A DNA stretch of 64,000 nt. Source: Modestobacter sp. DSM 44400. GTDB lineage: Bacteria > Actinomycetota > Actinomycetes > Mycobacteriales > Geodermatophilaceae. The stretch lies in assembly GCF_900107175.1 (NCBI RefSeq), contig NZ_FNOZ01000008.1:1-64000 (forward strand), read 5' to 3'. Positions 1-64,000 of the stretch are shown here, one piece after another. The stretch's first letter is position 1. Each line of letters opens with the position of its first letter. The notes under the pieces are model-generated. The model worked only from the letters and a program-made list of their open reading frames with translations, did not search any database and was not told the DNA's origin. Made by a program: the position numbers and the translations under genes.

Positions 1-753
1 CCGGCCCGCATCCCGTTCCCGGTGATGCATGTGGACACCGGGCACAACTTCCCCGAGGTTCTCGGGTACCGGGACCGGCGGGTCGCTGAGACCGGGGTCC
101 AGCTGATCGTGGCCTCGGTGCAGGAGGCGATCGACAACGGCCGGGTGACCGAGCAGACCGGGCCGCGGGCCAGCCGCAACCCGTTGCAGACCGTCGCCCT
201 GCTCGACGGCATCGAGAAGCACCAGTTCGACGCCGCTTTCGGTGGCGCGCGCCGCGACGAGGAGAAGGCCCGGGCCAAGGAGCGCGTCTACTCCTTCCGC
301 GACGAGTTCGGCCAGTGGGATCCCAAGAACCAGCGTCCGGAGCTCTGGTCGCTCTACAACGGCCGGCACCACCGCGGTGAGCACATCCGGGTCTTTCCGA
401 TCTCCAACTGGACCGAGCTGGACATCTGGCAGTACATCGGCCGGGAGGGGATCGGCCTGCCGTCGATCTACTTCTCCCACCGCCGGGAGGTGTTCCTCCG
501 GGACGGGATGCTGCTGTGGCCCAACGAGCACCTGCGGCCGATGGAGGGTGAGGAGACGTTCGAGGAGACGGTGCGCTACCGCACCGTCGGTGACGTCACC
601 TGCACCGGCGCGGTGGAGTCCACGGCGAGCACCGTCGAGGCGATCGTCGAGGAGGTGGCCGGCACGCACGTCACCGAGCGGGGTGCGACCCGCGCCGATG
701 ACCGGGCCACCGAGGCGGCCATGGAAGACCGCAAGCGTGAGGGGTACTTCTGA
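1..753 (+). CDS. cysD: sulfate adenylyltransferase subunit 2 (CysD), 5' end outside the window
   Basis: CysD is the PP-loop ATP pyrophosphatase subunit of the CysDN ATP sulfurylase, which makes adenosine 5'-phosphosulfate from ATP and sulfate in the cytoplasm. The frame is open from base 1 and continues into a typical CysD body with HVDTGHNFPE near the visible start, a GGARRDEEKARAKER block and the tail KREGYF. The GTG at 22 is not the real start, because the HVDTG motif lies immediately after it and family members carry roughly 50 residues before that point, including the nucleotide-binding SGGKDS-type motif, which is missing here only because the window begins. The stop overlaps the cysN start (TGATG), so the two subunits are translationally coupled. 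Confidence is high. Confidence 0.96.
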   Translation, partial: PARIPFPVMHVDTGHNFPEVLGYRDRRVAETGVQLIVASVQEAIDNGRVTEQTGPRASRNPLQTVALLDGIEKHQFDAAFGGARRDEEKARAKERVYSFRDEFGQWDPKNQRPELWSLYNGRHHRGEHIRVFPISNWTELDIWQYIGREGIGLPSIYFSHRREVFLRDGMLLWPNEHLRPMEGEETFEETVRYRTVGDVTCTGAVESTASTVEAIVEEVAGTHVTERGATRADDRATEAAMEDRKREGYF

Positions 754-1994
754 TGGAGATGCTGCGGGTCGCCACCGCCGGATCGGTGGACGACGGCAAG
801 TCGACGCTCATCGGCCGGTTGCTGTACGACACCAAGTCGATCTTCACCGACCAGCTGGAGGCCGTCGAACGCACCAGCGCCGCACGCGGTGATGAGTACA
901 CCAACCTGGCGCTGCTCACCGACGGTCTGCGGGCCGAGCGGGAACAGGGCATCACCATCGACGTCGCCTACCGCTACTTCGCGACGCCGAAGCGGAAGTT
1001 CATCATCGCCGACACCCCGGGGCACATCCAGTACACCCGGAACATGGTCACCGGCGCCTCGACGGCCAACGCCGCGCTGATCCTCATCGACGCCCGCAAG
1101 GGCATCCTGGAGCAGAGCCGGCGGCACGCGTTCCTGGCCTCCCTGCTGCGCGTTCCGCACCTGGTGCTGTGCGTGAACAAGATGGACCTCGTCGACTACG
1201 ACCAGGGTGTCTTCGACGCGATCGCCGAGGAGTTCCGGCATTTCGCCGCCAAGCTGGAGATCGGGGACCTCACGGTCATCCCGGTGTCCGCGCTGGCCGG
1301 GGACAACGTGGTGACCCGCTCGGTGAACATGCCGTGGTATGAGGGGACCTCGCTGCTGCACCACCTGGAGGAGCTGCACATCGCCTCCGACCGGAACCTG
1401 ATCGACGCCCGGTTCCCGGTGCAGTACGTCGTCCGCCCGTTCTCCGGCTCGCATCTGGACTACCGGGGCTATGCCGGCCAGGTGGCCGGCGGGGTCTTCA
1501 AGCCCGGGGACGACGTGGTGGTGCTGCCCTCGGGGTTGCCGTCGAAGATCGCCGCCATCGAGACCATGGACGGACCGGTCGAGGAGGCGTTCGCGCCGAT
1601 GTCGGTCACCATCCGGCTCACCGACGAGATCGACATCTCCCGCGGCGACATGATCTGCCGGCCGAACAACCAGCCGGGCGTCTCCCAGGACGTCGACGCC
1701 ATGGTCTGCTGGATGGGCGACGAGCCGATGCGCCCGGGCGGCAGGTACGCCATCAAGCACACCACCCGGGCCGCGCGGACCATGGTGAAGGGCCTGCGCT
1801 ACCGACTCGACGTGAACTCCCTGCACCGCGACGAGCAGGCCGCCACCCTGGGCCTCAACGAGATCGGCCGGCTGCAACTACGCGTGACCGCGCCGCTGTT
1901 CACCGACCCGTACCGCACCAACCGGGCGACCGGCAGCTTCATCCTCATCGACGAGGGCACCAACGCCACCGTCGCCGCCGGGATGGTGCTCTGA
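753..1994 (+). CDS. cysN: sulfate adenylyltransferase subunit 1 (CysN)
   Basis: CysN is the EF-Tu-like GTPase subunit of ATP sulfurylase; GTP hydrolysis drives APS synthesis by CysD. The 413-residue protein shows the G1 loop GSVDDGKST (about residues 10-18), an effector region with EREQGITIDVAYRYF, G3 as DTPGH (near 88-92) and G4 as NKMD (near 143-146), followed by the beta-barrel domains. It stops without a C-terminal adenylylsulfate kinase domain, so it is a plain CysN rather than a CysNC fusion; the kinase is encoded separately on the other strand at 3862-4754. The ATG shares one base with the cysD stop. A strong hairpin follows 20 bp after the stop. Confidence 0.96.
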   Translation: MEMLRVATAGSVDDGKSTLIGRLLYDTKSIFTDQLEAVERTSAARGDEYTNLALLTDGLRAEREQGITIDVAYRYFATPKRKFIIADTPGHIQYTRNMVTGASTANAALILIDARKGILEQSRRHAFLASLLRVPHLVLCVNKMDLVDYDQGVFDAIAEEFRHFAAKLEIGDLTVIPVSALAGDNVVTRSVNMPWYEGTSLLHHLEELHIASDRNLIDARFPVQYVVRPFSGSHLDYRGYAGQVAGGVFKPGDDVVVLPSGLPSKIAAIETMDGPVEEAFAPMSVTIRLTDEIDISRGDMICRPNNQPGVSQDVDAMVCWMGDEPMRPGGRYAIKHTTRAARTMVKGLRYRLDVNSLHRDEQAATLGLNEIGRLQLRVTAPLFTDPYRTNRATGSFILIDEGTNATVAAGMVL

Positions 1995-2014
1995 CCCGGT
2001 AGACGTCCGTCCTC

Positions 2015-2054
2015 AAGAACTCCGTACCCGGCCAACGCCGGGTGCGGAGTTCTT
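2015..2054 (+). terminator. hairpin terminator after cysDN
   Basis: Arms 2015-2031 and 2038-2054 pair over 17 bp with a single G-U wobble and a 6-nt loop (CCAACG). It sits 20 bp after the cysN stop. No long T-tract follows, as is usual in high-GC actinobacteria. Confidence 0.8.
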
Positions 2055-2176
2055 GCGTGCGGGTGGTCGACCTGCGGCGACTGCTCGGCGTGGCGGATCG
2101 ACCGTGTGGGTCGTCAAGTGCAGCGACCCCACGCTACGACGGAGAAGGTGTCGTCGGTCACTGAGGTGGCGGGACG

Positions 2177-2484
2177 ATGCGGATCAGCGACACAACCGGC
2201 AGGCTGCTCAACGAGGACCTCAGCGTGCCGCCGGTCGGCGCCTCGCTACGCCTGGGCAACGGGGAGCAGGGATGGCGGACCGGCGGTACTGGTGGAAGCC
2301 GCGATACGAACTCTGGCTGGTAGGCGATGACACCAACCGATGCATCTGTGTCTGGACCCGCCACCGCTTCCGTACGCTCGCCGCGCACAGTCGCCGCCTC
2401 GAGGAGGAGCACCTGCGAGTGTCTCCTGCCCGGCTGGTCATCATGGACCGTCATAGTGGTCGAGAGGTCGGCGGCCGCGGTTGA
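2177..2484 (+). pseudogene. small unrecognised gene, possibly split by a frameshift
   Basis: Two overlapping short frames look coding. Frame A (ATG 2177 to TAG 2323, 48 codons) begins MRISDTTGRLLNEDLSVPPV. Frame B starts at ATG 2272, about 10 bp after a GGGGAG ribosome-binding site, and encodes 70 residues ending at 2484, with YWWKPRYELWLVGDD, CICVWTRHRF and ARLVIMDRHSGREV. The good part of frame A (up to GNGEQG) runs straight into frame B, which suggests one protein of about 100 residues broken near 2270; frame A past that point is low complexity. Two coupled small proteins are the alternative. I do not recognise the family. Base composition is visibly less GC-rich than the neighbours. The rest of 2055-2676 shows nothing else that I can support. 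Confidence 0.35.
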
Positions 2485-2676
2485 CCCCGACGTCTCGGTC
2501 GAGGCGGGGCCGGCAGCGGACTATCCAGTCATCCCTCAGCGCGCTCGAAGGCAGCCTGGGATACCGACCGACGTGAAAGGCCAGCGGCCCCCACCACGCG
2601 TCGACCACCTGAAGACTGATGGTCTCCGAGCGGAACGCTTCGATCAGTTGCCCGCCGGCAGTTCAGGGAGCACAGA

Positions 2677-3663
2677 TCAGTGCGGGATGAACGGCGACAG
2701 GGCGTCCGCACCGCTCGGACGACGGCGCGGCGGGCGGCGGCGCTGCTGCCAGACGAACGGCGCCTCGCCGTGCCGCACGCGCATCCATGCCCAGGCGGCT
2801 GCGCCGACGGTTATCGCGGTGCCGGTGACGATCAGGACCATGCCGGTGGAGGCGCCGAGGAGCTTGGTACCCGAGGCCAGCATGATCACCGCCAGCGCCC
2901 GGCGGACCAGGCTACCGGGCGAGCGGGAGGACACCCGTGCACCGATCCAGACGCCTGGGATCGCGCCGACCACAATGCTCCCGGTCAACCCCAGAGTGAA
3001 GTCGCCGAAGAGGATGTGTCCCAACGACGCGGAGGCGACCAGCGGTACGGCCTGGACGAGGTCGGTGCCGACGAGCTGGCCGACCTTGATGGTCGGATAG
3101 AGCAGCAGCAGGCAGACGATCATGATCGAGCCGGCTCCGACTGAGGTCATGCCGACGATCAGGCCACCGGCCGCGCCGACCAGCACGGTGGCAAGCCGTC
3201 GCACCGGCACGGAGGAGAGGTCCGGCTCGGGCGCCTCGGGGCGGCCCCGACGCCGCTCACGCTCACGCAGCTTCAGGTAGGACTTCGCAGCCATGGCGCC
3301 CGAGGCGACCACCAGGATCGCGCCGAGCGCGACCAGCAGGAAATCCTGCACGCCGGCGCCGTCGCCGAAGAGCCGAAGCAGCAGTACTCCCGTGAACGCG
3401 CCGGGAACGGAACCCAGACACAGCCACGTGACCATGGCGAGATGGACGGTTCCGCGGCGCAGGTGCACGATCCCGCCGATCGGCTTCATGAAGAAGCTGG
3501 CGACGACGTCACTGGAGACGGCGGCCAGCGGGGAGACGCCGAAGAAGAAAACCAGGATGGGGGTCATCAGAGCCCCGCCGCCCATCCCGGTCAGGCCGAC
3601 GACCAGCCCGACCAACAGGCCGGCGACAGCGAGGTTCGGATCCCACCATCCCATTGCCGTCAC
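2677..3663 (-). CDS. TauE/SafE (TSUP) family transporter
   Basis: This is a sulfite/sulfate-exporter-type integral membrane protein of 328 residues. It has about eight hydrophobic segments in the usual two-repeat layout: a first repeat with LVGLVVGLTGMGGGALMTP and the conserved FGVSPLAAVSSD, and a second repeat with GAAGGLIVGMTSVGAGSIM followed by GQLVGTDLVQA. A charged cytoplasmic linker (KLRERERRRGRPE) separates the repeats, and the C-terminus is Arg-rich. Family members move sulfite, sulfoacetate, taurine-derived sulfonates or other organic anions. Its place between cysDN and cysC, on the cysC strand, suggests a sulfur-oxyanion role. The ATG at 3663 was taken; an in-frame ATG nine bases later (MGWWDPN) is equally possible. 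Confidence 0.85.
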   Translation of the reverse strand: MTAMGWWDPNLAVAGLLVGLVVGLTGMGGGALMTPILVFFFGVSPLAAVSSDVVASFFMKPIGGIVHLRRGTVHLAMVTWLCLGSVPGAFTGVLLLRLFGDGAGVQDFLLVALGAILVVASGAMAAKSYLKLRERERRRGRPEAPEPDLSSVPVRRLATVLVGAAGGLIVGMTSVGAGSIMIVCLLLLYPTIKVGQLVGTDLVQAVPLVASASLGHILFGDFTLGLTGSIVVGAIPGVWIGARVSSRSPGSLVRRALAVIMLASGTKLLGASTGMVLIVTGTAITVGAAAWAWMRVRHGEAPFVWQQRRRPPRRRPSGADALSPFIPH

Positions 3664-3861
3664 CCCGTCCGTTCGAAGTCGCGCGCTGCCGTGCCCGGTC
3701 CGCTCGGCGCACTCGGCACGTCGGGAGGCTGGGATACGGTCGATCCGCTGAGCACGCTAGGGCACCCGCGGGACCGGCAGGAGCCCGCTCACTCGTTGGA
3801 GGTGCCCGCCGGCGTCGGGGCCGCGCCGGCTCCCTCGCGACGCCGCATGCCCAGTCGAGGG

Positions 3862-4754
3862 CTACTCGGCGCCGCTGACGGCCAGCACGCGAGCCAGTAC
3901 CAGTCGGGCGCTGCAGTCCACGCTGGACGAGCGGGTGTCGATGGTGAGCTCGGCATCGTTCGGCGCCTCGTACGAGTCGCCGATCCCGGTGAACTCGGGG
4001 ATGTCCCCACGGCGGGCCTCTGCATAGAGACCCGTGCGTTCGCGTGCCTCGCACTCGTCCATCGGCGTGGCGACATGGACCAGGACGAACGAGCCGGGGC
4101 CGGCCTGGCCCTCCACCAGCAGGCGGGCGTCGGCCCGGGTGGCGGTGTAGGGAGCGATCGGGGCGCAGACGGCAATCCCACCGTGCTTGGCGATCCGGCC
4201 GGCGACCCAGCCGATCCGACGCACGTTGGTGTCGCGATCCGCCTTCGAGAAGCCGAGCCCGGCCGAGAGGTGGGTGCGCACCTCATCGCCGTCCAGCAGC
4301 GTCACGGTTCGGCCTGACTCGACCAGCAACTCGACCAGCCGGCCGGCGATCGTCGACTTCCCGGCGCCGGAGAGACCGGTGAACATCACGGCCAGGCCGC
4401 CGGTGCTCGGCGCCGCCACCAGGACCCGGCTCCCCAGCGGCTCGGCCCCGTAGGTGGCGACCAGACACGACCAGCTCGCCTCGGGATCGGCGGCGGTGAC
4501 GGGCACCGGCACGACGATGACCTCTCGTCCCCCCCGCGTCGGGCGAGTTCCTCGCGCACCGCGGCGGGGGAGCGCCAGCGGGGGATCTCCCGGACGGTGA
4601 GTCGTCCGTCGTCCCGGGTGGCCACGAGCACTCCCTCGGCGTCCTCGAGCTCGGTCGCCTCCGGGAGGTCGGGAACCGCGCTGACCAGACCGAAGCCATA
4701 CCGCGCCAGCGCCGCAAGTTGTGCATCGGAGAGCCGGGCCCGGGAGTTCGCCAT
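3862..4754 (-). CDS. cysC: adenylylsulfate kinase (CysC) with N-terminal extension, frameshifted in this sequence
   Basis: CysC phosphorylates APS to PAPS, the sulfate donor of sulfotransferases. The kinase part reads cleanly from about 4520 to 3862: P-loop GLSGAGKST, LLDGDEVR, FSKADRDTNVRRIGWVA, then a C-terminal lid with CEARERTGLYAEARRG and FTGIGDSYEAP. An N-terminal extension of about 75 residues (MANSRARLSDAQLAALARYG..., ending AVREELARRGG) lies in a different frame starting at ATG 4754. The frames meet at a run of seven C on the plus strand (4529-4535). The span is 893 nt, one short of a multiple of three; one more G on the coding strand gives a continuous protein of about 297 residues. 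A sequencing error, phase variation or a real mutation are all possible. I do not recognise the extension. Without it, translation could begin at a GTG near 4511. Confidence 0.8.
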
Positions 4755-5025
4755 GGGAGCTGAGTCTCCCCATACCGAGGACCGGGTGGAGTGGCCGGAC
4801 GCCCCGCCCCACTCCCACGGGTCGACTCGTGAGCGCCCCTCGGTCCCGGGTCAGCGACCCTCGGTGCGAGCGCATCGCAGCTTTACGGGTAACATGCTCG
4901 CATTGCCCGGCGAGGGAGACGGTCCGACCGTGCTCCGTGATCGACGTGCGTCCGCCCTCCAGGGGTGTGCCGCGCTCGTGCGCTGAGCACACTGACCCGA
5001 TTCACCCTGTTGAGGAGCACATCCC
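4755..5025. promoter_or_regulatory. divergent intergenic region between cysC and rplY
   Basis: No gene is seen in this 271-bp gap. It must hold the promoters of cysC (leftward) and rplY (rightward). A plausible rightward -10 is TAACAT near 4890, in a local AT-richer patch (TTTACGGGTAACATGCT), giving a leader of over 100 nt. The rplY ribosome-binding site GAGGAG lies 8-13 bp before its GTG. I see no riboswitch. Confidence 0.4.
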
Positions 5026-5724
5026 GTGGCTGACTTCCGCCTCGAAGCCGAGTTCCGCACCGAGTTCGGCAAGGGCGGCGCACGCCGCACCCGCCGGGCC
5101 GGCCGCGTCCCCGCCGTCCTCTACGGCCACGGCCAGGAGGTCGTCCACCTCTCCCTGCCGGCCCGCGAGTTCGCCGCGGCGCTGCGCAACGGCGGCACCA
5201 ACGTGCTGCTGACCGTCGTCCTGGACGGCAAGGACAACCTGGCGCTGACCAAGGCCGTGCAGCGCGACCCGATCAGCCGGGTGCACGAGCACGTCGACCT
5301 GCTGCTGGTCCGCCGCGGCGAGAAGACCACGGTGGACGTGCCGGTGGTCATCGTCGGGGAGCCTGCGCCGGACACCATCAGCAACCACCAGCTGAACTCC
5401 GTGTTGCTCGAGGCCGACGCCACGAACCTGCCCGGCCCGATCGAGGTCGACATCACCGGCCGCACTGCGGGCAACGGCGTCACCGCCGGCGACCTGCCGC
5501 TGCCGGCCGGCGCGACGCTCATCACCGACCCGGAGGCGCTGGTCATCGGCTTCCTGGGTGCGCCGACCGCCGCCCAGCTCGAGGCCGAGCTGGAAGAGGC
5601 CGAGGCCGAGGCCGGCATCGAGCGCGACGAGTCCGACGCCGATGGCGACGTCGTCCCGGAGCCGCAGGACCAGGGCAGCGGCGAGTCCATGGACTCCGCC
5701 GAGAAGTCCGCCGACAACTCCTGA
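5026..5724 (+). CDS. rplY: 50S ribosomal protein L25/general stress protein Ctc
   Basis: L25 binds 5S rRNA in the large ribosomal subunit. The long (TL5/Ctc-type) form is present at 232 residues: an N-terminal 5S-binding beta-barrel with EFGKGGARRTRRAGRVPAV and LYGHGQEVVHL (residues 12-45), a C-terminal domain with VDVPVVIVGEPAP and LEADATNLPGPIEVD, and a long acidic tail rich in Glu and Asp (about 185-232), which is common in actinobacterial CTC proteins. The GTG start is set by GAGGAG and by MADFRLEAEFR matching the usual family N-terminus. It is followed by pth, as in mycobacteria. Confidence 0.95.
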   Translation: MADFRLEAEFRTEFGKGGARRTRRAGRVPAVLYGHGQEVVHLSLPAREFAAALRNGGTNVLLTVVLDGKDNLALTKAVQRDPISRVHEHVDLLLVRRGEKTTVDVPVVIVGEPAPDTISNHQLNSVLLEADATNLPGPIEVDITGRTAGNGVTAGDLPLPAGATLITDPEALVIGFLGAPTAAQLEAELEEAEAEAGIERDESDADGDVVPEPQDQGSGESMDSAEKSADNS

Positions 5725-6386
5725 GCGATCCGCTGAGCGAGAGCACGACCCGCGGGGGCGCCGGCACTGCCGGCGCCCCCGCGGCGTCTCCGACGCCGCC
5801 GTCCGAAGGCCCGTTCCTCGTCGTCGGCCTGGGCAACCCCGGGCCTGGCTACGCCGGCAACCGGCACAACGTCGGCGCCATGGTGCTGGCCGAGCTGGCC
5901 GGCCGGGCGGGCATCCGGCTGTCCCCGGGCAAGGGCGCGCGGGCACGCGCGGTGTCCGGCGAGGGTCGCCTGGCCGGACGGCGCGTGGTGCTGGCGCAGC
6001 CGACCACCTACATGAACGAGTCCGGCGGCCCGGTGCGCGGGCTGCTGGACTACCACCACCTGCCGGCCACCGACCTGGTCGTGCTGCACGACGAGCTGGA
6101 CCTCCCGTTCGAGGCCGTCCGGCTCAAGCGCGGTGGCGGCGAGGGCGGCCACAACGGTCTGCGCTCGATCTCCCGGTCGACCGGGACCCGCGACTATCTG
6201 CGGGTGCGCATCGGCATCGGCCGGCCCCCAGGGCGGCAGGATCCGGCCGACTTCGTGCTCAAGGACTTCTCCGCCACCGAGCGCAAGACGCTCGACCTGC
6301 TCGTCGTCGAGGTCGCGGACGCCACCGAGCTGCTGCTCGAACGCGGTGTGGAAGCGGCCCAGAACGTCATCCACCCGCGGGGCTGA
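5721..6386 (+). CDS. pth: peptidyl-tRNA hydrolase (non-standard start)
   Basis: Pth frees tRNA from peptidyl-tRNA dropped by stalled ribosomes. The core is typical: GLGNPGPGYAGNRHNVGAMV (the catalytic His is in NRHNVG), TYMNESG, the catalytic Asp in LHDELDLPF, and GGGEGGHNGLRS. The first ATG in frame (5880) lies after GLGNPG and the catalytic His, so it cannot be the start. Upstream in frame there is no ATG, GTG or TTG before a stop; only CTG at 5721 (overlapping the rplY stop as CTGA) or CTG at 5733 (giving LSESTTRGG) remain. I took 5721 because of the overlap; about 220 residues result. The start is uncertain. Confidence 0.88.
   Translation: MSDPLSESTTRGGAGTAGAPAASPTPPSEGPFLVVGLGNPGPGYAGNRHNVGAMVLAELAGRAGIRLSPGKGARARAVSGEGRLAGRRVVLAQPTTYMNESGGPVRGLLDYHHLPATDLVVLHDELDLPFEAVRLKRGGGEGGHNGLRSISRSTGTRDYLRVRIGIGRPPGRQDPADFVLKDFSATERKTLDLLVVEVADATELLLERGVEAAQNVIHPRG
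5750..5784 (+). terminator. perfect 16-bp hairpin between rplY stop and the Pth core
   Basis: Arms 5750-5765 (CCGCGGGGGCGCCGGC) and 5769-5784 pair perfectly around the loop ACT. It starts 26 bp after the rplY stop and looks like an intrinsic terminator. It also lies inside the only reading frame that can supply an N-terminus to Pth, so it may attenuate pth expression rather than end the transcript. Confidence 0.65.
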
Positions 6387-6508
6387 GTCCCCCACACGAC
6401 CGAGTGAACCCGTGGCGTTCTGCTGGTGACGATGAGTGACCGTCGGACATGATTCTCCCAGGTCGCTCGCACCAGTACGGCGAGCGCGGACACGGGGGGT
6501 AACCGGCG

Positions 6509-8041
6509 ATGGCGTTGGCGGAAGAGCGGTGGTTCACCGGTCACCCGGGATCCTCCGGCACCGTCCTCGGGTCACCCACCGGGCTGTGGGCCCCGTCGGG
6601 CGACGCGCTGGTCCCGGAGCTCCGCGCCGGGCACCGCGGGCGACGCCGCTGGCTGGTCCGCTACCGCCGTTCGGTGCTGGCGCTGGACCTGGCAATCGCC
6701 TGTGTCGTGGGCCTGGTGACCGTGCTGGTGCCGCTGACCAACGGCCCATTCGGGGAGCAGCGCCAGGAGTGGCTCGGCGTGCTCGTCCCGCTGCTGTGGC
6801 TGGCGCTGGCCGGCCTGCGCAACGCCTACGACCCGCGCGTCTTCGGTAGCGGCAGCGAGGAGTACCGGCGCGTGGCCGCGGTCGGCGTTCTCATGCTTGC
6901 CACGGTCGCCTTCGTCAGCTACGCGCTGGACCTCGACCTCCCGCGCACCCTGGTGGTGTTCTGTCTGCCTGCGCTCACCGCCGCCGTGCTGGTGGGCCGC
7001 TACGTGGCTCGCAAGACGCTGCACCGGGCGCGGTCGGCCGGTCGGTGTCTCAAGCGCGTCGTCGCCGTGGGCCGCGAGGGCGCCGTCCTGGAACTGGTCG
7101 AGCACCTCAACCGCGAGCGCTACGCCGGCATGCTGGTGGTCGGGGCGTGTGTGCCCGATCCCGAGACGGCCGACCGGCTGGTCCGGGCCGGTGTGCCGGT
7201 GGCCGGCTCCCTCGACGACGTCGCCGAGGTGGTCCGGCAGATGGACGCCGACACCGTCGCGGTCACCTCGGCCAGCGAGACCGCCGCTCTCTACCTGCGC
7301 CGGCTGACGTGGCAGCTGGAGGGCAGCGGCGTCGAGGTGCTCGTGTCGCCCGGGCTCATCGAGGTGGCTGGTCCGCGACTGCACATCCGGCCCTTCGTCG
7401 GCCTGCCCCTGCTGTCGGTGGAGGAGCCGGAGTTCAGCGGCTGGCGGCGGCTGGTCAAGGGCAGCATCGACCGGGTCGCGGCGGCGGTGCTGCTGGTCGT
7501 CGCCTTCCCGGTGCTGGCCGGCATCGCGCTGGCCGTGCGGCTGTCGGGCCCGGGCCCGGTGCTGTACCGGCAGGAGCGGGTGGGGCTGGGGGGTCGGCTG
7601 TACACGATGTACAAGTTCCGCAGCATGGTCGTCGACGCCGAGGCGCGACTGGCGGCGCTGCAGACCGCCAACGAGGGCGAGGGGCTGCTGTTCAAGTTGC
7701 GCCACGACCCGCGGGTCACCCCCGTCGGCCGCTGGCTGCGCCGGTTCTCCCTCGACGAGCTCCCCCAACTGCTCAACGTCCTCGGCGGCGCGATGTCGCT
7801 GGTCGGCCCCCGGCCGCCGCTGCCCACCGAGGTCGAGCGCTACGACAGCTCCGTCCGCCGCAGGCTGCTCGTACGCCCGGGCCTGACCGGCCTGTGGCAG
7901 ATCTCCGGCCGCAGCGACCTCTCCTGGGAAGACTCGGTGCGCCTGGACCTCCGCTACGTGGAGAACTGGTCGCTCGCCCTCGACGTCCTGATCCTGTGGA
8001 AGACCGCCGCCACGGTGCTCGGGAGCCGCGGAGCCTACTGA
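6509..8041 (+). CDS. polyprenyl glycosylphosphotransferase (priming sugar transferase)
   Basis: This enzyme attaches the first sugar-1-phosphate to undecaprenyl phosphate to start a polysaccharide repeat unit. It has 510 residues. An N-terminal half with four or five membrane helices (about residues 55-165) is followed by a soluble nucleotide-binding-like domain (about 175-295), a further membrane hairpin (VAAAVLLVVAFPVLAGIALA, about 325-345) and the catalytic sugar-transferase domain: GPVLYRQERVGLGG, MYKFRSMVVDAE, LRRFSLDELPQLLNV, SLVGPRPPLPTEV and RPGLTGLWQISGRS. The layout matches WbaP/CpsE-type enzymes, so hexose-1-phosphate is the likely substrate, but the sugar cannot be read from sequence. 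A GGGGGG stretch lies just before the ATG. It opens the polysaccharide island on the plus strand. Confidence 0.93.
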   Translation: MALAEERWFTGHPGSSGTVLGSPTGLWAPSGDALVPELRAGHRGRRRWLVRYRRSVLALDLAIACVVGLVTVLVPLTNGPFGEQRQEWLGVLVPLLWLALAGLRNAYDPRVFGSGSEEYRRVAAVGVLMLATVAFVSYALDLDLPRTLVVFCLPALTAAVLVGRYVARKTLHRARSAGRCLKRVVAVGREGAVLELVEHLNRERYAGMLVVGACVPDPETADRLVRAGVPVAGSLDDVAEVVRQMDADTVAVTSASETAALYLRRLTWQLEGSGVEVLVSPGLIEVAGPRLHIRPFVGLPLLSVEEPEFSGWRRLVKGSIDRVAAAVLLVVAFPVLAGIALAVRLSGPGPVLYRQERVGLGGRLYTMYKFRSMVVDAEARLAALQTANEGEGLLFKLRHDPRVTPVGRWLRRFSLDELPQLLNVLGGAMSLVGPRPPLPTEVERYDSSVRRRLLVRPGLTGLWQISGRSDLSWEDSVRLDLRYVENWSLALDVLILWKTAATVLGSRGAY

Positions 8042-8356
8042 GAGCAGAGCAGCAGATCGGGCGTCGCCCTCTGTTGTGCCGTGCTCGTTGCGCGGCCGCG
8101 GCGGACCCGCCTGGTCGTGGCAACACTGGTCGGTTGGTCCGCGAGGCGCAGCCGGGCAAGTTCCTCGGCTGCGGTTGTGAACCGAAGGGTCTTGCGGGGG
8201 AAGTCGCTGGGCTGGACGGCCACGCGTCCGGGAGCCGTCGGCGCGCCGCCCCACCACCCCTCCCGCGGGGGTGCCGCGACGACTCCTTGAACCCAAGCGC
8301 CGCCGGGGCGACGACCGGCGCGCGGCGGCGACGCCCCGTCTCGGGGGCGAGAGCGC
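8042..8356. other. intergenic region between convergent glycan genes
   Basis: No supported gene is seen in these 315 bp. A GC-rich imperfect hairpin near 8300-8340 (GGGGCG pairing with CGCCCC around a GC-rich centre) could terminate the leftward GT2 gene and the rightward sugar transferase. Short open frames here have no ribosome-binding site or recognisable motif. Confidence 0.4.
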
Positions 8357-9271
8357 TCAGAGACCGCGGCCGCGCCGGTGAAGGGTGGTCATGACCGTCT
8401 CGGCCGGCACCGCACCGCTGGCCACCGCCAGGGCGACCACGCTGCGCGGCTCGCGCCAGTTCACCCGGGTCGCCCGCGCGGCCCAGCGGGCTGCGTCGCG
8501 ACGGTGACCGAGTGCGGCGTGGCCGAACGCCAGCTGCCCGTACACCCGGGCGGTCCCCGCGCCCGCGGTGCGGAGCGCGGAGTGGCGGTCCAGCATCCAC
8601 TCCAGCGAGTCGACCCGGGTCTGCCACTGCCGGGAGAAGTGCGACGAGGCCCCCCACCGCACCCGTACCAGCGGCTGGTCGACGTGGACGACCGGGTGCC
8701 GGGCTGCGGCACGCAACAGCAGGTCCCAGTCCTCGTTCTGGCTGCCCGGGATGGCCTCATCGACCAGCCCCAGGCCGCCCAGCAGGGCCGAACGGCGCAG
8801 CAGGAACGTGGAGCTGTGCAGCATCGCCATCCGCGAGCGCAGCAGGTCCCCGTAGGTGACCGAGCCGGTGCCGGCCAGCCGCGCGGTCTCGGTGCCGTCG
8901 AAGACCACCGTGATCGCCGTCGTCACCAGGTCGGCGTCGGGCTCGGTGGCCGCGCGGGCCAGCTGGGCGGTGAGCTTGCCCGGCAGCCAGGTGTCGTCGT
9001 CGTCGGAGAAGGCCACCAGCTCGGTGTCCAGCGCCAGGACGCCGGTGTTGCGGGCGCCGGCCAGCCCCGGTGTCCGGCTGTTGGCCATCACCCGCACGCG
9101 GCGGCCGGGCGAGCTCAGCTGCGCCAGTCGCGGCTCGGGCTCGGCGCGGTCGAAGACGACCACGACGTCGAGGCCGGCGTCGGTGTCCTGGGCGAGCACC
9201 GAGTCCAGCGTCTCGCGCAACAGCTGCGGGCGGTCGTGGGTGGGGACGACGACGCCGACGGGCCCGGTCAC
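8357..9271 (-). CDS. family 2 glycosyltransferase
   Basis: This is a 304-residue GT-A fold glycosyltransferase that would add a sugar to the lipid-linked repeat unit at the cytoplasmic face of the membrane. VGVVVPTHDRPQLLRETLDS opens the Rossmann-like domain, GLAGARNTGV follows, then the acidic metal-binding motif FSDDDD (DxD), and QNEDWDLLLRAA near the acceptor region. The GTG start overlaps the stop of the upstream sulfotransferase by four bases (GTGA), which fixes the start and shows coupling. No transmembrane segment is seen. Donor and acceptor sugars are unknown. Confidence 0.9.
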   Translation of the reverse strand: MTGPVGVVVPTHDRPQLLRETLDSVLAQDTDAGLDVVVVFDRAEPEPRLAQLSSPGRRVRVMANSRTPGLAGARNTGVLALDTELVAFSDDDDTWLPGKLTAQLARAATEPDADLVTTAITVVFDGTETARLAGTGSVTYGDLLRSRMAMLHSSTFLLRRSALLGGLGLVDEAIPGSQNEDWDLLLRAAARHPVVHVDQPLVRVRWGASSHFSRQWQTRVDSLEWMLDRHSALRTAGAGTARVYGQLAFGHAALGHRRDAARWAARATRVNWREPRSVVALAVASGAVPAETVMTTLHRRGRGL

Positions 9272-10260
9272 CGGGCGCTCCGGTGCAGGTAGCCGTAGGC
9301 GGCCAGCAGCGGCAGCGTGAGAAGAGTGGTCAGCCGCCGCTGGCCGCGGGGCAGCGCGGTGCGCCAGGCGTCGTCCCGGCGGAGCGTGACCTCCCCGACG
9401 GTGAAGCGCATCGGGTTTCCGGCCACCGTGTGCGAGGCGCCCAGCGTGACGGCGTGGGCGTCGAGGAAGTCCAGCGGCTGCGGGCCGGGCCGGCCGGCGA
9501 AGACGGCGAGCTCGCGGACCGAGCGGGCCGGGTCGGCCACGAAGTCCTCGTAGCGCAGCAGCCGGGTCGGCGTCCCGAGCCGGCCCAGCAGGGCCAGGGA
9601 GGCGTTGTGCCCCAGCCACAGCAGCGCTGAGCGCACCGGTGAATAGCGGGTCATCAGGTCCGTGCCCGCTGCGGACTCCGGACGGCGGACCTCCTTGGTC
9701 CAGGAGTAGGCCACGCCGCGGCTGTCCCGGACGGCGTGCACCACCCGCAGGTCGATGCCCGGGTCGGTGCGCAGGCAGAAGGCCAGGGATGAGTGCTTGC
9801 TGGAGTCGATGACGACGGCTGCACCGGACTCCTCGGCGATGGCCCGGTAGAGCCGCCGGTAGACGCCGACGTACTCGTCGAGGTCCTTTCCGGCGCGCCC
9901 ACGCCCGCCGCGCAGGGCCAGTCGGGGGATGAACCTCGTGCGGTCGACCCGCGCCCGCAGCGTCTCCATGCGCTCGGCCAGGGCGCGGTCCCAACCTCCG
10001 AAGGCGCGGGTGCCGACCGCCTGCCAGAACGGGCAGCGGCTGAATGGCCGGCCGCAACCGCACCGCTCGTCGGACAGCACGGCGCGGTGCCACAGGTGCA
10101 CTAGTTCGCCTGCCGAGCAGACGCCGGGCACCTCCCCGAGCACGCGTTCGACGACCGTCGTCCCGCTGCGGCCCAGGCCGCCGATGAACAGCACGCGGGG
10201 CCGGTCCGGGCCCGAGCCGACGGCGGTCGGGGCGGCCGGTGCAGCAGGGGTGATCGACAC
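9268..10260 (-). CDS. PAPS-dependent sulfotransferase family protein (1 of 3)
   Basis: This 330-residue protein belongs to the P-loop sulfotransferase fold. The 5'-phosphosulfate-binding loop is GGLGRSGTTVVERVL (about residues 27-41). A cysteine cluster CGCGRPFSRCPFW follows, seen in a subset of bacterial exopolysaccharide sulfotransferases. The 3'-phosphate-binding region is VVHAVRDSRGVAYSW, and LRYEDFVADPA is the usual late family motif. The predicted reaction is transfer of sulfate from PAPS to a carbohydrate hydroxyl. It is the first gene of a leftward pair with the GT2 gene and is divergent from the WecG-type gene. The exact acceptor is inferred only from context. Confidence 0.88.
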   Translation of the reverse strand: MSITPAAPAAPTAVGSGPDRPRVLFIGGLGRSGTTVVERVLGEVPGVCSAGELVHLWHRAVLSDERCGCGRPFSRCPFWQAVGTRAFGGWDRALAERMETLRARVDRTRFIPRLALRGGRGRAGKDLDEYVGVYRRLYRAIAEESGAAVVIDSSKHSSLAFCLRTDPGIDLRVVHAVRDSRGVAYSWTKEVRRPESAAGTDLMTRYSPVRSALLWLGHNASLALLGRLGTPTRLLRYEDFVADPARSVRELAVFAGRPGPQPLDFLDAHAVTLGASHTVAGNPMRFTVGEVTLRRDDAWRTALPRGQRRLTTLLTLPLLAAYGYLHRSAR

Positions 10261-10369
10261 GGGACGATCATGGCATCGAACACCCAGATGGTGACCATGA
10301 GTGAACCCGAACGGGTGAGGAGAGCCGTCGACCGCGTGCCAGTTGGGATTTCTCCGGCATGCTTCTTAC

Positions 10370-11167
10370 ATGGTGGCAACACAGAGTGAGCACGGTCTCG
10401 GCGCGCGACGGCGCGATGGCCTGTTCCTGCCCCTCGATCCGATCACCGAGCCGGAGGTGGTCGACCGCGTGATGGCCGCGCTGGCCGACGGCCGCGGCGG
10501 CTGGATCGCCACCCCCAACGTCGACCACATGCGCCGCGCCGCCCGCGACCCGGGCCTGGCCGCCACGCTGTGCACTGCAGACATCAGCGTCGCCGACGGC
10601 GCTCCCGTCGTCTGGGCCAGCCGCCTGGCCGGCCAGCCCGTCCCGACCCGGGTGACCGGTGCGGACCTGCTGTGGTCGCTATCTGCTGCCGCGGCCGCCG
10701 CGGGCCGGTCGGTCTACCTCCTCGGTGGCGAGCCGGGGGTGCCCGACCGCGCCGCGGAGAACCTGCAGACCGCCTTCCCAGAACTCAAGGTGGTCGGGAC
10801 GTGCTCACCACCGCGTGGCTTCGAGCACGATGCGGCCCAGATGGCGGCCCTACGGGAAGAGCTGCTCGCCACGGCACCGGACCTGGTGTTCGTCGGCCTC
10901 GGCTTCCCCAAGCAGGAGTTGGTCATCTGCGGCTTCCTCAAGCAGCTGCCCGCGGCGTGGTGGCTCGGCTGCGGAGCTGCCCTGCCTTTCGCCGCCGGCG
11001 ATTTGGACCGCGCGCCCGCCTGGATGCGGCCGCTGGGCCTGGAGTGGCTGTTCCGCCTGGTGCACGAGCCTCGCCGACTGTTCCGCCGCTACGTGCTCGA
11101 GGACGCCCCCTTCGCGGTGCGTCTGCTCGGCCGCGCGCTGCTCGTCCGGCTGTCGACCGGCATCTGA
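10370..11167 (+). CDS. WecG/TagA/CpsF family glycosyltransferase
   Basis: Members transfer N-acetylmannosamine, ManNAc uronate or glucose residues onto undecaprenyl-PP-linked sugars (GT26). The protein shows the family signatures TPNVDHMRRAARDP, ADISVADGAPVVWASRL, VTGADLL, YLLGGEPGV, VFVGLGFPKQE and the C-terminal PLGLEWLFRLVHEPRRLFRRY, which includes the membrane-association region. Length is 265 residues from ATG 10370; a TTG at 10343 is an alternative. I prefer the ATG because CATGCT (10358-10363) sits 6 nt ahead, fitting a leaderless -10. It is the only plus-strand gene in the middle of the island. Confidence 0.9.
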   Translation: MVATQSEHGLGARRRDGLFLPLDPITEPEVVDRVMAALADGRGGWIATPNVDHMRRAARDPGLAATLCTADISVADGAPVVWASRLAGQPVPTRVTGADLLWSLSAAAAAAGRSVYLLGGEPGVPDRAAENLQTAFPELKVVGTCSPPRGFEHDAAQMAALREELLATAPDLVFVGLGFPKQELVICGFLKQLPAAWWLGCGAALPFAAGDLDRAPAWMRPLGLEWLFRLVHEPRRLFRRYVLEDAPFAVRLLGRALLVRLSTGI

Positions 11168-11174
11168 CGCGCCG

Positions 11175-11190
11175 CCGGTGCCGGCACCGG
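11175..11190. terminator. short palindrome between convergent genes
   Basis: CCGGTGCCGGCACCGG is a perfect 16-bp palindrome in the 26-bp gap between the WecG-type gene and the leftward sulfotransferase 2. It could act as a compact bidirectional terminator. Confidence 0.4.
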
Positions 11191-11193
11191 GAG

Positions 11194-12177
11194 TCAGACC
11201 CGGGCGGCACCCGTCACCCGTCCGGTGGGCAGGACGCGGGCCGCAACCGCGGCGGTGAGCTCCCGCACCCGCTCGATCTCCTCGGCCGACAGCCGGCTGC
11301 GGAACGTCGACAGCGCCGTCTCCGAGCTCATCGGCCGGTAGGCGGTGCGCGACAGCCCGCCGCGCAGCGACCAGCGGTGAGAACCCGCCGCGCTGCCCTC
11401 CCCGCCGCTGGTCGCGGCCACGACCCGATCGTGGGCCTGCGGTGACCAGGTCAGCCCGAACTGCTCGTAGAGCCGCCGGAAGCCGGCGACGGGCTCGGCC
11501 ACCAGGTCCTCGTAGCCGACCAGGTGGACGCCGGGGAGCGACCGGAAGCTGCGGTCGGCGACGTCGTAGGTCATCTCCCACAACAGACACGTGCGCGCCA
11601 GCCAGTCCGGGGAGCCCACCAGGCTGCGCATCCGGTCCACGTAGGGCGCCAGGTGGTCACGGACCAGCAGCGGCTGCTCCAGCAGTTCGTGGAAGTGCAT
11701 CGACCAGCCAAGCTTCCGCCACGACCCGACGAAGGACACCGGGTCGCGGACCAGCACCACTGCCTGCGCGCCCATCCGTTGCACCAGCCATCCGGTGGAC
11801 AGCACCGCGAACGGATCGTCGAGCATCGCTCGGCGCCCCCGCAGCCGCCCGGCGGTGAAGCTGGTGGCGTACTTGACCATCCGCGCCAGGTCGTAGGCCG
11901 AGTGGTTCTGTCGCAGCTCCGGGCCCAGCCGGTACCGCAGCGCCAGCGTGTCAGTGAACGCGCGGGCCCACTGCTCGTCGTCCTCGGGGCTGATGTACTG
12001 GAACTGCCGGGTGACCCGGGCGTCCAGCACGCCGGGCGAGAGGCCCGGCGGGTGCGACGGGTTCATCGGCTCGTTGACGTAGACGACCTCGTCGGAGGCC
12101 TCCAGCATCTTGCCGACCCAGCTGGTCCCGCTACGCGGCAGGCCGGTGACGAGCAGGGGCGACTCGGGGGCGGTCAT
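11194..12177 (-). CDS. PAPS-dependent sulfotransferase family protein (2 of 3)
   Basis: This 327-residue sulfotransferase-fold protein has the PAPS loop TGLPRSGTSWVGKML (about residues 10-24), the 3'-phosphate-binding stretch AVVLVRDPVSFVGSW and the late motif VGYEDLVAEPVAGFR. It is the last gene of the long leftward operon; its ATG overlaps the flippase stop by four bases (ATGA), which excludes the much longer upstream extension of the frame. Sequence differs clearly from the other two sulfotransferases, so the three probably modify different positions or sugars (inference). Confidence 0.88.
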   Translation of the reverse strand: MTAPESPLLVTGLPRSGTSWVGKMLEASDEVVYVNEPMNPSHPPGLSPGVLDARVTRQFQYISPEDDEQWARAFTDTLALRYRLGPELRQNHSAYDLARMVKYATSFTAGRLRGRRAMLDDPFAVLSTGWLVQRMGAQAVVLVRDPVSFVGSWRKLGWSMHFHELLEQPLLVRDHLAPYVDRMRSLVGSPDWLARTCLLWEMTYDVADRSFRSLPGVHLVGYEDLVAEPVAGFRRLYEQFGLTWSPQAHDRVVAATSGGEGSAAGSHRWSLRGGLSRTAYRPMSSETALSTFRSRLSAEEIERVRELTAAVAARVLPTGRVTGAARV

Positions 12178-13754
12178 GACTCCTCCTGGACGGGGCGAGG
12201 ACGGCGGACGGCGCTGAGCAGACCCAGCTGGAGGACGTCCCGCGACCACCACAGTGCACCGGCGTACAGCGCCGTGCCGGCCGCCACGCTGACGGCCAGG
12301 GCCGCCCACGAGGTCAGCCCGAGCATCAGCACCCCGGCGGGGACGGCGCCGAAGCAGGTGACGGTGACCAGCGCGGCCCGTGCGGTCGCGGCGGAGAACG
12401 GGTGCAGCCCCAGGACCAGCCCCACCTGCGCCAGGGGCACGAGGTTGTTCACCAGAATGGCAGCGGCCCAGGCGAGGGCCGCTCCGAGGATCCCGAGCTG
12501 GGGGATCAGCCACAGGTTCAGCCCGATGTTCACGGTGAGCGCCAGCAGGGTGTTCCCGAGGTTCCAGCTGGTGCGGCCACCCATGGTGAGCAGCATGTCG
12601 ACCATGCCGCAGCCGGTGGCGACCACCATGGCCAGGGCCAGCACGACGACGACCTCGGCGCCCGTGGAGTACCCGTCGCCGAAGACGCGCAGGAGGGAAG
12701 AGGCGAAGAACGCGGCCATCAGGTACAGCGGCCAGGTGATCAGCACCAGCCAGGCCGTCGCCGTGCGGTAGACCTGGTTGGCCGCCGCCCGGTCGTCGCG
12801 GGCGAGGGCCTCACCCAGCTGCGGCTGCGCGGCGGAGGAGATCGCCTGGGCGCCGAGCTGGCCGACCACCAGGAAGCGGGTCGCCGCCGTGTACACCGCG
12901 GCCTCGGCCGGCCCGCGGAGGGCGGCGACCATGATGACGTCCAGCCGCTGCAGGGCGAATTGCGCGACGCTGGAGATGGTCCGCGGCCAGGTGAACGACC
13001 AGAACGGCCCGGCCACGGCAGCGGCCGGCGGAGCGGGTGTGCCGGCGTCGCTGCGGCGACGGGCGCTCGCCGAGGCCCGGCGGACGGCCAGGGCCGCCAG
13101 GCTGAACGCGACGACGTAGGGCGCTGCCCACGCGACGCTGAGCGCGGGCCCGGACGCCCACGCCGCGGCCAGGGCGACCAGCACCAGTTGCAGGCCCGAG
13201 CGGGCGACCTTCTCGATCCGCACGGTCGGCCCCATCGCGCCGAACCCGCGCGTGGCCGCGAGCCAGCTGTCGGTGAGTGCCGCGAACGGCAGGAAGGGGG
13301 CCAGCCAGCGCAGCATCGAGGTGAACTCGTCCTGGTGGCTGCTCACCGCGACCGACGCCAGCGCGGGTGCGGACAAGGCCAGCGCGACGGCCCCCAGCAC
13401 GGAGACCACGACCACGGGGGTCAGCGCGACCCGCAGCACCGCGCCGGCCTGGTGCTGCTGGCCGAGGGCGCGGGAGCGGGAGAGGAAGTAGACCAGGCCG
13501 GTGCTCGTGCCCAGCTTCGCGAGCATCGCCGCGATGAGGAAGACCGAGGTGGCGGTGAAGAACGTGCCCGCCGCGGCCGGCGTGGAGCTGCGCGTCACCG
13601 CCACGATGAGCAGCACGTTGGCCGCCGCGGCGACGACGGCGCCCGCCAGGTTCCCGGCGCCGCCCCGGGCCAGGGACCGGGCCCGCGCCTGGCCCGGCTC
13701 GGCGGCAGCCAGCTGCGGCGTCACCGGCGCCAGCTCGGCGGCTGGCCGAGCCAC
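12174..13754 (-). CDS. Wzx-type polysaccharide flippase (MOP superfamily)
   Basis: Wzx proteins flip undecaprenyl-PP-linked repeat units across the membrane. The 526-residue protein is highly hydrophobic with roughly 12-14 helices, starting at GNLAGAVVAAAANVLLIVAV (about 33-52), and carries features of the polysaccharide-synthesis branch of the MOP superfamily: FFTATSVFLIAAMLAKLG early, FALQRLDVIMVAALRGPAE in the middle and NLGNTLLALTVNIGLNLWLIP in the second half. The ATG at 13754 lies 34 bp inside the preceding sulfotransferase gene. It is part of the compact operon with sulfotransferases 2 and 3 and the Wzy- and Wzz-type genes. Confidence 0.88.
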   Translation of the reverse strand: MARPAAELAPVTPQLAAAEPGQARARSLARGGAGNLAGAVVAAAANVLLIVAVTRSSTPAAAGTFFTATSVFLIAAMLAKLGTSTGLVYFLSRSRALGQQHQAGAVLRVALTPVVVVSVLGAVALALSAPALASVAVSSHQDEFTSMLRWLAPFLPFAALTDSWLAATRGFGAMGPTVRIEKVARSGLQLVLVALAAAWASGPALSVAWAAPYVVAFSLAALAVRRASASARRRSDAGTPAPPAAAVAGPFWSFTWPRTISSVAQFALQRLDVIMVAALRGPAEAAVYTAATRFLVVGQLGAQAISSAAQPQLGEALARDDRAAANQVYRTATAWLVLITWPLYLMAAFFASSLLRVFGDGYSTGAEVVVVLALAMVVATGCGMVDMLLTMGGRTSWNLGNTLLALTVNIGLNLWLIPQLGILGAALAWAAAILVNNLVPLAQVGLVLGLHPFSAATARAALVTVTCFGAVPAGVLMLGLTSWAALAVSVAAGTALYAGALWWSRDVLQLGLLSAVRRPRPVQEES

Positions 13755-14644
13755 TCGCCGAGCCGCTCGTCGTACGGGGCGAAGTGTGCGGTCAGCCGCT
13801 CCCGCAGCGCCTCGGGCATCGACGACCGGGGCCGGGCGTTGTGCTTCTCGAACAGCGGGTACGCCCCGCGCGGCAGCTCCAGGAAGTCCAGGACGGCGTC
13901 GTAGGTCGGCTCCGGCCGCGCGAAGAAGTCATGGCTGTCCACCACGTGCAGCCGTACGCGACCGAACCGGACGGCCAGCGGCTCGAGGTGGTCGATGTAC
14001 TGGCCGCGGGAGACGTAGGCGTTGTGCTGGTGGTGGTGACTGGCGCAGTTCGGGTCGGCGCGCAGCCGTTCCGCCTCACCGGCCAGCCGGCTCTCCTCCA
14101 GCTCCAGCGCACGCTCGAACGGCTCGGTCTCGAAGCCCCGGGCCAGTTCGTGGGCGTGCGCCGAGTACGCGCGCTCGACCGGGTCCCGCACCAGCACCAG
14201 CAGCTTCACCGCGGGAAGTTCCCGCTCGATGCGTTCGGCCGCGAGCGGGTGCGTCAGGTAGTACGGGCTGGACTCGAAGGTCTGTGCCGGGACGCCGGTG
14301 CGCCGGCGCACCCGCTCGGCCGACAGGCGCAGCGGGAAGTGGCCGCGGTACCAGTCCAGGCCGCGGGCGTGGTCCATGTCGAAGTAGTGCACACCCTTGT
14401 GCAGGACGGCCTTGAGCACCGCCGGGTGCTGGCTGAGCGCCCGGTACATCGACGTGGTGCCGCTGCGCTGCGCCCCGACGATAAGGAAGGAGGGCAGCAT
14501 CCGCTGGCCGGCCGTGAGCTGCCCGACGCGGCGGGAGACCCGGTGGACACGCTGCTTCACGTCGGGGGAGACATGCCGGATTCGGTTCATCACGGGGTTG
14601 TTCTCTTTCGTCGACGTTCGGGGGTGGACAGCGGGGGCGGTCAT
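13721..14644 (-). CDS. PAPS-dependent sulfotransferase family protein (3 of 3)
   Basis: This 307-residue protein resembles the heparan-sulfate sulfotransferase type. The PAPS loop is IVGAQRSGTTSMYRALSQHP (about residues 43-62), followed by KGVHYFD, the 3'-phosphate motif KLLVLVRDPVERAYSAHAHE and a late LHVVDSHDFFARPE. The acceptor is probably a polysaccharide. The start at 14644 is set by the ATGA overlap with the upstream kinase-like gene; an internal ATG (MNRIRHV) is an alternative and is nearer the conserved domain. An unusually AT-rich patch (GTTGTTCTCTTTCG) falls in the first codons, which could ease ribosome access. Confidence 0.88.
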   Translation of the reverse strand: MTAPAVHPRTSTKENNPVMNRIRHVSPDVKQRVHRVSRRVGQLTAGQRMLPSFLIVGAQRSGTTSMYRALSQHPAVLKAVLHKGVHYFDMDHARGLDWYRGHFPLRLSAERVRRRTGVPAQTFESSPYYLTHPLAAERIERELPAVKLLVLVRDPVERAYSAHAHELARGFETEPFERALELEESRLAGEAERLRADPNCASHHHQHNAYVSRGQYIDHLEPLAVRFGRVRLHVVDSHDFFARPEPTYDAVLDFLELPRGAYPLFEKHNARPRSSMPEALRERLTAHFAPYDERLGEWLGQPPSWRR

Positions 14645-15894
14645 GGCGTGGTCACCCGTTCCACCAGTTCGGGCAGCAGCCACTGGCCGAGCACGCCCAG
14701 GCGGGCACCGGCCTCGGCCTGGCCGTCGGTCAGATAGCGGACGGCGAGGTCGACCAGGTAGGTGAGCGCGACGACGTCGGCGTACCGCGGCTCGACGCCG
14801 AACGGGGCCAGCAGATCGGCGGACTGGGCCAGGCACCGGGCGACGGCCAGTCGCGGGTCGGCGCCCTTGCGGACGACGGCGCGCTGCAGGTCGTAGTGGA
14901 GGGCGTCGAAGCCCAGGGGGACTCCCCGCTCGAACCGCTCCCAGTCCCACACCAGCACGCGGTGGGGCAGCGAGGCCATGTTCCACGGCGTCCAGTCGCC
15001 GTGCCACGCGCCCATCGGCACCTCGGCGTCCTGCGCCCGCTGGTCCAGGGCCGCGAACGCCGTGCGCAACTGCTCCACCGGGTCGGTCGGGGTGAGCTCG
15101 TCAAGGGCCGTCCGCAGCCGGTCCCAGTACGGCGTGTCCACCAGCCGCTCGGTCGTGACGCCGTCGACGGCGGCGACCTCCAGCATCGACTGCGCCAGCC
15201 GTTCCGGCGGCAGCGGCGCCCGCTTCTCCCAGATGGGCAGTGGCGACTGGACCAGCACCTGCAGCCCGCGCCAGACACCCGAGTGCAGCAGGCGGGGGAC
15301 GGCGGTGATGCCGAACGAGGAGCCCGCCAGGTGCGCCAGCGACCCGGCCTCGGCGACCACGAGGCGACGGGTCAGGTCGTTCACGCCGATCTTGACGAAG
15401 CCGATCACATCGCCGTCCTCGCTCAGCAGTTGGAGCACGGGCTTCCGGTTGGCCCGGGCCGGGCCGATGTGCAGGCTGAGCTGCACCCGGCGCCCGAGCA
15501 CCTCGGTGAGGTGGGCCTCGATGCCGGCGGGGCTTCCGTCCGCCGCCTCGACCCGTACCCGGTCGCGCATGACGAGTTCCCCCAGCCCGGTGCGCATGGC
15601 CCGCGCCAGGACCTCGAGCCGGTACTTCGCCAGTCGTGTCCGCGGCTCGCTGTAACGGCGGAGCGCTGTGGCCGCGGCGCGGCGGGCGTGGAGGGGGACC
15701 AGCAGGTGCGGACGCGCCAAGCTGGGGACGACGACGAACTCGCTGACCACGGGCGCGGAGCCCGGTCCGGGCCGCCCGACGGCGACCGTCGCCGGGGCCG
15801 GCCAGAGCAGATCGACGACCTGGTCGAGGTAATCCCGGCGCAGCGTCGACTGGGTGTGCGTCAGTTGGTGCGGTGCACGACGGACGGGGCTCAT
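14641..15894 (-). CDS. aminoglycoside-phosphotransferase-fold kinase of the polysaccharide operon
   Basis: The C-terminal half is an APH/choline-kinase-like domain: the catalytic loop GAWHGDWTPWNM and the metal-binding VWDWERFERG are clear, and an ATP-binding lysine is plausible in VIGFVKIGVNDL. The N-terminal 120 residues are not recognised. The protein has 417 residues and no membrane segments. In this operon it could phosphorylate a sugar or a polyol, or act on a lipid-linked glycan; phosphate decoration of the polymer is one option. Both ends overlap neighbours by ATGA, so it is firmly embedded between the Wzy-type gene and sulfotransferase 3. The substrate is unknown; an antibiotic-resistance role is unlikely in this setting. 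Confidence 0.75.
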   Translation of the reverse strand: MSPVRRAPHQLTHTQSTLRRDYLDQVVDLLWPAPATVAVGRPGPGSAPVVSEFVVVPSLARPHLLVPLHARRAAATALRRYSEPRTRLAKYRLEVLARAMRTGLGELVMRDRVRVEAADGSPAGIEAHLTEVLGRRVQLSLHIGPARANRKPVLQLLSEDGDVIGFVKIGVNDLTRRLVVAEAGSLAHLAGSSFGITAVPRLLHSGVWRGLQVLVQSPLPIWEKRAPLPPERLAQSMLEVAAVDGVTTERLVDTPYWDRLRTALDELTPTDPVEQLRTAFAALDQRAQDAEVPMGAWHGDWTPWNMASLPHRVLVWDWERFERGVPLGFDALHYDLQRAVVRKGADPRLAVARCLAQSADLLAPFGVEPRYADVVALTYLVDLAVRYLTDGQAEAGARLGVLGQWLLPELVERVTTP

Positions 15895-17309
15895 GCCAGC
15901 CTTTCCAGGGACGAGGGGAGCGGGGCCTCACCGGTCGCCCGGCTGGCGCACTGTCCGCGCCACAACGCGGCGATGGACAGGAACGCCACCACCAGGGGCA
16001 TGGTGAGGGAGTTGTAGACGAACATGAAGAACAACGGCAGCGCGCAGGCGAGCAGCCCGGCGTCCCCGATCGGGGTGCGGTTGCGCCGGTAGGCCCACAG
16101 GGAGCGCAGGAAGAAGCCGACGAACAACGCCGCACCCACGTAGCCCTGGGCGACGAGCACCAGCCAAATCTGGCCGTTGCTGCCCAGCGTCGGGTTGCCG
16201 CACCGCGGGCACTTGTCGCTGGCCCCGATCGCGATGGAGTTGCTGCTGCCCAGTGCTGCGCGCGTCGAGCCGAAGCCCAGCACGGGGGAGTGATCCACCA
16301 CCTCCAGCGTGCGCACGGTGGTGAAAGCCCGGATGTCGTTGCTCTTGGGGTTGTCGAACCGCCCCTGGACGATCCCCGACAGGGGCGAGGCCAGCACGAC
16401 CACCGCGGCCAGCACCACGGCGGCGACCAGCCCGATGAGCACCGCCGCCCGACCACGCACGGCGTAGCGCACCGCCGTCACGACGACGATGAGCCCCAGA
16501 CCCGCCCACAGCCCGCGGTTCAGCGAGTAGATGATCGGCACTGCGGCGAGCCCGAGCACGACGACACCCACCGCCCGGCGGCCTGTGTCGCGCTCGCTGA
16601 ACCAGCTCACCACGAACCAGCCCAGCAGCAGCGCCAAGCAGTTGCCCCAGGTGTTGGTGTAGCCGAAGGGCGCCGACGGCCGGGGTGACTCGTACCCGAG
16701 CACCTCCTGTACCTGGGCCGAGGACGGGTGGACCAGGCTCTGCACGAAACCGTTGGACGCCACCGAGTGCGGGAGCAGCAGCTCCACGGGCGAGGTGAAG
16801 GACACGTGCGGCGCGAACGTGCCCAGCAGCCCACCGAGGACGACGACGATGAACAGCCCGCCCAGCTGCCGGGTGAGCCGCCGGCGGGGGAACTCCGACT
16901 CGCTCAGGTTCCCGGCGTACAGCAGGATCACCGTGGCCGAGAGGTATCCGGCGAGGTTGAAGGCGACCGAGATGACCCGGCCGGATGCGGTGTCGGGGAG
17001 GACACCCGGCGGGTTCTCGCCCAGCATCGTCGTGCTGGCCAGCACCCAGAGCAGGAACAGCACCCAGATGCCGAAGCCCGGCGGCGTCGCCACGGGCCGG
17101 TGGTTCACCAGGTGCAGGAGCATCGGGACGGCGAGGATGAAGACGATCAGGGTGCCCATGCCCAGGGCCCACCACAGCGGGTACAGGACAAGCAGGGCGG
17201 TGAGCGGCCACCCCGCCGGCAGCGGCAGCAGCCGCGGCTTGACCGGGGTCTGGGGCTCGTCCGCGCTCAGGAGCGGCGCGGCCGGGGGCGACGAGAGCGG
17301 CCGGCTCAT
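15891..17309 (-). CDS. Wzy/O-antigen ligase-type membrane protein
   Basis: The protein is likely the polymerase or ligase of the glycan. From ATG 17309 it has 472 residues and about 11-12 membrane helices, with an O-antigen ligase-like block: YTNTWGNCLALLLGWFVVSWF, IIYSLNRGLWAGLGLIVVV and VVDHSPVLGFGSTRAALGSS in the large periplasmic loop, followed by an unusual paired-cysteine motif CPRCGNPTLGSNGQIW. The ATG shares a base with a TGA that closes the upstream co-polymerase in another frame (TGATG), which supports a separate gene. As sequenced, however, this frame is also open through the co-polymerase to 19112, so a fusion protein cannot be excluded. Confidence 0.85.
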   Translation of the reverse strand: MSRPLSSPPAAPLLSADEPQTPVKPRLLPLPAGWPLTALLVLYPLWWALGMGTLIVFILAVPMLLHLVNHRPVATPPGFGIWVLFLLWVLASTTMLGENPPGVLPDTASGRVISVAFNLAGYLSATVILLYAGNLSESEFPRRRLTRQLGGLFIVVVLGGLLGTFAPHVSFTSPVELLLPHSVASNGFVQSLVHPSSAQVQEVLGYESPRPSAPFGYTNTWGNCLALLLGWFVVSWFSERDTGRRAVGVVVLGLAAVPIIYSLNRGLWAGLGLIVVVTAVRYAVRGRAAVLIGLVAAVVLAAVVVLASPLSGIVQGRFDNPKSNDIRAFTTVRTLEVVDHSPVLGFGSTRAALGSSNSIAIGASDKCPRCGNPTLGSNGQIWLVLVAQGYVGAALFVGFFLRSLWAYRRNRTPIGDAGLLACALPLFFMFVYNSLTMPLVVAFLSIAALWRGQCASRATGEAPLPSSLERLA

Positions 17310-18971
17310 CAGCCGGCGCCGGTGGGCTGCCGCGGGCTGCCGGCCGGCTGGCCGCCGCGACGTGACGTGGCGTCGTCCGCAGCCGGCGGCGCGGAGCGGT
17401 CCCGGCGGGACGACCCGGTCCTTGCCAGCTCCCGGTCGTCGACCGGGCGGGACGGCGACCGCGCCGGCGCGCTCCTTGCGGGCGCGCGGCGTGGCCACGA
17501 CGACAGCGCCGAGGACCGGGGTGCGCATCGAGGCGAGCTGGCCCCGGGCGTCGATGACGTGCTGGGCGCGGGTCCGGTTCGTCTCCACCACCAGGATGGC
17601 GGCGTCGGCGGAACCGGCGAGGGTCTGCGCGTCTGCACCGCTGGTCGTCGGCGGCGCCTCGATGACGATCCGGCCCGGCCGCTCGAGCAGGGCGTCAACC
17701 AGAGTCTTGAAGCCAGCGGTCTGCAGCAGGGCAGCGGCCTGGTCCCGGTTGGTGCCCGGGCCCAGCACCCGCACCGTGGGCACGTCGGGCAGCGAGTGCA
17801 GCGCCGCGTCGAGCTGCTCCGCACCGGCGAGCACCTCGGACAGGCCCGCGCCGTCCGGCGCGTCCAGCAGCTGCGTGGCGGTGGAGGCGTGGACGTCGCC
17901 GCACACCAGGACGACGTCTTCGCCGGCGCGGCCCAGGGCGGCTGCCAGGTTGGCCGCCACCGGCCCGGCGGCGCCGCTGACGCCGGCGACGGGCAGGACG
18001 CGCGAGCGCTCGGCCATGCCGGCGGCCACGGCGTTGCGGAGCCGGGCGTAGGTGCGGCCCTCCGCGCTCCAGGCGGTGGCGAGCTCGACCCGTTCGGGCG
18101 TGTCGGTCTTCGGGAGGTCGCCGAGGACCGGCACGCCCACCTGGCGGTCGACGTCGTCCGAGCGCCGGACGTAGGGGTCCGAGCGCTGGCGCAGGACGGC
18201 CAGCGCCACACCCAGGAGCAGGCCCACCAGCACCCCGGCCACCAGGTTCAGGCGCAGGTCCGGGCTGCTCGGCGCGGCGGGCAGCGACGCCTGGGTGATC
18301 ACCCGACCCGGGGTGACCGTGATGGCGTCCAGCTGGTTGGCTCGCGCGCCCAGCGAGGAGAGCTGGCTGTTCAGGCTGCTGGCCTGGGCCTGGTTGTAGG
18401 CCTGCGCCGCCGAACCGTCGGGCAGTGTCGCCAGCGTGTCGGTGACCGCCTGCAGCCGCCCGTTCAGGTCGTCGACCTGCGCCTGGATCGACGCCCGGTC
18501 GGACTCCACGGTGGCCTCCGCGGCCGCCCGCCGGTCCTCCAGGTAGGCGCCGGCGAAGGCAGCGGCTCCGGCCTGGGCGTCCTCAGCGGTCGGGCCGTGG
18601 AAGGTGAGGTCCAGGATCTCGGTGTTCGGTGGGACGGAGATCCCCAGCCGGGCCGACAGGTCACCGAGCTCGCCGGTCCAGCCGAGCGTGGCGGCAGCCG
18701 CGCGGACGATCTCCGTGGAGGTCATCAGCTGCGCCTCGGTGTCGAGGTTGATCGTGCCGGCGCGCGAGGAGCTGTCACCGGAGGGCGCCACACCGGTGTC
18801 CGTCACGAGGACGGAGGTCGACGAGCTGTACTGCCGGGGCGCTACGGAGGTGTAGGCGAGCGCCAGGGCGATACCGAGAGTGACGGCGAGGATCACGACC
18901 CACGCCTGGCGGCGCAGTAGCGTCGTGTAGTCGCTGAGCTGTGCGGAGCCCCGAACCGGTGCGGCAGTCAT
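17309..18971 (-). CDS. Wzz-type polysaccharide co-polymerase with degenerate tyrosine-kinase domain, probable frameshift
   Basis: This is a chain-length regulator of the PCP-2/BY-kinase type. ATG 18971 follows GGAGG. The Wzz domain carries TM1 (WVVILAVTLGIALALAYTS, about residues 24-42) and TM2 (LNLVAGVLVGLLLGVALAVL, about 243-262) flanking a periplasmic part. The cytoplasmic domain aligns with CpsD/Wzc kinases, but the Walker A site reads VAGVSGAAGPVAANLAAAL with no GKS/T, and Walker A' reads VLVCGDVH. No tyrosine-rich tail is seen, so kinase activity is unlikely. The span is 1663 nt, one over a multiple of three: near 17445-17451 coding quality moves to the frame with SRPVDDRELARTGSSRRD, which ends at TGA 17309-17311. 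Without the shift the frame runs on into the Wzy-type protein. Confidence 0.8.
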
Positions 18972-19279
18972 CGCTCGTCCTCCCCCATGCAGTGGCCAGC
19001 CGGCCTCACCGATCCGGCGGGCAGGCCGCGGACACCGAGCTGAGCTGGCTGTTTCGACGTCAGTCCTATCACCGGGAGTGGGGGCGGGCGCCTGCCCGCG
19101 GGGTGTCCTCACCCCCCGAGCGAGAGCGGAGAGCGACCGTCTCGGGCACCGTCACCCGTACGGACGAATACGCCGGCCGCGCATGGCCAACGACGAACAC
19201 GCTCTGTGATGATCGCCGCGGTTGCCGACGGCCACGTACGTGCGTGACTCCGCCGAGGGCAGTAGTCGTAGGAGGACCG
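18972..19279. promoter_or_regulatory. divergent promoter region of the polysaccharide operon and secreted propeller protein
   Basis: This 308-bp gap separates the first leftward operon gene from a rightward secreted-protein gene. It ends with ribosome-binding sites on both sides (GGAGG at 19271-19275 on plus; GGAGG just upstream of 18971 on minus). AT-richer patches such as CTGTTTCGACGTCAGTCC (near 19047) could hold promoters; none is a clear consensus. No gene is supported here. Confidence 0.4.
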
Positions 19280-22200
19280 ATGGCGCAGAGGATGCGTTGG
19301 CTCGGTGTACTGGTCGTCGCGGGGATCCTGGCGACGTTGGCATGGGCGCAACCCCCGGTCCTGGCGGTGCAGGCGGCCCAGCAGACGGTGCCCAGCGCCG
19401 TTCCCGCCGCGAACACCCCCACCATTGCCGAGGACACCACGACCGACACGAATGAACGAGTGCTCGCCCTCGCTCAGGCCGGCAGTTCGATCGTCGTCGG
19501 AGGTGACTTCAGGCAGGTGACCAACGCCAAGAGCAACGGCGGCGCCACGTTCACGCGCAACTACCTGTTCGCCTTCGACCAGAGCAGCGGGGCGGTCCTC
19601 ACCTCGTTCGCCCCCGCGGTGGCCGGCCAGGTCAACGCGATCGTGGCCGGTCCGGGCAACACCGTGTTCATCGGTGGTTCCTTCGGCACGGTGAACGGGC
19701 AGACCCGGCGCAACGTCGCCCAGCTGTCGCTGGCCGACGGCTCCGTGACCCCGTTCCGGGTGTCCGGCGTCAACGGCGCCGTCAACGACCTCGCCACGGT
19801 GGGCAACCGACTGCTCCTGGCCGGCAATTTCAACTCCGTCGCCAGCGTCGCCCACGGTGGCCTGGCCGCGGTCAACCCCGCGACCGGCGCTCTCGACGAG
19901 TACATCGGCATCGACGTCGCTGTGAACCACAACTGGCCGGACAAGGGCAGCGCGCGCGCTTCGGTCGGCGTCTCCAAGATCGACGTTTCACCCGACGGCT
20001 CCCGCCTCGTGATGATCGGCAACTTCCGGCTGGCCGACGGACTGGACCGTGACCAGGTCGCGCAGGTGCTGTTGCAGCCCGACGCCGCGGTCGTGGACCC
20101 GAACTGGCGGACCACCCGCTACACGCCGGCCTGTTACTCCTGGGCCTTCGACACCTATCTGCGGGACCTCGACTTCGCCCCGGACGGCAGCTACTTCGTC
20201 ATCGGGGCGACCGGTGGCCACAACACCGGCACGCTCTGCGACACCGTCGCCCGCTGGGACACCGGCGTCACCGGGGCGGACGTCCAGCCGACGTGGGTTG
20301 CCGACTCCGGCGGTGACACGACCTGGTCGGTCGCCGTCACCGACGCCGCCGTCTACGCCGGCGGGCACCAGCGGTGGTTCAACAACCCGAACGGTCAGGA
20401 CTCCGCCGGCCAGGGCGCGGTCGCACGTCCGGGCATCGCCGCCCTCGACCCGCTCAACGGCGTTCCGTTGAGCTGGAATCCCGGGCGCAATCCGCGTGGC
20501 GTGGGCGCTCAGGCGCTGCTCGCCACCGCGGGCGGGCTGTACGTCGGTAGTGACACCGAGTACATCGGCAATCGCCAGTACTCGCGCAGCAAGCTGGCCT
20601 ACTTCCCGCTCGCGGGCGGCACCGCACAGGCCGACCAGACCGCCCGGCCGCTGTCGGCCAACGTCTTCCTGGCCGGTCGCAGCTCGACCGTGACCACCCC
20701 GGCCACGCCGGTCTCGCCCAACGACGTGCTGTACCGGATCAACGCCGGTGGCGGGGCGATTGCGGCCACCGACGGTGGTCCTGCCTGGGATGCCGACACC
20801 AACAGCACCAGTCCGTTGCGCACCTCCGGCAGCAACAGCGCCGGCTACGGGACGGTGCCGGCGACGAACGCCTCCGTGCCGCCCGGCACCCCCACCGCCG
20901 TGTTCAGCAGTGAGCGGTGGGACCCGGCCGGCGACAGCGAGCTGCAGTGGGACCTGGCGGTCCCCGCGGGGCAGGCGGTCGACGTCCGGCTGTACTTCGC
21001 CAACCGCTGCACCTGCACCGCCTCGGTCGGCCAGCGTGCCTTCGACGTCAGCGTCGACGGCAGGCTCGTCCTCGACGACTACGACATCGTCGCCGACGCC
21101 GGTGACCAGACCGGCACCATGAAGACCATCCCAATGACCAGTGACGGGACCATCGACATCGACCTCGGTCACGTGGTCGAGAATCCGCTGATCAACGCGA
21201 TCGAGGTGGTCAAGCGCTCGGCACCGGTGCCCACGCAGATCGCCACCGACGACGTCGTGCAGCGCTGGTTCGACGGGACCACGGCCGGCACCGACTACGT
21301 GCTCCCGCCGACCGACGTCGACTGGGGCGAGGTCCGCGGCACGTTCATCGCCGACGGCCGCCTGTTCTACGGCTACCCGGACGCCTCCGGCGCGTACTAC
21401 CTCTGGTACCGCACCTTCGACGGCGAGACCTTCGGCGAGCCGACCCAGCTCAACCCCTACGAGGACCCCGCCTGGAGCACGGTCGCCACCGGGTCGGGCA
21501 CCAGCGTCTACAAGGGCGTGAAGCCGACCTTCTACACGAGTCAGCTCTCCTCGGTGACCGGCATCGTCTACGCCGGCGGGCGGATCTACTACACCCGGGC
21601 CGACTCGGCCGCCCTGTACTCCCGCGGCTTCTCCCTCGACAGCGGGATCGTCGAGGCCACCGAGACCACCGTGGCCGGGTCCGGCGCCGGGGGCGTGTCC
21701 GGGATGTTCCTGTCCGGCACCGACCTCTACCTGGCGCGCACGGCGACCGGTGACCTGTACCGGGTCGGTCTCGACCGCGGCGTCGTCACCGGTACCCCCA
21801 CCCTGGTCAGCGGTCCCATCCGGGACGGCAAGGACTGGCGGGGCCGGGCCCTGTTCATCGGCCCGGGTAAGGACCGCGGGATCCCCAACGCCGCCCCCGT
21901 GGCGTCGTTCGAGGACGCCTGCTCCGGGCTGTCCTGCTCCTTCGACGCCACGGCGTCGGCGGACAGCGACGGATCGGTCGTCTCCTATGCCTGGGCGTTC
22001 GGCGACGGGGAGAGCGCGGCGGGGGTGACCGCGGCGCACACCTACGCCGAGGCGGGCACCTACCCGGTGACCCTCACGGTCACCGACGACGAGGGCGCGA
22101 CCGGGACGACGACGACCCCGGTCACCGTCGAGCCGGTCCCGGCCGGTGCCGGCATCGAGTTCCGCGACGCGGTCCAGATGACCTCGCGCGGAACCACCTC

Positions 22201-23680
22201 AGTGGCGCTCACCGTGCCCACCTCGGTGCAGGCCGGTGACGGCATGGTCCTTGCCCTGTCGACCAACTCCGCGGTGACCAGCGCGACACCGGCCGGCTGG
22301 GCGCTGTCCGGCACGCAGGCGGCGGGGTCGACGATGACCACGCAGGTCTTCAGCAAGGTGGCGACCGGGACCGACGCGGGGGCCGAGGTCCGGCTCCTGC
22401 TGACCGGATTGGCCAAGGTCACCGCCCAGCTGGCGGCGTACTCCGGCACGGCGACGGGCGGCCCGATCGCGTCCCTGACCGGCGCAACCGACGTCGGGGG
22501 CACCGCGCACACGACGCCGCAGGCCACGGCGGCGTCCGACAGCGTGGTGATGTCGGTCTGGTCGGACAAGTCGTCGGCAGCCCGGTCGTTCACGGCTCCG
22601 GCGGGGGTCACCACCCGCGCGGCCCTGGCCGGCGTCGGCACCGGTGACGTCGCCACGCTGATCGCCGACGGCGGTGCCCCGGTGCCGGCCGGCCTGGTCG
22701 GCGGGCTCACGGCGACCGTGGGGGCGGTGAGCAACCGGGCGACGATGCTGACCATCGTGCTGGCCGCGGCGCCCGCGGTCGCCCCGGTCGCCAACGAGGC
22801 GCCGGTGGCGTCCTTCGAGTCGACGTGCTCGGAACTCACCTGCACCTTCGACGGCACCGGGTCCACCGACGCCGACGGGCAGGTCGCCTCGTGGGCCTGG
22901 GACTTCGGGGACGGCGCGACCGGCACGGGGGCGACGGTGGCGCACACCTACGCCGGTGCGGGCACCCGTCCGGTGGGCCTGACGGTGACCGACGACGACA
23001 GCGCGACCGGGACCACGACGGACCCGGTCACGGTCGCCGCGGCTCCGGCGTCCGCGGTGGCCTTCCGGGACTCCGCCGCTGTCACCACCAAGGGCGGCAC
23101 CAGCGTTGCGCTGACCGTGCCCTCCTCGGTGCAGCCCGGGGACGGCCTGGTGCTCGTGCTGTCGACCAACTCCACGGTCACCGGCACCGCGCCCAGCGGC
23201 TGGAGCCAGGTGGGCACGCAGGTCTCCTCCCCGTCGGTGACCACCCAGGTCTTCCAGCGGGTGGCGGCGGCCGGCGATGCGGGGTCGGCAATCACCGTGT
23301 CGCTCAGCGCGTCGGCCAAGGCGACCCTGCAGCTCCTCGCCTACTCGGGGACGTCCCCGGGCGGACCGGTGACGGCGGTCGCCGGTGCCAGCGACGTGGG
23401 GGGCACCTCGCACACCACGCCGCAGGCCACCACGTCGTCCGCAGCCTGGGTGCTGTCCATCTGGTCGGACAAGCAGAGCGTCGCCCGCACCTGGACCGCC
23501 CCGTCCGGGGTGACCAGCCGCAACAGCCTGGCGGGGATCGGCTCCGGTGACGTCGCCACGCTGGTCGCCGACAGCGGGGCACCGGTGCCGGCCGGTGCCG
23601 TCGGCGGGCACACGGCGGCCGTCCCGAGCGCGAGCAATCGGGCGACGATGCTCACCGTGGTCCTCGGCGCGGCCGGCTGA
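19280..23680 (+). CDS. large secreted protein: propeller-like repeats, malectin domain, two PKD domains, duplicated C-terminal module
   Basis: The 1466-residue product starts at ATG 19280, 4 bp after GGAGG, with a signal peptide (LGVLVVAGILATLAWA). Residues about 50-480 are propeller-like repeats with SSIVVGGDFRQV, TVFIGGSFGTVNGQ and LLLAGNFNSV. A malectin-like carbohydrate-binding domain follows (about 485-645: VDVRLYFANRC, AFDVSVDGRLVLDDYDI). Two PKD domains (about 868-953 and 1172-1254; SYAWAFGDGES, SWAWDFGDGAT) alternate with two copies of an unrecognised module of about 205 residues that begins FRDA/FRDS and ends SNRATML. The PKD-plus-module unit is a tandem duplication of about 301 residues. 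No sortase motif or C-terminal anchor is seen. Likely extracellular or bound to the glycan made next door. Confidence 0.85.
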   Translation: MAQRMRWLGVLVVAGILATLAWAQPPVLAVQAAQQTVPSAVPAANTPTIAEDTTTDTNERVLALAQAGSSIVVGGDFRQVTNAKSNGGATFTRNYLFAFDQSSGAVLTSFAPAVAGQVNAIVAGPGNTVFIGGSFGTVNGQTRRNVAQLSLADGSVTPFRVSGVNGAVNDLATVGNRLLLAGNFNSVASVAHGGLAAVNPATGALDEYIGIDVAVNHNWPDKGSARASVGVSKIDVSPDGSRLVMIGNFRLADGLDRDQVAQVLLQPDAAVVDPNWRTTRYTPACYSWAFDTYLRDLDFAPDGSYFVIGATGGHNTGTLCDTVARWDTGVTGADVQPTWVADSGGDTTWSVAVTDAAVYAGGHQRWFNNPNGQDSAGQGAVARPGIAALDPLNGVPLSWNPGRNPRGVGAQALLATAGGLYVGSDTEYIGNRQYSRSKLAYFPLAGGTAQADQTARPLSANVFLAGRSSTVTTPATPVSPNDVLYRINAGGGAIAATDGGPAWDADTNSTSPLRTSGSNSAGYGTVPATNASVPPGTPTAVFSSERWDPAGDSELQWDLAVPAGQAVDVRLYFANRCTCTASVGQRAFDVSVDGRLVLDDYDIVADAGDQTGTMKTIPMTSDGTIDIDLGHVVENPLINAIEVVKRSAPVPTQIATDDVVQRWFDGTTAGTDYVLPPTDVDWGEVRGTFIADGRLFYGYPDASGAYYLWYRTFDGETFGEPTQLNPYEDPAWSTVATGSGTSVYKGVKPTFYTSQLSSVTGIVYAGGRIYYTRADSAALYSRGFSLDSGIVEATETTVAGSGAGGVSGMFLSGTDLYLARTATGDLYRVGLDRGVVTGTPTLVSGPIRDGKDWRGRALFIGPGKDRGIPNAAPVASFEDACSGLSCSFDATASADSDGSVVSYAWAFGDGESAAGVTAAHTYAEAGTYPVTLTVTDDEGATGTTTTPVTVEPVPAGAGIEFRDAVQMTSRGTTSVALTVPTSVQAGDGMVLALSTNSAVTSATPAGWALSGTQAAGSTMTTQVFSKVATGTDAGAEVRLLLTGLAKVTAQLAAYSGTATGGPIASLTGATDVGGTAHTTPQATAASDSVVMSVWSDKSSAARSFTAPAGVTTRAALAGVGTGDVATLIADGGAPVPAGLVGGLTATVGAVSNRATMLTIVLAAAPAVAPVANEAPVASFESTCSELTCTFDGTGSTDADGQVASWAWDFGDGATGTGATVAHTYAGAGTRPVGLTVTDDDSATGTTTDPVTVAAAPASAVAFRDSAAVTTKGGTSVALTVPSSVQPGDGLVLVLSTNSTVTGTAPSGWSQVGTQVSSPSVTTQVFQRVAAAGDAGSAITVSLSASAKATLQLLAYSGTSPGGPVTAVAGASDVGGTSHTTPQATTSSAAWVLSIWSDKQSVARTWTAPSGVTSRNSLAGIGSGDVATLVADSGAPVPAGAVGGHTAAVPSASNRATMLTVVLGAAG

Positions 23681-23684
23681 GGCT

Positions 23685-23722
23685 CGGCCCCGCCGGCTCC
23701 CTCTGCGGAGCCGGCGGGGCCG
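23685..23722 (+). terminator. perfect 16-bp hairpin terminator
   Basis: Arms 23685-23700 (CGGCCCCGCCGGCTCC) and 23707-23722 pair perfectly with a 6-nt loop. It lies 4 bp after the stop of the secreted propeller protein and before the next gene. Confidence 0.85.
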
Positions 23723-23754
23723 CCCCTACCACCACCATCAGACCGGGGGAGTGC

Positions 23755-24750
23755 ATGACGGCAGGACGAGTACCACTCGACGCCGACGGGCAGCACCCCG
23801 TCCGCCGTCTCAGCAGGCGACGCCGCTGGGTCGTCGTCGCCGCCTCCGCGGCCGTGCTGGCGGCGGTGTCCGCCTTCACCGTCGTGCAGCGGACCACGGA
23901 GACCTACGCGGTCGACTGCCTGGCCGTGGGCGCCCATGCCGAGAGTGCCGGCGGGGGCCGGGTCGCTGCCGGGCTGCCGTCGTTCCTCGCGGCCAGCGAG
24001 CAGATCGGGCCGCTGACCGTCCACCGGACCTTCGACTCGGGGCTGCCCGCGACGTTCGCGGCCTCGGCGGCGGCCGACGACCCCGAGGCCGGGGTGCGGT
24101 CCTTCGTGTCGTGGAAGCCGCCGCGGGGTGACTTTCGCGGCGCCGCGCAAGGCGACTACGACGAGCAGGTGACCGCGTGGGCGCGCAGCGTCCCGAACAC
24201 CGGCGTCTACGCCACCGCGTTCCACGAGCCGGAGAACGACATGACCGCCGACGAGTTCGTGGCGATGCAGCGGCACCTGTACCGGGTGGTGAAGCAGGCG
24301 AACCCGACGGTCCGGTGGGGTCCGGTGTACATGGCCTACTGGTGGGACCCGGGCTCACCCGATCACTACGTCGGCGACCCGGCCGCCTGGTGGCCGGGGG
24401 ACGACGCCGCGGACTTCGCGGGCTTCGACTGGTACGGAGCCGACCCCGAGCCGATGACCGGCACGTCGGCGTTCGGCCACTGGTACGCGACGATGGTCGA
24501 CACGGGCGTCCCCCTCTTCATCACCGAATACGGCCAGTACGCGCTGCCTGCCGGCGCCCGACCGGACCCGGCACTGCAGCGGGCCCGCGCTGCGGCGATC
24601 CGCGCCGACGCCGCCTGGATCCGGGCCCATCCCCGGCTCCGCATGTGGGTCTACTGGGACGACACCGGGGCGCGCGGCGACTGGCGGTTGACAGACGCGG
24701 CGTCCCAGCGGGCCTGGCGCGCCGTGGCCAGCAGCGGCTGCGACGGCTGA
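23755..24750 (+). CDS. secreted or membrane-anchored glycoside hydrolase (GH26-like)
   Basis: The 331-residue protein has an N-terminal anchor after an Arg-rich stretch (WVVVAASAAVLAAVSAFTVV, about 26-45) and an extracytoplasmic TIM-barrel-like domain. Candidate catalytic acids fit a retaining glycosidase: FHEPENDM for the acid/base and LFITEYGQY for the nucleophile, with WGPVYMAYWWDPG between and MWVYWDDTGARGDWRL near the end. GH26 or a close clan-A family is my best guess; the substrate is unknown. GGGGGAG lies just before the ATG. It follows the propeller protein and could trim or remodel the exopolysaccharide. Confidence 0.72.
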   Translation: MTAGRVPLDADGQHPVRRLSRRRRWVVVAASAAVLAAVSAFTVVQRTTETYAVDCLAVGAHAESAGGGRVAAGLPSFLAASEQIGPLTVHRTFDSGLPATFAASAAADDPEAGVRSFVSWKPPRGDFRGAAQGDYDEQVTAWARSVPNTGVYATAFHEPENDMTADEFVAMQRHLYRVVKQANPTVRWGPVYMAYWWDPGSPDHYVGDPAAWWPGDDAADFAGFDWYGADPEPMTGTSAFGHWYATMVDTGVPLFITEYGQYALPAGARPDPALQRARAAAIRADAAWIRAHPRLRMWVYWDDTGARGDWRLTDAASQRAWRAVASSGCDG

Positions 24751-24918
24751 CCTGCCGCCGCACCCGGGCGGGCTCCCCCGGGCCAGTTGTCCCGGGACCT
24801 CCTGGGTCGGCGCGGCGGTCGCCGTTCGGCGGCTAACCTGGACGACGGCCCCCGCGCGCACCCGGCGCGCTCTGCTCGATGCGGACAGGCGGGCCGCAGA
24901 ACCTGGAGTGGCCGAACC

Positions 24919-27900
24919 GTGACCCTGCGCGGCGTGCTCGACGTCGTCCTGACCGATCCCGGCATGGCCTCGGTGGTGGCGAAGGCCGGCGCCGCCGAGC
25001 TCAACGTCACCGCCCCGCCGTCGGTGCAGCCGCTGGTGGCCGCCGCGCTGGCCGCCGCGCAGCCGGGGGCCGGCGTGCCCGTGCTGGTCGTGACGGCGGG
25101 GGAGCGGGACGCCGACGCGGTGGCCGATCTGCTGCGCTGCGTCGTCCCCGACCGGCGGGTGGAGGTCTTCCCGGCCTGGGAGACGCTGCCACACGAGCGA
25201 CTCTCACCCCGGGCGGACACCGTCGGCCGGCGCCTGGCCGTGCTGCGCGACCTGGCGCACCCCGACGCCGGCGCCGGTATCGACGTGCTGGTGGCCCCCG
25301 TGCGTAGTGTGCTGCAGCCGCTCGCGCCGGCGCTGGGCGAGCTCGTACCGGTCGAGCTGAAGGCCGGGCAGAGCGCCGACCTCGACGCCACCTCCCGGGC
25401 GCTGGCCGACGCCGCCTACACCCGGGTGGAGCTCGTCGAGAAGCGCGGGGAGTTCGCCGTCCGAGGTGGGCTGCTCGACGTCTTCCCGCCGACCGAGCAG
25501 CACCCGGTGCGGGTGGAGTTCTGGGGCGACGAGGTCGACGAGCTGCGGTACTTCTCCGCCGCTGACCAGCGCTCGCTGGACGAGCGGCCGGAGCGGCTGT
25601 GGGCCCCCCCGTGCCGCGAGCTGCTGCTCACCGCGGAGGTCCGGGCCCGGGCCGCCCAGCTGGCGCTGGACCACCCGGAGCTGGCCGAGGTGGCCGGCAA
25701 GCTGGCCGAGGGCATCGCCGTGGAGGGCATGGAGTCCCTCATCCCGGCGCTCATCGGCGGTGCCTCGATGCAGCTACTCACCGACCTGGTGCCGACCGGC
25801 ACCCACGTGCTGGTGTTCGACCCGGAGCGGGTGCGCAGCCGGGCTGCGGACCTGGTCCGCACCGCCGAGGAGTTCCTCGCCGCCTCCTGGCAGACCGCCG
25901 CCATGGCCGGCCAGGCGCCGATCGACCTGGGTGCCTCCTCCTTCCGCGACCTCGCCGACGTCTCCGACGCCGCCCGCGGGCGCGGTCTGCCGTGGTGGAC
26001 GACGGGGGCGTTCACCCTGGCCGCCGAGGACGACGGCACGCACGTCGCACTCGATGCGATCGCGGTCGAGCGCTTCCACGGCGACCAGGCGCGGGCGTTC
26101 GAGCAGCTGCGCACCTGGGGTCGGGAGGGCTGGCGGGTGGTCCTCACCTTCGCCGGACCCGGCCCGGCCCAGCGCGCCACCGACCAGCTCACCGAGGCAG
26201 ACCTGGGCGCCCGCCTGGTGCCCGGCATCGAGACCGCCCCGGACGCCGGCCTGACCCACGTCACGCAGGGCAACCTGGAGGCCGGCTTCGCCTTCCCCGG
26301 CATCGGCCTGGCGCTGGTCACCGAGCACGACCTCACGGGCCAGCGCGGCACCTCGATGCGCGATGCGACCAAGATGCCGGCCCGCCGGCGCAACGCCGTC
26401 GACCTCGTCCAGCTGCAGCCCGGCGACCTGGTCGTGCACGAGCAGCACGGCATCGGCCGGTACGTGGAGATGGTCAGCCGCACGGTGCACGGCGGGCAGC
26501 GCGACTACCTGATCGTCGAGTACGCCCCGGGCAAGCGGAACCAGCCGCCGGACCGGCTGTTCGTGCCCACCGACGCCCTGGACCAGCTCACCCGCTACGT
26601 CGGCGGCGAGGCGCCGGCGCTGTCCAAGCTGGGCGGCGCCGACTGGGCCAAGACCAAGGGGCAGGCGCGCAAGGCGGTCAAGCAGATCGCCGCAGAGCTC
26701 ATCCGGCTCTACTCGGCACGGATGGCCAGCAAGGGCCACGCCTTCGGCCCGGACACCGTGTGGCAGCGCGAACTGGAGGACGCCTTTCCGTTCACCGAGA
26801 CCCCCGACCAGCTGGCCGCCATCGACGAGGTCAAGGCCGACATGGCGCTGCCGGTGCCGATGGACCGGATCATCTGCGGCGACGTCGGCTACGGAAAGAC
26901 CGAAATCGCCATCCGGGCGGCGTTCAAGGCGGTGCAGGACGGCAAGCAGGTCGGCGTCCTGGTGCCGACGACGCTGCTGGCCAACCAGCACTTCAAGACC
27001 TTCTCCGAGCGGATGGCGCAGTTCCCGGTGACGGTGGCGGTGCTGTCCCGCTTCCAGTCCAAGACCGAGAGCGACGAGACGCTGCGCCAGCTGGCCGAAG
27101 GCTCGGTCGACATCCTGGTCGGCACGCACCGGCTGCTGCAGCCCACCACCCGGTTCAAGGACCTCGGCCTGGTGATCGTCGACGAGGAGCAGCGCTTCGG
27201 GGTCGAGCACAAGGAGTATCTGAAGACGATGCGGACGGCGGTCGACGTGCTGTCGATGTCGGCCACCCCGATCCCTCGCACCCTGGAGATGAGCCTGACC
27301 GGCATCCGGGAGATGTCGACGATCCTCACCCCGCCCGAGGAACGGCACCCGGTACTGACCTACGTAGGCGCCTGGGACGACAAGCAGATGGCCGCCGCCA
27401 TCCGCCGCGAGCTGCTGCGCGACGGCCAGGTCTTCGTCATCCACAACCGGGTGCAGTCGATCGACAAGGCCGCGGCGAAGATCCGCAACCTGGTGCCCGA
27501 GGCCCGGATCGCCGTCGGGCACGGGCAGATGAAGGAGCACGAGCTCGAGCGGATCATGGTCGGCTTCTGGGAGAAGGAGTACGACGTCCTGGTCGCCACC
27601 ACGATCGTGGAGTCCGGGCTGGACATCCCCAACGCCAACACCCTGATCGTCGACCGGGCCGACGCCTTCGGCCTCTCCCAGCTGCACCAGATCCGTGGCC
27701 GGGTGGGCCGTGGTCGGGAGCGGGCCTACGCCTACTTCACCTACGACCCCTCCAAGCCGCTCACCGAGACCTCGGTAGACCGGCTGACCACCATCGCGCA
27801 CAACACCGACCTCGGGGCCGGTATGGCGGTGGCGATGAAGGACCTGGAGATCCGCGGTTCGGGCAACCTGCTCGGCGGGGAGCAGTCCGGGCACATCGCC

Positions 27901-28464
27901 GGCGTCGGGTTCGACCTCTACGTCCGGCTGGTCGGCGAGGCGGTCAGCGACTACCGGGCGCAGGCCACGGGGGAGTCCCCGGCGGTGGAGCCGGCCGACG
28001 TCCGGGTCGACCTGCCGGTCGACGCGCACCTGCCGCACGACTACATCCCCGGCGAGCGGCTGCGGATGGAGGCCTACCGCAAGGTCGCCTCCGTTCAGGA
28101 CGACGACCAGGCGCAGGCCGTGCTCGACGAGCTGACCGACCGCTACGGTGCTCCGCCGGCGCCGGTCCTCAACCTGCTCGCCGTCGCCCGCTTCCGCGCC
28201 GCGATGCGCCCTCTGGGGGTTACCGAGGTGTCGATGCAGGGCCGGTCGATCCGGCTCACCCCGGTCGACCTGCGGGAGTCCCAGCAGATGAAGCTGGTCC
28301 GCATCGCCGAGGGCGCCACGTACAAGGCGGCGGTGCAGACCGTGTCGCTGAAGGTGCCGGTCGGCCCGGACCGGCGGACGCCGCTGCGGGACGTGGCGCT
28401 GCTGGACAAGCTGCACGCTCTGCTGTCCGCGGTGCTCGCCGATCCGGTCGCCGTCTCCGCCTGA
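24919..28464 (+). CDS. mfd: transcription-repair coupling factor Mfd
   Basis: Mfd removes RNA polymerase stalled at DNA lesions and recruits UvrA. The 1181-residue protein has the full family layout: UvrB-like N-terminus (EVFPAWETLPHERLSP), the RNA-polymerase interaction domain at LQPGDLVVHEQHGIGRY (about residues 495-511), the translocase motor with Walker A GDVGYGKTE, the DEEQ box IVDEEQRFGVEHKE and SATPIPRTLEMSL, then the TRG region with IVESGLDIPNANT and LHQIRGRVGRGRERAYAY, and the C-terminal autoinhibitory domain. GTG 24919 was chosen because it follows GGAG and matches the family N-terminus; the frame is open further upstream but without coding character. Confidence 0.97.
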   Translation: MTLRGVLDVVLTDPGMASVVAKAGAAELNVTAPPSVQPLVAAALAAAQPGAGVPVLVVTAGERDADAVADLLRCVVPDRRVEVFPAWETLPHERLSPRADTVGRRLAVLRDLAHPDAGAGIDVLVAPVRSVLQPLAPALGELVPVELKAGQSADLDATSRALADAAYTRVELVEKRGEFAVRGGLLDVFPPTEQHPVRVEFWGDEVDELRYFSAADQRSLDERPERLWAPPCRELLLTAEVRARAAQLALDHPELAEVAGKLAEGIAVEGMESLIPALIGGASMQLLTDLVPTGTHVLVFDPERVRSRAADLVRTAEEFLAASWQTAAMAGQAPIDLGASSFRDLADVSDAARGRGLPWWTTGAFTLAAEDDGTHVALDAIAVERFHGDQARAFEQLRTWGREGWRVVLTFAGPGPAQRATDQLTEADLGARLVPGIETAPDAGLTHVTQGNLEAGFAFPGIGLALVTEHDLTGQRGTSMRDATKMPARRRNAVDLVQLQPGDLVVHEQHGIGRYVEMVSRTVHGGQRDYLIVEYAPGKRNQPPDRLFVPTDALDQLTRYVGGEAPALSKLGGADWAKTKGQARKAVKQIAAELIRLYSARMASKGHAFGPDTVWQRELEDAFPFTETPDQLAAIDEVKADMALPVPMDRIICGDVGYGKTEIAIRAAFKAVQDGKQVGVLVPTTLLANQHFKTFSERMAQFPVTVAVLSRFQSKTESDETLRQLAEGSVDILVGTHRLLQPTTRFKDLGLVIVDEEQRFGVEHKEYLKTMRTAVDVLSMSATPIPRTLEMSLTGIREMSTILTPPEERHPVLTYVGAWDDKQMAAAIRRELLRDGQVFVIHNRVQSIDKAAAKIRNLVPEARIAVGHGQMKEHELERIMVGFWEKEYDVLVATTIVESGLDIPNANTLIVDRADAFGLSQLHQIRGRVGRGRERAYAYFTYDPSKPLTETSVDRLTTIAHNTDLGAGMAVAMKDLEIRGSGNLLGGEQSGHIAGVGFDLYVRLVGEAVSDYRAQATGESPAVEPADVRVDLPVDAHLPHDYIPGERLRMEAYRKVASVQDDDQAQAVLDELTDRYGAPPAPVLNLLAVARFRAAMRPLGVTEVSMQGRSIRLTPVDLRESQQMKLVRIAEGATYKAAVQTVSLKVPVGPDRRTPLRDVALLDKLHALLSAVLADPVAVSA

Positions 28465-28475
28465 GAAAGGACCCC
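28465..28475 (+). repeat. GAAAGGACCCC motif directly after the mfd stop
   Basis: The sequence follows the TGA at once and forms a 6-bp hairpin GGACCC/GGGTCC. It is one member of a motif that recurs after stop codons at 30546-30556, 39799-39808, 39982-39992, 40007-40017 and 44197-44206. Confidence 0.6.
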
Positions 28476-28561
28476 TCCTGGGTCCGCTCGGGGATGCCAA
28501 GGAGGGGCCAGCCGCGTGCGGGTGCGGGTGCTGGGTCACGGCGGTGTGGCACGCTCGCGTG

Positions 28562-32888
<4,327 letters not shown>

Positions 32889-32897
32889 GCGAGCTCA

Positions 32898-32970
32898 CGA
32901 GCTCACGCAGGGACACAGCAGTGCAGCGAATGCGCCCGGCGAGCGCTGGCGAGGCGTTCGCGTGAGCTCG
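32898..32970. promoter_or_regulatory. 11-bp inverted repeat that covers the ftsB start codon
   Basis: CGAGCTCACGC at 32898-32908 and GCGTGAGCTCG at 32960-32970 are perfect inverted copies 51 nt apart. The right arm includes the GTG start of the FtsB/DivIC gene (32962). The left arm also sits in a direct repeat of GAGCTCACG just after the eno stop. It might fold to block translation or act as an attenuator between the two genes. Confidence 0.4.
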
Positions 32971-33555
32971 GCCCGCACCCGGCCGGGCAGTCCCGGCGGC
33001 ACCCGCCGCCGGGCCTCCTCGCGCCCGGTGCGGGCCGGCAACCGCGGCTCGGAGGACAGCCGCCCCGGACGCCGGCGCACCCGGGCGCCGCGCCGTACCG
33101 CCGCGACGCCGCGGCGCGGCCCCCGGTTCACCGGGCGGGCCGTGCTCCTGGGAGCGCTGGTCCTGCTGCTCGCGCTGACCCTGGCCGGCCCGGTCCGGCA
33201 GTACGTCGCCGGGCGTCAGGAGCTCGCCGAGCTCGCCGTCGGGCACGACGCGCTCACCCAGCAGGCCGCCGACCTGCGCGCCCAGCTGGACCGGCAGGCC
33301 GACCCGGCCTACGTCGCCCAGCAGGCGCGCGCCCGGCTCACCTACGTGCTCCCCGGCGACCGGCTCGTGGTCGTCGGCGACGCCGGGGGTGTTGGCGATC
33401 CGGGCGAGGCCGCGCCGGGCGAGGCGTCGGCCGGGCAGGTCCGCAGCGGCGCCGCCGTCCCCTGGTACACCGGACTGCTGGACTCGGTCGCCGCCGCCGA
33501 CGGGGACCCCCCGGCGACGCCGGCCGATCCGGCGTCCGGAGACTCGACCGGGTGA
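32962..33555 (+). CDS. FtsB/DivIC-family septum formation initiator
   Basis: FtsB/DivIC proteins form a complex with FtsL and FtsQ in the divisome. The 197-residue protein has a long basic N-terminus rich in Arg, Pro and Ser (about 1-55), one membrane helix (AVLLGALVLLLALTLAGPV), a short coiled coil (ELAELAVGHDALTQQAADLRA), and then the family motif DPAYVAQQARARLTYVLPGD. A disordered Pro/Ala/Gly-rich tail follows. Position just after eno is conserved in actinobacteria. GTG 32962 was chosen as the first credible start; it lies inside an inverted repeat. Confidence 0.88.
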   Translation: MSSARTRPGSPGGTRRRASSRPVRAGNRGSEDSRPGRRRTRAPRRTAATPRRGPRFTGRAVLLGALVLLLALTLAGPVRQYVAGRQELAELAVGHDALTQQAADLRAQLDRQADPAYVAQQARARLTYVLPGDRLVVVGDAGGVGDPGEAAPGEASAGQVRSGAAVPWYTGLLDSVAAADGDPPATPADPASGDSTG

Positions 33556-34106
33556 CCCACCCCGGTACCCGGCCGCCGGAGCCTGCGCCCGTCTCCCCGG
33601 ACGAGCGCATCGTTATCGCCCGCCAGCTGGGCCGCCCGCCCCGTGCGCTGGTCGGCGTCGCCCACCGCTGCCCGTGCGGCCAGCCCGACGTCGTGGAGAC
33701 CTCGCCGCGGCTGGAGGACGGCACCCCGTTCCCGACGCTGTACTACCTGACCTGCCCGCGGGCGACCGCCGCGGCCAGCCGGCTGGAGTCGGCCGGCCGG
33801 ATGCGGGAGTGGCAGGACGAGCTGGCCACCGACGAGGGGCTGGCGGCGGGGTACCTCGCCGCGCACGAGGCGTACCTGGCCACCCGGGACGCCCGCGACG
33901 TGCTGCCCACCCGGGCCACCGCCGGCGGGATGCCCGACCGGGTCAAGTGCCTGCACGCCCTTGCCGGGCACGCGCTGGCCGCCGGGCCGGGGGTCAATCC
34001 GATCGGCGACCGCGCCGTCGCCGAGATGGGGGAGTGGTGGGTCGCCGGGCCGTGCGCCGCGCCCTCGCCGGACGATCCGGCCGACATCAGCGCGGTGACC
34101 GCATGA
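33552..34106 (+). CDS. DUF501 domain-containing protein
   Basis: This is a 184-residue soluble actinobacterial protein of unknown function. The DUF501 signature is visible: ARQLGRPPRALVGVAHRCPCG, a Cys pair, PFPTLYYLTCPRATAAASRLE, a Glu/Asp-rich middle, and MPDRVKCLHALAGHALAAGPGVNPIGD near the end. The invariant cysteines and histidines suggest metal binding (inference). The start overlaps the FtsB stop (GTGA) and its stop overlaps ppx (ATGA), so all three are coupled. Confidence 0.93.
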   Translation: MTHPGTRPPEPAPVSPDERIVIARQLGRPPRALVGVAHRCPCGQPDVVETSPRLEDGTPFPTLYYLTCPRATAAASRLESAGRMREWQDELATDEGLAAGYLAAHEAYLATRDARDVLPTRATAGGMPDRVKCLHALAGHALAAGPGVNPIGDRAVAEMGEWWVAGPCAAPSPDDPADISAVTA

Positions 34107-35059
34107 CCCGGGTCGCCGCGATCGACTGCGGCACCAACTCCATCCGGCTGCTCATTGCCGACGTCCCGGCCGAGGGGGCGCACACGGATCTGCTGCGGCG
34201 GATGGAGGTCGTGCGGCTCGGGGAGGGCGTCGACGCCACCGGCCGGCTCGCCCCGCAGGCGATCGAGCGGACCCGCCAGGTGCTCGCCGAGTACGCCGCC
34301 CAGGCGCGCGAGCTCGGCGCCGAGCGGGTGCGGATGGTGGCCACCAGCGCCAGCCGGGACGCGGAGAACCGGGCGGAGTTCGAGGCGATGGTGACCGCCA
34401 CGCTGGGCCGGCTCCCCGACGTCGCGACCGGGGTGGAGGAGGCCGGGCTGTCCTACCTGGGCGCCACCGCCTCGCTGGCCGCCGCCGCCCGGGCCCACGG
34501 CACCGCCGAGCCGGAGCCGCCGTACCTCGTGGTCGACATCGGCGGTGGTTCCACCGAGTTCGTGCTCGGCGACGCCAGCGGGGTGCGGGCCGCGCGCTCG
34601 GTCGACGTCGGCTGCGTGCGGCTCACCGAGCGGCACCTGCACAGCGATCCGCCGCCGCCGGAGGAGGTGCAGGCCGCCGAGACCGACATCCGCGCCGCAC
34701 TGGCCCAGGTGGCCGCGGGCGTGCCGGTCGCGCAGGCGCGCACGCTGGTCGGCCTGGCCGGGTCGGTGACCACGGTGGCCGCCCTGGCCCTGGGACTGCC
34801 GGCCTACGACCCCGACGCCATCCACGGGTCGCGGATCCCGGTGGCCGCCGTCCGGTCGGTGTCGGCCGGGCTGCTCACCGCGAGCCGGGCGCGCCGGGCG
34901 GCGCTGCCGGTCATGCACCCGGGCCGGGTCGACGTGATCGGCGCGGGAGCGCTCATCCTGCGCGTCGTCATGGACACCTTCGACCTCGACGAGGTCGTGA
35001 TCAGCGAGCACGACATCCTCGACGGGATCGCCCTGCGCCTCGCCCGCCCCCAGGCATAG
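34103..35059 (+). CDS. ppx: exopolyphosphatase/Ppx-GppA family phosphatase
   Basis: Ppx/GppA enzymes hydrolyse polyphosphate or pppGpp. The 318-residue protein has the ASKHA-fold motifs AAIDCGTNSIRLLIAD (P1), MVATSASRDAENRAEF, VVDIGGGSTEFVLGD (P2), SVDVGCVRLTERHL and LVGLAGSVTTVAAL. It is the short form without a C-terminal HD domain, like M. tuberculosis Rv1026, which sits in the same order after DUF501. The ATG overlaps the DUF501 stop by four bases. A clear hairpin follows the stop. Confidence 0.93.
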   Translation: MTRVAAIDCGTNSIRLLIADVPAEGAHTDLLRRMEVVRLGEGVDATGRLAPQAIERTRQVLAEYAAQARELGAERVRMVATSASRDAENRAEFEAMVTATLGRLPDVATGVEEAGLSYLGATASLAAAARAHGTAEPEPPYLVVDIGGGSTEFVLGDASGVRAARSVDVGCVRLTERHLHSDPPPPEEVQAAETDIRAALAQVAAGVPVAQARTLVGLAGSVTTVAALALGLPAYDPDAIHGSRIPVAAVRSVSAGLLTASRARRAALPVMHPGRVDVIGAGALILRVVMDTFDLDEVVISEHDILDGIALRLARPQA

Positions 35060-35065
35060 GAGGCT

Positions 35066-35099
35066 CTCCACCCGGTTCCAGGCCCGGAACCGGGTGGAG
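35066..35099 (+). terminator. 14-bp perfect hairpin after ppx
   Basis: CTCCACCCGGTTCC (35066-35079) pairs with 35086-35099 around the loop AGGCCC. It closes the mfd-to-ppx block. Confidence 0.85.
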
Positions 35100-35216
35100 G
35101 ATTCCGATGCCTGGTCAGGGGGTCGGGGACGCGCTCACGTCCCCCGAACCCAATTACTGTGCGCCTGGTCACCGCCGAGCCGGGTGGCGCAGGCACGATC
35201 GAACGGCGAGGCGGGC

Positions 35217-35832
35217 ATGCGGGAGCTGAGCCGACGGGCGCTGCTCGGGCCGGCCGAGCCATCCGCGCTCGCCCTCGCCGGCTGCGGGGCGCTTCTGGAC
35301 GGCAGCCTCGCCGCGGACCTCCGCGCCGACCGCCTCCTCGGCGACGCCCAGCCCTGAGCCAGTTGCGGTCCCGACGCCCGCCGTGCGGCTGATCGGCGAC
35401 GGATCGACGTCCGACACCGGCCCGCAGCCCCGTCGGCCGGTTCCACGGAGGCTGGCGCCCGGCGAGCGCCCGCCCCAGTTCGTCGTCTTCTCCTGGGACG
35501 GCGCGGCCAACCTCTCCACCGGCCTGTTCCCGCGGTTCCGGGCGCTGGCGCAGGAACTCGGCGCGTCGATGACCTTCTTCCTCAGCGGTCTGGACGCACC
35601 CCCTTCTTCGTCGGCAACCACTTCGAGCAGTGGAACGGCGGGATCTACATGGACGCCGTCGAGGACTCCTTGCGGGCCGTCGCCGGCCAGCCGGAGGTGC
35701 AACTGGTGTCCTTCCGTCAGCTGGTGGCCTGGCTCGAGGTGCAGGAGCCCGCCGTCCTCGACCGGTTGCGGACCCTGCCGGTCGGCACGCCCCCGGCCGG
35801 TGGCTGGGAGCCCTTCACGCCTGACGGTGGCG
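35217..35832 (+). pseudogene. broken polysaccharide-deacetylase-like lipoprotein gene
   Basis: Three pieces in three frames spell one decayed protein. ATG 35217 opens a lipoprotein signal ending LALAGC, then the frame dies at TGA 35355-35357. From about 35315 a shifted frame gives a typical linker (SAPTASSATPSPEPVAVPTP), then PPQFVVFSWDGAANLS and ASMTFFLSGL, the start of a deacetylase-like domain. Near 35595 the protein jumps to a third frame with TPFFVGNHFEQWNGGIYMDA and PEVQLVSFRQLVAWLEVQEP, a C-terminal end. The central catalytic part is missing, so there is a large internal deletion as well as frameshifts. No stop has been confirmed for the original 3' end; about 35830 is a guess. Confidence 0.7.
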
Positions 35833-35837
35833 CCGGG

Positions 35838-36155
35838 TCAGGAGGCGCTGTCCGCGTTGACGTTCGGCGGCAGCTTTCCGGTCACCGCCTGGTAGGCCGC
35901 GGCGGCACCGCGCGCGGCGACCAGCCGGCCGGCCGCCACGAGGACGCCGGAGAACGCTGCCCAGGCCAGCGCATCGGGCCAGGTCACGCCGGGGGCGGCC
36001 GGGTTCCTCGGCGGCGGGTACCCGCGCACCGTCTCCCAGCCGGCGTCGGCGGCCTTCCTGACCAGGATGCCGGCGGGGACCGCCATCGTCGTGCCGAGCA
36101 CCTTGTACAGCGTCGGCGTCTTCATCTTCTGCTTCTTCGCCACGGGCGTGATCAT
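35838..36155 (-). CDS. DUF4235 membrane protein
   Basis: A short actinobacterial membrane protein of 105 residues. It has the family start [21 protein letters not shown], a central loop with [19 protein letters not shown] and two hydrophobic segments, ending with [11 protein letters not shown]. Function is unknown. The ATG at 36155 overlaps the stop of a decayed PIG-L gene (ATGA); a later ATG (MKTPTLYK) is an alternative start and fits family N-termini well. Confidence 0.8.
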
Positions 36156-36440
36156 GCCGGGTCCGGCACGGCGACGGGCAGCGCGGCCGGAACTTCCAGC
36201 CGGACGTCGGGGTGGCCGAGGAACCGCACGTCGGTGACGCTCACGGCAGCCGCGGCGGCCCGCTGCTCGGCCTGCCGCAGCGGGCCCATCTGGTCGCGGG
36301 GGATGTCGTCGAACCCGTCGGCGCCGCCGTCGGTGACGATGCAGTAGGTGACCTGGGTGCCGGCCGCCGTTCAGGTGACCACCGTCCCGCGTGCTGCCGA
36401 ATCGACGTCGCCGGGGTGGGTCAGGACGCCGCCGGTCGCT
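36152..36440 (-). pseudogene. broken PIG-L (LmbE-type) deacetylase fragment
   Basis: Read on the minus strand, one frame gives [18 protein letters not shown], a TGA at 36371-36373, then [36 protein letters not shown] and [20 protein letters not shown], ending at TGA 36152-36154. PIG-L enzymes normally carry AHPDD, (W)xxxG..V.Y.ivTDG and an R..E..aAa..lG helix. Here the HPDD metal motif is HPGD, an expected Trp codon is TGA, and the C-terminal two thirds with the remaining metal ligands are absent. The upstream edge is unclear. Confidence 0.65.
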
Positions 36441-36457
36441 GTGGTCTGCTGACCGGC

Positions 36458-37225
36458 GTGGCACGCGACGCCGACGGCTACCCCGTCACCCGCAGCGCGG
36501 CCGGGGTGGCCCGCGGGGCCGCGGCGACCCGGGACCTCACCGTGCTGGACGAGCGCATCTCCGGCTGCCGCGCCTGCCCTCGGCTGGTCCGCTGGCGGGA
36601 GGAGGTCGCCGTGGTCAAGCGGGCCTCCTTCCGCGACCAGGACTACTGGGGCCGGCCGGTCCCCGGGCTGGGCGCGGCCGACGCCCGGATCGCGGTGGTC
36701 GGCCTCGCTCCGGCCGCGCACGGCGGGAACCGCACCGGCCGGGTCTTCACCGGCGACCGCAGCGGCGACTGGATCTTCGCGGCCCTGTGGCGCGCGGGCC
36801 TGGCCAACCAGCCGACCTCGACCCACATGGGTGACGGGCTGGAGCTCACCGACGTCCGGATCTGCGCGGCGGTGCGCTGCGCGCCGCCGGCCAACGCGCC
36901 GACGCCGGAGGAGCGGGACACCTGCTCGCCCTGGCTGGCCCGGGAGCTGGAACTGCTGCCGCAGCTGCGGGTGGTCGTCGTCCTCGGTGGCTTCGGCTGG
37001 ACGGCGCTGTGGCCGGTGCTCGCCGGTGCAGGGGTCCCGCTGCCGCGGCCGCGGCCGACGTTCGGTCACGGGGCCGAGGTGACCCTGACCGCGCCCCGCG
37101 GGCCGCTGACCCTGCTGGGCAGCTACCACGTCAGCCAGCAGAACACCTTCACCGGCCGGCTCACCGAGCCGATGCTCGACGCCGTGCTGAGCCGGGCGCG
37201 TGAACTGGCCGCCGGCGAGGCGTGA
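36458..37225 (+). CDS. uracil-DNA glycosylase, family 5 (UdgB type)
   Basis: The enzyme removes uracil and other deaminated bases from DNA. The 255-residue protein has the family-5 motif [24 protein letters not shown], where the usual catalytic Asn/Asp of family 1 is absent, plus the late motif [17 protein letters not shown]. Cysteines that would bind an iron-sulfur cluster are in CRACPRLV and in CAAVRCAPP...DTC. GTG 36458 gives a normal N-terminus ([10 protein letters not shown]); the reading frame extends upstream over the decayed PIG-L gene on the opposite strand but without coding value. Confidence 0.92.
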
Positions 37226-37261
37226 GCCCGGCCGCAACAGGTCGCGAGGTGGCCATGGGCT

Positions 37262-37267
37262 TACGGT
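37262..37267 (+). promoter_or_regulatory. -10 element for leaderless ndh transcript
   Basis: TACGGT lies 7 nt ahead of the NDH-2 ATG at 37275. The spacer is GAGGGGC, which could also act as a weak ribosome-binding site. Confidence 0.55.
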
Positions 37268-37274
37268 GAGGGGC

Positions 37275-38663
37275 ATGGCCCAACGTCCGGTGATCCTGAT
37301 CGTGGGCGGCGGCTACGTCGGTCTCTACACCGCATTGCGGCTGCAGAAGAAGCTCAGCCGCGGCCGCGCCGAGATCATCGTGGTCGACCCGCAGCCGCAC
37401 ATGACCTACCAGCCGTTCCTGCCCGAGGCCGCGGCCGGTTCGGTCGAGCCCCGGCACGTCGTCGTCCCGCTGCGCCGCACGTTGGACCGCTGCCGGGTGG
37501 TCACCGGAGCGGTCACCGGGCTCAGCCACGCCGACCGCACTGCGACCGTTGCCCCGGTCGAGGGAGAGTCCTTCGACCTGCACTACGACGTCCTGGTGAT
37601 GGCCGCCGGGTCGATCGCACGCACACTGCCCATCCCGGGGCTGCCCGAGCACGGCATCGGGTTCAAGAACGTCGGCGAGGCCATCTACCTGCGCAACCAC
37701 GTGCTGGCCCGGCTGGACGCCGCGGCCTCCACCGACGACCCCGAGGTCCGCCGCAGAGCGCTGACGTTCACCTTCGTGGGCGGGGGCTACGCCGGCATCG
37801 AGGCCTTCGCCGAGCTCGAGGACATGGCCCGCTACGCCATCGAGCACTACTACCCGCGGCTGTCGCCGGCCGACATGCGGTGGGTCCTGGTCGAGGCGAC
37901 CGGCCGGATCCTGCCCGAGGTCGACCTCGACATGGCCGCCTGGACCGTCGAGCAGCTGACCGCGCGGGGTATGGAGCTCAAGCTGAACACCCGGCTGGAG
38001 TCGATCAGCGACGAGTGCCTGGTCAGCACCGGCGACGGCGACTCCTTCGCCAGCGACACCCTGGTCTGGACGGCGGGGACCAAGCCCAATCCGCTGCTCT
38101 CCGCCACCGACCTGCCGCTGGACGGTCGCGGCCGGGTCGAGTGTGAGGCGACGCTGCAGGTCAAGGGGACGCCCGACGCCTGGGCTGCCGGCGACCTGGC
38201 CGCCGTCCCGGACCTGACCAGCGACGATCCGGACGCGACCACCGCCCCCAACGCCCAGCACGCCGTCCGGCAGGCCAAGCGGCTGGCCGACAACATCCTG
38301 GCCATCCTCGACGGGCGAGAGCCGACCCCCTACCGGCACGCCTACGCCGGGTCGGTGGCCAGCCTCGGCCTGCACAAGGGCGTGGCCCAGGTGTACGGCG
38401 TGAAGCTCAAGGGCTGGCCGGCCTGGATGATGCACCGGACGTACCACGTCAGCCGGGTGCCCACCCTCAACCGCAAGGTGCGCGTCATCGCCGACTGGAC
38501 GCTGGCGTCGGTGTTCCGGCGCGAGGTCATCTCCCTGGGCCAGCTGCAGGACCCGCGCCGGGAGTTCGTGGCCGCCGCGAACACCGGCCGGACCGGGCAC
38601 CTGCCGCCGCCCCAGCCGGCCGATCACGAGCAGTCCCGGACGCCGGGGGCCCAGGCCGGCTGA
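37275..38663 (+). CDS. ndh: type II NADH dehydrogenase (NDH-2)
   Basis: NDH-2 is a peripheral membrane flavoprotein that feeds electrons from NADH to menaquinone without proton pumping. The 462-residue protein has the FAD motif ILIVGGGYVGLYTALRL (residues 8-24), MTYQPFLPEAAAG, the second nucleotide-binding site TFTFVGGGYAGIEAFAELEDM, LVWTAGTKPNP, and AAGDLAAVPD with the late FAD contacts. The C-terminal part (SLGLHKGVAQVYG, GWPAWMMHRTYHVSRVPT) carries the membrane-binding region. An alternative within the same family is a sulfide:quinone or carotenoid-related oxidoreductase, but the motifs favour NDH-2. Confidence 0.9.
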   Translation: MAQRPVILIVGGGYVGLYTALRLQKKLSRGRAEIIVVDPQPHMTYQPFLPEAAAGSVEPRHVVVPLRRTLDRCRVVTGAVTGLSHADRTATVAPVEGESFDLHYDVLVMAAGSIARTLPIPGLPEHGIGFKNVGEAIYLRNHVLARLDAAASTDDPEVRRRALTFTFVGGGYAGIEAFAELEDMARYAIEHYYPRLSPADMRWVLVEATGRILPEVDLDMAAWTVEQLTARGMELKLNTRLESISDECLVSTGDGDSFASDTLVWTAGTKPNPLLSATDLPLDGRGRVECEATLQVKGTPDAWAAGDLAAVPDLTSDDPDATTAPNAQHAVRQAKRLADNILAILDGREPTPYRHAYAGSVASLGLHKGVAQVYGVKLKGWPAWMMHRTYHVSRVPTLNRKVRVIADWTLASVFRREVISLGQLQDPRREFVAAANTGRTGHLPPPQPADHEQSRTPGAQAG

Positions 38664-38703
38664 CGCCGGGGCGTTAGGGTGCGGCGGGTCCGCCCACCAG
38701 ACC

Positions 38704-38777
38704 GCCCCCGTAGCCCAATCGGCAGAGGCAGGCCCCTTAAAAGGGTTCCAGTGTCGGTTCGATCCCGACCGGGGGCA
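38704..38777 (+). tRNA. tRNA with UAA anticodon (Leu by anticodon), class-I-like variable loop
   Basis: The 74-nt sequence folds as a cloverleaf: acceptor 38704-38710/38770-38776 (GCCCCCG/CGGGGGC, all paired), anticodon stem GGCCC/GGGTT with two G-U pairs, loop CTTAAAA (anticodon TAA), T-arm GTCGG-TTCGATC-CCGAC. Discriminator is A and CCA is not encoded. The D-arm (GCCCAATCGGCAGAGGC) has a 3-bp stem like class II tRNAs, but the variable loop is only 5 nt (CCAGT), while tRNA-Leu normally has a long arm. Confidence 0.85.
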
Positions 38778-38973
38778 CTGCCGACCGCCCGGGAATGCGG
38801 AGCGGCGCCCTCAGCCGTGTGCAGGTGAGCGTCCCGCGACCGTCTGTTGCCACCCGTCCGGGCGATCATGGGGCCTCCAGGAACGCGCCGGGCCCCTACG
38901 GCGTTGGACCGGACAGCGTGGGGTGGACCAAGCTGTGCCCCACGGTCCGACCAGTCACCTCGAGGAGATGACG

Positions 38974-39792
38974 ATGCCCAGCCACAACCCGGCGTTCAGC
39001 CGGGGATTCCCTGCGGCCGGCAACGGCCAGTACGCCAGCTGGGGCGCAGGCCCGCAGCAGACGTACGGCGGGGCGCCCACCCAGCACGACCCCTACGCGG
39101 CTCCTTCGCCGTACGCGGCGAAGAGCACCACCTACCTGACGATGGACGACGTCGTCACCAAGACCGGTCTGACCTTCCTGGTGACCGTCCTGGCCGCCGC
39201 GGCGACCTGGACCCTGGTGCCGGACGCGGTGGCCGCCGGCCTGCTGTTCCCGGCGCTGATCGTCGGCCTGGTGCTCGGCCTGTTCATCTCGTTCAAGCAG
39301 GTCGCCAACCCCGCCGCCACGCTGGCCTACGCGGCCGTCGAGGGCGTCCTTGTCGGGGCGATCAGCGAGTTCTACGCCGAGAACTTCGGCGGCAACCTGA
39401 TCACGCAGGCGGTGATCGGCACCTTCGGTGTCTTCTTCGGCATGCTGGTGGTCTACAAGACCGGTGCCATCCGGGTCACCCCGAAGCTGACCCGCTGGGT
39501 CGTGGGCGCGCTGTTCGGCGTCCTGGCCCTCGTGGTCGTGAACCTGATCGCCGGCTTCTTCGTCTCCGGTGGGCTCGGCCTGCGGGACGGCGGCCCGGTC
39601 GCGATCATCTTCAGCCTCGTCGTCATCGGTGTGGCGGCGTTCTCGCTGCTGCTCGACTTCGACATGGCCGACGAGGCGATCCGTCGCGGCGCCCCGGCGC
39701 AGTTCGCCTGGTACATCGCCTTCGGCCTGCTCGTCACGGTCATCTGGCTGTACCTGGAGATCCTGCGGCTGCTCAGCTACTTCCGCGAGTGA
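38974..39792 (+). CDS. Bax inhibitor-1/YccA-type membrane protein
   Basis: The 272-residue protein has a polar N-terminus rich in Gly, Ala, Tyr and Pro (about 1-55) and seven membrane helices, of the BI-1-like branch found in actinobacteria: MDDVVTKTGLTFLVTVLAAAATW, GLLFPALIVGLVLGLF, EFYAENFGGNLITQAVIGTF, WVVGALFGVLALVVVNLIAG and LLLDFDMADEAIRRGAP, a typical acidic signature in the last loop. BI-1 homologues are pH-sensitive calcium-leak channels; the role here is unknown. GAGGAG lies 6 bp before ATG 38974; ATG 38968 is too close to it. Confidence 0.9.
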   Translation: MPSHNPAFSRGFPAAGNGQYASWGAGPQQTYGGAPTQHDPYAAPSPYAAKSTTYLTMDDVVTKTGLTFLVTVLAAAATWTLVPDAVAAGLLFPALIVGLVLGLFISFKQVANPAATLAYAAVEGVLVGAISEFYAENFGGNLITQAVIGTFGVFFGMLVVYKTGAIRVTPKLTRWVVGALFGVLALVVVNLIAGFFVSGGLGLRDGGPVAIIFSLVVIGVAAFSLLLDFDMADEAIRRGAPAQFAWYIAFGLLVTVIWLYLEILRLLSYFRE

Positions 39793-40017
39793 GCTGGTGA
39801 AGGACCCCGTCCTCCCCACCCTTCGCAAGCTCAGGGTGGGACCCGGGACGGGGCCGTGACATACGACCGTGGCCCGGTCCCCGCGAGGGGGCCGGGCCAC
39901 GGTCGTTCAGGCCCCCCTGCAGGGCCCCGCCGCCGGCCCCGTCCAGAGGCTCATCCCGAGCGTGCAAGGGATGAGGAGGACGGGGTCCTTCCACGCTGGG
40001 AGGCAGGGGGTCCTTCT
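39793..40017. repeat. intergenic cluster of 3'-end motifs between convergent genes
   Basis: This 225-bp gap holds three copies of the GAAGGACCCC motif: plus strand at 39799-39808 just after the BI-1 stop; minus strand at 39982-39992; and minus strand at 40007-40017 directly after the thiolase stop. The first is the 5' part of a nested hairpin (CCCCGTC...GACGGGG with CCCACCC/GGGTGGG inside, about 39804-39852). No gene is seen. Confidence 0.6.
39863..39906. terminator. 20-bp hairpin with GCGA tetraloop
   Basis: Arms 39863-39882 and 39887-39906 pair over 20 bp with a single G-U wobble; the loop is GCGA, a GNRA tetraloop. It lies between the convergent BI-1 and thiolase genes and would work on both strands. 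Confidence 0.85.
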
Positions 40018-41238
40018 TCAGGAGAGGCGCTCGACGACCATCGCCATGCCCTGGCCACCACCGACGCACATCGTCTCCAGGCCGAACTGCCCGTCGCGCT
40101 CGCGCAGGCCGTTGAGCAGGGTGCCGGTGATCCGGGCGCCGGTCATGCCGAAGGGGTGCCCGACGGCGATGGCGCCACCGTGCACGTTCAGCTTGTCGAT
40201 GTCGATGCCCAGGTCCTTGTAGCTGGGGATCACCTGCGCGGCGAACGCCTCGTTGATCTCCACCAGGTCCATGTCCGAGATCGACATGCCAGCGCGGGCG
40301 AGCGCCTGCTGGGAGGCCGCCACCGGGCCGTAGCCCATGATCTCCGGCGAGAGGCCGGTGACGCCGGTGGAGACCACCCGGGCCAGCGGGGTGATGCCCA
40401 GCTCGCGGGCCTTGGTGTCGCTCATGACGACCAGCGCCGCGGCGCCGTCGTTGAGCGGGCAGGCATTGCCGGCGGTGACCCGGCCATCGGGGCGGAAGAC
40501 CGGCTTGAGCCCGGCCAGGCCCTCGACCGTCGTCCCGGCCCGGGGGCCGTCGTCCTTGCTGACCACGGTGCCGTCGGGCGTGGTGACCGGGGTGATCTCC
40601 CGCTCCCAGAAGCCGCTGGCGATGGCCTGCTCGGCCAGGTTCTGGCTGCGGGCGGCGAACTCGTCCATCTCCTGGCGGGAGACGTCCTTGAGCAGGGCCA
40701 GGTTCTCCGCGGTCTGCCCCATGGCGATGTAGGCGTCGGGCAGGTCGCCGTCCTCACGCGGGTCGCGCCAGCTCTCCGCGCCGGACTCCGCGGTCTTGGC
40801 CACCCGGCCCTCGGCGTCGGCGAAGCGCGGGTTGTGGGTGTCGGGCCAGGAGTCGGAGTTGCCCCTGGCGAAGCGGGAGACCATCTCCACCCCGGCGGAG
40901 ATGAACACGTCGCCCTCGCCGGCCTTGATCGCGTGCAGCGCCATCCGGGTGGTCTGCAGCGAGGAGGAGCAGTAGCGGGTGATGGTCGTCCCCGGCAGGT
41001 GGTCCATGCCGAGCAGCACCGCGACGACGCGGCCCATGTTGAACCCCTGCTCGCCGCCGGGCAGGCCGCAGCCGAGCATGAGGTCGTCGATGTCGGTCGG
41101 GTCCAGCTGTGGCACCTGGTCCAGGGCGGCGCGGACGATGGTGGCGGCGAGGTCGTCGGGCCGCAGATCCTTCAGCGAGCCCTTGAAGGCCCGGCCGATG
41201 GGGGAGCGGGCGGTGGCGACGATGACGGCTTCGGGCAT
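40018..41238 (-). CDS. acetyl-CoA C-acyltransferase (thiolase)
   Basis: Thiolases cleave 3-ketoacyl-CoA in beta-oxidation or join acetyl-CoA units. The 406-residue protein has the catalytic nucleophile Cys in ITRYCSSSLQTTRMA (about residue 90), the GGAIAVGHPFGMTGARI block with the catalytic His, NEAFAAQVIPSYKD, and the second cysteine in CVGGGQGMAMV. GNACPLNDGAAALVV is also typical. A ribosome-binding site (GGAGGA) lies 5 bp before the ATG. The neighbours are not fatty-acid genes, so a degradative role is inferred from the family only. Confidence 0.94.
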   Translation of the reverse strand: MPEAVIVATARSPIGRAFKGSLKDLRPDDLAATIVRAALDQVPQLDPTDIDDLMLGCGLPGGEQGFNMGRVVAVLLGMDHLPGTTITRYCSSSLQTTRMALHAIKAGEGDVFISAGVEMVSRFARGNSDSWPDTHNPRFADAEGRVAKTAESGAESWRDPREDGDLPDAYIAMGQTAENLALLKDVSRQEMDEFAARSQNLAEQAIASGFWEREITPVTTPDGTVVSKDDGPRAGTTVEGLAGLKPVFRPDGRVTAGNACPLNDGAAALVVMSDTKARELGITPLARVVSTGVTGLSPEIMGYGPVAASQQALARAGMSISDMDLVEINEAFAAQVIPSYKDLGIDIDKLNVHGGAIAVGHPFGMTGARITGTLLNGLRERDGQFGLETMCVGGGQGMAMVVERLS

Positions 41239-41317
41239 GGGTCCTCCACGATGAGGCGCGCCACCTCAGGCGGCGACGGACGTCGGATCACCCCGAACCT
41301 ACCCTCCGGTAGGGGGC

Positions 41318-42337
41318 TCATCCGCGGACGGCGGGCTCCGCGGCGTCCTGCACCTCATCCGGGGTCGGCATCTCCGGCGGACGGCGCCGGCGCAGCCGGG
41401 CCCACGGCCCGTACGGCCCGCTCTCCTGACCGCGCACCTCGGTCGCCTGGACCTCGGTGCCGGTACGCCCGGCGGCCTTCGCGGCGGCCTTCGCGACCGG
41501 CCGGACGGTGTCCCGGCGCATCCGCAGGCCCCGGTCGGCGGCCGCGGGCCAGACGCCGAGGCAGTCGGCGACCGAGGGCAGCAGAACCGCGGCAGCCGCC
41601 GCGTAGCCGGCGGCCGAGGGGTGGAATTCGTCGCTGCTGAACATCGTGTGGTCGCTGGCGAAGGTGGGGCCGAGGACCGAGCCGAGGGACACGGTCCGGC
41701 CGCCCTCGGCGACGACGGCGATGGTCTGCGCGGCGGCCAGGTTCCGGCTCCACCGCCGGGCGAGCAGCCGCAGCGGCTGGCGGATCGGTCGGATGGTGCC
41801 CAGGTCCGGGCAGGTCCCGACGACGACCTGGCAGCCGCTGCCGACCAGCCGGCGGACCGCCTCGGCCAGGTGGCGGACCGAGGTGGCGGGGCGGGCGCGG
41901 CTGGTGACGTCGTTGGCGCCGATCATGATCACCGCGACGTCCGGGTGCTCGGCGAGCGCCAGCTCGACCTGGGCGTCCAGCCGGCTGGAGACCGCGCCGG
42001 ACACCGCGAGCCGGACCAGCTGGACCGGTCGTTCCGCGAGCTCGGCCAGCGCACTGGCGACGAGGACGCCGGGGGTCCGCTCCGCCTTCTCCACGCCGAG
42101 GCCGACCGCACTGGAGTCGCCCAGCACCGCCAGTACGAGGGGCTTGCCGCGGCTGCTGCCGTAGCGCCCGTTCCCCGTGGGCGGATCGCCCTGGGCCACC
42201 CGGGCCTCGACCCGGCGCCGCGCCGAGCGGGCCTCCCCGCGCAGGACGGTCACCAGTGCCGCGCCCGCGATCCCCAGGCCGCCACCGCCGTACACGGCGC
42301 CGGTGGCCAGTCGCCGCGCTCTGCTCGCCCGTGTCAC
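41318..42337 (-). CDS. SGNH/GDSL hydrolase
   Basis: This is a lipase/esterase-fold enzyme of 339 residues. The catalytic Ser is in VLAVLGDSSAVGLGV (block I), the oxyanion-hole Asn in MIGANDVTSR (block III) and the Asp/His pair in SSDEFHPSAAGYA (block V). A hydrophobic N-terminal stretch (VYGGGGLGIAGAALVTVL) could be a signal anchor placing the enzyme outside or on the membrane. The C-terminal 80 residues are basic, Ala-rich and probably disordered. The acyl substrate is unknown. GTG 42337 was taken; it is the first start before the hydrophobic segment. Confidence 0.88.
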   Translation of the reverse strand: MTRASRARRLATGAVYGGGGLGIAGAALVTVLRGEARSARRRVEARVAQGDPPTGNGRYGSSRGKPLVLAVLGDSSAVGLGVEKAERTPGVLVASALAELAERPVQLVRLAVSGAVSSRLDAQVELALAEHPDVAVIMIGANDVTSRARPATSVRHLAEAVRRLVGSGCQVVVGTCPDLGTIRPIRQPLRLLARRWSRNLAAAQTIAVVAEGGRTVSLGSVLGPTFASDHTMFSSDEFHPSAAGYAAAAAVLLPSVADCLGVWPAAADRGLRMRRDTVRPVAKAAAKAAGRTGTEVQATEVRGQESGPYGPWARLRRRRPPEMPTPDEVQDAAEPAVRG

Positions 42338-42409
42338 CCCGTCCGCCCTCCCGTCCGGCGCCCACCCGCGAGCTGCGGGGGAGGACCTCCCTGCAGGCTA
42401 GCCACCGCC

Positions 42410-42415
42410 TACGTT
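42410..42415 (+). promoter_or_regulatory. -10 element for leaderless DUF2252 transcript
   Basis: TACGTT lies 6 nt before the GTG at 42422, with no ribosome-binding site. Confidence 0.55.
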
Positions 42416-42421
42416 GGTGCC

Positions 42422-43777
42422 GTGGCTGACCGGACCGACCTCACCCCGACGGACGACCCGTCCCGCCAGCAGCAGATAGTCGACGTCCTCGTCGACGCCT
42501 TCGCGCCGCTCATGGCGGCCGACGCCGACGCCTTCCGCACCAAGTTCCGGAAGATGGCCGCCGACCCGTTCGCCTTCTACCGCGGTTCCGCCTGTCTGTT
42601 CTACGCGGACATGGCGACGCTGAGGGACCGGTGGTGTGACGGTCGGACGTCGCGGGTGTGGATCCAGGGCGACCTGCACGCGGAGAACTTCGGCACCTCG
42701 ATGGACGGTGACGGCCGGATCGTCTTCGGCGTGAATGACTTCGACGAGGCCTACCTCGGGCACGTCAGCTGGGACCTGCGCCGCTTCGCCGCGAGCTTCG
42801 CCCTGCTGGCCTGGCGCAAGGCGCTCGGGGACGACGTGATCGACGACGTGCTGCGCTGCTACCTGGAGTCCTACCTGGACCAGGTGGCCGCCTTCACACG
42901 CTCGGACGAGGACCGTGACTTCGCGCTGGTCCGGGAGAACACGGTGGGGGCGGTGCACGACGTCGTCCTCGCCACGACCGGGCGCACCCGGCTGGGGCTG
43001 TTGGACCGGATGACCGTCGTCGAGGGCTACGCGCGGCGCTTCACCGACCGGCCCCGCAACCGGCGGCTCGACGACGACGAGCGGGACGTGGTGCTGGCCG
43101 CCGTCGACCGCTACCGGGAGACGCTGCCGGCCGGCAACCGGCGGCGGGAGGTCGCCTTCGACGTCAAGGACGTCATCGGGACCGGCGGGTTCGGCATCGG
43201 CAGCGCCGGACTGCCGGCCTACAACGTGTTGCTGGAGGGCTACGACCAGGCGCTGGAGAACGACGTCGTCCTCTCCCTCAAGCAGGGCAACGTGCCCGCG
43301 CCCAGCCGGGTGGTCACCGACCCGGCGATCCGCGCCCACTTCGAGCACGAGGGCCACCGCACGGCGATCAGCCAGCGGGCGCTGCAGTCGCACGCCTCAC
43401 CGTTCATCGGGCACACCGAGATCGGCGGTGTGGGCTTCGTGGTGGCCGAGCTGTCGCCCTACGAGCTTGACCTGGACTGGGAAAACCTCACCGAGCCCGA
43501 GGAGATCCGGCCGGTGGTCGCCCAGCTGGGCCGGGCCACCGCGACGACGCACTGCGTCGGCGACCTGGACAGCGATCACAGCCTGGTGCCCTTCCAGACC
43601 GAGGAGGCGATCACCGCGATGGTCGGGGACCGGCGCGCGGAGTTCATCGCCGACCTGACCGGGTTCGCGCACTCCTACGCCGAGCGGACCCGCGCCGATC
43701 ACCGGCTGTTCGTCAACGCCTTCCGGGCCGGGCAGATCACCGGGATCAGCTCCAGCGGGGCGCTCCCGATCACCTGA
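42422..43777 (+). CDS. DUF2252 protein
   Basis: The 451-residue protein belongs to DUF2252, which looks like a kinase-fold family: RVWIQGDLHAENFGTSMD gives a catalytic-loop-like HxDxxxxN pattern and FGVNDFDEAYLGHVSWDLRR a DFD-like metal site. The N-terminal FYRGSACLFYADM and the later VIGTGGFGIGSAGLPAYNVL and GHRTAISQRALQSHASPF fit the family. Biological substrate is not known. GTG 42422 is chosen as the first residue with coding character and because a -10 element sits just upstream. Tail-to-tail with the GNAT gene four bases away. Confidence 0.88.
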   Translation: MADRTDLTPTDDPSRQQQIVDVLVDAFAPLMAADADAFRTKFRKMAADPFAFYRGSACLFYADMATLRDRWCDGRTSRVWIQGDLHAENFGTSMDGDGRIVFGVNDFDEAYLGHVSWDLRRFAASFALLAWRKALGDDVIDDVLRCYLESYLDQVAAFTRSDEDRDFALVRENTVGAVHDVVLATTGRTRLGLLDRMTVVEGYARRFTDRPRNRRLDDDERDVVLAAVDRYRETLPAGNRRREVAFDVKDVIGTGGFGIGSAGLPAYNVLLEGYDQALENDVVLSLKQGNVPAPSRVVTDPAIRAHFEHEGHRTAISQRALQSHASPFIGHTEIGGVGFVVAELSPYELDLDWENLTEPEEIRPVVAQLGRATATTHCVGDLDSDHSLVPFQTEEAITAMVGDRRAEFIADLTGFAHSYAERTRADHRLFVNAFRAGQITGISSSGALPIT

Positions 43778-43781
43778 GGTC

Positions 43782-44210
43782 TCACCGGATCGGCAGCTCG
43801 ATCAGCGTCCCCCGGTGCGAACCCGCCGGCGGCAGGTCGTACGTCTCGGTGACGGTGCTGAAGCCGATCCGCTCGTAGAAGCCCACGGCGGCGGCGCGGG
43901 CATCGCACCAGACGAGGTCACCGCCGACCGCGATCACCCGGGTCAGCCCCTCGGCGCCCAGGGCCCGACCGGCGCCCAGCCCGCGCACCCGGGGATCGGT
44001 CGCCATCCCGCGCAGCTGCCAGGCGGCCTCCGCCTCCCGCCACGGGCAGTCCCGCGGGTGGAACCGGACGACGCTCACGATCTCGCCGTCGCTGGTGCGG
44101 GCCGCCAGGTGCAGGGTGTACGGAGCGTCGTCGCCGGTGATCTCGACCGGACGCCTGCAGGGTCGCGCCGCGAGCTCGCGAGCGGTGGGGGGCAGAGGGG
44201 CCTTTCTCAG
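43782..44210 (-). CDS. GNAT-family acetyltransferase (non-standard start)
   Basis: This is an N-acetyltransferase-like protein of about 142 residues. The acetyl-CoA-binding motif A is AWQLRGMATDPRVRGLGAGRALGAEGL and motif B is DLVWCDARAAAVGFYERIGFSTV. The first credible residue is near LRKAPLPPTARELA, but no ATG, GTG or TTG exists in frame until the middle of the fold; the CTG at 44210 overlaps the VWA-gene stop as CTGA. A 5' truncation is the alternative, since the expected start of the family (xxVLRP) reads AARPCRRP. Acetyl acceptor unknown. Confidence 0.7.
   Translation of the reverse strand: MRKAPLPPTARELAARPCRRPVEITGDDAPYTLHLAARTSDGEIVSVVRFHPRDCPWREAEAAWQLRGMATDPRVRGLGAGRALGAEGLTRVIAVGGDLVWCDARAAAVGFYERIGFSTVTETYDLPPAGSHRGTLIELPIR
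44197..44206 (-). repeat. GAAAGGCCCC motif after the VWA gene stop
   Basis: On the minus strand the motif follows the TGA at 44207-44209 at once and overlaps the first codons of the GNAT gene. It is the one copy that varies (GGCCCC instead of GGACCCC). Confidence 0.5.
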
Positions 44211-46204
44211 CGTCCCCGCCGCCCCCTCCGCATCCGCAGGTAGTCCGCGACGACGTACTCGCCGAGCCGGCCGCTGTCCGGGGTGAACACCCGGCCGCCC
44301 GCCCGCGCGGTGATCTCGTGCACGAAGTCGATCAGTCCGGGCTCCGGGTCCAGCGCGAACACGTTCAGCGTCGCCCCGGACCGGGCCACCCGTTCCACCT
44401 CGGCGACGGTCTTGGCGATCGTCTCGGGCATCGGCGGCCAGCAGAAGTACGGCGTCCCGTCGTCCTCGAGGTGCGCCGTCGGCTCGCCGTCGGTGACCAC
44501 CAGCACGATCGGCTCGGCGTCGTGGTGCCGGGCCAGGAAGCGGCGGGCCAGCATCAACCCGTGCTGCAGGTTGGTGCCCTGCAGCGTGTCGACCGACAGC
44601 TCCGCCAGCGTCTCCGGGCGGAGCACCTGGGCGGTGGAGGAGAAGCCGATGATCTCGATGGCGTCCTGCGGGTAGCGGGTGGTGACCAGCGAGTGCAGCG
44701 CCATGGCGGTGGACTTGGCCGCCCCCCACGTACCGCGCAGCGCCATCGAGTAGGAGAGGTCGACGAGCAGGGCGACCGCGGCGCCGGTGCGCCGCTCGGT
44801 CTCCACCACCTCGAAGTCCCCGACGTCGATCTTCACGGCCCGCTGCCCGGGTTCGCGGGGCTCGCCGGCGTGGCGCAGGACGGCGTTGCGCACCGTGCGG
44901 ACGACGTCCAGTGGCTGCTCGTCACCGAACCGCCACTCCCGTGACGCCCCGGTGAGCTCGCCGGCCGCACCGGCGTCGGCGACGTCGTGCTCGCCCCGCC
45001 CGGTGGCCGACAGGTTTGCGAACACCCGGCGCAGTGCGGTCGCGCCCAGCCGGCGGACCGCCTTGGGGGAGAGCTCGAGCTTGCCCTCGGAGCGGTTGAG
45101 GTAGCCCTGCCGCTCCAGCTCCCGCTCCAGCCGGCGCAGCGCGGCGAGGTCGTCGACCGCCGGCCGGCCGAGGGCGTGGGCGAGCAGCTCCTCGTCGATG
45201 TCGGCCAGTGAGGCCCCGGCGTAGCCCTGGGAGAGCTGGGAGGACAGCGCCTCCAGCTCGGCGAGCTCGGCGACGGCGGTGGTCGCGTCGCCCATCCCCA
45301 GCCCCTGCTCCCCGTCGGGCACCGACCCGCGCTGCCCCCACGGCAGGTCGGGCCGGGCCTGGCGCAGCGCGTCGGACAGGTGCGCCATCTCCGACTGCAG
45401 GCCGAGGTCGCCCATCGCCTGGGACATGAGGTCCTGCAGTTCGGCGCGCTGGTCGGGGGACAGCCCGGCCAGCATCCGTTCCTGGGCGGCGGCCCGGCGG
45501 GCCAGCGAGTCGATCAGCTCCTCCACCGACTGCGGGTCGTCGGGGAAGAACTGGCCGTGCCTGCCCATGAAGTCGGCGAACTGCTGGTCGGTGTCCTCGC
45601 CGCGGTTGTGCGCGTCGACCAGGGCGGAAAGGTCGGCGACCATGTCCTTGACCGCCTGCATGCCGGCGCTGTCACCGTCCTGCATCGCCTGCAGGGCCTG
45701 CTTCATGCCCTGGAAGGAGCTGTCGAGCACCTCGCGGCGCAGCAGGTCCTCGATCTCGGCGTAGGCCTGGGCCGCCTCGGGGGAGCGCCAGGCGTGGTCC
45801 TTGAGCGCCCGGACGGCGCCCGCGGTGTCCTCCGGCAGCGCGTCGAGCTCGGACTCCGCCAGCCGGGCGGCGTCGTCGGGGTCGGGGAACAGCTCCCGGC
45901 GCTCGGCGTCCAGCGCCCGGTCAAGCAGCTCGCGGACCTGCTCCAGCGTGCCGTCCATCCGCCCGGCCTGCCGGGCCTGGCGCAGCCGGTCCCGCACCGA
46001 GCGGCGCAGCTGGTCCAGCCCGGCCCGCCCGTCGGCGCCGCGACGCAACAGGTCCCGCAGCGCCTCCCGGACGCCGTTGCCGGCCAGCACCGAGTCGCCG
46101 AGCTCGTCGACGGCTGCGGCCACGTCGTAAGGCGGGGCCAGCGGGTCGGGACCGCCGTGCCACCGCCCGTACCGGTACCCCCGCCCGGGGCGCCCCCGCA
46201 CCAT
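44207..46204 (-). CDS. VWA-domain protein, partner of the MoxR-type ATPase
   Basis: The 665-residue protein has a helical N-terminal two thirds with many Asp, Glu, Arg and Ala residues and a C-terminal von Willebrand A domain: MIDAS as VDLSYSMALRG (DxSxS), the Thr of MIDAS near DTLQGTNLQHGL and VVTDGEPTAHLED. Two-component MoxR/VWA systems work like Mg-chelatase I/D pairs as metal- or cofactor-insertion chaperones. The start is 1 bp after the ATPase stop, so the genes are one operon. A homologous pair exists in M. tuberculosis (Rv0958-Rv0959, from memory). The client protein is unknown. Confidence 0.88.
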   Translation of the reverse strand: MVRGRPGRGYRYGRWHGGPDPLAPPYDVAAAVDELGDSVLAGNGVREALRDLLRRGADGRAGLDQLRRSVRDRLRQARQAGRMDGTLEQVRELLDRALDAERRELFPDPDDAARLAESELDALPEDTAGAVRALKDHAWRSPEAAQAYAEIEDLLRREVLDSSFQGMKQALQAMQDGDSAGMQAVKDMVADLSALVDAHNRGEDTDQQFADFMGRHGQFFPDDPQSVEELIDSLARRAAAQERMLAGLSPDQRAELQDLMSQAMGDLGLQSEMAHLSDALRQARPDLPWGQRGSVPDGEQGLGMGDATTAVAELAELEALSSQLSQGYAGASLADIDEELLAHALGRPAVDDLAALRRLERELERQGYLNRSEGKLELSPKAVRRLGATALRRVFANLSATGRGEHDVADAGAAGELTGASREWRFGDEQPLDVVRTVRNAVLRHAGEPREPGQRAVKIDVGDFEVVETERRTGAAVALLVDLSYSMALRGTWGAAKSTAMALHSLVTTRYPQDAIEIIGFSSTAQVLRPETLAELSVDTLQGTNLQHGLMLARRFLARHHDAEPIVLVVTDGEPTAHLEDDGTPYFCWPPMPETIAKTVAEVERVARSGATLNVFALDPEPGLIDFVHEITARAGGRVFTPDSGRLGEYVVADYLRMRRGRRGR

Positions 46205-46205
46205 G

Positions 46206-47672
46206 TCAGGCCCCGTACACGGTGCGGGCGCCGTCGGTGTCCTTGGCCAGCCGTCGGGTCAGGTACAGCCCCTCGAGGGCGAACTCGACCGCGGCGGCCG
46301 CCTGCTCGGCGGACTGTTCGCCTTCCGGGACGCCGACCCGGCCGAGCAGCTCGGCGAGCCGGGGGATGGTGCCCAGCTGGCCCAGCAGTGCCGCGGCCGG
46401 GACCAGGTCGCCGGACTCCACGACCTCACCGCCGGTGAAGTGCTCCTGCAGGCCGGTCAGGTCCAGCCCGCCGCAGCGGGCCCGGAACGTCTGCGCGGTG
46501 GCCTGCCGCAGCAGGTGCTCGAGCACCTCGAGCTCCCGCTCGTCGTCCGGGTCGGAGCCGGCGTCGGCGAACTCGACCTTGCCCCGGCTGGCCGGGATGA
46601 CGCTCGGCAGGTCGACGACCCGGGCGACCGGCCGGCTCTCCCCGGCCACCGCGGCCCGGCGGACGGCGGAGGCCGCGATCGTCTCGAGTCCGGCGATTGC
46701 GAACCGGGCGCTGACCCCGGACCGCTGGTCGACGTGGCTGGACTCGCGGACCAGCCGGGTGAACCGGGCGACGATCTCGACCAGGTGCTCGGGCACGATC
46801 GGGGCGTCCAGGCCGTCGGCGGACAGCCACCCGGTGTGCGCCTCCTGGTGCAGCAGCCGGATCTCGTCGGCCAGCTCGATCGGGTAGTGGGTGCGGACCT
46901 CGGCGCCGAACCGGTCCTTGAGCGGGGTGATGATCCGCCCGCGGTTGGTGTAGTCCTCGGGGTTGGCGCTGGCCACCAGCAGCAGGTCCAGCGGCAGCCG
47001 CACCCGGTAGCCGCGGATCTGGATGTCGCGCTCCTCGAGCACGTTGAGCAGCGCCACCTGGATCCGCTCGGCCAGGTCGGGCAGCTCGTTGATGCTGAAG
47101 ATGCCGCGGTTGGTGCGCGGCACCAGCCCGTAGTGGACCGTCTCCGGGTCGCCCAGCGTGCGGCCCTCGGCCACCTTGATCGGGTCGACGTCGCCGATCA
47201 GGTCGCCCACGGAGGTGTCCGGGGTGGCCAGCTTCTCACCGAAGCGGTCGCTGCGGTGCAGCCAGCCGACGGGGGTGTCGTCGCCGTGCGCCGCGATCTG
47301 GCGGCGCGCCCAGACGCTGATCGGGGCCAGCGGGTGCTCGTTGAGTTCGCTGCCCACCAGCACCGGCGTCCACTCGTCGAGCAGGCCGACCAGGGTGCGG
47401 ATCAGCCGGGTCTTTCCCTGGCCGCGCTCACCGAGCAGGACCAGGTCGTGACCGGCGATCAGCGCCCGCTCGACCTCGGGCAGGACGGTGTCCTCGAACC
47501 CGACGATGCCGGGCAGGGTGGGCTCGCCGGCGGCCAGCCGGGCGAGCAGGTTGGCGCGCAGTTCGGCCTTGACCGGGCGGAAGACGGCCCCGCTCTCGCG
47601 GAGCGCGCCGAGGATCGTGGGGGCGGGGGCGGTCGGGGACGTTCCGGTCCCCAGCGGTGCGGCGTCCGTCAC
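46206..47672 (-). CDS. MoxR/Mg-chelatase-like AAA+ ATPase
   Basis: The 488-residue ATPase has Walker A LLGERGQGKTRLIR (about residues 85-98), Walker B-like GIFSINELPDLAERIQ, sensor 1 as LLVASANPEDYTN and an arginine-finger region LKDRFGAEVRTHYP. It would act on the VWA partner encoded next. GTG 47672 was chosen because TACCGT on the minus strand (47685-47680) stands 7 nt ahead, a leaderless arrangement; a GTG 9 bp upstream is an alternative. The two genes form an operon divergent from the threonine dehydratase gene. Confidence 0.9.
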   Translation of the reverse strand: MTDAAPLGTGTSPTAPAPTILGALRESGAVFRPVKAELRANLLARLAAGEPTLPGIVGFEDTVLPEVERALIAGHDLVLLGERGQGKTRLIRTLVGLLDEWTPVLVGSELNEHPLAPISVWARRQIAAHGDDTPVGWLHRSDRFGEKLATPDTSVGDLIGDVDPIKVAEGRTLGDPETVHYGLVPRTNRGIFSINELPDLAERIQVALLNVLEERDIQIRGYRVRLPLDLLLVASANPEDYTNRGRIITPLKDRFGAEVRTHYPIELADEIRLLHQEAHTGWLSADGLDAPIVPEHLVEIVARFTRLVRESSHVDQRSGVSARFAIAGLETIAASAVRRAAVAGESRPVARVVDLPSVIPASRGKVEFADAGSDPDDERELEVLEHLLRQATAQTFRARCGGLDLTGLQEHFTGGEVVESGDLVPAAALLGQLGTIPRLAELLGRVGVPEGEQSAEQAAAAVEFALEGLYLTRRLAKDTDGARTVYGA

Positions 47673-47679
47673 CTCGACC

Positions 47680-47685
47680 ACGGTA
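47680..47685 (-). promoter_or_regulatory. -10 element for leaderless MoxR-type transcript
   Basis: TACCGT on the minus strand is followed by 7 nt and then GTG 47672. Confidence 0.55.
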
Positions 47686-47753
47686 CGACGACCCTGTGAC
47701 AGTCGGAGGCCGTCATCCGCGGGTCGTTCCGGGCCACCTGCCAGGATCGACAC

Positions 47754-48983
47754 GTGTCCGGTCCTGGTGCAGTGCCCCCTCTCGTCAGCGGATCCGACGT
47801 CGAGGCAGCCGCGCGGCTGCTGGCCGGCGTGGTGCGCCGGACGCCGCTGGAGCACTCCCGGGGGCTGGCCGACCGGGTCGGTGGTCCGGTCTGGCTCAAG
47901 TGCGAGAACCTGCAGCGCGCCGGGTCGTTCAAGATCCGCGGCGCCTATACGCGGATCGCCCGGCTCACCGACGCCGAGCGGGCCCGCGGGGTCGTCGCCG
48001 CCAGCGCGGGCAACCACGCGCAGGGGGTGGCGCTGGCCGCCCGCCAGCTCGGCGCCGAGGCGACGGTCTTCATGCCCGAGGCCGCGCCGCTGCCCAAGGT
48101 GGCGGCCACCCGCGGGTACGGCGCCACCGTGCGGCTGGGCGGGCCGACGCTGACCGAGGCGATGGCCGCCGCCAGGGCCTTCGCCGCCGAGACCGGCTCG
48201 GTGTTCATCCACCCCTTCGACCACCCCGACGTCATCGCCGGCCAGGGCACGGTGGGCATGGAGGTCCTCGAGCAGTGTCCCGACGTGGCCACGGTGGTGG
48301 TGTGCACCGGCGGCGGCGGGCTGGTCTCCGGGATCGCCGCGGCGGTGCGCGCCCGCCGTCCCGACGTCCGGGTCGTGGCCGTGCAGGCGGCCGGCGCGGC
48401 GTCGTTCCCGGCGTCGCTGGCCGCCGGGCGGCCGGTCCCACTGGCGTCGATGGCGACCATGGCAGACGGGATCGCCGTGGCCGCCCCCGGAGACCTGACG
48501 CTGGCTCACGTGGCGGGGCTGGTCGACGAGGTCCGCACGGTGAGCGAGGACGACCTGTCCCGGGCGCTGCTGTTCTGCCTGGAGCGCGCCAAGCTGGTCG
48601 TCGAGCCGGCCGGCGTGGCCGCCGTCGCGGCCGTGCTGGCCGACCCGACGGCGTTCCGCCCGCCGGTCGTCGCCGTCGTCTCCGGCGGCAACATCGACCC
48701 GGTGCTGCTGCTCAAGGTGGTGCAGCACGGCATGGCCGCGGCCGGCCGTTACCTCTCGCTGCGGGTGCGCGTGCCCGACCGGCCCGGGTCCCTGGCCGGT
48801 CTGCTGGCCGAGCTGGCCGGGCTGTCGGCCAACGTGCTGTCGGTGGAGCACGAGCGGACCACTGCGCAGCTCGACCTCGGAGAGGTGGAGGTCGGGGTCC
48901 ACCTCGAGACCCGGGGCTCCGACCACGCGGTGGAGGTCATCGCGGCACTGTCCCGGGCGGGGTACGCGGTCCGCTCCGACTAG
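47754..48983 (+). CDS. ilvA: threonine ammonia-lyase with C-terminal ACT domain
   Basis: This PLP enzyme deaminates threonine to 2-oxobutyrate for isoleucine synthesis. The 409-residue protein has the PLP lysine in QRAGSFKIRGAY (about residue 55), ASAGNHAQGVALAARQLG, the phosphate-binding loop VVVCTGGGGLVSGIA and VVEPAGVAAVAAVL. The C-terminal ACT domain (LRVRVPDRPGSLAGLLAELA) suggests allosteric control by amino acids. This short form with one ACT-like domain is common in actinobacteria. The GTG start has CAGGAT 6 nt upstream (47742-47747), a further possible leaderless -10. Confidence 0.93.
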   Translation: MSGPGAVPPLVSGSDVEAAARLLAGVVRRTPLEHSRGLADRVGGPVWLKCENLQRAGSFKIRGAYTRIARLTDAERARGVVAASAGNHAQGVALAARQLGAEATVFMPEAAPLPKVAATRGYGATVRLGGPTLTEAMAAARAFAAETGSVFIHPFDHPDVIAGQGTVGMEVLEQCPDVATVVVCTGGGGLVSGIAAAVRARRPDVRVVAVQAAGAASFPASLAAGRPVPLASMATMADGIAVAAPGDLTLAHVAGLVDEVRTVSEDDLSRALLFCLERAKLVVEPAGVAAVAAVLADPTAFRPPVVAVVSGGNIDPVLLLKVVQHGMAAAGRYLSLRVRVPDRPGSLAGLLAELAGLSANVLSVEHERTTAQLDLGEVEVGVHLETRGSDHAVEVIAALSRAGYAVRSD

Positions 48984-49047
48984 CGGTGCTGCCCGGGCCA
49001 CCGAGCCCAGGTCGCTCACCGGGCCGACGGACCGACCGGCTCGTTCT

Positions 49048-49260
49048 TGCAGAGCGAGCGGGCCGGCCCGCCGCTGCCACCCGGGGCGGCAGCGGACTGT
49101 CCGCTGCCGGGACCGCCGAGCTGATCGGAGCCTCCCGGATCACCGCCCGCCGGTACCTGGAGCACGCCGACGCCGGGGTGGTGGCCCGCACCCCCGCGTC
49201 ATGGCGGCACCGGGCGGCCGCAGCTGGAGTACCGGTGGCGATCAGGGCGGACCGATGAGT
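49048..49260 (+). pseudogene. remnant of a CitB/DcuR-type response regulator (C-terminal HTH)
   Basis: One frame reads GLSAAGTAELIGASRITARRYLEHADAGVVARTP (split here: GLSAAGTAEL, then IGASRITARRYLEH, then ADAGVVARTP), typical of the DNA-binding end of citrate-family response regulators. A second frame continues at once with RHGGTGRPQLEYRWRSGR, the usual end of the same domain (YGGTGRPEVEYRW). A frameshift near 49195 explains the switch. No receiver domain is present upstream. The rest of 48984-49394 shows only a ribosome-binding site for the next gene. Confidence 0.65.
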
Positions 49261-49394
49261 TCTCCGGTCGGCCGGGGTCTGTAGGTCAGCCGCCGTCCGG
49301 GCGGACCCCGATCCACCTCCGAGGAGATCCTGGTGCACATGTCCGGCACCCGCGCGCAGCGGTCAGCTGAGAACTGTCGGAGGGAGGTCCCAGC

Positions 49395-50420
49395 GTGCGC
49401 GGCATGACCAACGCCATCGTCGTCCAGGGTCTCGTCAAGCGGTTCGGTGCCCAGACCGCGCTGGACGGGGTCGACCTCACCGTCGCCGAGGGCACCGTGC
49501 TGGGCCTGCTGGGCCCCAACGGTGCCGGGAAGACGACGGTCGTGCGCATCCTGAGCACGCTGCTCGAGCCGGATGCCGGCCGGGCCGAGGTCGTCGGTCT
49601 CGACGTGGTGCGCCAGGCCGGCGAGGTCCGGGCCTCCATCGGGCTCACCGGCCAGTACGCAGCGGTCGACGAGTACCTCACCGGGCAGGAGAACCTGGAG
49701 ATGGTCGGGCGGCTGTACCGGTTGGGCAAGCGCGAGTCGCGGTCCCGGGCCGCGCAGTTGCTCGAGCGCTTCGAGCTGACCGACGCCGCCCGCCGACCGG
49801 CTAAGACCTACTCCGGGGGCATGCGCCGCCGGCTGGACATCGCCGCCTCTCTGATCGCCCGTCCCCGCGTGCTGTTCCTCGACGAGCCCACCACCGGGCT
49901 CGACCCGCGCAGCCGGCTGGGCATGTGGGAGTTCATCGCCGACCTGGTCAGCGACGGGACGACGATCCTGCTGACCACCCAGTACCTGGAGGAGGCCGAC
50001 CGGCTGGCCGACCGGATGGTGGTCATCGACCACGGCCGGGTGATCGCCCGGGGCACCGCCGACGACCTCAAGGCGCAGGTGGGCGGCGAGCGGCTGGAGC
50101 TGACGGTCGGCTCGGTCGAGGAGCTGGCGCGGGCGGCCGACGCGCTGCGCTCCCTGGCCCTGGACGAGCCCCGGTGCGATGAGCAGACCCGCCGGCTCAC
50201 CCTGCCGGTCACCGGCGGGGCGGCCACCCTGGCCGAGGCCCTGCGCCGGCTGGAGTCCACCGGCGCCACGGTGCTGGACGTCGGCCTGCGTCGGCCCGAC
50301 CTGGACGACGTCTTCCTCACCCTCACCGGGCACGCTGCCGACGACGAGCGGGCCGGCGCCCCGTCCGACGACGACGCGGCCGACCGGACGCCGGCCACGG
50401 CGGGAGGTGCACTCCGATGA
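49395..50420 (+). CDS. ABC transporter ATP-binding protein, DrrA type
   Basis: This 341-residue ATPase belongs to the daunorubicin-resistance (DrrA) subfamily of exporters. Walker A is LLGPNGAGKTTVVRI, the Q-loop region is IGLTGQYAAVDEYLTGQEN, the signature is YSGGMRRRLDIAASLI and Walker B RVLFLDEPTTGLDPRSR; TTILLTTQYLEEADRLAD contains the H-loop-like Gln. The C-terminal region typical of DrrA (TLAEALRRLESTGATVLDVGL) is kept. GGAGGGAGG stands 7 bp ahead of the GTG. The substrate is unknown; a drug or lipid is most common in this family. Confidence 0.92.
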   Translation: MRGMTNAIVVQGLVKRFGAQTALDGVDLTVAEGTVLGLLGPNGAGKTTVVRILSTLLEPDAGRAEVVGLDVVRQAGEVRASIGLTGQYAAVDEYLTGQENLEMVGRLYRLGKRESRSRAAQLLERFELTDAARRPAKTYSGGMRRRLDIAASLIARPRVLFLDEPTTGLDPRSRLGMWEFIADLVSDGTTILLTTQYLEEADRLADRMVVIDHGRVIARGTADDLKAQVGGERLELTVGSVEELARAADALRSLALDEPRCDEQTRRLTLPVTGGAATLAEALRRLESTGATVLDVGLRRPDLDDVFLTLTGHAADDERAGAPSDDDAADRTPATAGGALR

Positions 50421-51232
50421 GCGCGATGACCACGTCGCTGGGTTGGGCGGTCTCCGACAGCCTGACCATTACCCGGCGCAACCTGATCAAGGTCAAGCGG
50501 GTGCCCGACCTGATCGTGTTCGCGACCCTGTCGCCGATCATGTTCGTGCTGCTGTTCCGGTACGTGTTCGGCAGCGCGATCCCGATCGAGGGCCTCGACT
50601 ACGCCGAGTTCCTGCTCCCGGGCATCTTTGCCCAGACGGTCGTCTTCGGTAGCACGATCACCGGGGCGAGCCTCGCCGACGACCTGCAGAAGGGGCTGAT
50701 CGACCGGTTCCGGTCGCTGCCGATGGCGCGGTCGGCGGTGCTCATCGGCCGCACGGTTGCCGACCTGGGCCTCAACGTGGTGACGATCGTGGTGATGGCC
50801 CTGACCGGGCTGGCCGTGGGCTGGCGGATCCACTCCTCGGTCGGGGAGGCGCTCGCCGGCTTCGTCGTCCTGCTGCTGTTCGCCTTCGCGATCTCGTGGG
50901 TCATGGCCTACGTCGGGTTGTTGGTGCGCACCCCGGAGGTGGTCAACAACGCCAGCTTCATCGTGATCTTCCCGCTGACGTTCATCGCGAACACCTTCGT
51001 GCCGACCAACAACTTCCCGACGGTGCTGAAGGTGATCGCCGACTGGAACCCCGTGTCGGCCGTGGTGCAGGCCGCCCGGCAGCTGTTCGGCAACACCGCC
51101 CCGTCGCTGGAGACATCCGACGCCTGGTCGCTGCAGCACCCGGTGCCCTACGTGCTGCTGTGGGTCGTCGTCCTGCTCGCGGTGTTCGTGCCCCTGTCGG
51201 TGCGCACCTACCTGCGCACCGCCACCCGCTGA
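50417..51232 (+). CDS. ABC-2 type permease, DrrB type
   Basis: The 271-residue permease partners the DrrA-type ATPase. It has six membrane helices with LIVFATLSPIMFVLLFRYVFG first, the family block FLLPGIFAQTVVFGSTITGASLADDLQKGLIDRFRSLPM (amphipathic coupling region; motif FRSLPMAR), and APSLETSDAWSLQHP near the end. The start overlaps the ATPase stop by ATGA and has GGGAGGTG upstream. A perfect hairpin follows the stop. Confidence 0.92.
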   Translation: MSAMTTSLGWAVSDSLTITRRNLIKVKRVPDLIVFATLSPIMFVLLFRYVFGSAIPIEGLDYAEFLLPGIFAQTVVFGSTITGASLADDLQKGLIDRFRSLPMARSAVLIGRTVADLGLNVVTIVVMALTGLAVGWRIHSSVGEALAGFVVLLLFAFAISWVMAYVGLLVRTPEVVNNASFIVIFPLTFIANTFVPTNNFPTVLKVIADWNPVSAVVQAARQLFGNTAPSLETSDAWSLQHPVPYVLLWVVVLLAVFVPLSVRTYLRTATR

Positions 51233-51239
51233 GCGGAGC

Positions 51240-51269
51240 CCGGTCGACCGTCGGGTGACGGTCGACCGG
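51240..51269 (+). terminator. 13-bp perfect hairpin after the DrrAB genes
   Basis: Arms 51240-51252 (CCGGTCGACCGTC) and 51257-51269 pair perfectly around GGGT. It ends the exporter operon and lies 24 bp ahead of the next start. Confidence 0.8.
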
Positions 51270-51293
51270 AGCCCAGGGCCAAGATGGGCGGTG

Positions 51294-53381
51294 ATGAGCA
51301 CCGCTGACCCGGCCACTGCGCCGGCACCCGAGACCCTGTCCGCCTCGAACCCGCTGGCCGCGCCGTCCCCGCTGCCCTACGCGCTGCCGCCCTTCGCCTA
51401 CCTCACCCTCGAGCACCAGCGCGAGGCGCTGCTGGCCGGCATGGCCGCTCAGCGGGCCGAGGTGGACGCGATCGTGGCCGACCCGGCGGAGCCGACCTTC
51501 GACAACACCGTGGTCGCCCTGGAAAGGTCTGGTGAACTCCTCGGCCGGGCCGAGCGGGTGTTCTACAACCTGAGCTCGTCGGTCTCCTCCGACCGGCTGC
51601 GGGAGATCGAGCGGGAGATCGCTCCGCTGGCCGCCGCGCACAGCGACGCCATCCGGCTGGACCCCGCGCTGTTCGCCCGGGTCGACGCGGTGCACGCCGC
51701 CCGACACGACGCCGCCCTGGACGACGAGGCGGTGCGGCTGGTCGAGCGCTACCACCTGGACTTCGTGCTGGCCGGCGCCGGTCTGGACGAGGCCGGCCGG
51801 GACGAGCTGCGCGCGCTCAACCAGCGCCTGGCCGAGCTGTCGACCACCTTCGACCAGAACCTACAGCTGGCCACGGAGGCCGCCGCGGTGCTGGTGACCG
51901 ACGCGGCGCAGCTCGACGGGCTCAGCCCGGCCGAGGCGCAGGCCGCCGCTGGGGCGGCCACCGAGCGGGGCTCCGACGGCGGGTACCTGCTGACCCTGGT
52001 GCTGCCCAGCGGCCAGCCCGCCCTGGCCAAGCTGCGCAACCGCGGCCTGCGCGAACGGCTGCACACCGCCTCGGTGACCCGCGCGTCCGCCGGCGAGCAC
52101 GACAACGGCCCGGTGGCGGTGGAGATCGCCCACCTGCGGGCCGTCCGCGCCCGGCTGCTCGGCTTCGACACCCACGCTGACTTCGTGGCCGCCGACCAGA
52201 CCGCGCAGACGTCCGCGGCCGTCGACGCGCTGCTCGGTGAGCTGGTCGCGCCCGCCCGGGCCAACGCCGAGGCCGAGGCCGCAGTGCTGGCCGAGCTGGC
52301 CACCGCCGACGGTGTCGAGCTGGCGGCCTGGGACTGGGCGTTCTACTCCGAGCGGGTCCGCGCCGAGCGTTACGCCGTCGACAGCGCGGCGCTGCGGCCG
52401 TGGTTCGAGCTGGACCGGGTCCTGGTCGACGGGGTGTTCCGGGCCGCCGAACTGGTCTACGGCTACACCTTCGCGGCCCGCCCGGACCTGGTCGGCTACC
52501 ACCCCGACGTCCGGGTCTGGGAGGTGCACGGCGCCGACGGGCAGCCGGTCGGGCTCTACCTCGGTGACTACTTCGCCCGCGAGGGCAAGCGCGGTGGCGC
52601 CTGGATGAACTCCTTCGTCACCCAGTCGACCCTGCTGGACACCCGGCCGGTGGTGGTGAACAACCTCAACGTCACCCGGCCGGCGACCGGCCAGCCGGCG
52701 CTGCTGACCCTGGACGAGGTCACCACCCTGTTCCACGAATTCGGTCACGCGCTGCACGGGCTGTTCTCCGCGGTCACCTACCCGCGGTTCTCCGGCACCA
52801 GCGTCCCCCGCGACTTCGTCGAGTACCCCAGCCAGGTCAACGAGATGTGGGCGCTGTGGCCGGAGGTCCTGTCCGGCTACGCCCGGCACGTGGAGACCGG
52901 TGAGCCGCTGTCCGGCGACGTGGTGGCGGCCATCGAGGCCGCCGCGCTGTGGGGTGAGGGCTTCGGCACGCTGGAGTACCTGGCCGCGACGCTGCTGGAC
53001 CAGGCCTGGCACCGGATCACCCCGGACACCCTCGTCGAGGATCCCCAGGCCTTCGAGGCCGAGGCGCTGGCCGCCGCCGGCGTCGAGTTCACCACCCTGG
53101 TGCCGCCGCGCTACCGGACCACGTACTTCCAGCACGTCTTCTCCGGCGGCTACTCGGCCGGTTACTACTCCTACATCTGGTCCGAGGTTCTGGACGCCGA
53201 CACCGTCGAGTGGTTCAAGGAGAACGGCGGGCTGAGCCGGGCCAACGGCGACGTCTTCCGCGACCGGCTGCTGTCCCGCGGCGGTTCGGTCGACCCGCTG
53301 GGCGCCTTCCGGGCCGTCCGCGGCCGGGACGCCGACACCGGGCCGCTGCTGCGCCGCCGAGGTTTGGTACCGAGCGCCTGA
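51294..53381 (+). CDS. dcp: M3 family metallopeptidase (peptidyl-dipeptidase Dcp type)
   Basis: This 695-residue cytoplasmic zinc peptidase cleaves dipeptides from peptide C-termini. The zinc site is LFHEFGHALHGLF (about residues 480-492) with the third ligand Glu in YPSQVNEMWAL. The helical N-terminus starts PSPLPYALPPFAYL, the middle has WDWAFYSERVRAERYAVD and the late HVFSGGYSAGYYSYIWSEVLDAD is a strong M3 signature. The start ATG follows CAAGAT by 8 nt. A related oligopeptidase A is the alternative name. Confidence 0.93.
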   Translation: MSTADPATAPAPETLSASNPLAAPSPLPYALPPFAYLTLEHQREALLAGMAAQRAEVDAIVADPAEPTFDNTVVALERSGELLGRAERVFYNLSSSVSSDRLREIEREIAPLAAAHSDAIRLDPALFARVDAVHAARHDAALDDEAVRLVERYHLDFVLAGAGLDEAGRDELRALNQRLAELSTTFDQNLQLATEAAAVLVTDAAQLDGLSPAEAQAAAGAATERGSDGGYLLTLVLPSGQPALAKLRNRGLRERLHTASVTRASAGEHDNGPVAVEIAHLRAVRARLLGFDTHADFVAADQTAQTSAAVDALLGELVAPARANAEAEAAVLAELATADGVELAAWDWAFYSERVRAERYAVDSAALRPWFELDRVLVDGVFRAAELVYGYTFAARPDLVGYHPDVRVWEVHGADGQPVGLYLGDYFAREGKRGGAWMNSFVTQSTLLDTRPVVVNNLNVTRPATGQPALLTLDEVTTLFHEFGHALHGLFSAVTYPRFSGTSVPRDFVEYPSQVNEMWALWPEVLSGYARHVETGEPLSGDVVAAIEAAALWGEGFGTLEYLAATLLDQAWHRITPDTLVEDPQAFEAEALAAAGVEFTTLVPPRYRTTYFQHVFSGGYSAGYYSYIWSEVLDADTVEWFKENGGLSRANGDVFRDRLLSRGGSVDPLGAFRAVRGRDADTGPLLRRRGLVPSA

Positions 53382-53422
53382 GAGACCTCGGGTGCGTGAG
53401 GGTGTCTGCACCCACCCTCCCT

Positions 53423-53485
53423 GTTGATCATCGCCGAGTGGCTGCTCGACACGCCGCGCGAGCCCGCCGTTCGCCGATGATCAAC
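53423..53485. repeat. long inverted repeat with GTTGATCATCG arms
   Basis: GTTGATCATCG at 53423-53433 and CGATGATCAAC at 53475-53485 are perfect inverted copies, extended by three further pairs after one mismatch. They lie between the convergent M3 peptidase and RNHCP genes. The arms are clearly AT-richer than the surroundings. It could be a terminator or a dispersed intergenic repeat. Confidence 0.55.
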
Positions 53486-53495
53486 TCGGGGCTTC

Positions 53496-53819
53496 CTACA
53501 ACCAGGGGAGCTCTAGCACCAGGTTCAGGTCGTCGGGGGCGTCGCCCTCGCGGACCAGCCGGTTGGGTTGGCGGTGGCCGCAGGCGGTGCAGCGGTGCAC
53601 CACCTGCCAGCCCTTTCCCGACTTCTCCACCAGGCCGATCGGCTCCATCAGGCCCCGGCACTCGCTGGCCCGGTCACCGGGCAGCTCGTCGACGTGCAGC
53701 GACCACAGGCACCACGGGCAGTGGTTGCGGTAATGCCCGTCCGTGTTGGCCGGGACGGGCGTGGAGCAGTGCCCGCAGGGGAACGAGGTGTTCTCGGCCT
53801 GCCGGGACCGCGCGCCCAC
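53496..53819 (-). CDS. RNHCP-domain zinc-ribbon-like protein
   Basis: The 107-residue protein contains YRNHCPWCLWSLHVD, the signature that names the RNHCP family, and three further Cys pairs (FPCGHCST, SECRG, HRCTACGHRQPNRL). These look like two zinc ribbons. Function is unknown. The GTG start follows AGGAGG by 6 bp and is 17 bp after the greA stop, so it is probably cotranscribed with greA. Confidence 0.85.
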   Translation of the reverse strand: MGARSRQAENTSFPCGHCSTPVPANTDGHYRNHCPWCLWSLHVDELPGDRASECRGLMEPIGLVEKSGKGWQVVHRCTACGHRQPNRLVREGDAPDDLNLVLELPWL

Positions 53820-53836
53820 CGCCCGCCTCCTGCCGG

Positions 53837-54343
53837 TCAGGGGGCGAACGGCTCGACGGCCAGGACCTTCACCGAGATGTCCTTGCCGTTGGGTGCCTGG
53901 TATGTCACCGTCTCGCCCGGTGCGGCGCCGACGATGGCGGCCCCCAACGCGGACTCCGGGGAGTAGACCGCCAGCTGGGTGGTCCCGGCAATCTCCCGTG
54001 AGCCCAGCAGGAACTTCTCGGTGTCGTCCTCGTCGCCGTCGAAGGCGATCGTGATGACCGTGCCCAGCGCAGCGTTGGTGGCCGTCGTCGGAGCTGCCCC
54101 GACCCGGGCCTTGCGCAACAGGTCGGTGAGCTGGCGGATCCGGCCCTCCCGCTTGCCCTGCTCCTCGCGGGCCGCGTGGTAGCCGCCGTTCTCCTTGAGG
54201 TCGCCCTCCTCGCGGCGGTCGTTGATCTCCTTGGCGATGACCGGGCGGTCCGCTACCAAGTGGTCGAGCTCGACCTTCAGTCGGTCGTGGGCCTCCTGCG
54301 TCAGCCAGACGCCCTGGTCCTGCTGGTCAGTCGGGGTGGACAC
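53837..54343 (-). CDS. greA: transcription elongation factor GreA
   Basis: GreA stimulates cleavage of backtracked RNA in RNA polymerase. The 168-residue protein has the N-terminal coiled coil with WLTQEAHDRLKVELDHLVADR and the acidic tip NDRREEGDLKENGGYHAA (the D/E residues of the hairpin loop), then the C-terminal FKBP-like domain: LGTVITIAFDGDEDDTEKFLLGS and SPESALGAAIVGAAPGETVTY. GTG 54343 was chosen because it starts the helix at the normal distance; upstream codons in frame have no similarity. An AT-rich stretch (TGTTAGTTTTCTCGG, about 54400-54420) is a likely leftward promoter area. Confidence 0.95.
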   Translation of the reverse strand: MSTPTDQQDQGVWLTQEAHDRLKVELDHLVADRPVIAKEINDRREEGDLKENGGYHAAREEQGKREGRIRQLTDLLRKARVGAAPTTATNAALGTVITIAFDGDEDDTEKFLLGSREIAGTTQLAVYSPESALGAAIVGAAPGETVTYQAPNGKDISVKVLAVEPFAP

Positions 54344-54512
54344 GATGTGGGGACTCCCGTGCTCGATGGCGGTCGTCGCGATGGGCGGACCGCCGTTGGT
54401 CAATCCGAGAAAACTAACACCGGAACGGGACCGGATGCAGACCTCGAGAAGCTTCCCCGGGCCGAGCAACCCGACCCGGCCGGGGTCCCTGCCGCCAGGT
54501 GCGCGGTCGGGG

Positions 54513-54518
54513 GACAAT
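54513..54518 (+). promoter_or_regulatory. -10 element for leaderless mca transcript
   Basis: GACAAT is followed by 7 nt and the GTG at 54526. Confidence 0.5.
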
Positions 54519-54525
54519 GGGCGAC

Positions 54526-55413
54526 GTGACACAACCGGACCAGTTGCGCCTACTCGCGGTGCACGCCCACCCCGACGACGAGTCGAGCAAGGGCGCCGCA
54601 ACCATGGCCAAGTACGTCGCCGAGGGCGCCCGGGTGCTGGTGGCCACCTGCACCGGCGGAGAGCGCGGCTCGGTGCTCAACCCCGCCATGGACCTCCCCG
54701 AGGTGTGGGAGCGGCTGCCCCAGCTGCGCATGGCGGAGATGGCGCGGGCCCGGGAGATCCTGGGCATCGAGCAGGAGTGGCTCGGCTTCGTCGACTCGGG
54801 GCTCCCCGAGGGCGACCCGCTCCCGCCGCTGCCCGAGGGCTGCTTCGCCCTCGTGTCGGTGGAGGAGGCCGCGGCTCCGTTGGTGGAGCTCATGCGCCGG
54901 TTCCGCCCGCAGGTCATCACCACCTACGACGAGCGGGGCGGCTACCCGCACCCCGACCACATCAAGACCCACGAGATCTCGGTGCACGCCTTCGAGGCCG
55001 CCGGTGACCCCGAGCGCTATCCCGAGCTGGGCGAGCCGTGGCAGCCGAGCAAGCTCTACTACCAGATGGGCTTCACGCTTCCCCGCACGAAGGCGCTGCA
55101 CGAGGCGGTGCTCGCCGGCGGCGGGGAGTCGCCCTACGCCGAGATGCTCGAGAAGTGGGACCCGGCCAAGGACATCTCCCACCGGGTCACCACCCGCGTG
55201 CCCTGCGCCGAGTACTTCCCGGTGCGCGACGCCGCGCTGATCGCCCACGCCACCCAGATCGACCCCACCGGCCGCTGGTTCACGGTGCCGCTGGACGTGC
55301 AGTCACACGCCTGGCCGACCGAGGACTACGAGCTGGCCCGCTCGCTGGTCGACTCCCCGCTGCCCGAGGACGACCTGTTCGCCGGCGTCCGCGACTCGGT
55401 GCGTGTGCCGTGA
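54526..55413 (+). CDS. mca: mycothiol S-conjugate amidase
   Basis: Mca cleaves mycothiol S-conjugates of toxins to mercapturic acids and GlcN-Ins. The 295-residue protein has the zinc site AVHAHPDDESSKGAAT (HPDD) and YPHPDHIKTHEIS, and VATCTGGERGSVLNP. Mca-like rather than MshB-like features include the long C-terminal part with AEYFPVRDAALIAHATQIDP. GTG 54526 is preferred; an ATG 9 bp upstream in frame is the alternative. Presence of Mca shows a mycothiol-making actinobacterium. The same gene order follows greA in M. tuberculosis. Confidence 0.94.
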   Translation: MTQPDQLRLLAVHAHPDDESSKGAATMAKYVAEGARVLVATCTGGERGSVLNPAMDLPEVWERLPQLRMAEMARAREILGIEQEWLGFVDSGLPEGDPLPPLPEGCFALVSVEEAAAPLVELMRRFRPQVITTYDERGGYPHPDHIKTHEISVHAFEAAGDPERYPELGEPWQPSKLYYQMGFTLPRTKALHEAVLAGGGESPYAEMLEKWDPAKDISHRVTTRVPCAEYFPVRDAALIAHATQIDPTGRWFTVPLDVQSHAWPTEDYELARSLVDSPLPEDDLFAGVRDSVRVP

Positions 55414-55751
55414 CCGGCGCGCTGGCCACGGAACTCACCGTCCTGGCGGTCGACCAGCAGCAGTTGCCCGAGGACGTCGGCAAGTCTGGACCGGTGGGCC
55501 TGCTGCTCATCGTCGTGCTGCTGATCGCGACGGTCCTGCTGGTCAAGTCGATGGGCCGGCACCTCAAGCGGATCCCGCCCAGCTTCGACCCGGCCGACCA
55601 GATCCCGGACACCCCGGCCGAGCTGATCGACCCGCCGGCCCCCGGTCAGGACCTGCTCGACACGCTGCGCCGGGCCCCGCTGGCCATCGAGCCGCCGCGC
55701 GCCCGGCCGCGGGACGACCGCTCGGAGGGCAACGGGCCCGCGGCGTCCTGA
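55410..55751 (+). CDS. small membrane protein downstream of mca
   Basis: The 113-residue protein has one membrane helix (GPVGLLLIVVLLIATVLLVKSM, residues about 27-48) and a cytoplasmic tail rich in Pro, Asp and Arg (HLKRIPPSFDPADQIPD). The start overlaps the mca stop (GTGA), which sets the frame. M. tuberculosis Rv1083, in the same position, is a similar small membrane protein (from memory). Function unknown. Confidence 0.85.
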   Translation: MTGALATELTVLAVDQQQLPEDVGKSGPVGLLLIVVLLIATVLLVKSMGRHLKRIPPSFDPADQIPDTPAELIDPPAPGQDLLDTLRRAPLAIEPPRARPRDDRSEGNGPAAS

Positions 55752-55788
55752 GGCGCCGGGCGGTTCCCCGCCCGGCGTCCGCGGAGCA

Positions 55789-56358
55789 CTACCAGCGGTG
55801 CGCGACGTCGATGACCATGCGGCTCGGTGAACCCGGGAGGACGAACACCCGGAACGGCAGCCGTGCCCGGGTGCCCACGCCGAGGGTCGTGACCCCCTCG
55901 GAGGAGCCGGCCCAGACGACCTGACGGAACGTCCGGTAGCCGGTCACGTTGACGACCTCCCGCTGGTTCTGCGGTAGGTAGGTCACCTGGCCGTTCACCT
56001 GGTTGGGGGCGTACACGGTGACCTGCAGGATTGCGCCGCCCCGGACGGACAGTTGTTCGCCCTTGGGGTCGGAGAAGATCCGGTCGACGTACTCCACGCG
56101 GTATCCCCCCAAGCCGGTCACCGCCGGGTTGACGTCCACGACCATCCGGTCGTAGCAGTCGTGGTGACCGGACCGGACGCCGGTGATCGCGACGCCGTCG
56201 GACGAGAGACCGCCGTGGGCCTTGAGCTGGGACCCCCAGGTGATGCCGCAGTAGGGCGCGGCTGCCGATGCCGGGGTGACGAGCCCCAGCACGACCGCGG
56301 CGACCGCGGCCAGGACGAGCAGGAGGGAGGAGAAGGGACGGGGACGGGGACTGTTCAT
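55789..56358 (-). CDS. secreted AMIN-like domain protein
   Basis: The 189-residue protein has a signal peptide (LLLVLAAVAAVVLGLVTPASAAA) and an extracellular beta-rich domain with a Cys pair (APYCGITWGS, GHHDCYDRMVVDVN). The motif VRSGHHDCYDRMVVDVNPAV and the end PGSPSRMVIDVAHRW look like AMIN-like domains found in actinobacterial secreted proteins. TGGAGG lies 7 bp before ATG 56358, which decides the start. It is on the opposite strand to its neighbours, so it may be an insertion in the conserved mca-DUF255 interval. Function unknown. Confidence 0.8.
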   Translation of the reverse strand: MNSPRPRPFSSLLLVLAAVAAVVLGLVTPASAAAPYCGITWGSQLKAHGGLSSDGVAITGVRSGHHDCYDRMVVDVNPAVTGLGGYRVEYVDRIFSDPKGEQLSVRGGAILQVTVYAPNQVNGQVTYLPQNQREVVNVTGYRTFRQVVWAGSSEGVTTLGVGTRARLPFRVFVLPGSPSRMVIDVAHRW

Positions 56359-56543
56359 GGCGTGCCTCCAGTGGTGTGCGCCACCGGAAGAGTCTCGCGA
56401 CACGCCGTCCCTTACCAGATGCCCGGCAAGTCCACAACTACTGAACCCTCAGCGTGTCGACTGTCATCTCCCGTGGTCGTTGTCCTGTGGAACGACGGGG
56501 GGATGGCGAATGGCTGTCGGCCCCTTGCGGGTAGGGGAGTGCC

Positions 56544-58550
56544 GTGCCGAACCGACTCGCCAGCGCGACCTCGCCCTACCTGCTCCAGCACGCCGACAAC
56601 CCGGTCGACTGGCGCGAATGGGGTGCCGACGCGTTCGCCGAGGCGCGGGAGCGCGGGGTTCCGGTCCTGGTCTCGGTCGGCTACGCCGCCTGTCACTGGT
56701 GCCACGTCATGGCCCACGAGTCGTTCGAGGACGCCGAGACCGCCGCCCAGATGAACGCCGGGTTCGTCTGCGTCAAGGTCGACCGGGAGGAGCGACCGGA
56801 CGTCGACAGCGTCTACATGGCCGCCACCCAGGCGCTCACCGGCTCCGGTGGCTGGCCGATGACGGTCTTCGCCACCCCGGACGGCACACCGTTCTACTGC
56901 GGCACCTACTTCCCACCGCGCGGCGGCCGCGGGCTGCCCGGCTTCCGCCAGCTGCTGAGCGCGGTGACCGAGGCGTGGTCGAACCGGCGGGGCGAGCTGG
57001 AGGCGGCCGGCACCCAGATCGTGCAGGGCATCTCCGGCCGGCTGGACCTCGGCGACCCGGTGCCGCTGTCGGCCGAGCTGCTCGACGGCGCGATCGCCAC
57101 CCTCGCCGACATCCACGACCGGCGGGCCGGCGGCTTCGGTGGAGCGCCCAAGTTCCCGCCGTCCATGCTGCTGGAGTTCCTGTTGCGTGCGCACGCCCGC
57201 CGCGGTGACGAGCAGAGCTTGCAGATGGCGACCAGCACCGCCGAGGCGATGGCCCGCGGCGGCATCTACGACCAGTTGGCCGGCGGGTTCGCCCGGTACT
57301 CGGTGGACGCCTCCTGGGCGGTGCCGCACTTCGAGAAGATGCTCTACGACAACACCCTCCTGCTGCGCGTGTACGCCCACCTGTGGCGCAGCACCGGGCT
57401 GCCGTGGGCGCGCCGGGTGGCCGAGGAGACCGCTGCCTTCCTGCGCCGCGACCTGGGCACCGACCAGGGCGGGTTCGCGTCGGCGCTGGACGCCGACACC
57501 GAGGGTGTCGAGGGGCTCACCTACGTGTGGACGCCGGCCCAGCTGGTCGAGGTGCTCGGTGAGGAGGACGGCGCCTGGGCCGCGGAGGTCTTCACCGTGA
57601 CCTCAGCGGGCACCTTCGAGCACGGCAGCTCCACCCTGCAGCTGCTGTGCGACGTTGACGACGCCCAGCGGCTCGCCCGCGTTCGGGCGGAGCTCGCCGC
57701 GGCCCGGGCCCGGCGCCCCCAGCCCGCCCGCGACGACAAGGTGGTCACCGCCTGGAACGGCCTGGCCATCGCGGCGCTGGCCGACTTCGGAGCGCTGACC
57801 GGCAACGCCGACGCGGTGGCGGCCGCGCGGGCGGCCGCCGAGCTGCTGCACGGCACCCACTGGGTCGACGGCCGGCTCCGCCGGGCCTCCCGGGACGGCG
57901 TCGTGGGCGCCCACGCGGGGGTCCTGGAGGACTACGGCGACCTGGCCGAGGGACTGCTCGCGCTGCATGCGGCGACGGGTGAAGGACGGTGGCTGTCCTG
58001 GGCCGGCGAGCTGCTGGACGTCGTCGCCGAGCAGTTCGTCGACGCCGACGGCCAGTGGTACGACACCGCCGCGGACGCCGAGGCGCTGATCCACCGCCCG
58101 TTCGACCCGGCCGACGGGCCGACGCCGGCCGGCATCGCCGCAGCGGCCGGTGCGCTGGTCGGGTACTCGGCGCTCGTCGGGTCGCCGGAGCACCGGGAAC
58201 GAGGTGCTGCGGCGCTGGCCTCGCTGGCGCGGCTGGGGACGCAGGCGCCGCGGGCGGCCGGCTGGGCCGCCGCGGTGGGGGAAGCGTTGCTGGCCGGACC
58301 GCTGGAGGTGGCGGTGAGCGGGCCGGCCGGTCCGGAGCGGGACGCCCTGGCTGCCGCGGCCCGCGGCTCTACCAGCCCGGGCGCGGTCGTCGTCGTGGGG
58401 GAGCCGGACGCCCCCGGCGTCCCGTTGCTGGCCGACCGTCCGGTACGCGACGGCCGCCCGGCTGCCTACGTCTGCCGGGGCTTCGTCTGCGCCGTGCCGG
58501 TCGGCGACGCGTCCGCTCTCAGCGCGGCGATGGCGCCCCCTGGCAACTGA
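56544..58550 (+). CDS. DUF255/thioredoxin-domain protein (YyaL/SSP411 type)
   Basis: The 668-residue protein has an N-terminal thioredoxin-like DUF255 domain: [19 protein letters not shown], the Cys pair in [18 protein letters not shown], then [18 protein letters not shown]. The rest is an alpha/alpha-barrel of the six-hairpin type with [43 protein letters not shown] and [17 protein letters not shown]. Homologues were linked to cellobiose-epimerase-like folds; the reaction is unknown. GTG 56544 follows GGGGAG. The gene is in the same order as M. tuberculosis Rv1084. Confidence 0.92.
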
Positions 58551-58566
58551 TTACACGCTTACAGTG
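58551..58566 (+). promoter_or_regulatory. tandem TTACAC/TTACAG half-sites (possible RHH operator)
   Basis: TTACAC at 58551 and TTACAG at 58559 repeat with 8-bp spacing immediately after the DUF255 stop and 29 bp before the next start. This layout fits a ribbon-helix-helix operator. The next gene encodes an RHH-like C-terminus, so autoregulation is plausible. Confidence 0.45.
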
Positions 58567-58594
58567 TGCGCATCGTCGTCCCGAGGAGGACACC

Positions 58595-59179
58595 ATGCAC
58601 GCACACGACCGTTTCCCATCCGAGGGCTTTCCGGGCCGGGGCCGCGCCCGAGGCCGTGCCGCGGAGGCGCCGCCCCCGGTCGACCGTGCCGAGGTGGCCG
58701 GCTGGTTCGCCGGCCGGCTGCCCGACGAGTGGTTCACCGGCCCGGTCGAACTGCTCATCGACCGGGACGAGATCACCGTGGTCGGGGCCGTCCCGGAGCC
58801 CGACGCCGGCGAGGGGGACGCGTCCGCGGCCCGGGCCGGCCGGATCGCCCGGTTCCGTGAGCAGACCCGTGAGCAGCGGATGGGCATCGCCGACGCGGCC
58901 CAGGCCCGGTACGGTCGCTCTGTCGCGTGGGGAGCCCGCTGCGGCGACACCCGGGAGCTGTTCACCACGCTGTCCGTGCCGGTGATGACCCGGCTGCGCC
59001 AGCCCGAGCGCCAGGTCCTCGACACCCTCGTGGACGCCGGCGTCGCCCGGTCCCGGTCGGAGGCGCTGGCCTGGTCGGTACGGCTGGTCGGCGAGCACAC
59101 CGAGCAGTGGCTCACCCAGCTGCGGGACGCGATGGCCTCGGTCGAGGAGGTCCGCGCCCGGGGGCCGCAGCTCGATTGA
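58595..59179 (+). CDS. hypothetical protein with ribbon-helix-helix-like C-terminal domain
   Basis: The 194-residue protein is not fully recognised. Residues about 33-110 form a compact segment with EVAGWFAGRLPDEWFTGPVE and ITVVGAVPEP, followed by basic helices (FREQTREQRMGIADAAQARYG). The C-terminus reads LSVPVMTRLRQPERQVLDTL, then VDAGVARSRSEALAWSVRLV, which resembles a CopG/RHH unit (strand, helix A, then SRSEAL). GAGGAGGA lies before ATG 58595. A pair of TTACAC/TTACAG half-sites lies upstream, consistent with a DNA-binding autoregulator. Confidence 0.7.
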   Translation: MHAHDRFPSEGFPGRGRARGRAAEAPPPVDRAEVAGWFAGRLPDEWFTGPVELLIDRDEITVVGAVPEPDAGEGDASAARAGRIARFREQTREQRMGIADAAQARYGRSVAWGARCGDTRELFTTLSVPVMTRLRQPERQVLDTLVDAGVARSRSEALAWSVRLVGEHTEQWLTQLRDAMASVEEVRARGPQLD

Positions 59180-59199
59180 CCTGCGAGGGTGGTGGGGTG

Positions 59200-59859
59200 A
59201 TGGACCGCCTGGCCCTGCTCGAGGGCGCCTACGTCCCGCTCTCCTCGGTGCTCGGCACACTGGACACCGAGGAGGGCTGGCGGCCCACCGGCTGCGCCGG
59301 CTGGGCGGTGCTCGACCTCATCCAGCACCTGCTCTTCGACACCCAGCGCGCCCTGGTCGCGCTGGCCACGCCGGCCGACGTCCCGGCCGACGCCGACGCG
59401 GTCGGGTACTGGCGCGCCTGGCAGCCGACCGACGCCGAGAACGCCGCGGACCTCTGGCGGACCCGGGTGACCGCGAGCGCCTCGCGCGGTCTGGCGGCGC
59501 TGACCGGCTCCTACGCCGAGGCCACGGCGGCCGTGCTGGTCGCGGCGTCCCGGCTGGACCCGGCGGCCCGGGTGCGCACCCAGGGCCACGTGCTGCGGGT
59601 GGGTGACCTGCTGTCCACCCTCGCCGTCGAGGCCGCCGTCCACCACTTGGACCTCGTCGTGTCGCTGGACCGGCCGGGACCGGGCGGGGAGCCACTCGCT
59701 GAGGTGCGGATGGTGCTCACGGAGCTCGCCGGCGGGTCGCTGCCGCGCCGCTGGGACGACGCCACCGCGGCCCGGCGCGGCACCGGCCGGTCGCCGTTGA
59801 CCGCCGCTGACCGGCTGGAACTGGGCCCCGTTGCCGCGCGCTTCCCGCTGTTCGGCTGA
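59200..59859 (+). CDS. maleylpyruvate isomerase family mycothiol-dependent enzyme (DinB/MDMPI fold)
   Basis: The 219-residue protein fits the MDMPI N-domain/DinB four-helix bundle: EEGWRPTGCAGWAVLDLIQHLLFDTQRA (with the metal-binding His in IQHLLFD), a second conserved block LRVGDLLSTLAVEAAVHHLDLVVSL with HH, and SPLTAADRLELG at the end. Such proteins use mycothiol as a cofactor or bind a metal with two or three His. The ATG follows GGTGGGG. The exact substrate is unknown. Confidence 0.82.
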   Translation: MDRLALLEGAYVPLSSVLGTLDTEEGWRPTGCAGWAVLDLIQHLLFDTQRALVALATPADVPADADAVGYWRAWQPTDAENAADLWRTRVTASASRGLAALTGSYAEATAAVLVAASRLDPAARVRTQGHVLRVGDLLSTLAVEAAVHHLDLVVSLDRPGPGGEPLAEVRMVLTELAGGSLPRRWDDATAARRGTGRSPLTAADRLELGPVAARFPLFG

Positions 59860-59888
59860 GCCGCGACCGGCTGTCCGCGCCGACCAGG

Positions 59889-59894
59889 GACACT
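59889..59894 (+). promoter_or_regulatory. -10 element for leaderless flavoprotein transcript
   Basis: GACACT is followed by 7 nt and the GTG at 59902. Confidence 0.45.
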
Positions 59895-59901
59895 GGGCTC
59901 C

Positions 59902-61146
59902 GTGCCACCCCCACCCGAGCCCGCCAGCACCGACGTCCTGGTGGTCGGGGCCGGTCCGGCCGGTTCGGCGGCCGCGGCCTGGGCGGCGCGCAGCGGAACG
60001 GACGTCGTCCTGGCCGACGCCGCGGTCTTCCCCCGGGACAAGACCTGCGGCGACGGGCTGACCCCCCGCGCGATCGCCGAGCTCGACCAGCTGGGGCTGG
60101 GGGACTGGGTCCGCTCGCACGGGCGCAACCGCGGGCTGCGGGCGGCCGGCTTCGGGCAGGAACTGCTCCTGCCCTGGCCCGGTGGCTCGCTGCCCGACCA
60201 CGGGGGCGCCGTGCCGCGCACCGAGCTGGACGCCCGGATCCGGCAGGCTGCGCTGGCCGACGGCGCGGTGCCGCTGGAGGGCGCGAAGGCCGTCGACGTC
60301 GAGCGGGACGGCGACCGGGTGGCCGGCGTGGTGTTCCGCCGTCCGGACGGGACGACGAGCACCGTGGCCTGCCGCCGGCTGGTCGTCGCCGACGGCGCCC
60401 GCTCCCCGCTGGGCCGGGTGCTCGGGCGGGAGTGGCACCGGGACACCGCCTACGGCGTGGCCGCGCGCGGCTACGTGAGCTCGGGCCGTAGCGACGACGA
60501 GTGGATCTCCTCGCACCTGGAGCTGCGCGGCGCGGACGGCGAGCTGCTGTCCGGCTACGGCTGGGTCTTCCCGCTCGGCCACGGCGAGGTCAACATCGGG
60601 GTCGGGACGCTGGCCACCGCCCGCCGTCCGGCGGGGGTGCAGCTGAGGTCCCTGCTGGACGTCTACGCCGGCCAGCGCCGCGCCGAATGGCAGCTCGACG
60701 GGGCGATCCGCGCGCCGGCCAGCGCGCTGCTGCCGATGGGCGGGGCGGTTTCCGGGGTCGCCGGGCGCAACTGGGCGCTGGTCGGGGACGCCGCCGGGTG
60801 TGTCAACCCGCTCAACGGCGAGGGCATCGACTACGGGCTGGAGACCGGCCGGATGCTGGCGGGCCTTCTCGACGAGCCCGACTGGTCGCCGGCCTGGCCG
60901 GCGATGCTGCGCGGGCACTACGGCGAGGCCTTCTCCATCGCGCGCCGGCTGGCCGCACTGCTCACCCTGCCGCGCTTCCTGCCCGCGGCCGGCCCGGTGG
61001 GCATGCGCTCGCGGACGCTGATGACCGTCGCCCTGCGGGTGATGGGCAACCTGGTCACCGAGGCCGACCGCGACCTCACCGCCCGCCTGTGGCGAGCCGC
61101 CGGCCGGCTGTCGGCGAAGCTGGACAAGCGCCCGCCGTTCAGCTGA
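59902..61146 (+). CDS. geranylgeranyl-reductase-type FAD oxidoreductase
   Basis: This 414-residue flavoprotein has the GXGXXG motif VLVVGAGPAGSAAAAWAARSG (split: VLVVGAGPAGSA), the substrate-side FPRDKTCGDGLTPRAI typical of geranylgeranyl reductases, VPRTELDARIRQAAL, VVADGARSPLGRVLG and the second FAD contact LVGDAAGCVNPLNGEGIDYGLETG. Family members saturate isoprenoid chains, for example of menaquinone (MenJ) or dolichyl phosphate. The neighbouring prenyl-diphosphate synthase supports a polyprenoid substrate. The exact substrate is inferred. Confidence 0.88.
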   Translation: MPPPPEPASTDVLVVGAGPAGSAAAAWAARSGTDVVLADAAVFPRDKTCGDGLTPRAIAELDQLGLGDWVRSHGRNRGLRAAGFGQELLLPWPGGSLPDHGGAVPRTELDARIRQAALADGAVPLEGAKAVDVERDGDRVAGVVFRRPDGTTSTVACRRLVVADGARSPLGRVLGREWHRDTAYGVAARGYVSSGRSDDEWISSHLELRGADGELLSGYGWVFPLGHGEVNIGVGTLATARRPAGVQLRSLLDVYAGQRRAEWQLDGAIRAPASALLPMGGAVSGVAGRNWALVGDAAGCVNPLNGEGIDYGLETGRMLAGLLDEPDWSPAWPAMLRGHYGEAFSIARRLAALLTLPRFLPAAGPVGMRSRTLMTVALRVMGNLVTEADRDLTARLWRAAGRLSAKLDKRPPFS

Positions 61147-61294
61147 CCTACGGCTGAGTCGGGGACGGAGTCGCTGCGGCCCGGAGGGTCGCTGTGGGAG
61201 GCCGGTGCGGCGGCCGGAGGCTGGCCGCCGGCGGCCCACGACGCGGCTCAGCGCCCGTCGGGGACGGCTCCTGGCTGCGGTGCGATCCGAAGGA

Positions 61295-62125
61295 TCACGA
61301 TGCATACGGACTGTTGTAGAGCGCGAAGTAGACGGCGATGTAGTGGCAGGTCGCCGCGACGATCGTCATGGCATGAAAGAGCTCGTGGTAGCCGAACGTG
61401 CCGGGCCAGGGGTTCGGCTTCTTCACCGCGTAGGAGATCGCGCCCAGGCTGTAGAGCAGCCCGCCGGCGGCCAGGAGGACGATGACGGTCACCCCGACCG
61501 TCTGCAGGATGTCCACGATGATGAACACCGCCACCCAGCCCAGCGCCAGGTAGATGGGGACGCCGAGCCAGCGCGGGGCGGTCGGCCAGACCATCTTCAG
61601 CGCGATCCCGGCGGCCGCACCTGTCCAGACGATGCCGAGGATCCAGTAGCCGGTTGGTTCGGGCACGGCCAGCAGCGCGAACGGCGTGTAGGTGCCGGCG
61701 ATGAACAGGAAGATCATCGAGTGATCGGCGCGCTTCATCAGCTTCCAGCCGCGCGGTGACCAGCGCCGCCGGTGGTAGAGCGCGCTGACGCCGAAGAGCC
61801 CCAGGATGGTCAGGGAGTAGAGGGCGACGGAGAACCCGGCCCGGGCGCCCTGCACCGCGGCCAGTGGGATGAGCACCGCGCCGGCCACGATCGCCCCGAA
61901 AAAGGCGAACAGGTGCAGCCAGCCGCGCATCCGGGGGCGGGTGTCGGGGTGGTCGTAGTCCCGGTCGCCGTACTCGGTCAGGGCCCATTCGCCCTGCCTC
62001 TCGACGGCCTCGACGTGCTCGCCCTCGGCGTGGACGGCGTCGACGGCCGCGCGCAGCGGTGCCTCGAGCTGGGCCCCGTCGGCGCTGACCCGGACGGAGC
62101 CCTCGCGGTCTGAGGAGTCGGTCAT
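61295..62125 (-). CDS. hemolysin III/PAQR family membrane protein
   Basis: The 276-residue protein has an N-terminal cytoplasmic part of about 60 residues and seven membrane helices. PAQR signatures are present: RPRMRGWLHLFAFFGAI, SALYHRRRWSPRGWKLMKRADHSMIFLFIAGTYTP with S, H and D metal ligands, and the C-terminal YHELFHAMTIVAATCHYIAVYF with two His. Related PAQR receptors are ceramidase-like hydrolases; the bacterial role is unknown. Convergent order with uppS on the other side matches M. tuberculosis Rv1085c-Rv1086. Confidence 0.93.
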   Translation of the reverse strand: MTDSSDREGSVRVSADGAQLEAPLRAAVDAVHAEGEHVEAVERQGEWALTEYGDRDYDHPDTRPRMRGWLHLFAFFGAIVAGAVLIPLAAVQGARAGFSVALYSLTILGLFGVSALYHRRRWSPRGWKLMKRADHSMIFLFIAGTYTPFALLAVPEPTGYWILGIVWTGAAAGIALKMVWPTAPRWLGVPIYLALGWVAVFIIVDILQTVGVTVIVLLAAGGLLYSLGAISYAVKKPNPWPGTFGYHELFHAMTIVAATCHYIAVYFALYNSPYAS

Positions 62126-62227
62126 GCACCGAGGCTACGGAGGCGTAGGGAGGGCGTCATCCCGAGTGGACTGTGACCCTCGTCGGCCTCGGGGGCGCGG
62201 CAGTCGGCCCGGGGGAGACGGTGGTCC

Positions 62228-62233
62228 TAGGCT
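62228..62233 (+). promoter_or_regulatory. -10 element for leaderless uppS transcript
   Basis: TAGGCT is followed by 7 nt and GTG 62241, the same arrangement as at eno. Confidence 0.65.
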
Positions 62234-62240
62234 GGCCGAC

Positions 62241-63020
62241 GTGGGGGTGCGCGCGAGGGTCCGCGACGTGCTCACCGTCCTGTACGAACGGCGGCTGGCA
62301 CGGGCGCTGCTGGGCGCCGACATCCCCCGGCACGTCGGTGTGATCATCGACGGCAACCGGCGCTGGGCCCGGGCCATCGGCCTGGCGGACGTCAACGACG
62401 GGCACCGCCGCGGGGCGGACAAGATCGTCGACCTGCTCGGCTGGTGCGACGACGCCGGGGTCGAGGTGGTGACCCTGTTCCTGCTCTCGACCGACAACCT
62501 GCGCCGTCCCGAGCCCGAGCTCACCCCGCTGCTGCGGATCATCGAGGACGTCGCCGGCGACCTGGCCCGCCCGGGTCGCCGCTGGCAGCTACGCGCGATG
62601 GGTGCCCTCGAGCTGCTCCCGGCCGAGACGGTCACCGCACTCAAGCAGGCCGAGGAGGACAGTCGCGACCGGCCGGGCGCCACGGTCAACCTGGCGGTCG
62701 GCTACGGCGGGCGACAGGAGATCGCCGACGCCGTCCGGTCACTGCTGGCCGAGCACGCCGAGCGCGGGACGACGCTGGCGGAGCTGGTCGAGACGCTGGA
62801 GGTCGACCACATCGCCGAGCACCTCTACACCCGCGGGCAGCCCGACCCTGACCTGGTGATCCGCACCAGCGGTGAGCAGCGGCTGTCGGGTTTCCTGCTG
62901 TGGCAGACGGCCAACGCCGAGTTCCACTTCACCGACGTCTACTGGCCGGAATTCCGACGCGCGGACTTCCTGCGCGCGCTGCGCGACTACGCGGCTCGGC
63001 ACCGCCGCTACGGCGGCTGA
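62241..63020 (+). CDS. short-chain Z-isoprenyl diphosphate synthase (UppS family)
   Basis: Cis-prenyltransferases extend allylic diphosphates with IPP. The 259-residue protein has the diphosphate site HVGVIIDGNRRWARAIG with the catalytic Asp, GHRRGADKIVDLLGWC, LFLLSTDNLRRPEPEL and the late RTSGEQRLSGFLLWQTANAEFHF and WPEFRRADFLRAL. Position beside hemolysin III matches M. tuberculosis Rv1086, a short-chain (Z-FPP) enzyme, so a short product is likely but unproven. GTG 62241 was chosen by the leaderless promoter and by the family N-terminus. Confidence 0.9.
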   Translation: MGVRARVRDVLTVLYERRLARALLGADIPRHVGVIIDGNRRWARAIGLADVNDGHRRGADKIVDLLGWCDDAGVEVVTLFLLSTDNLRRPEPELTPLLRIIEDVAGDLARPGRRWQLRAMGALELLPAETVTALKQAEEDSRDRPGATVNLAVGYGGRQEIADAVRSLLAEHAERGTTLAELVETLEVDHIAEHLYTRGQPDPDLVIRTSGEQRLSGFLLWQTANAEFHFTDVYWPEFRRADFLRALRDYAARHRRYGG

Positions 63021-63099
63021 CCTCTTGGCCGAAGTGGCCACTTCGGCCAAACCGGGGCGGGGCGCGGGCGGGGCGGTCCCGGCTGAGAGGATGCCGTCC

Positions 63100-64000
63100 A
63101 TGGCAGCCGGCGCGGTCGACGTCCCTCTCGAGTACGTCCGGCTGGGCCTCCGCTTCGACCGGCTCGAGGCCGGCTTCGTCGACGCCTACACCGGTGACCC
63201 GCGGGTCCGGGCGCAGGTCGCCGACGAACCGGCTCCCACGCCGCACCAGCTCCGCGACCGGGCCCGCGACCTGCTCGCCGAGCTAGAGGTGAGTGGCCTG
63301 CCCGCCGACCGGAGCGCCTACCTGCGCGGTCAGCTCACCGGGCTGGAGTGCACGGCGCGCAAGTTCGGCGGTGAGCCGGTGGGTTTCGTCGCGGAGGTGG
63401 CCGCCTACTTCCAGGTCGACGTCGCCCTCGCCGACCCGGCGACGTACGCCGCCGCGCACACCGAGTTGGACCGCCTGCTGCCCGGCAGCGGCACCCTGGC
63501 CGAGCGCTACGCGGTGCACCGCCGCCGTGAGGAGTGCCCGCCGGACCGGCTGGAGGTCGCGGTGCACGCACTGTCCTCCGCGCTGCGCGACCGGGTGCGC
63601 GGTCAGTACGGCCTGCCCGAGGCGGAGACCGTGCGCTACGAGGTGGTCACGGACAAGCCGTGGTCGGGGTTCAACTACTACGAGGGTGCCTTCCGCTCCC
63701 GGGTGGCGATCAACGCCGACCTCCCGCACCGGCTGGGCCAGCTGCCGCACCTGGTCGCCCACGAGGCCTACCCCGGCCACCACACCGAGCACTGCCGCAA
63801 GGAGCGCGGGCTGGTCGAGCGGGCGGCGCGCCTGGAGCACACGGTCTTCCTGGTCAACACTCCCGAGTGCCTGATGGCCGAGGGGCTCGCCGATCTGGGC
63901 GTGGAGGCGGCGATCGGGGAGGGCTGGGGGCCGTGGGCCGCCGACGTCCTGGGCGACCTGGGGCTGCACTTCGACGGCGAGCTGGCCGAGCGGATCGCCG
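63100..64000 (+). CDS. DUF885 family protein, 3' end outside the window
   Basis: The frame from ATG 63100 is open to the window end (300 codons), so the protein is cut. It starts MAAGAVDVPLEYVRLGLRFD and shows the family's metal-site-like motif LVAHEAYPGHHTEHC (HExxPGHH) after FNYYEGAFRSRVAINADLP, then MAEGLADLGVE. DUF885 proteins are predicted metallopeptidases or hydrolases of unknown substrate. GAGGAT lies 7 nt ahead of the ATG (63087-63092), so this too may be leaderless. Confidence 0.88.
   Translation, partial: MAAGAVDVPLEYVRLGLRFDRLEAGFVDAYTGDPRVRAQVADEPAPTPHQLRDRARDLLAELEVSGLPADRSAYLRGQLTGLECTARKFGGEPVGFVAEVAAYFQVDVALADPATYAAAHTELDRLLPGSGTLAERYAVHRRREECPPDRLEVAVHALSSALRDRVRGQYGLPEAETVRYEVVTDKPWSGFNYYEGAFRSRVAINADLPHRLGQLPHLVAHEAYPGHHTEHCRKERGLVERAARLEHTVFLVNTPECLMAEGLADLGVEAAIGEGWGPWAADVLGDLGLHFDGELAERIA

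Follow-up and report, generated by a model that had tools for sequence, protein, structure and literature searches.

Among described bacterial gene clusters, wps-1 of Actinoplanes missouriensis (AMIS_7280-7380, with AMIS_7390), published by Tezuka and Ohnishi in June 2026, is closest to the locus presented here. According to the accessible portion of that paper, the cluster is needed for sporangium formation, and its sulfated polysaccharide is a prediction (PMC13390465). Deletion of wpsH (the counterpart of ST3 below) gave squashed sporangia like those of Wzx, Wzy, and glycosyltransferase mutants; deletion of wpsB (the ST1 counterpart) gave sporangia that were normal by SEM and about tenfold fewer released spores; and deletion of AMIS_7390 caused an “unexpected” sporangium defect. 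Trapped undecaprenol intermediates were offered as the cause of the severe single-gene phenotypes (PMC13390465). Chemical evidence for sulfated polysaccharides exists from cyanobacteria and from some Gram-negative bacteria of marine origin, as far as the available text of the reports goes (PMC8205485, PMC11641403, PMC11766843): sulfate was measured in the synechan of Synechocystis PCC 6803 (PMC8205485), and structures were determined for the sulfated capsules of Vibrio sp. KMM 8419 and Cobetia marina KMM 1449 (PMC11641403, PMC11766843). The original prediction for the present locus called such polymers rarely described in actinobacteria. No actinobacterial sulfated polysaccharide with chemical proof was found in the open-licence literature searched, but the publication of wps-1 qualifies the statement.

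The window is a 64,000-nucleotide stretch of DNA from Modestobacter sp. DSM 44400, a member of the Geodermatophilaceae. A cysD-cysN-tauE-cysC block sits between prs and rplY, a Wzx/Wzy glycan island fills the pth-mfd interval, and rplY and pth separate the island from cysC. The locus probably encodes a Wzx/Wzy-dependent pathway for a predicted sulfated extracellular polysaccharide (capsule or free exopolysaccharide), in the form that the wps-1 type takes in Geodermatophilaceae. The predicted polymer is supported by gene content held in common with wps-1-type clusters of Actinoplanes, by the motifs of the three sulfotransferases, and by the match of ST3 to heparan sulfate sulfotransferases.

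So far as wps-1 is described in the accessible text, both clusters have genes for a GT2, a sulfotransferase, a WecG-type glycosyltransferase, Wzx, a heparan-type sulfotransferase, a kinase-like protein, Wzy, and Wzz, with a neighboring gene of the sulfate adenylyltransferase/APS kinase family. The GT2-ST1-WecG core and the order Wzx, heparan-type sulfotransferase, kinase, Wzy, Wzz of the wps-1 type are both present in the window, and the APS kinase near the cluster is represented by cysC, though this copy is N-terminally damaged. The window differs in its additional sulfotransferase (ST2), priming transferase, and PKD/malectin protein, its hydrolase distantly like GH26, its separate cysD, cysN, and cysC with a cysQ-like gene, and its pth-mfd site. 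The published cluster has GH26, DUF4262, and methyltransferase (wpsF) genes (PMC13390465), and Pfam scans of the window island frames gave no match to DUF4262 or a methyltransferase; the window cluster is classed as a variant of the wps-1 type because these frames gave no DUF4262 match and include a hydrolase only distantly like GH26. Both genes are carried by locus L203 (Actinoplanes lutulentus), as reported for wps-1 in the accessible text (PMC13390465). Identities of window proteins to their eight counterparts in loci L186-L260 range from 33 to 69%; for Actinoplanes, the comparison covered proteins of A. missouriensis congeners. The synechan (xss) cluster, in the available account, resembles the window in its Wzx/Wzy pathway and its two sulfotransferases of distinct subfamilies, but belongs to a different phylum and has eight glycosyltransferases (PMC8205485). 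The Cobetia and Vibrio loci, likewise as described in the available text, include cysN, cysD, cysC, and sulfotransferases, joined in Cobetia by cysQ and a sulfate permease; unlike the window, they have ABC-transporter (Kps) export, Gram-negative hosts, and another glycan (PMC11766843, PMC11641403).

The Wzx/Wzy set is complete in the window by Pfam and NCBIfam matches, that of the polymerase to Wzy_C lying below cut-off. The priming polyprenyl-phosphate sugar-1-phosphate transferase (6509-8041, plus strand; Bac_transf 1.8e-65; TIGR03025 at 424.8 bits, above cut-off) would place a sugar-1-phosphate onto undecaprenyl phosphate. The WpsA-like GT2 (8357-9271, minus, start inferred; Glycos_transf_2 5.6e-21 in a longer open frame) and the WpsC-like WecG/TagA/CpsF glycosyltransferase (10343-11167, plus; Pfam 8.2e-57; TIGR00696 at 140.8 bits, above cut-off) would lengthen this to a repeat of about three sugars. 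In the cytoplasm, the repeat would be sulfated from PAPS by ST1 (WpsB-like; 9268-10260, minus; Sulfotransfer_3 1.8e-11), ST2 (11194-12177, minus; Sulfotransfer_3 5.7e-14), and ST3 (heparan-sulfate-sulfotransferase type, WpsH-like; 13721-14644, minus, start inferred; Sulfotransfer_1 2.8e-13). The Wzx-type flippase (12174-13754, minus; Polysacc_synt 9.6e-9, MatE 1.3e-8) would then flip the unit for polymerization by Wzy (15891-17310, minus, start approximate; Wzy_C 2e-6, 28.1 bits against a curated cut-off of 31.7) and the Wzz-type chain-length/co-polymerase protein, which has a kinase-like C-terminal part (17300-18971, minus, limits approximate; Wzz 9.8e-8; TIGR01007 at 76 bits, below cut-off). 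A beta-propeller/malectin/PKD protein (19280-23680, plus, start approximate; Malectin 5.1e-15, PKD_4 2.4e-43), presumably secreted, and a putative secreted glycosidase (23755-24750, plus) may bind or trim the polymer. The latter has no Pfam match at E<=1 and is at most very distantly GH26-like (a single comparison with an Actinoplanes GH26 gave 23% identity across 255 aa at E=2e-5). The predicted content of three sulfotransferases, a priming transferase, two glycosyltransferases, Wzx, and Wzy near cysD, cysN, and cysC is borne out by a Pfam match for each gene, and Wzz and TauE are likewise supported by Pfam.

In the window, wzz and wzy form a single open frame of 1073 aa, with a frame change near the end of wzz and a tail that looks frame-shifted. 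A Wzz-Wzy fusion was considered and rejected: in five of six relatives the two are separate genes that overlap in different frames (five were scored; the sixth, L089, is without a call), and the other-frame tail of the window ends like theirs.

The same genes bear on where the glycan ends up. It might stay bound to the cell wall or a lipid, as a wall glycopolymer or glycolipid, instead of forming a free exopolysaccharide or capsule. A ligase function is possible because Wzy_C is the Pfam O-antigen ligase family and the match is sub-cut-off, and LytR-CpsA-Psr (LCP) proteins, which attach glycans to the wall, have one representative on another contig (L022). However, the Wzz-type protein together with Wzy suggests long chains, no LCP gene was found by Pfam among the island frames scanned, and the off-contig protein is a single one. 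Wall attachment, which overlaps the main reading, is therefore rather unlikely.

The extracellular sulfated polymer, the preferred product, would draw its PAPS from the genes beside rplY. ATP sulfurylase, comprising CysD (1-753, plus; PAPS_reduct 4.9e-35) and the GTPase subunit CysN (753-1994, plus; GTP_EFTU 4e-42), would make APS, and the APS kinase domain of CysC (3862-4530, minus; APS_kinase 6e-52) would convert it to PAPS. The contig begins inside cysD; contig C96 (L023), whose 1861-bp overlap with it is 100% identical, supplies the 5' remainder of the gene, a cysQ-like gene, and prs. The cysQ-like gene, named from its position and its family (PF00459, tested on the G082 homologue), would encode a phosphatase that clears the by-product PAP. 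A TauE/SafE-family protein (2677-3663, minus; TauE 4.4e-42) is a possible sulfate or sulfite permease. Five relatives have a TauE homologue in the wzz-mfd interval, adjoining wzz in three (G041, G044, and G066) and more distant from it in G046 and G058.

The kinase domain of the window cysC is open. Comparison with two paralogues from this genome shows that its N-terminal domain lacks about 50 residues and that the frame changes, with an N-terminal remnant at 4533-4745 in a different frame. The window copy of the locus could be partly decayed, because cysC is damaged in this way and the frame of wzz is altered. Three strong cysC matches occur in the genome, two of them genes other than this copy; in the other genomes of the genus, exactly one was found in 21 of 22 and none in G011, which is incomplete. 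Nor do the identities give grounds to claim that cysDN was recently acquired from Blastococcus by horizontal transfer. The window cysD and cysN are 88 and 91% identical to those of G041, whose cysN likewise sits between prs and rplY, but they are no outliers, because prs (89%, L185) and mfd (86%) have comparable identities.

A second alternative assigns cysDNC to general sulfur metabolism and explains its proximity to the island solely by two adjacent insertion sites, prs-rplY and pth-mfd. Within the family, the island occupies the identical pth-mfd site in nine genomes (including the partial G066), and cysDNC is at prs-rplY in four of the eight scorable islands versus one of 95 other family genomes (Fisher p=7.7e-5, uncorrected for relatedness). 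The count (n=103) comprises 101 stretches with both prs and rplY, the window, and G041 (prs from L185), and was made without G012, whose contig ends in rplY; an alternative count (n=102) gives p=8.0e-5. G066, in which neither ST1 nor GT2 was found, was still scored as an island; G093 and G095 have ST1 on contigs not seen at pth-mfd, G093 being scored as without island and G095 lacking an rplY match. The linkage that the original prediction expected in close relatives holds for these four islands but fails for the congener G014 and for G046, G058, and G059 (genus group g3), which have the island without cysDNC at prs-rplY. Seven family genomes have cysC alone at that site and no sulfotransferase island, G082 has cysDNC without the island, and a strong APS kinase is present in 39 of 41 family genomes without a match to either sulfotransferase family (lists compared by eye), so that APS kinase was rejected as a general sulfotransferase marker in the family.

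By ST1 alone, 80 loci were collected. In 44 of 45 scorable genomes outside the family, which are related to one another, the sole APS kinase lies 4.9-18.4 kb from ST1, and the linkage spans 19 genus names. The 45 genomes, scorable on one contig, come from 49 of the 80 loci; contig identity was cross-checked by length for 20 of the 49, of which 16 agreed and four (L210, L217, L218, and L233) differed and were dropped, and for the remaining 29 the same contig was assumed (contig number equal to accession number, or a chromosome record). On the stretches examined, seven of the 80 loci also have cysQ-like, cysD, and cysN genes within 10 kb of ST1; in Actinomadura (L236) these three are flanked by the priming transferase and ST1. 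CysH carries a CC...CxxC pattern, which we take to be the mark of APS reductases. The linkage outside the family, the Actinomadura arrangement, and CysH argue against a purely metabolic role, which is improbable; together with the cysQ-like gene by cysD-cysN, the linkage and the CysH pattern favor the predicted use of CysC-made PAPS by sulfotransferases. PAPS linkage is partial within the family and very strong outside it. No earlier report linking an APS kinase to wps-1 was found in the open-licence literature, including the accessible portion of the wps-1 paper (PMC13390465).

The 80 loci also describe the cluster itself: GT2 is present in all 80, WecG in 76, Wzx and ST3 in 72 each, the APH-like kinase in 70, Wzy in 66, Wzz in 62, and ST2 in seven. 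The order and strand of the Wzx-to-Wzz block are kept in all 66 scorable loci (those with at least four of the five genes). The WpsI-like kinase (14641-15894, minus), for which an APH fold was proposed, carries an HGD...DWE motif, presumably the APH-fold signature; its Pfam match is sub-threshold (TCAD9 at 18 bits, where the cut-off is 40).

ST1, ST2, and ST3 are the sole Sulfotransfer_3 matches of the 5.0-Mb genome by Pfam. Motifs that we assign to 5'-phosphosulfate and 3'-phosphate binding are invariant in the alignments of all three (A1-A3), and LGRSG and VRDxRGVAYS are invariant across eight ST1 orthologues. A profile search of solved structures (PDB) matched ST3 to HS 3-OST-5 (2.8e-21) and NDST (1.2e-16); ST1 and ST2 matched solved sulfotransferases only marginally, with no named carbohydrate sulfotransferase among the hits. 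That the substrate of these enzymes is a small molecule or lipid, with the glycan genes as mere neighbors, is very improbable: PF13469 and PF00685 do include small-molecule and lipid sulfotransferases, but ST1 overlaps GT2 at the inferred GT2 start (window 9268-9271), ST3 is flanked by Wzx and the kinase and matches polysaccharide sulfotransferases, and the block is conserved in every scorable locus.

A new feature of the predicted sulfated-polysaccharide cluster is that it appears to consist of two modules with conflicting histories, ST3 having been exchanged with the flippase and kinase and ST1 having stayed with GT2. Across seven islands of the family, the pairwise ST3 distances track those of Wzx and APH (r 0.86, 0.85) and not those of ST1 and GT2 (r 0.28, 0.21). 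Modestobacter forms one clade in the ST1 and GT2 trees; in those of ST3, Wzx, and APH the window groups with G046, a genome from a different genus, and Modestobacter monophyly is rejected (p-AU 1.6e-4, 1e-44, and 3e-6, under a simple LG model and with clades named after the identities had been seen). WecG, whose G046 copy is only 36% identical, was excluded from the trees and main correlations; its seven-genome distances correlate at r 0.35-0.47 with the Wzx module and 0.90-0.94 with GT2/ST1. The conflict was observed in the family alone, because the five genes other than ST3 correlate at r 0.90-0.96 in a 64-locus table; the history of ST3 comes from the seven-genome tables and trees only. Joint exchange is explicable by position alone, because ST3 sits between Wzx and APH. 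It is possible, though doubtful, that sulfation is of two kinds: the ST3 sulfate would license export via the flippase and/or polymerase, and ST1, ST2, and ST4-type enzymes would add strain-variable decoration. The module conflict and the contrast between the wpsH and wpsB deletion phenotypes in A. missouriensis (PMC13390465) speak in favor of this reading. Trapped undecaprenol intermediates, as proposed in the accessible text for wps-1, may instead explain the severe phenotypes (PMC13390465).

Because the sole APS kinase is linked to the sulfotransferase cluster outside the family, PAPS starvation of wps-1, and not a lack of cysteine, may be why sporangia are defective when AMIS_7390 is deleted; the linkage survey gives this unexplained defect a testable reason. 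Desert soil and stone are known habitats of the Geodermatophilaceae, which to our knowledge lack sporangia of the Actinoplanes kind. In this family the cluster would be a modular system whose sulfotransferase sets vary among strains. If ST3 sulfation does license export, variation in ST1, ST2, and ST4-type enzymes would yield a family of sulfation patterns.

The window opens contig C87, one of the 182 that make up a 5.0-Mb genome. Pfam and NCBIfam assignments place cysD, cysN, a TauE-family transporter gene, and an APS kinase gene (cysC) near a glycan island with sulfotransferases, in agreement with the original prediction. The cys genes and the island are separated by rplY and then pth, and mfd follows the island. 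The island products are, in order, a priming transferase, a GT2 glycosyltransferase, the sulfotransferase ST1, a WecG-type glycosyltransferase, the sulfotransferase ST2, the flippase Wzx, the sulfotransferase ST3, an APH-like kinase, Wzy, Wzz, a beta-propeller/malectin/PKD protein, and a putative glycosidase. The contig start interrupts cysD; contig C96 overlaps the window (1861 bp, 100%) and then reaches a cysQ-like gene and prs, and we infer the order prs - cysQ-like - cysD - cysN - tauE - cysC - rplY - pth - island - mfd. At 3862-4992 (reverse strand), the N-terminal domain of cysC is about 50 residues short and has a frame change relative to the paralogues on contigs C132 and C151 of the same genome; this domain, present in the paralogues, has no Pfam name, and the kinase domain in the window is an open frame. 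At 15891-19112 (reverse strand), wzz and wzy form one frame of 1073 aa. Five of six relatives have them as two genes that overlap, so wzz has probably changed frame close to its 3' end, either truly or through an error of sequencing. Elsewhere in the window (44207-49019, reverse strand), a 665-aa VWA-domain protein adjoins an AAA protein of 937 aa whose match is Mg-chelatase-like; the two are perhaps a MoxR/VWA-like pair.

ST1, ST2, and ST3 are the sole Sulfotransfer_3 matches of the genome. The island had been predicted to encode three sulfotransferases, and alignments of 8, 7, and 8 orthologues, respectively, bear this out: a G/P-x-R-x-G-T-type motif and an R-D...S motif, presumably the PAPS sites, are kept in each. 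Against solved structures, the ST3 profile matches the bacterial sulfotransferase 3rnl (3.3e-25), heparan sulfate 3-O-sulfotransferase 5 (2.8e-21), and NDST (1.2e-16); ST1 and ST2 have marginal matches only. The sulfotransferase set differs among islands of the family Geodermatophilaceae (e.g., genome G046 has no ST2 match, a further type, ST4, replaces ST2 in G014, and G058 and G066 have ST4 besides ST2). The ST2 of the MAG G059 (locus L099, 2484-3368, contig C60) begins like the Blastococcus type and is identical to the copy of Modestobacter G012 near its end, a mosaic that may have come from chimeric assembly or from gene conversion.

The CysH of the window genome has a CC...CxxC pattern, which we take to be that of APS reductases, and sulfate assimilation in this genome therefore need not use PAPS. 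There are three strong cysC matches in the genome, compared with one in 21 of 22 congeners. Two more pairs of cysC and cysQ-like genes are found at L021 (G000:C132, 1-3150) and L022 (G000:C151, 479-3233); the C132 pair is accompanied by an adjoining DDE transposase at the contig start and a cysD fragment, and about 8 kb beyond the pair comes a gene for a UDP-glucose/GDP-mannose dehydrogenase. A GH16 glycosidase gene separates the second cysD of the genome from the second cysN, some 4 kb away (L024, G000:C106:28000-42000).

A match to rplY was found in 108 of 112 family genomes, and its neighbourhood was taken from 107 genomes besides the window. A priming-transferase homologue is near rplY in 96 of the 107 (on 95 of the stretches and, in G012, on a neighbouring stretch) and at most 2.5 kb from pth in 92 stretches. 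Because the genes beyond the priming transferase differ between genomes, the pth-mfd interval (L061-L178) is a variable glycan site in the family. The sulfotransferase island occupies this site in only a minority of the fetched genomes (the window, G012, G014, G041, G044, G046, G058, and G059, with a partial island in G066).

The prs-rplY interval contains full cysDN and cysC in five genomes: that of the window, G041, G044, G066, and G082. Of these, G082 is without the island. The proposed co-occurrence of cysDNC with the island in relatives was thus partly upheld: these genes are at prs-rplY in 4 of 8 genomes with the island versus 1 of 95 without it (103 scorable genomes; Fisher p=7.7e-5, uncorrected for relatedness), but the island genomes G014, G046, G058, and G059 have zero cys genes there. 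These four islands count against the reading that PAPS genes are linked to the island, as do seven family genomes with cysC alone at prs-rplY and no island, and the strong APS kinase in 39 of 41 family genomes that match neither sulfotransferase family (lists compared by eye). Six loci (G046:C2, about 646-673 kb; G027:C4; G060:C94; G086:C3; G094:C285; G097:C78) have ST1-like genes of a second, more distant class (136-267 bits), no farther than about 20 kb from an APS kinase. At four of the six, open frames of 715-951 codons may represent fusions, and the class perhaps marks another type of sulfated-glycan cluster.

Beyond the family, the ST1 alignment was used for a scan that yielded 223 loci, the best 80 of which, mostly from Micromonosporaceae, were used. 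Within the stretches examined at these best 80, GT2 is present at 80, WecG at 76, Wzx at 72, ST3 at 72, APH at 70, Wzy at 66, Wzz at 62, and ST2 at 7. In each of the 49 genomes examined behind 50 of the 80 loci, a single APS kinase reaches E<=1e-20. It could be placed on the contig of ST1 in 45 genomes, at 4.9-18.4 kb in 44 of them; the lone exception is Glycomyces artemisiae (134.6 kb). A span of 20 kb to either side would include the APS kinase by chance in less than 1% of genomes of at least 5.8 Mb; the 44 linked genomes are related and therefore not independent. In a Micromonospora locus (L235), an ATP-sulfurylase/APS-kinase fusion adjoins wzz. Seven loci have cysQ-like, cysD, and cysN genes inside the cluster or close to it: two of Actinomadura, two of Actinocatenispora, and one each of Longispora, a MAG, and Blastococcus KM273128.

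The available text on the wps-1 cluster of Actinoplanes missouriensis (Tezuka & Ohnishi, PMC13390465) lists a GT2, a sulfotransferase, a WecG-type glycosyltransferase, DUF4262, GH26, a methyltransferase, Wzx, a heparan-type sulfotransferase, a kinase-like protein, Wzy, and Wzz, adjoined by AMIS_7390 of the sulfate adenylyltransferase/APS kinase family. According to that text, normal sporangium formation requires every wps-1 gene except wpsD, and wpsB deletion leaves a normal appearance by SEM with about tenfold fewer spores released; its authors had not expected the defect of AMIS_7390 and describe the sulfated product as unverified. Eight core genes are common to wps-1 and the window island. 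The island differs by its hydrolase and by the presence of a priming transferase and of one more sulfotransferase, its third; it is filed as a variant of the wps-1 kind of cluster. The eight core genes also occur, with DUF4262 and GH26, in locus L203 of Actinoplanes lutulentus. Synechan is reported as a sulfated polysaccharide with chemical data (PMC8205485, available text), as are Vibrio and Cobetia capsules with PAPS genes in the locus (PMC11641403 and PMC11766843, available texts), a combination with sulfotransferases that the Vibrio authors call a hallmark (PMC11641403).

The comparisons show gene content, linkage, and the exchange of modules. Among seven family islands (5040 label permutations), distances agree between GT2 and ST1 (r 0.93; 8/5040 permutations as high) and among Wzx, ST3, and APH (r 0.85-0.99; 3-6/5040), whereas there is no agreement between the two sets (r 0.21-0.35; 406-869/5040). 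WecG groups with GT2 and ST1, less sharply. In trees with four outgroups under a simple LG model, the three Modestobacter islands form one group by ST1 and by GT2 (bootstrap 99 and 100); the ST3, Wzx, and APH trees reject this grouping and pair the window with G046 (85, 100, and 94, of which the program itself marks only the one for Wzx as strong). All 66 loci that have four or more of the genes keep the order Wzx-ST3-APH-Wzy-Wzz on a single strand, and the block lies either way round relative to ST1 (61 and 5 loci). Distances, trees, and conserved block order together indicate that ST3 is inherited together with the flippase. Judged by the gene families, assembly of the glycan would be lipid-linked, and it would be sulfated in the cytoplasm ahead of flipping, then polymerised and secreted. 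This shared inheritance suggests that the sulfate added by ST3 may be read by the export machinery; gene position could also account for the joint exchange of ST3 and the flippase.
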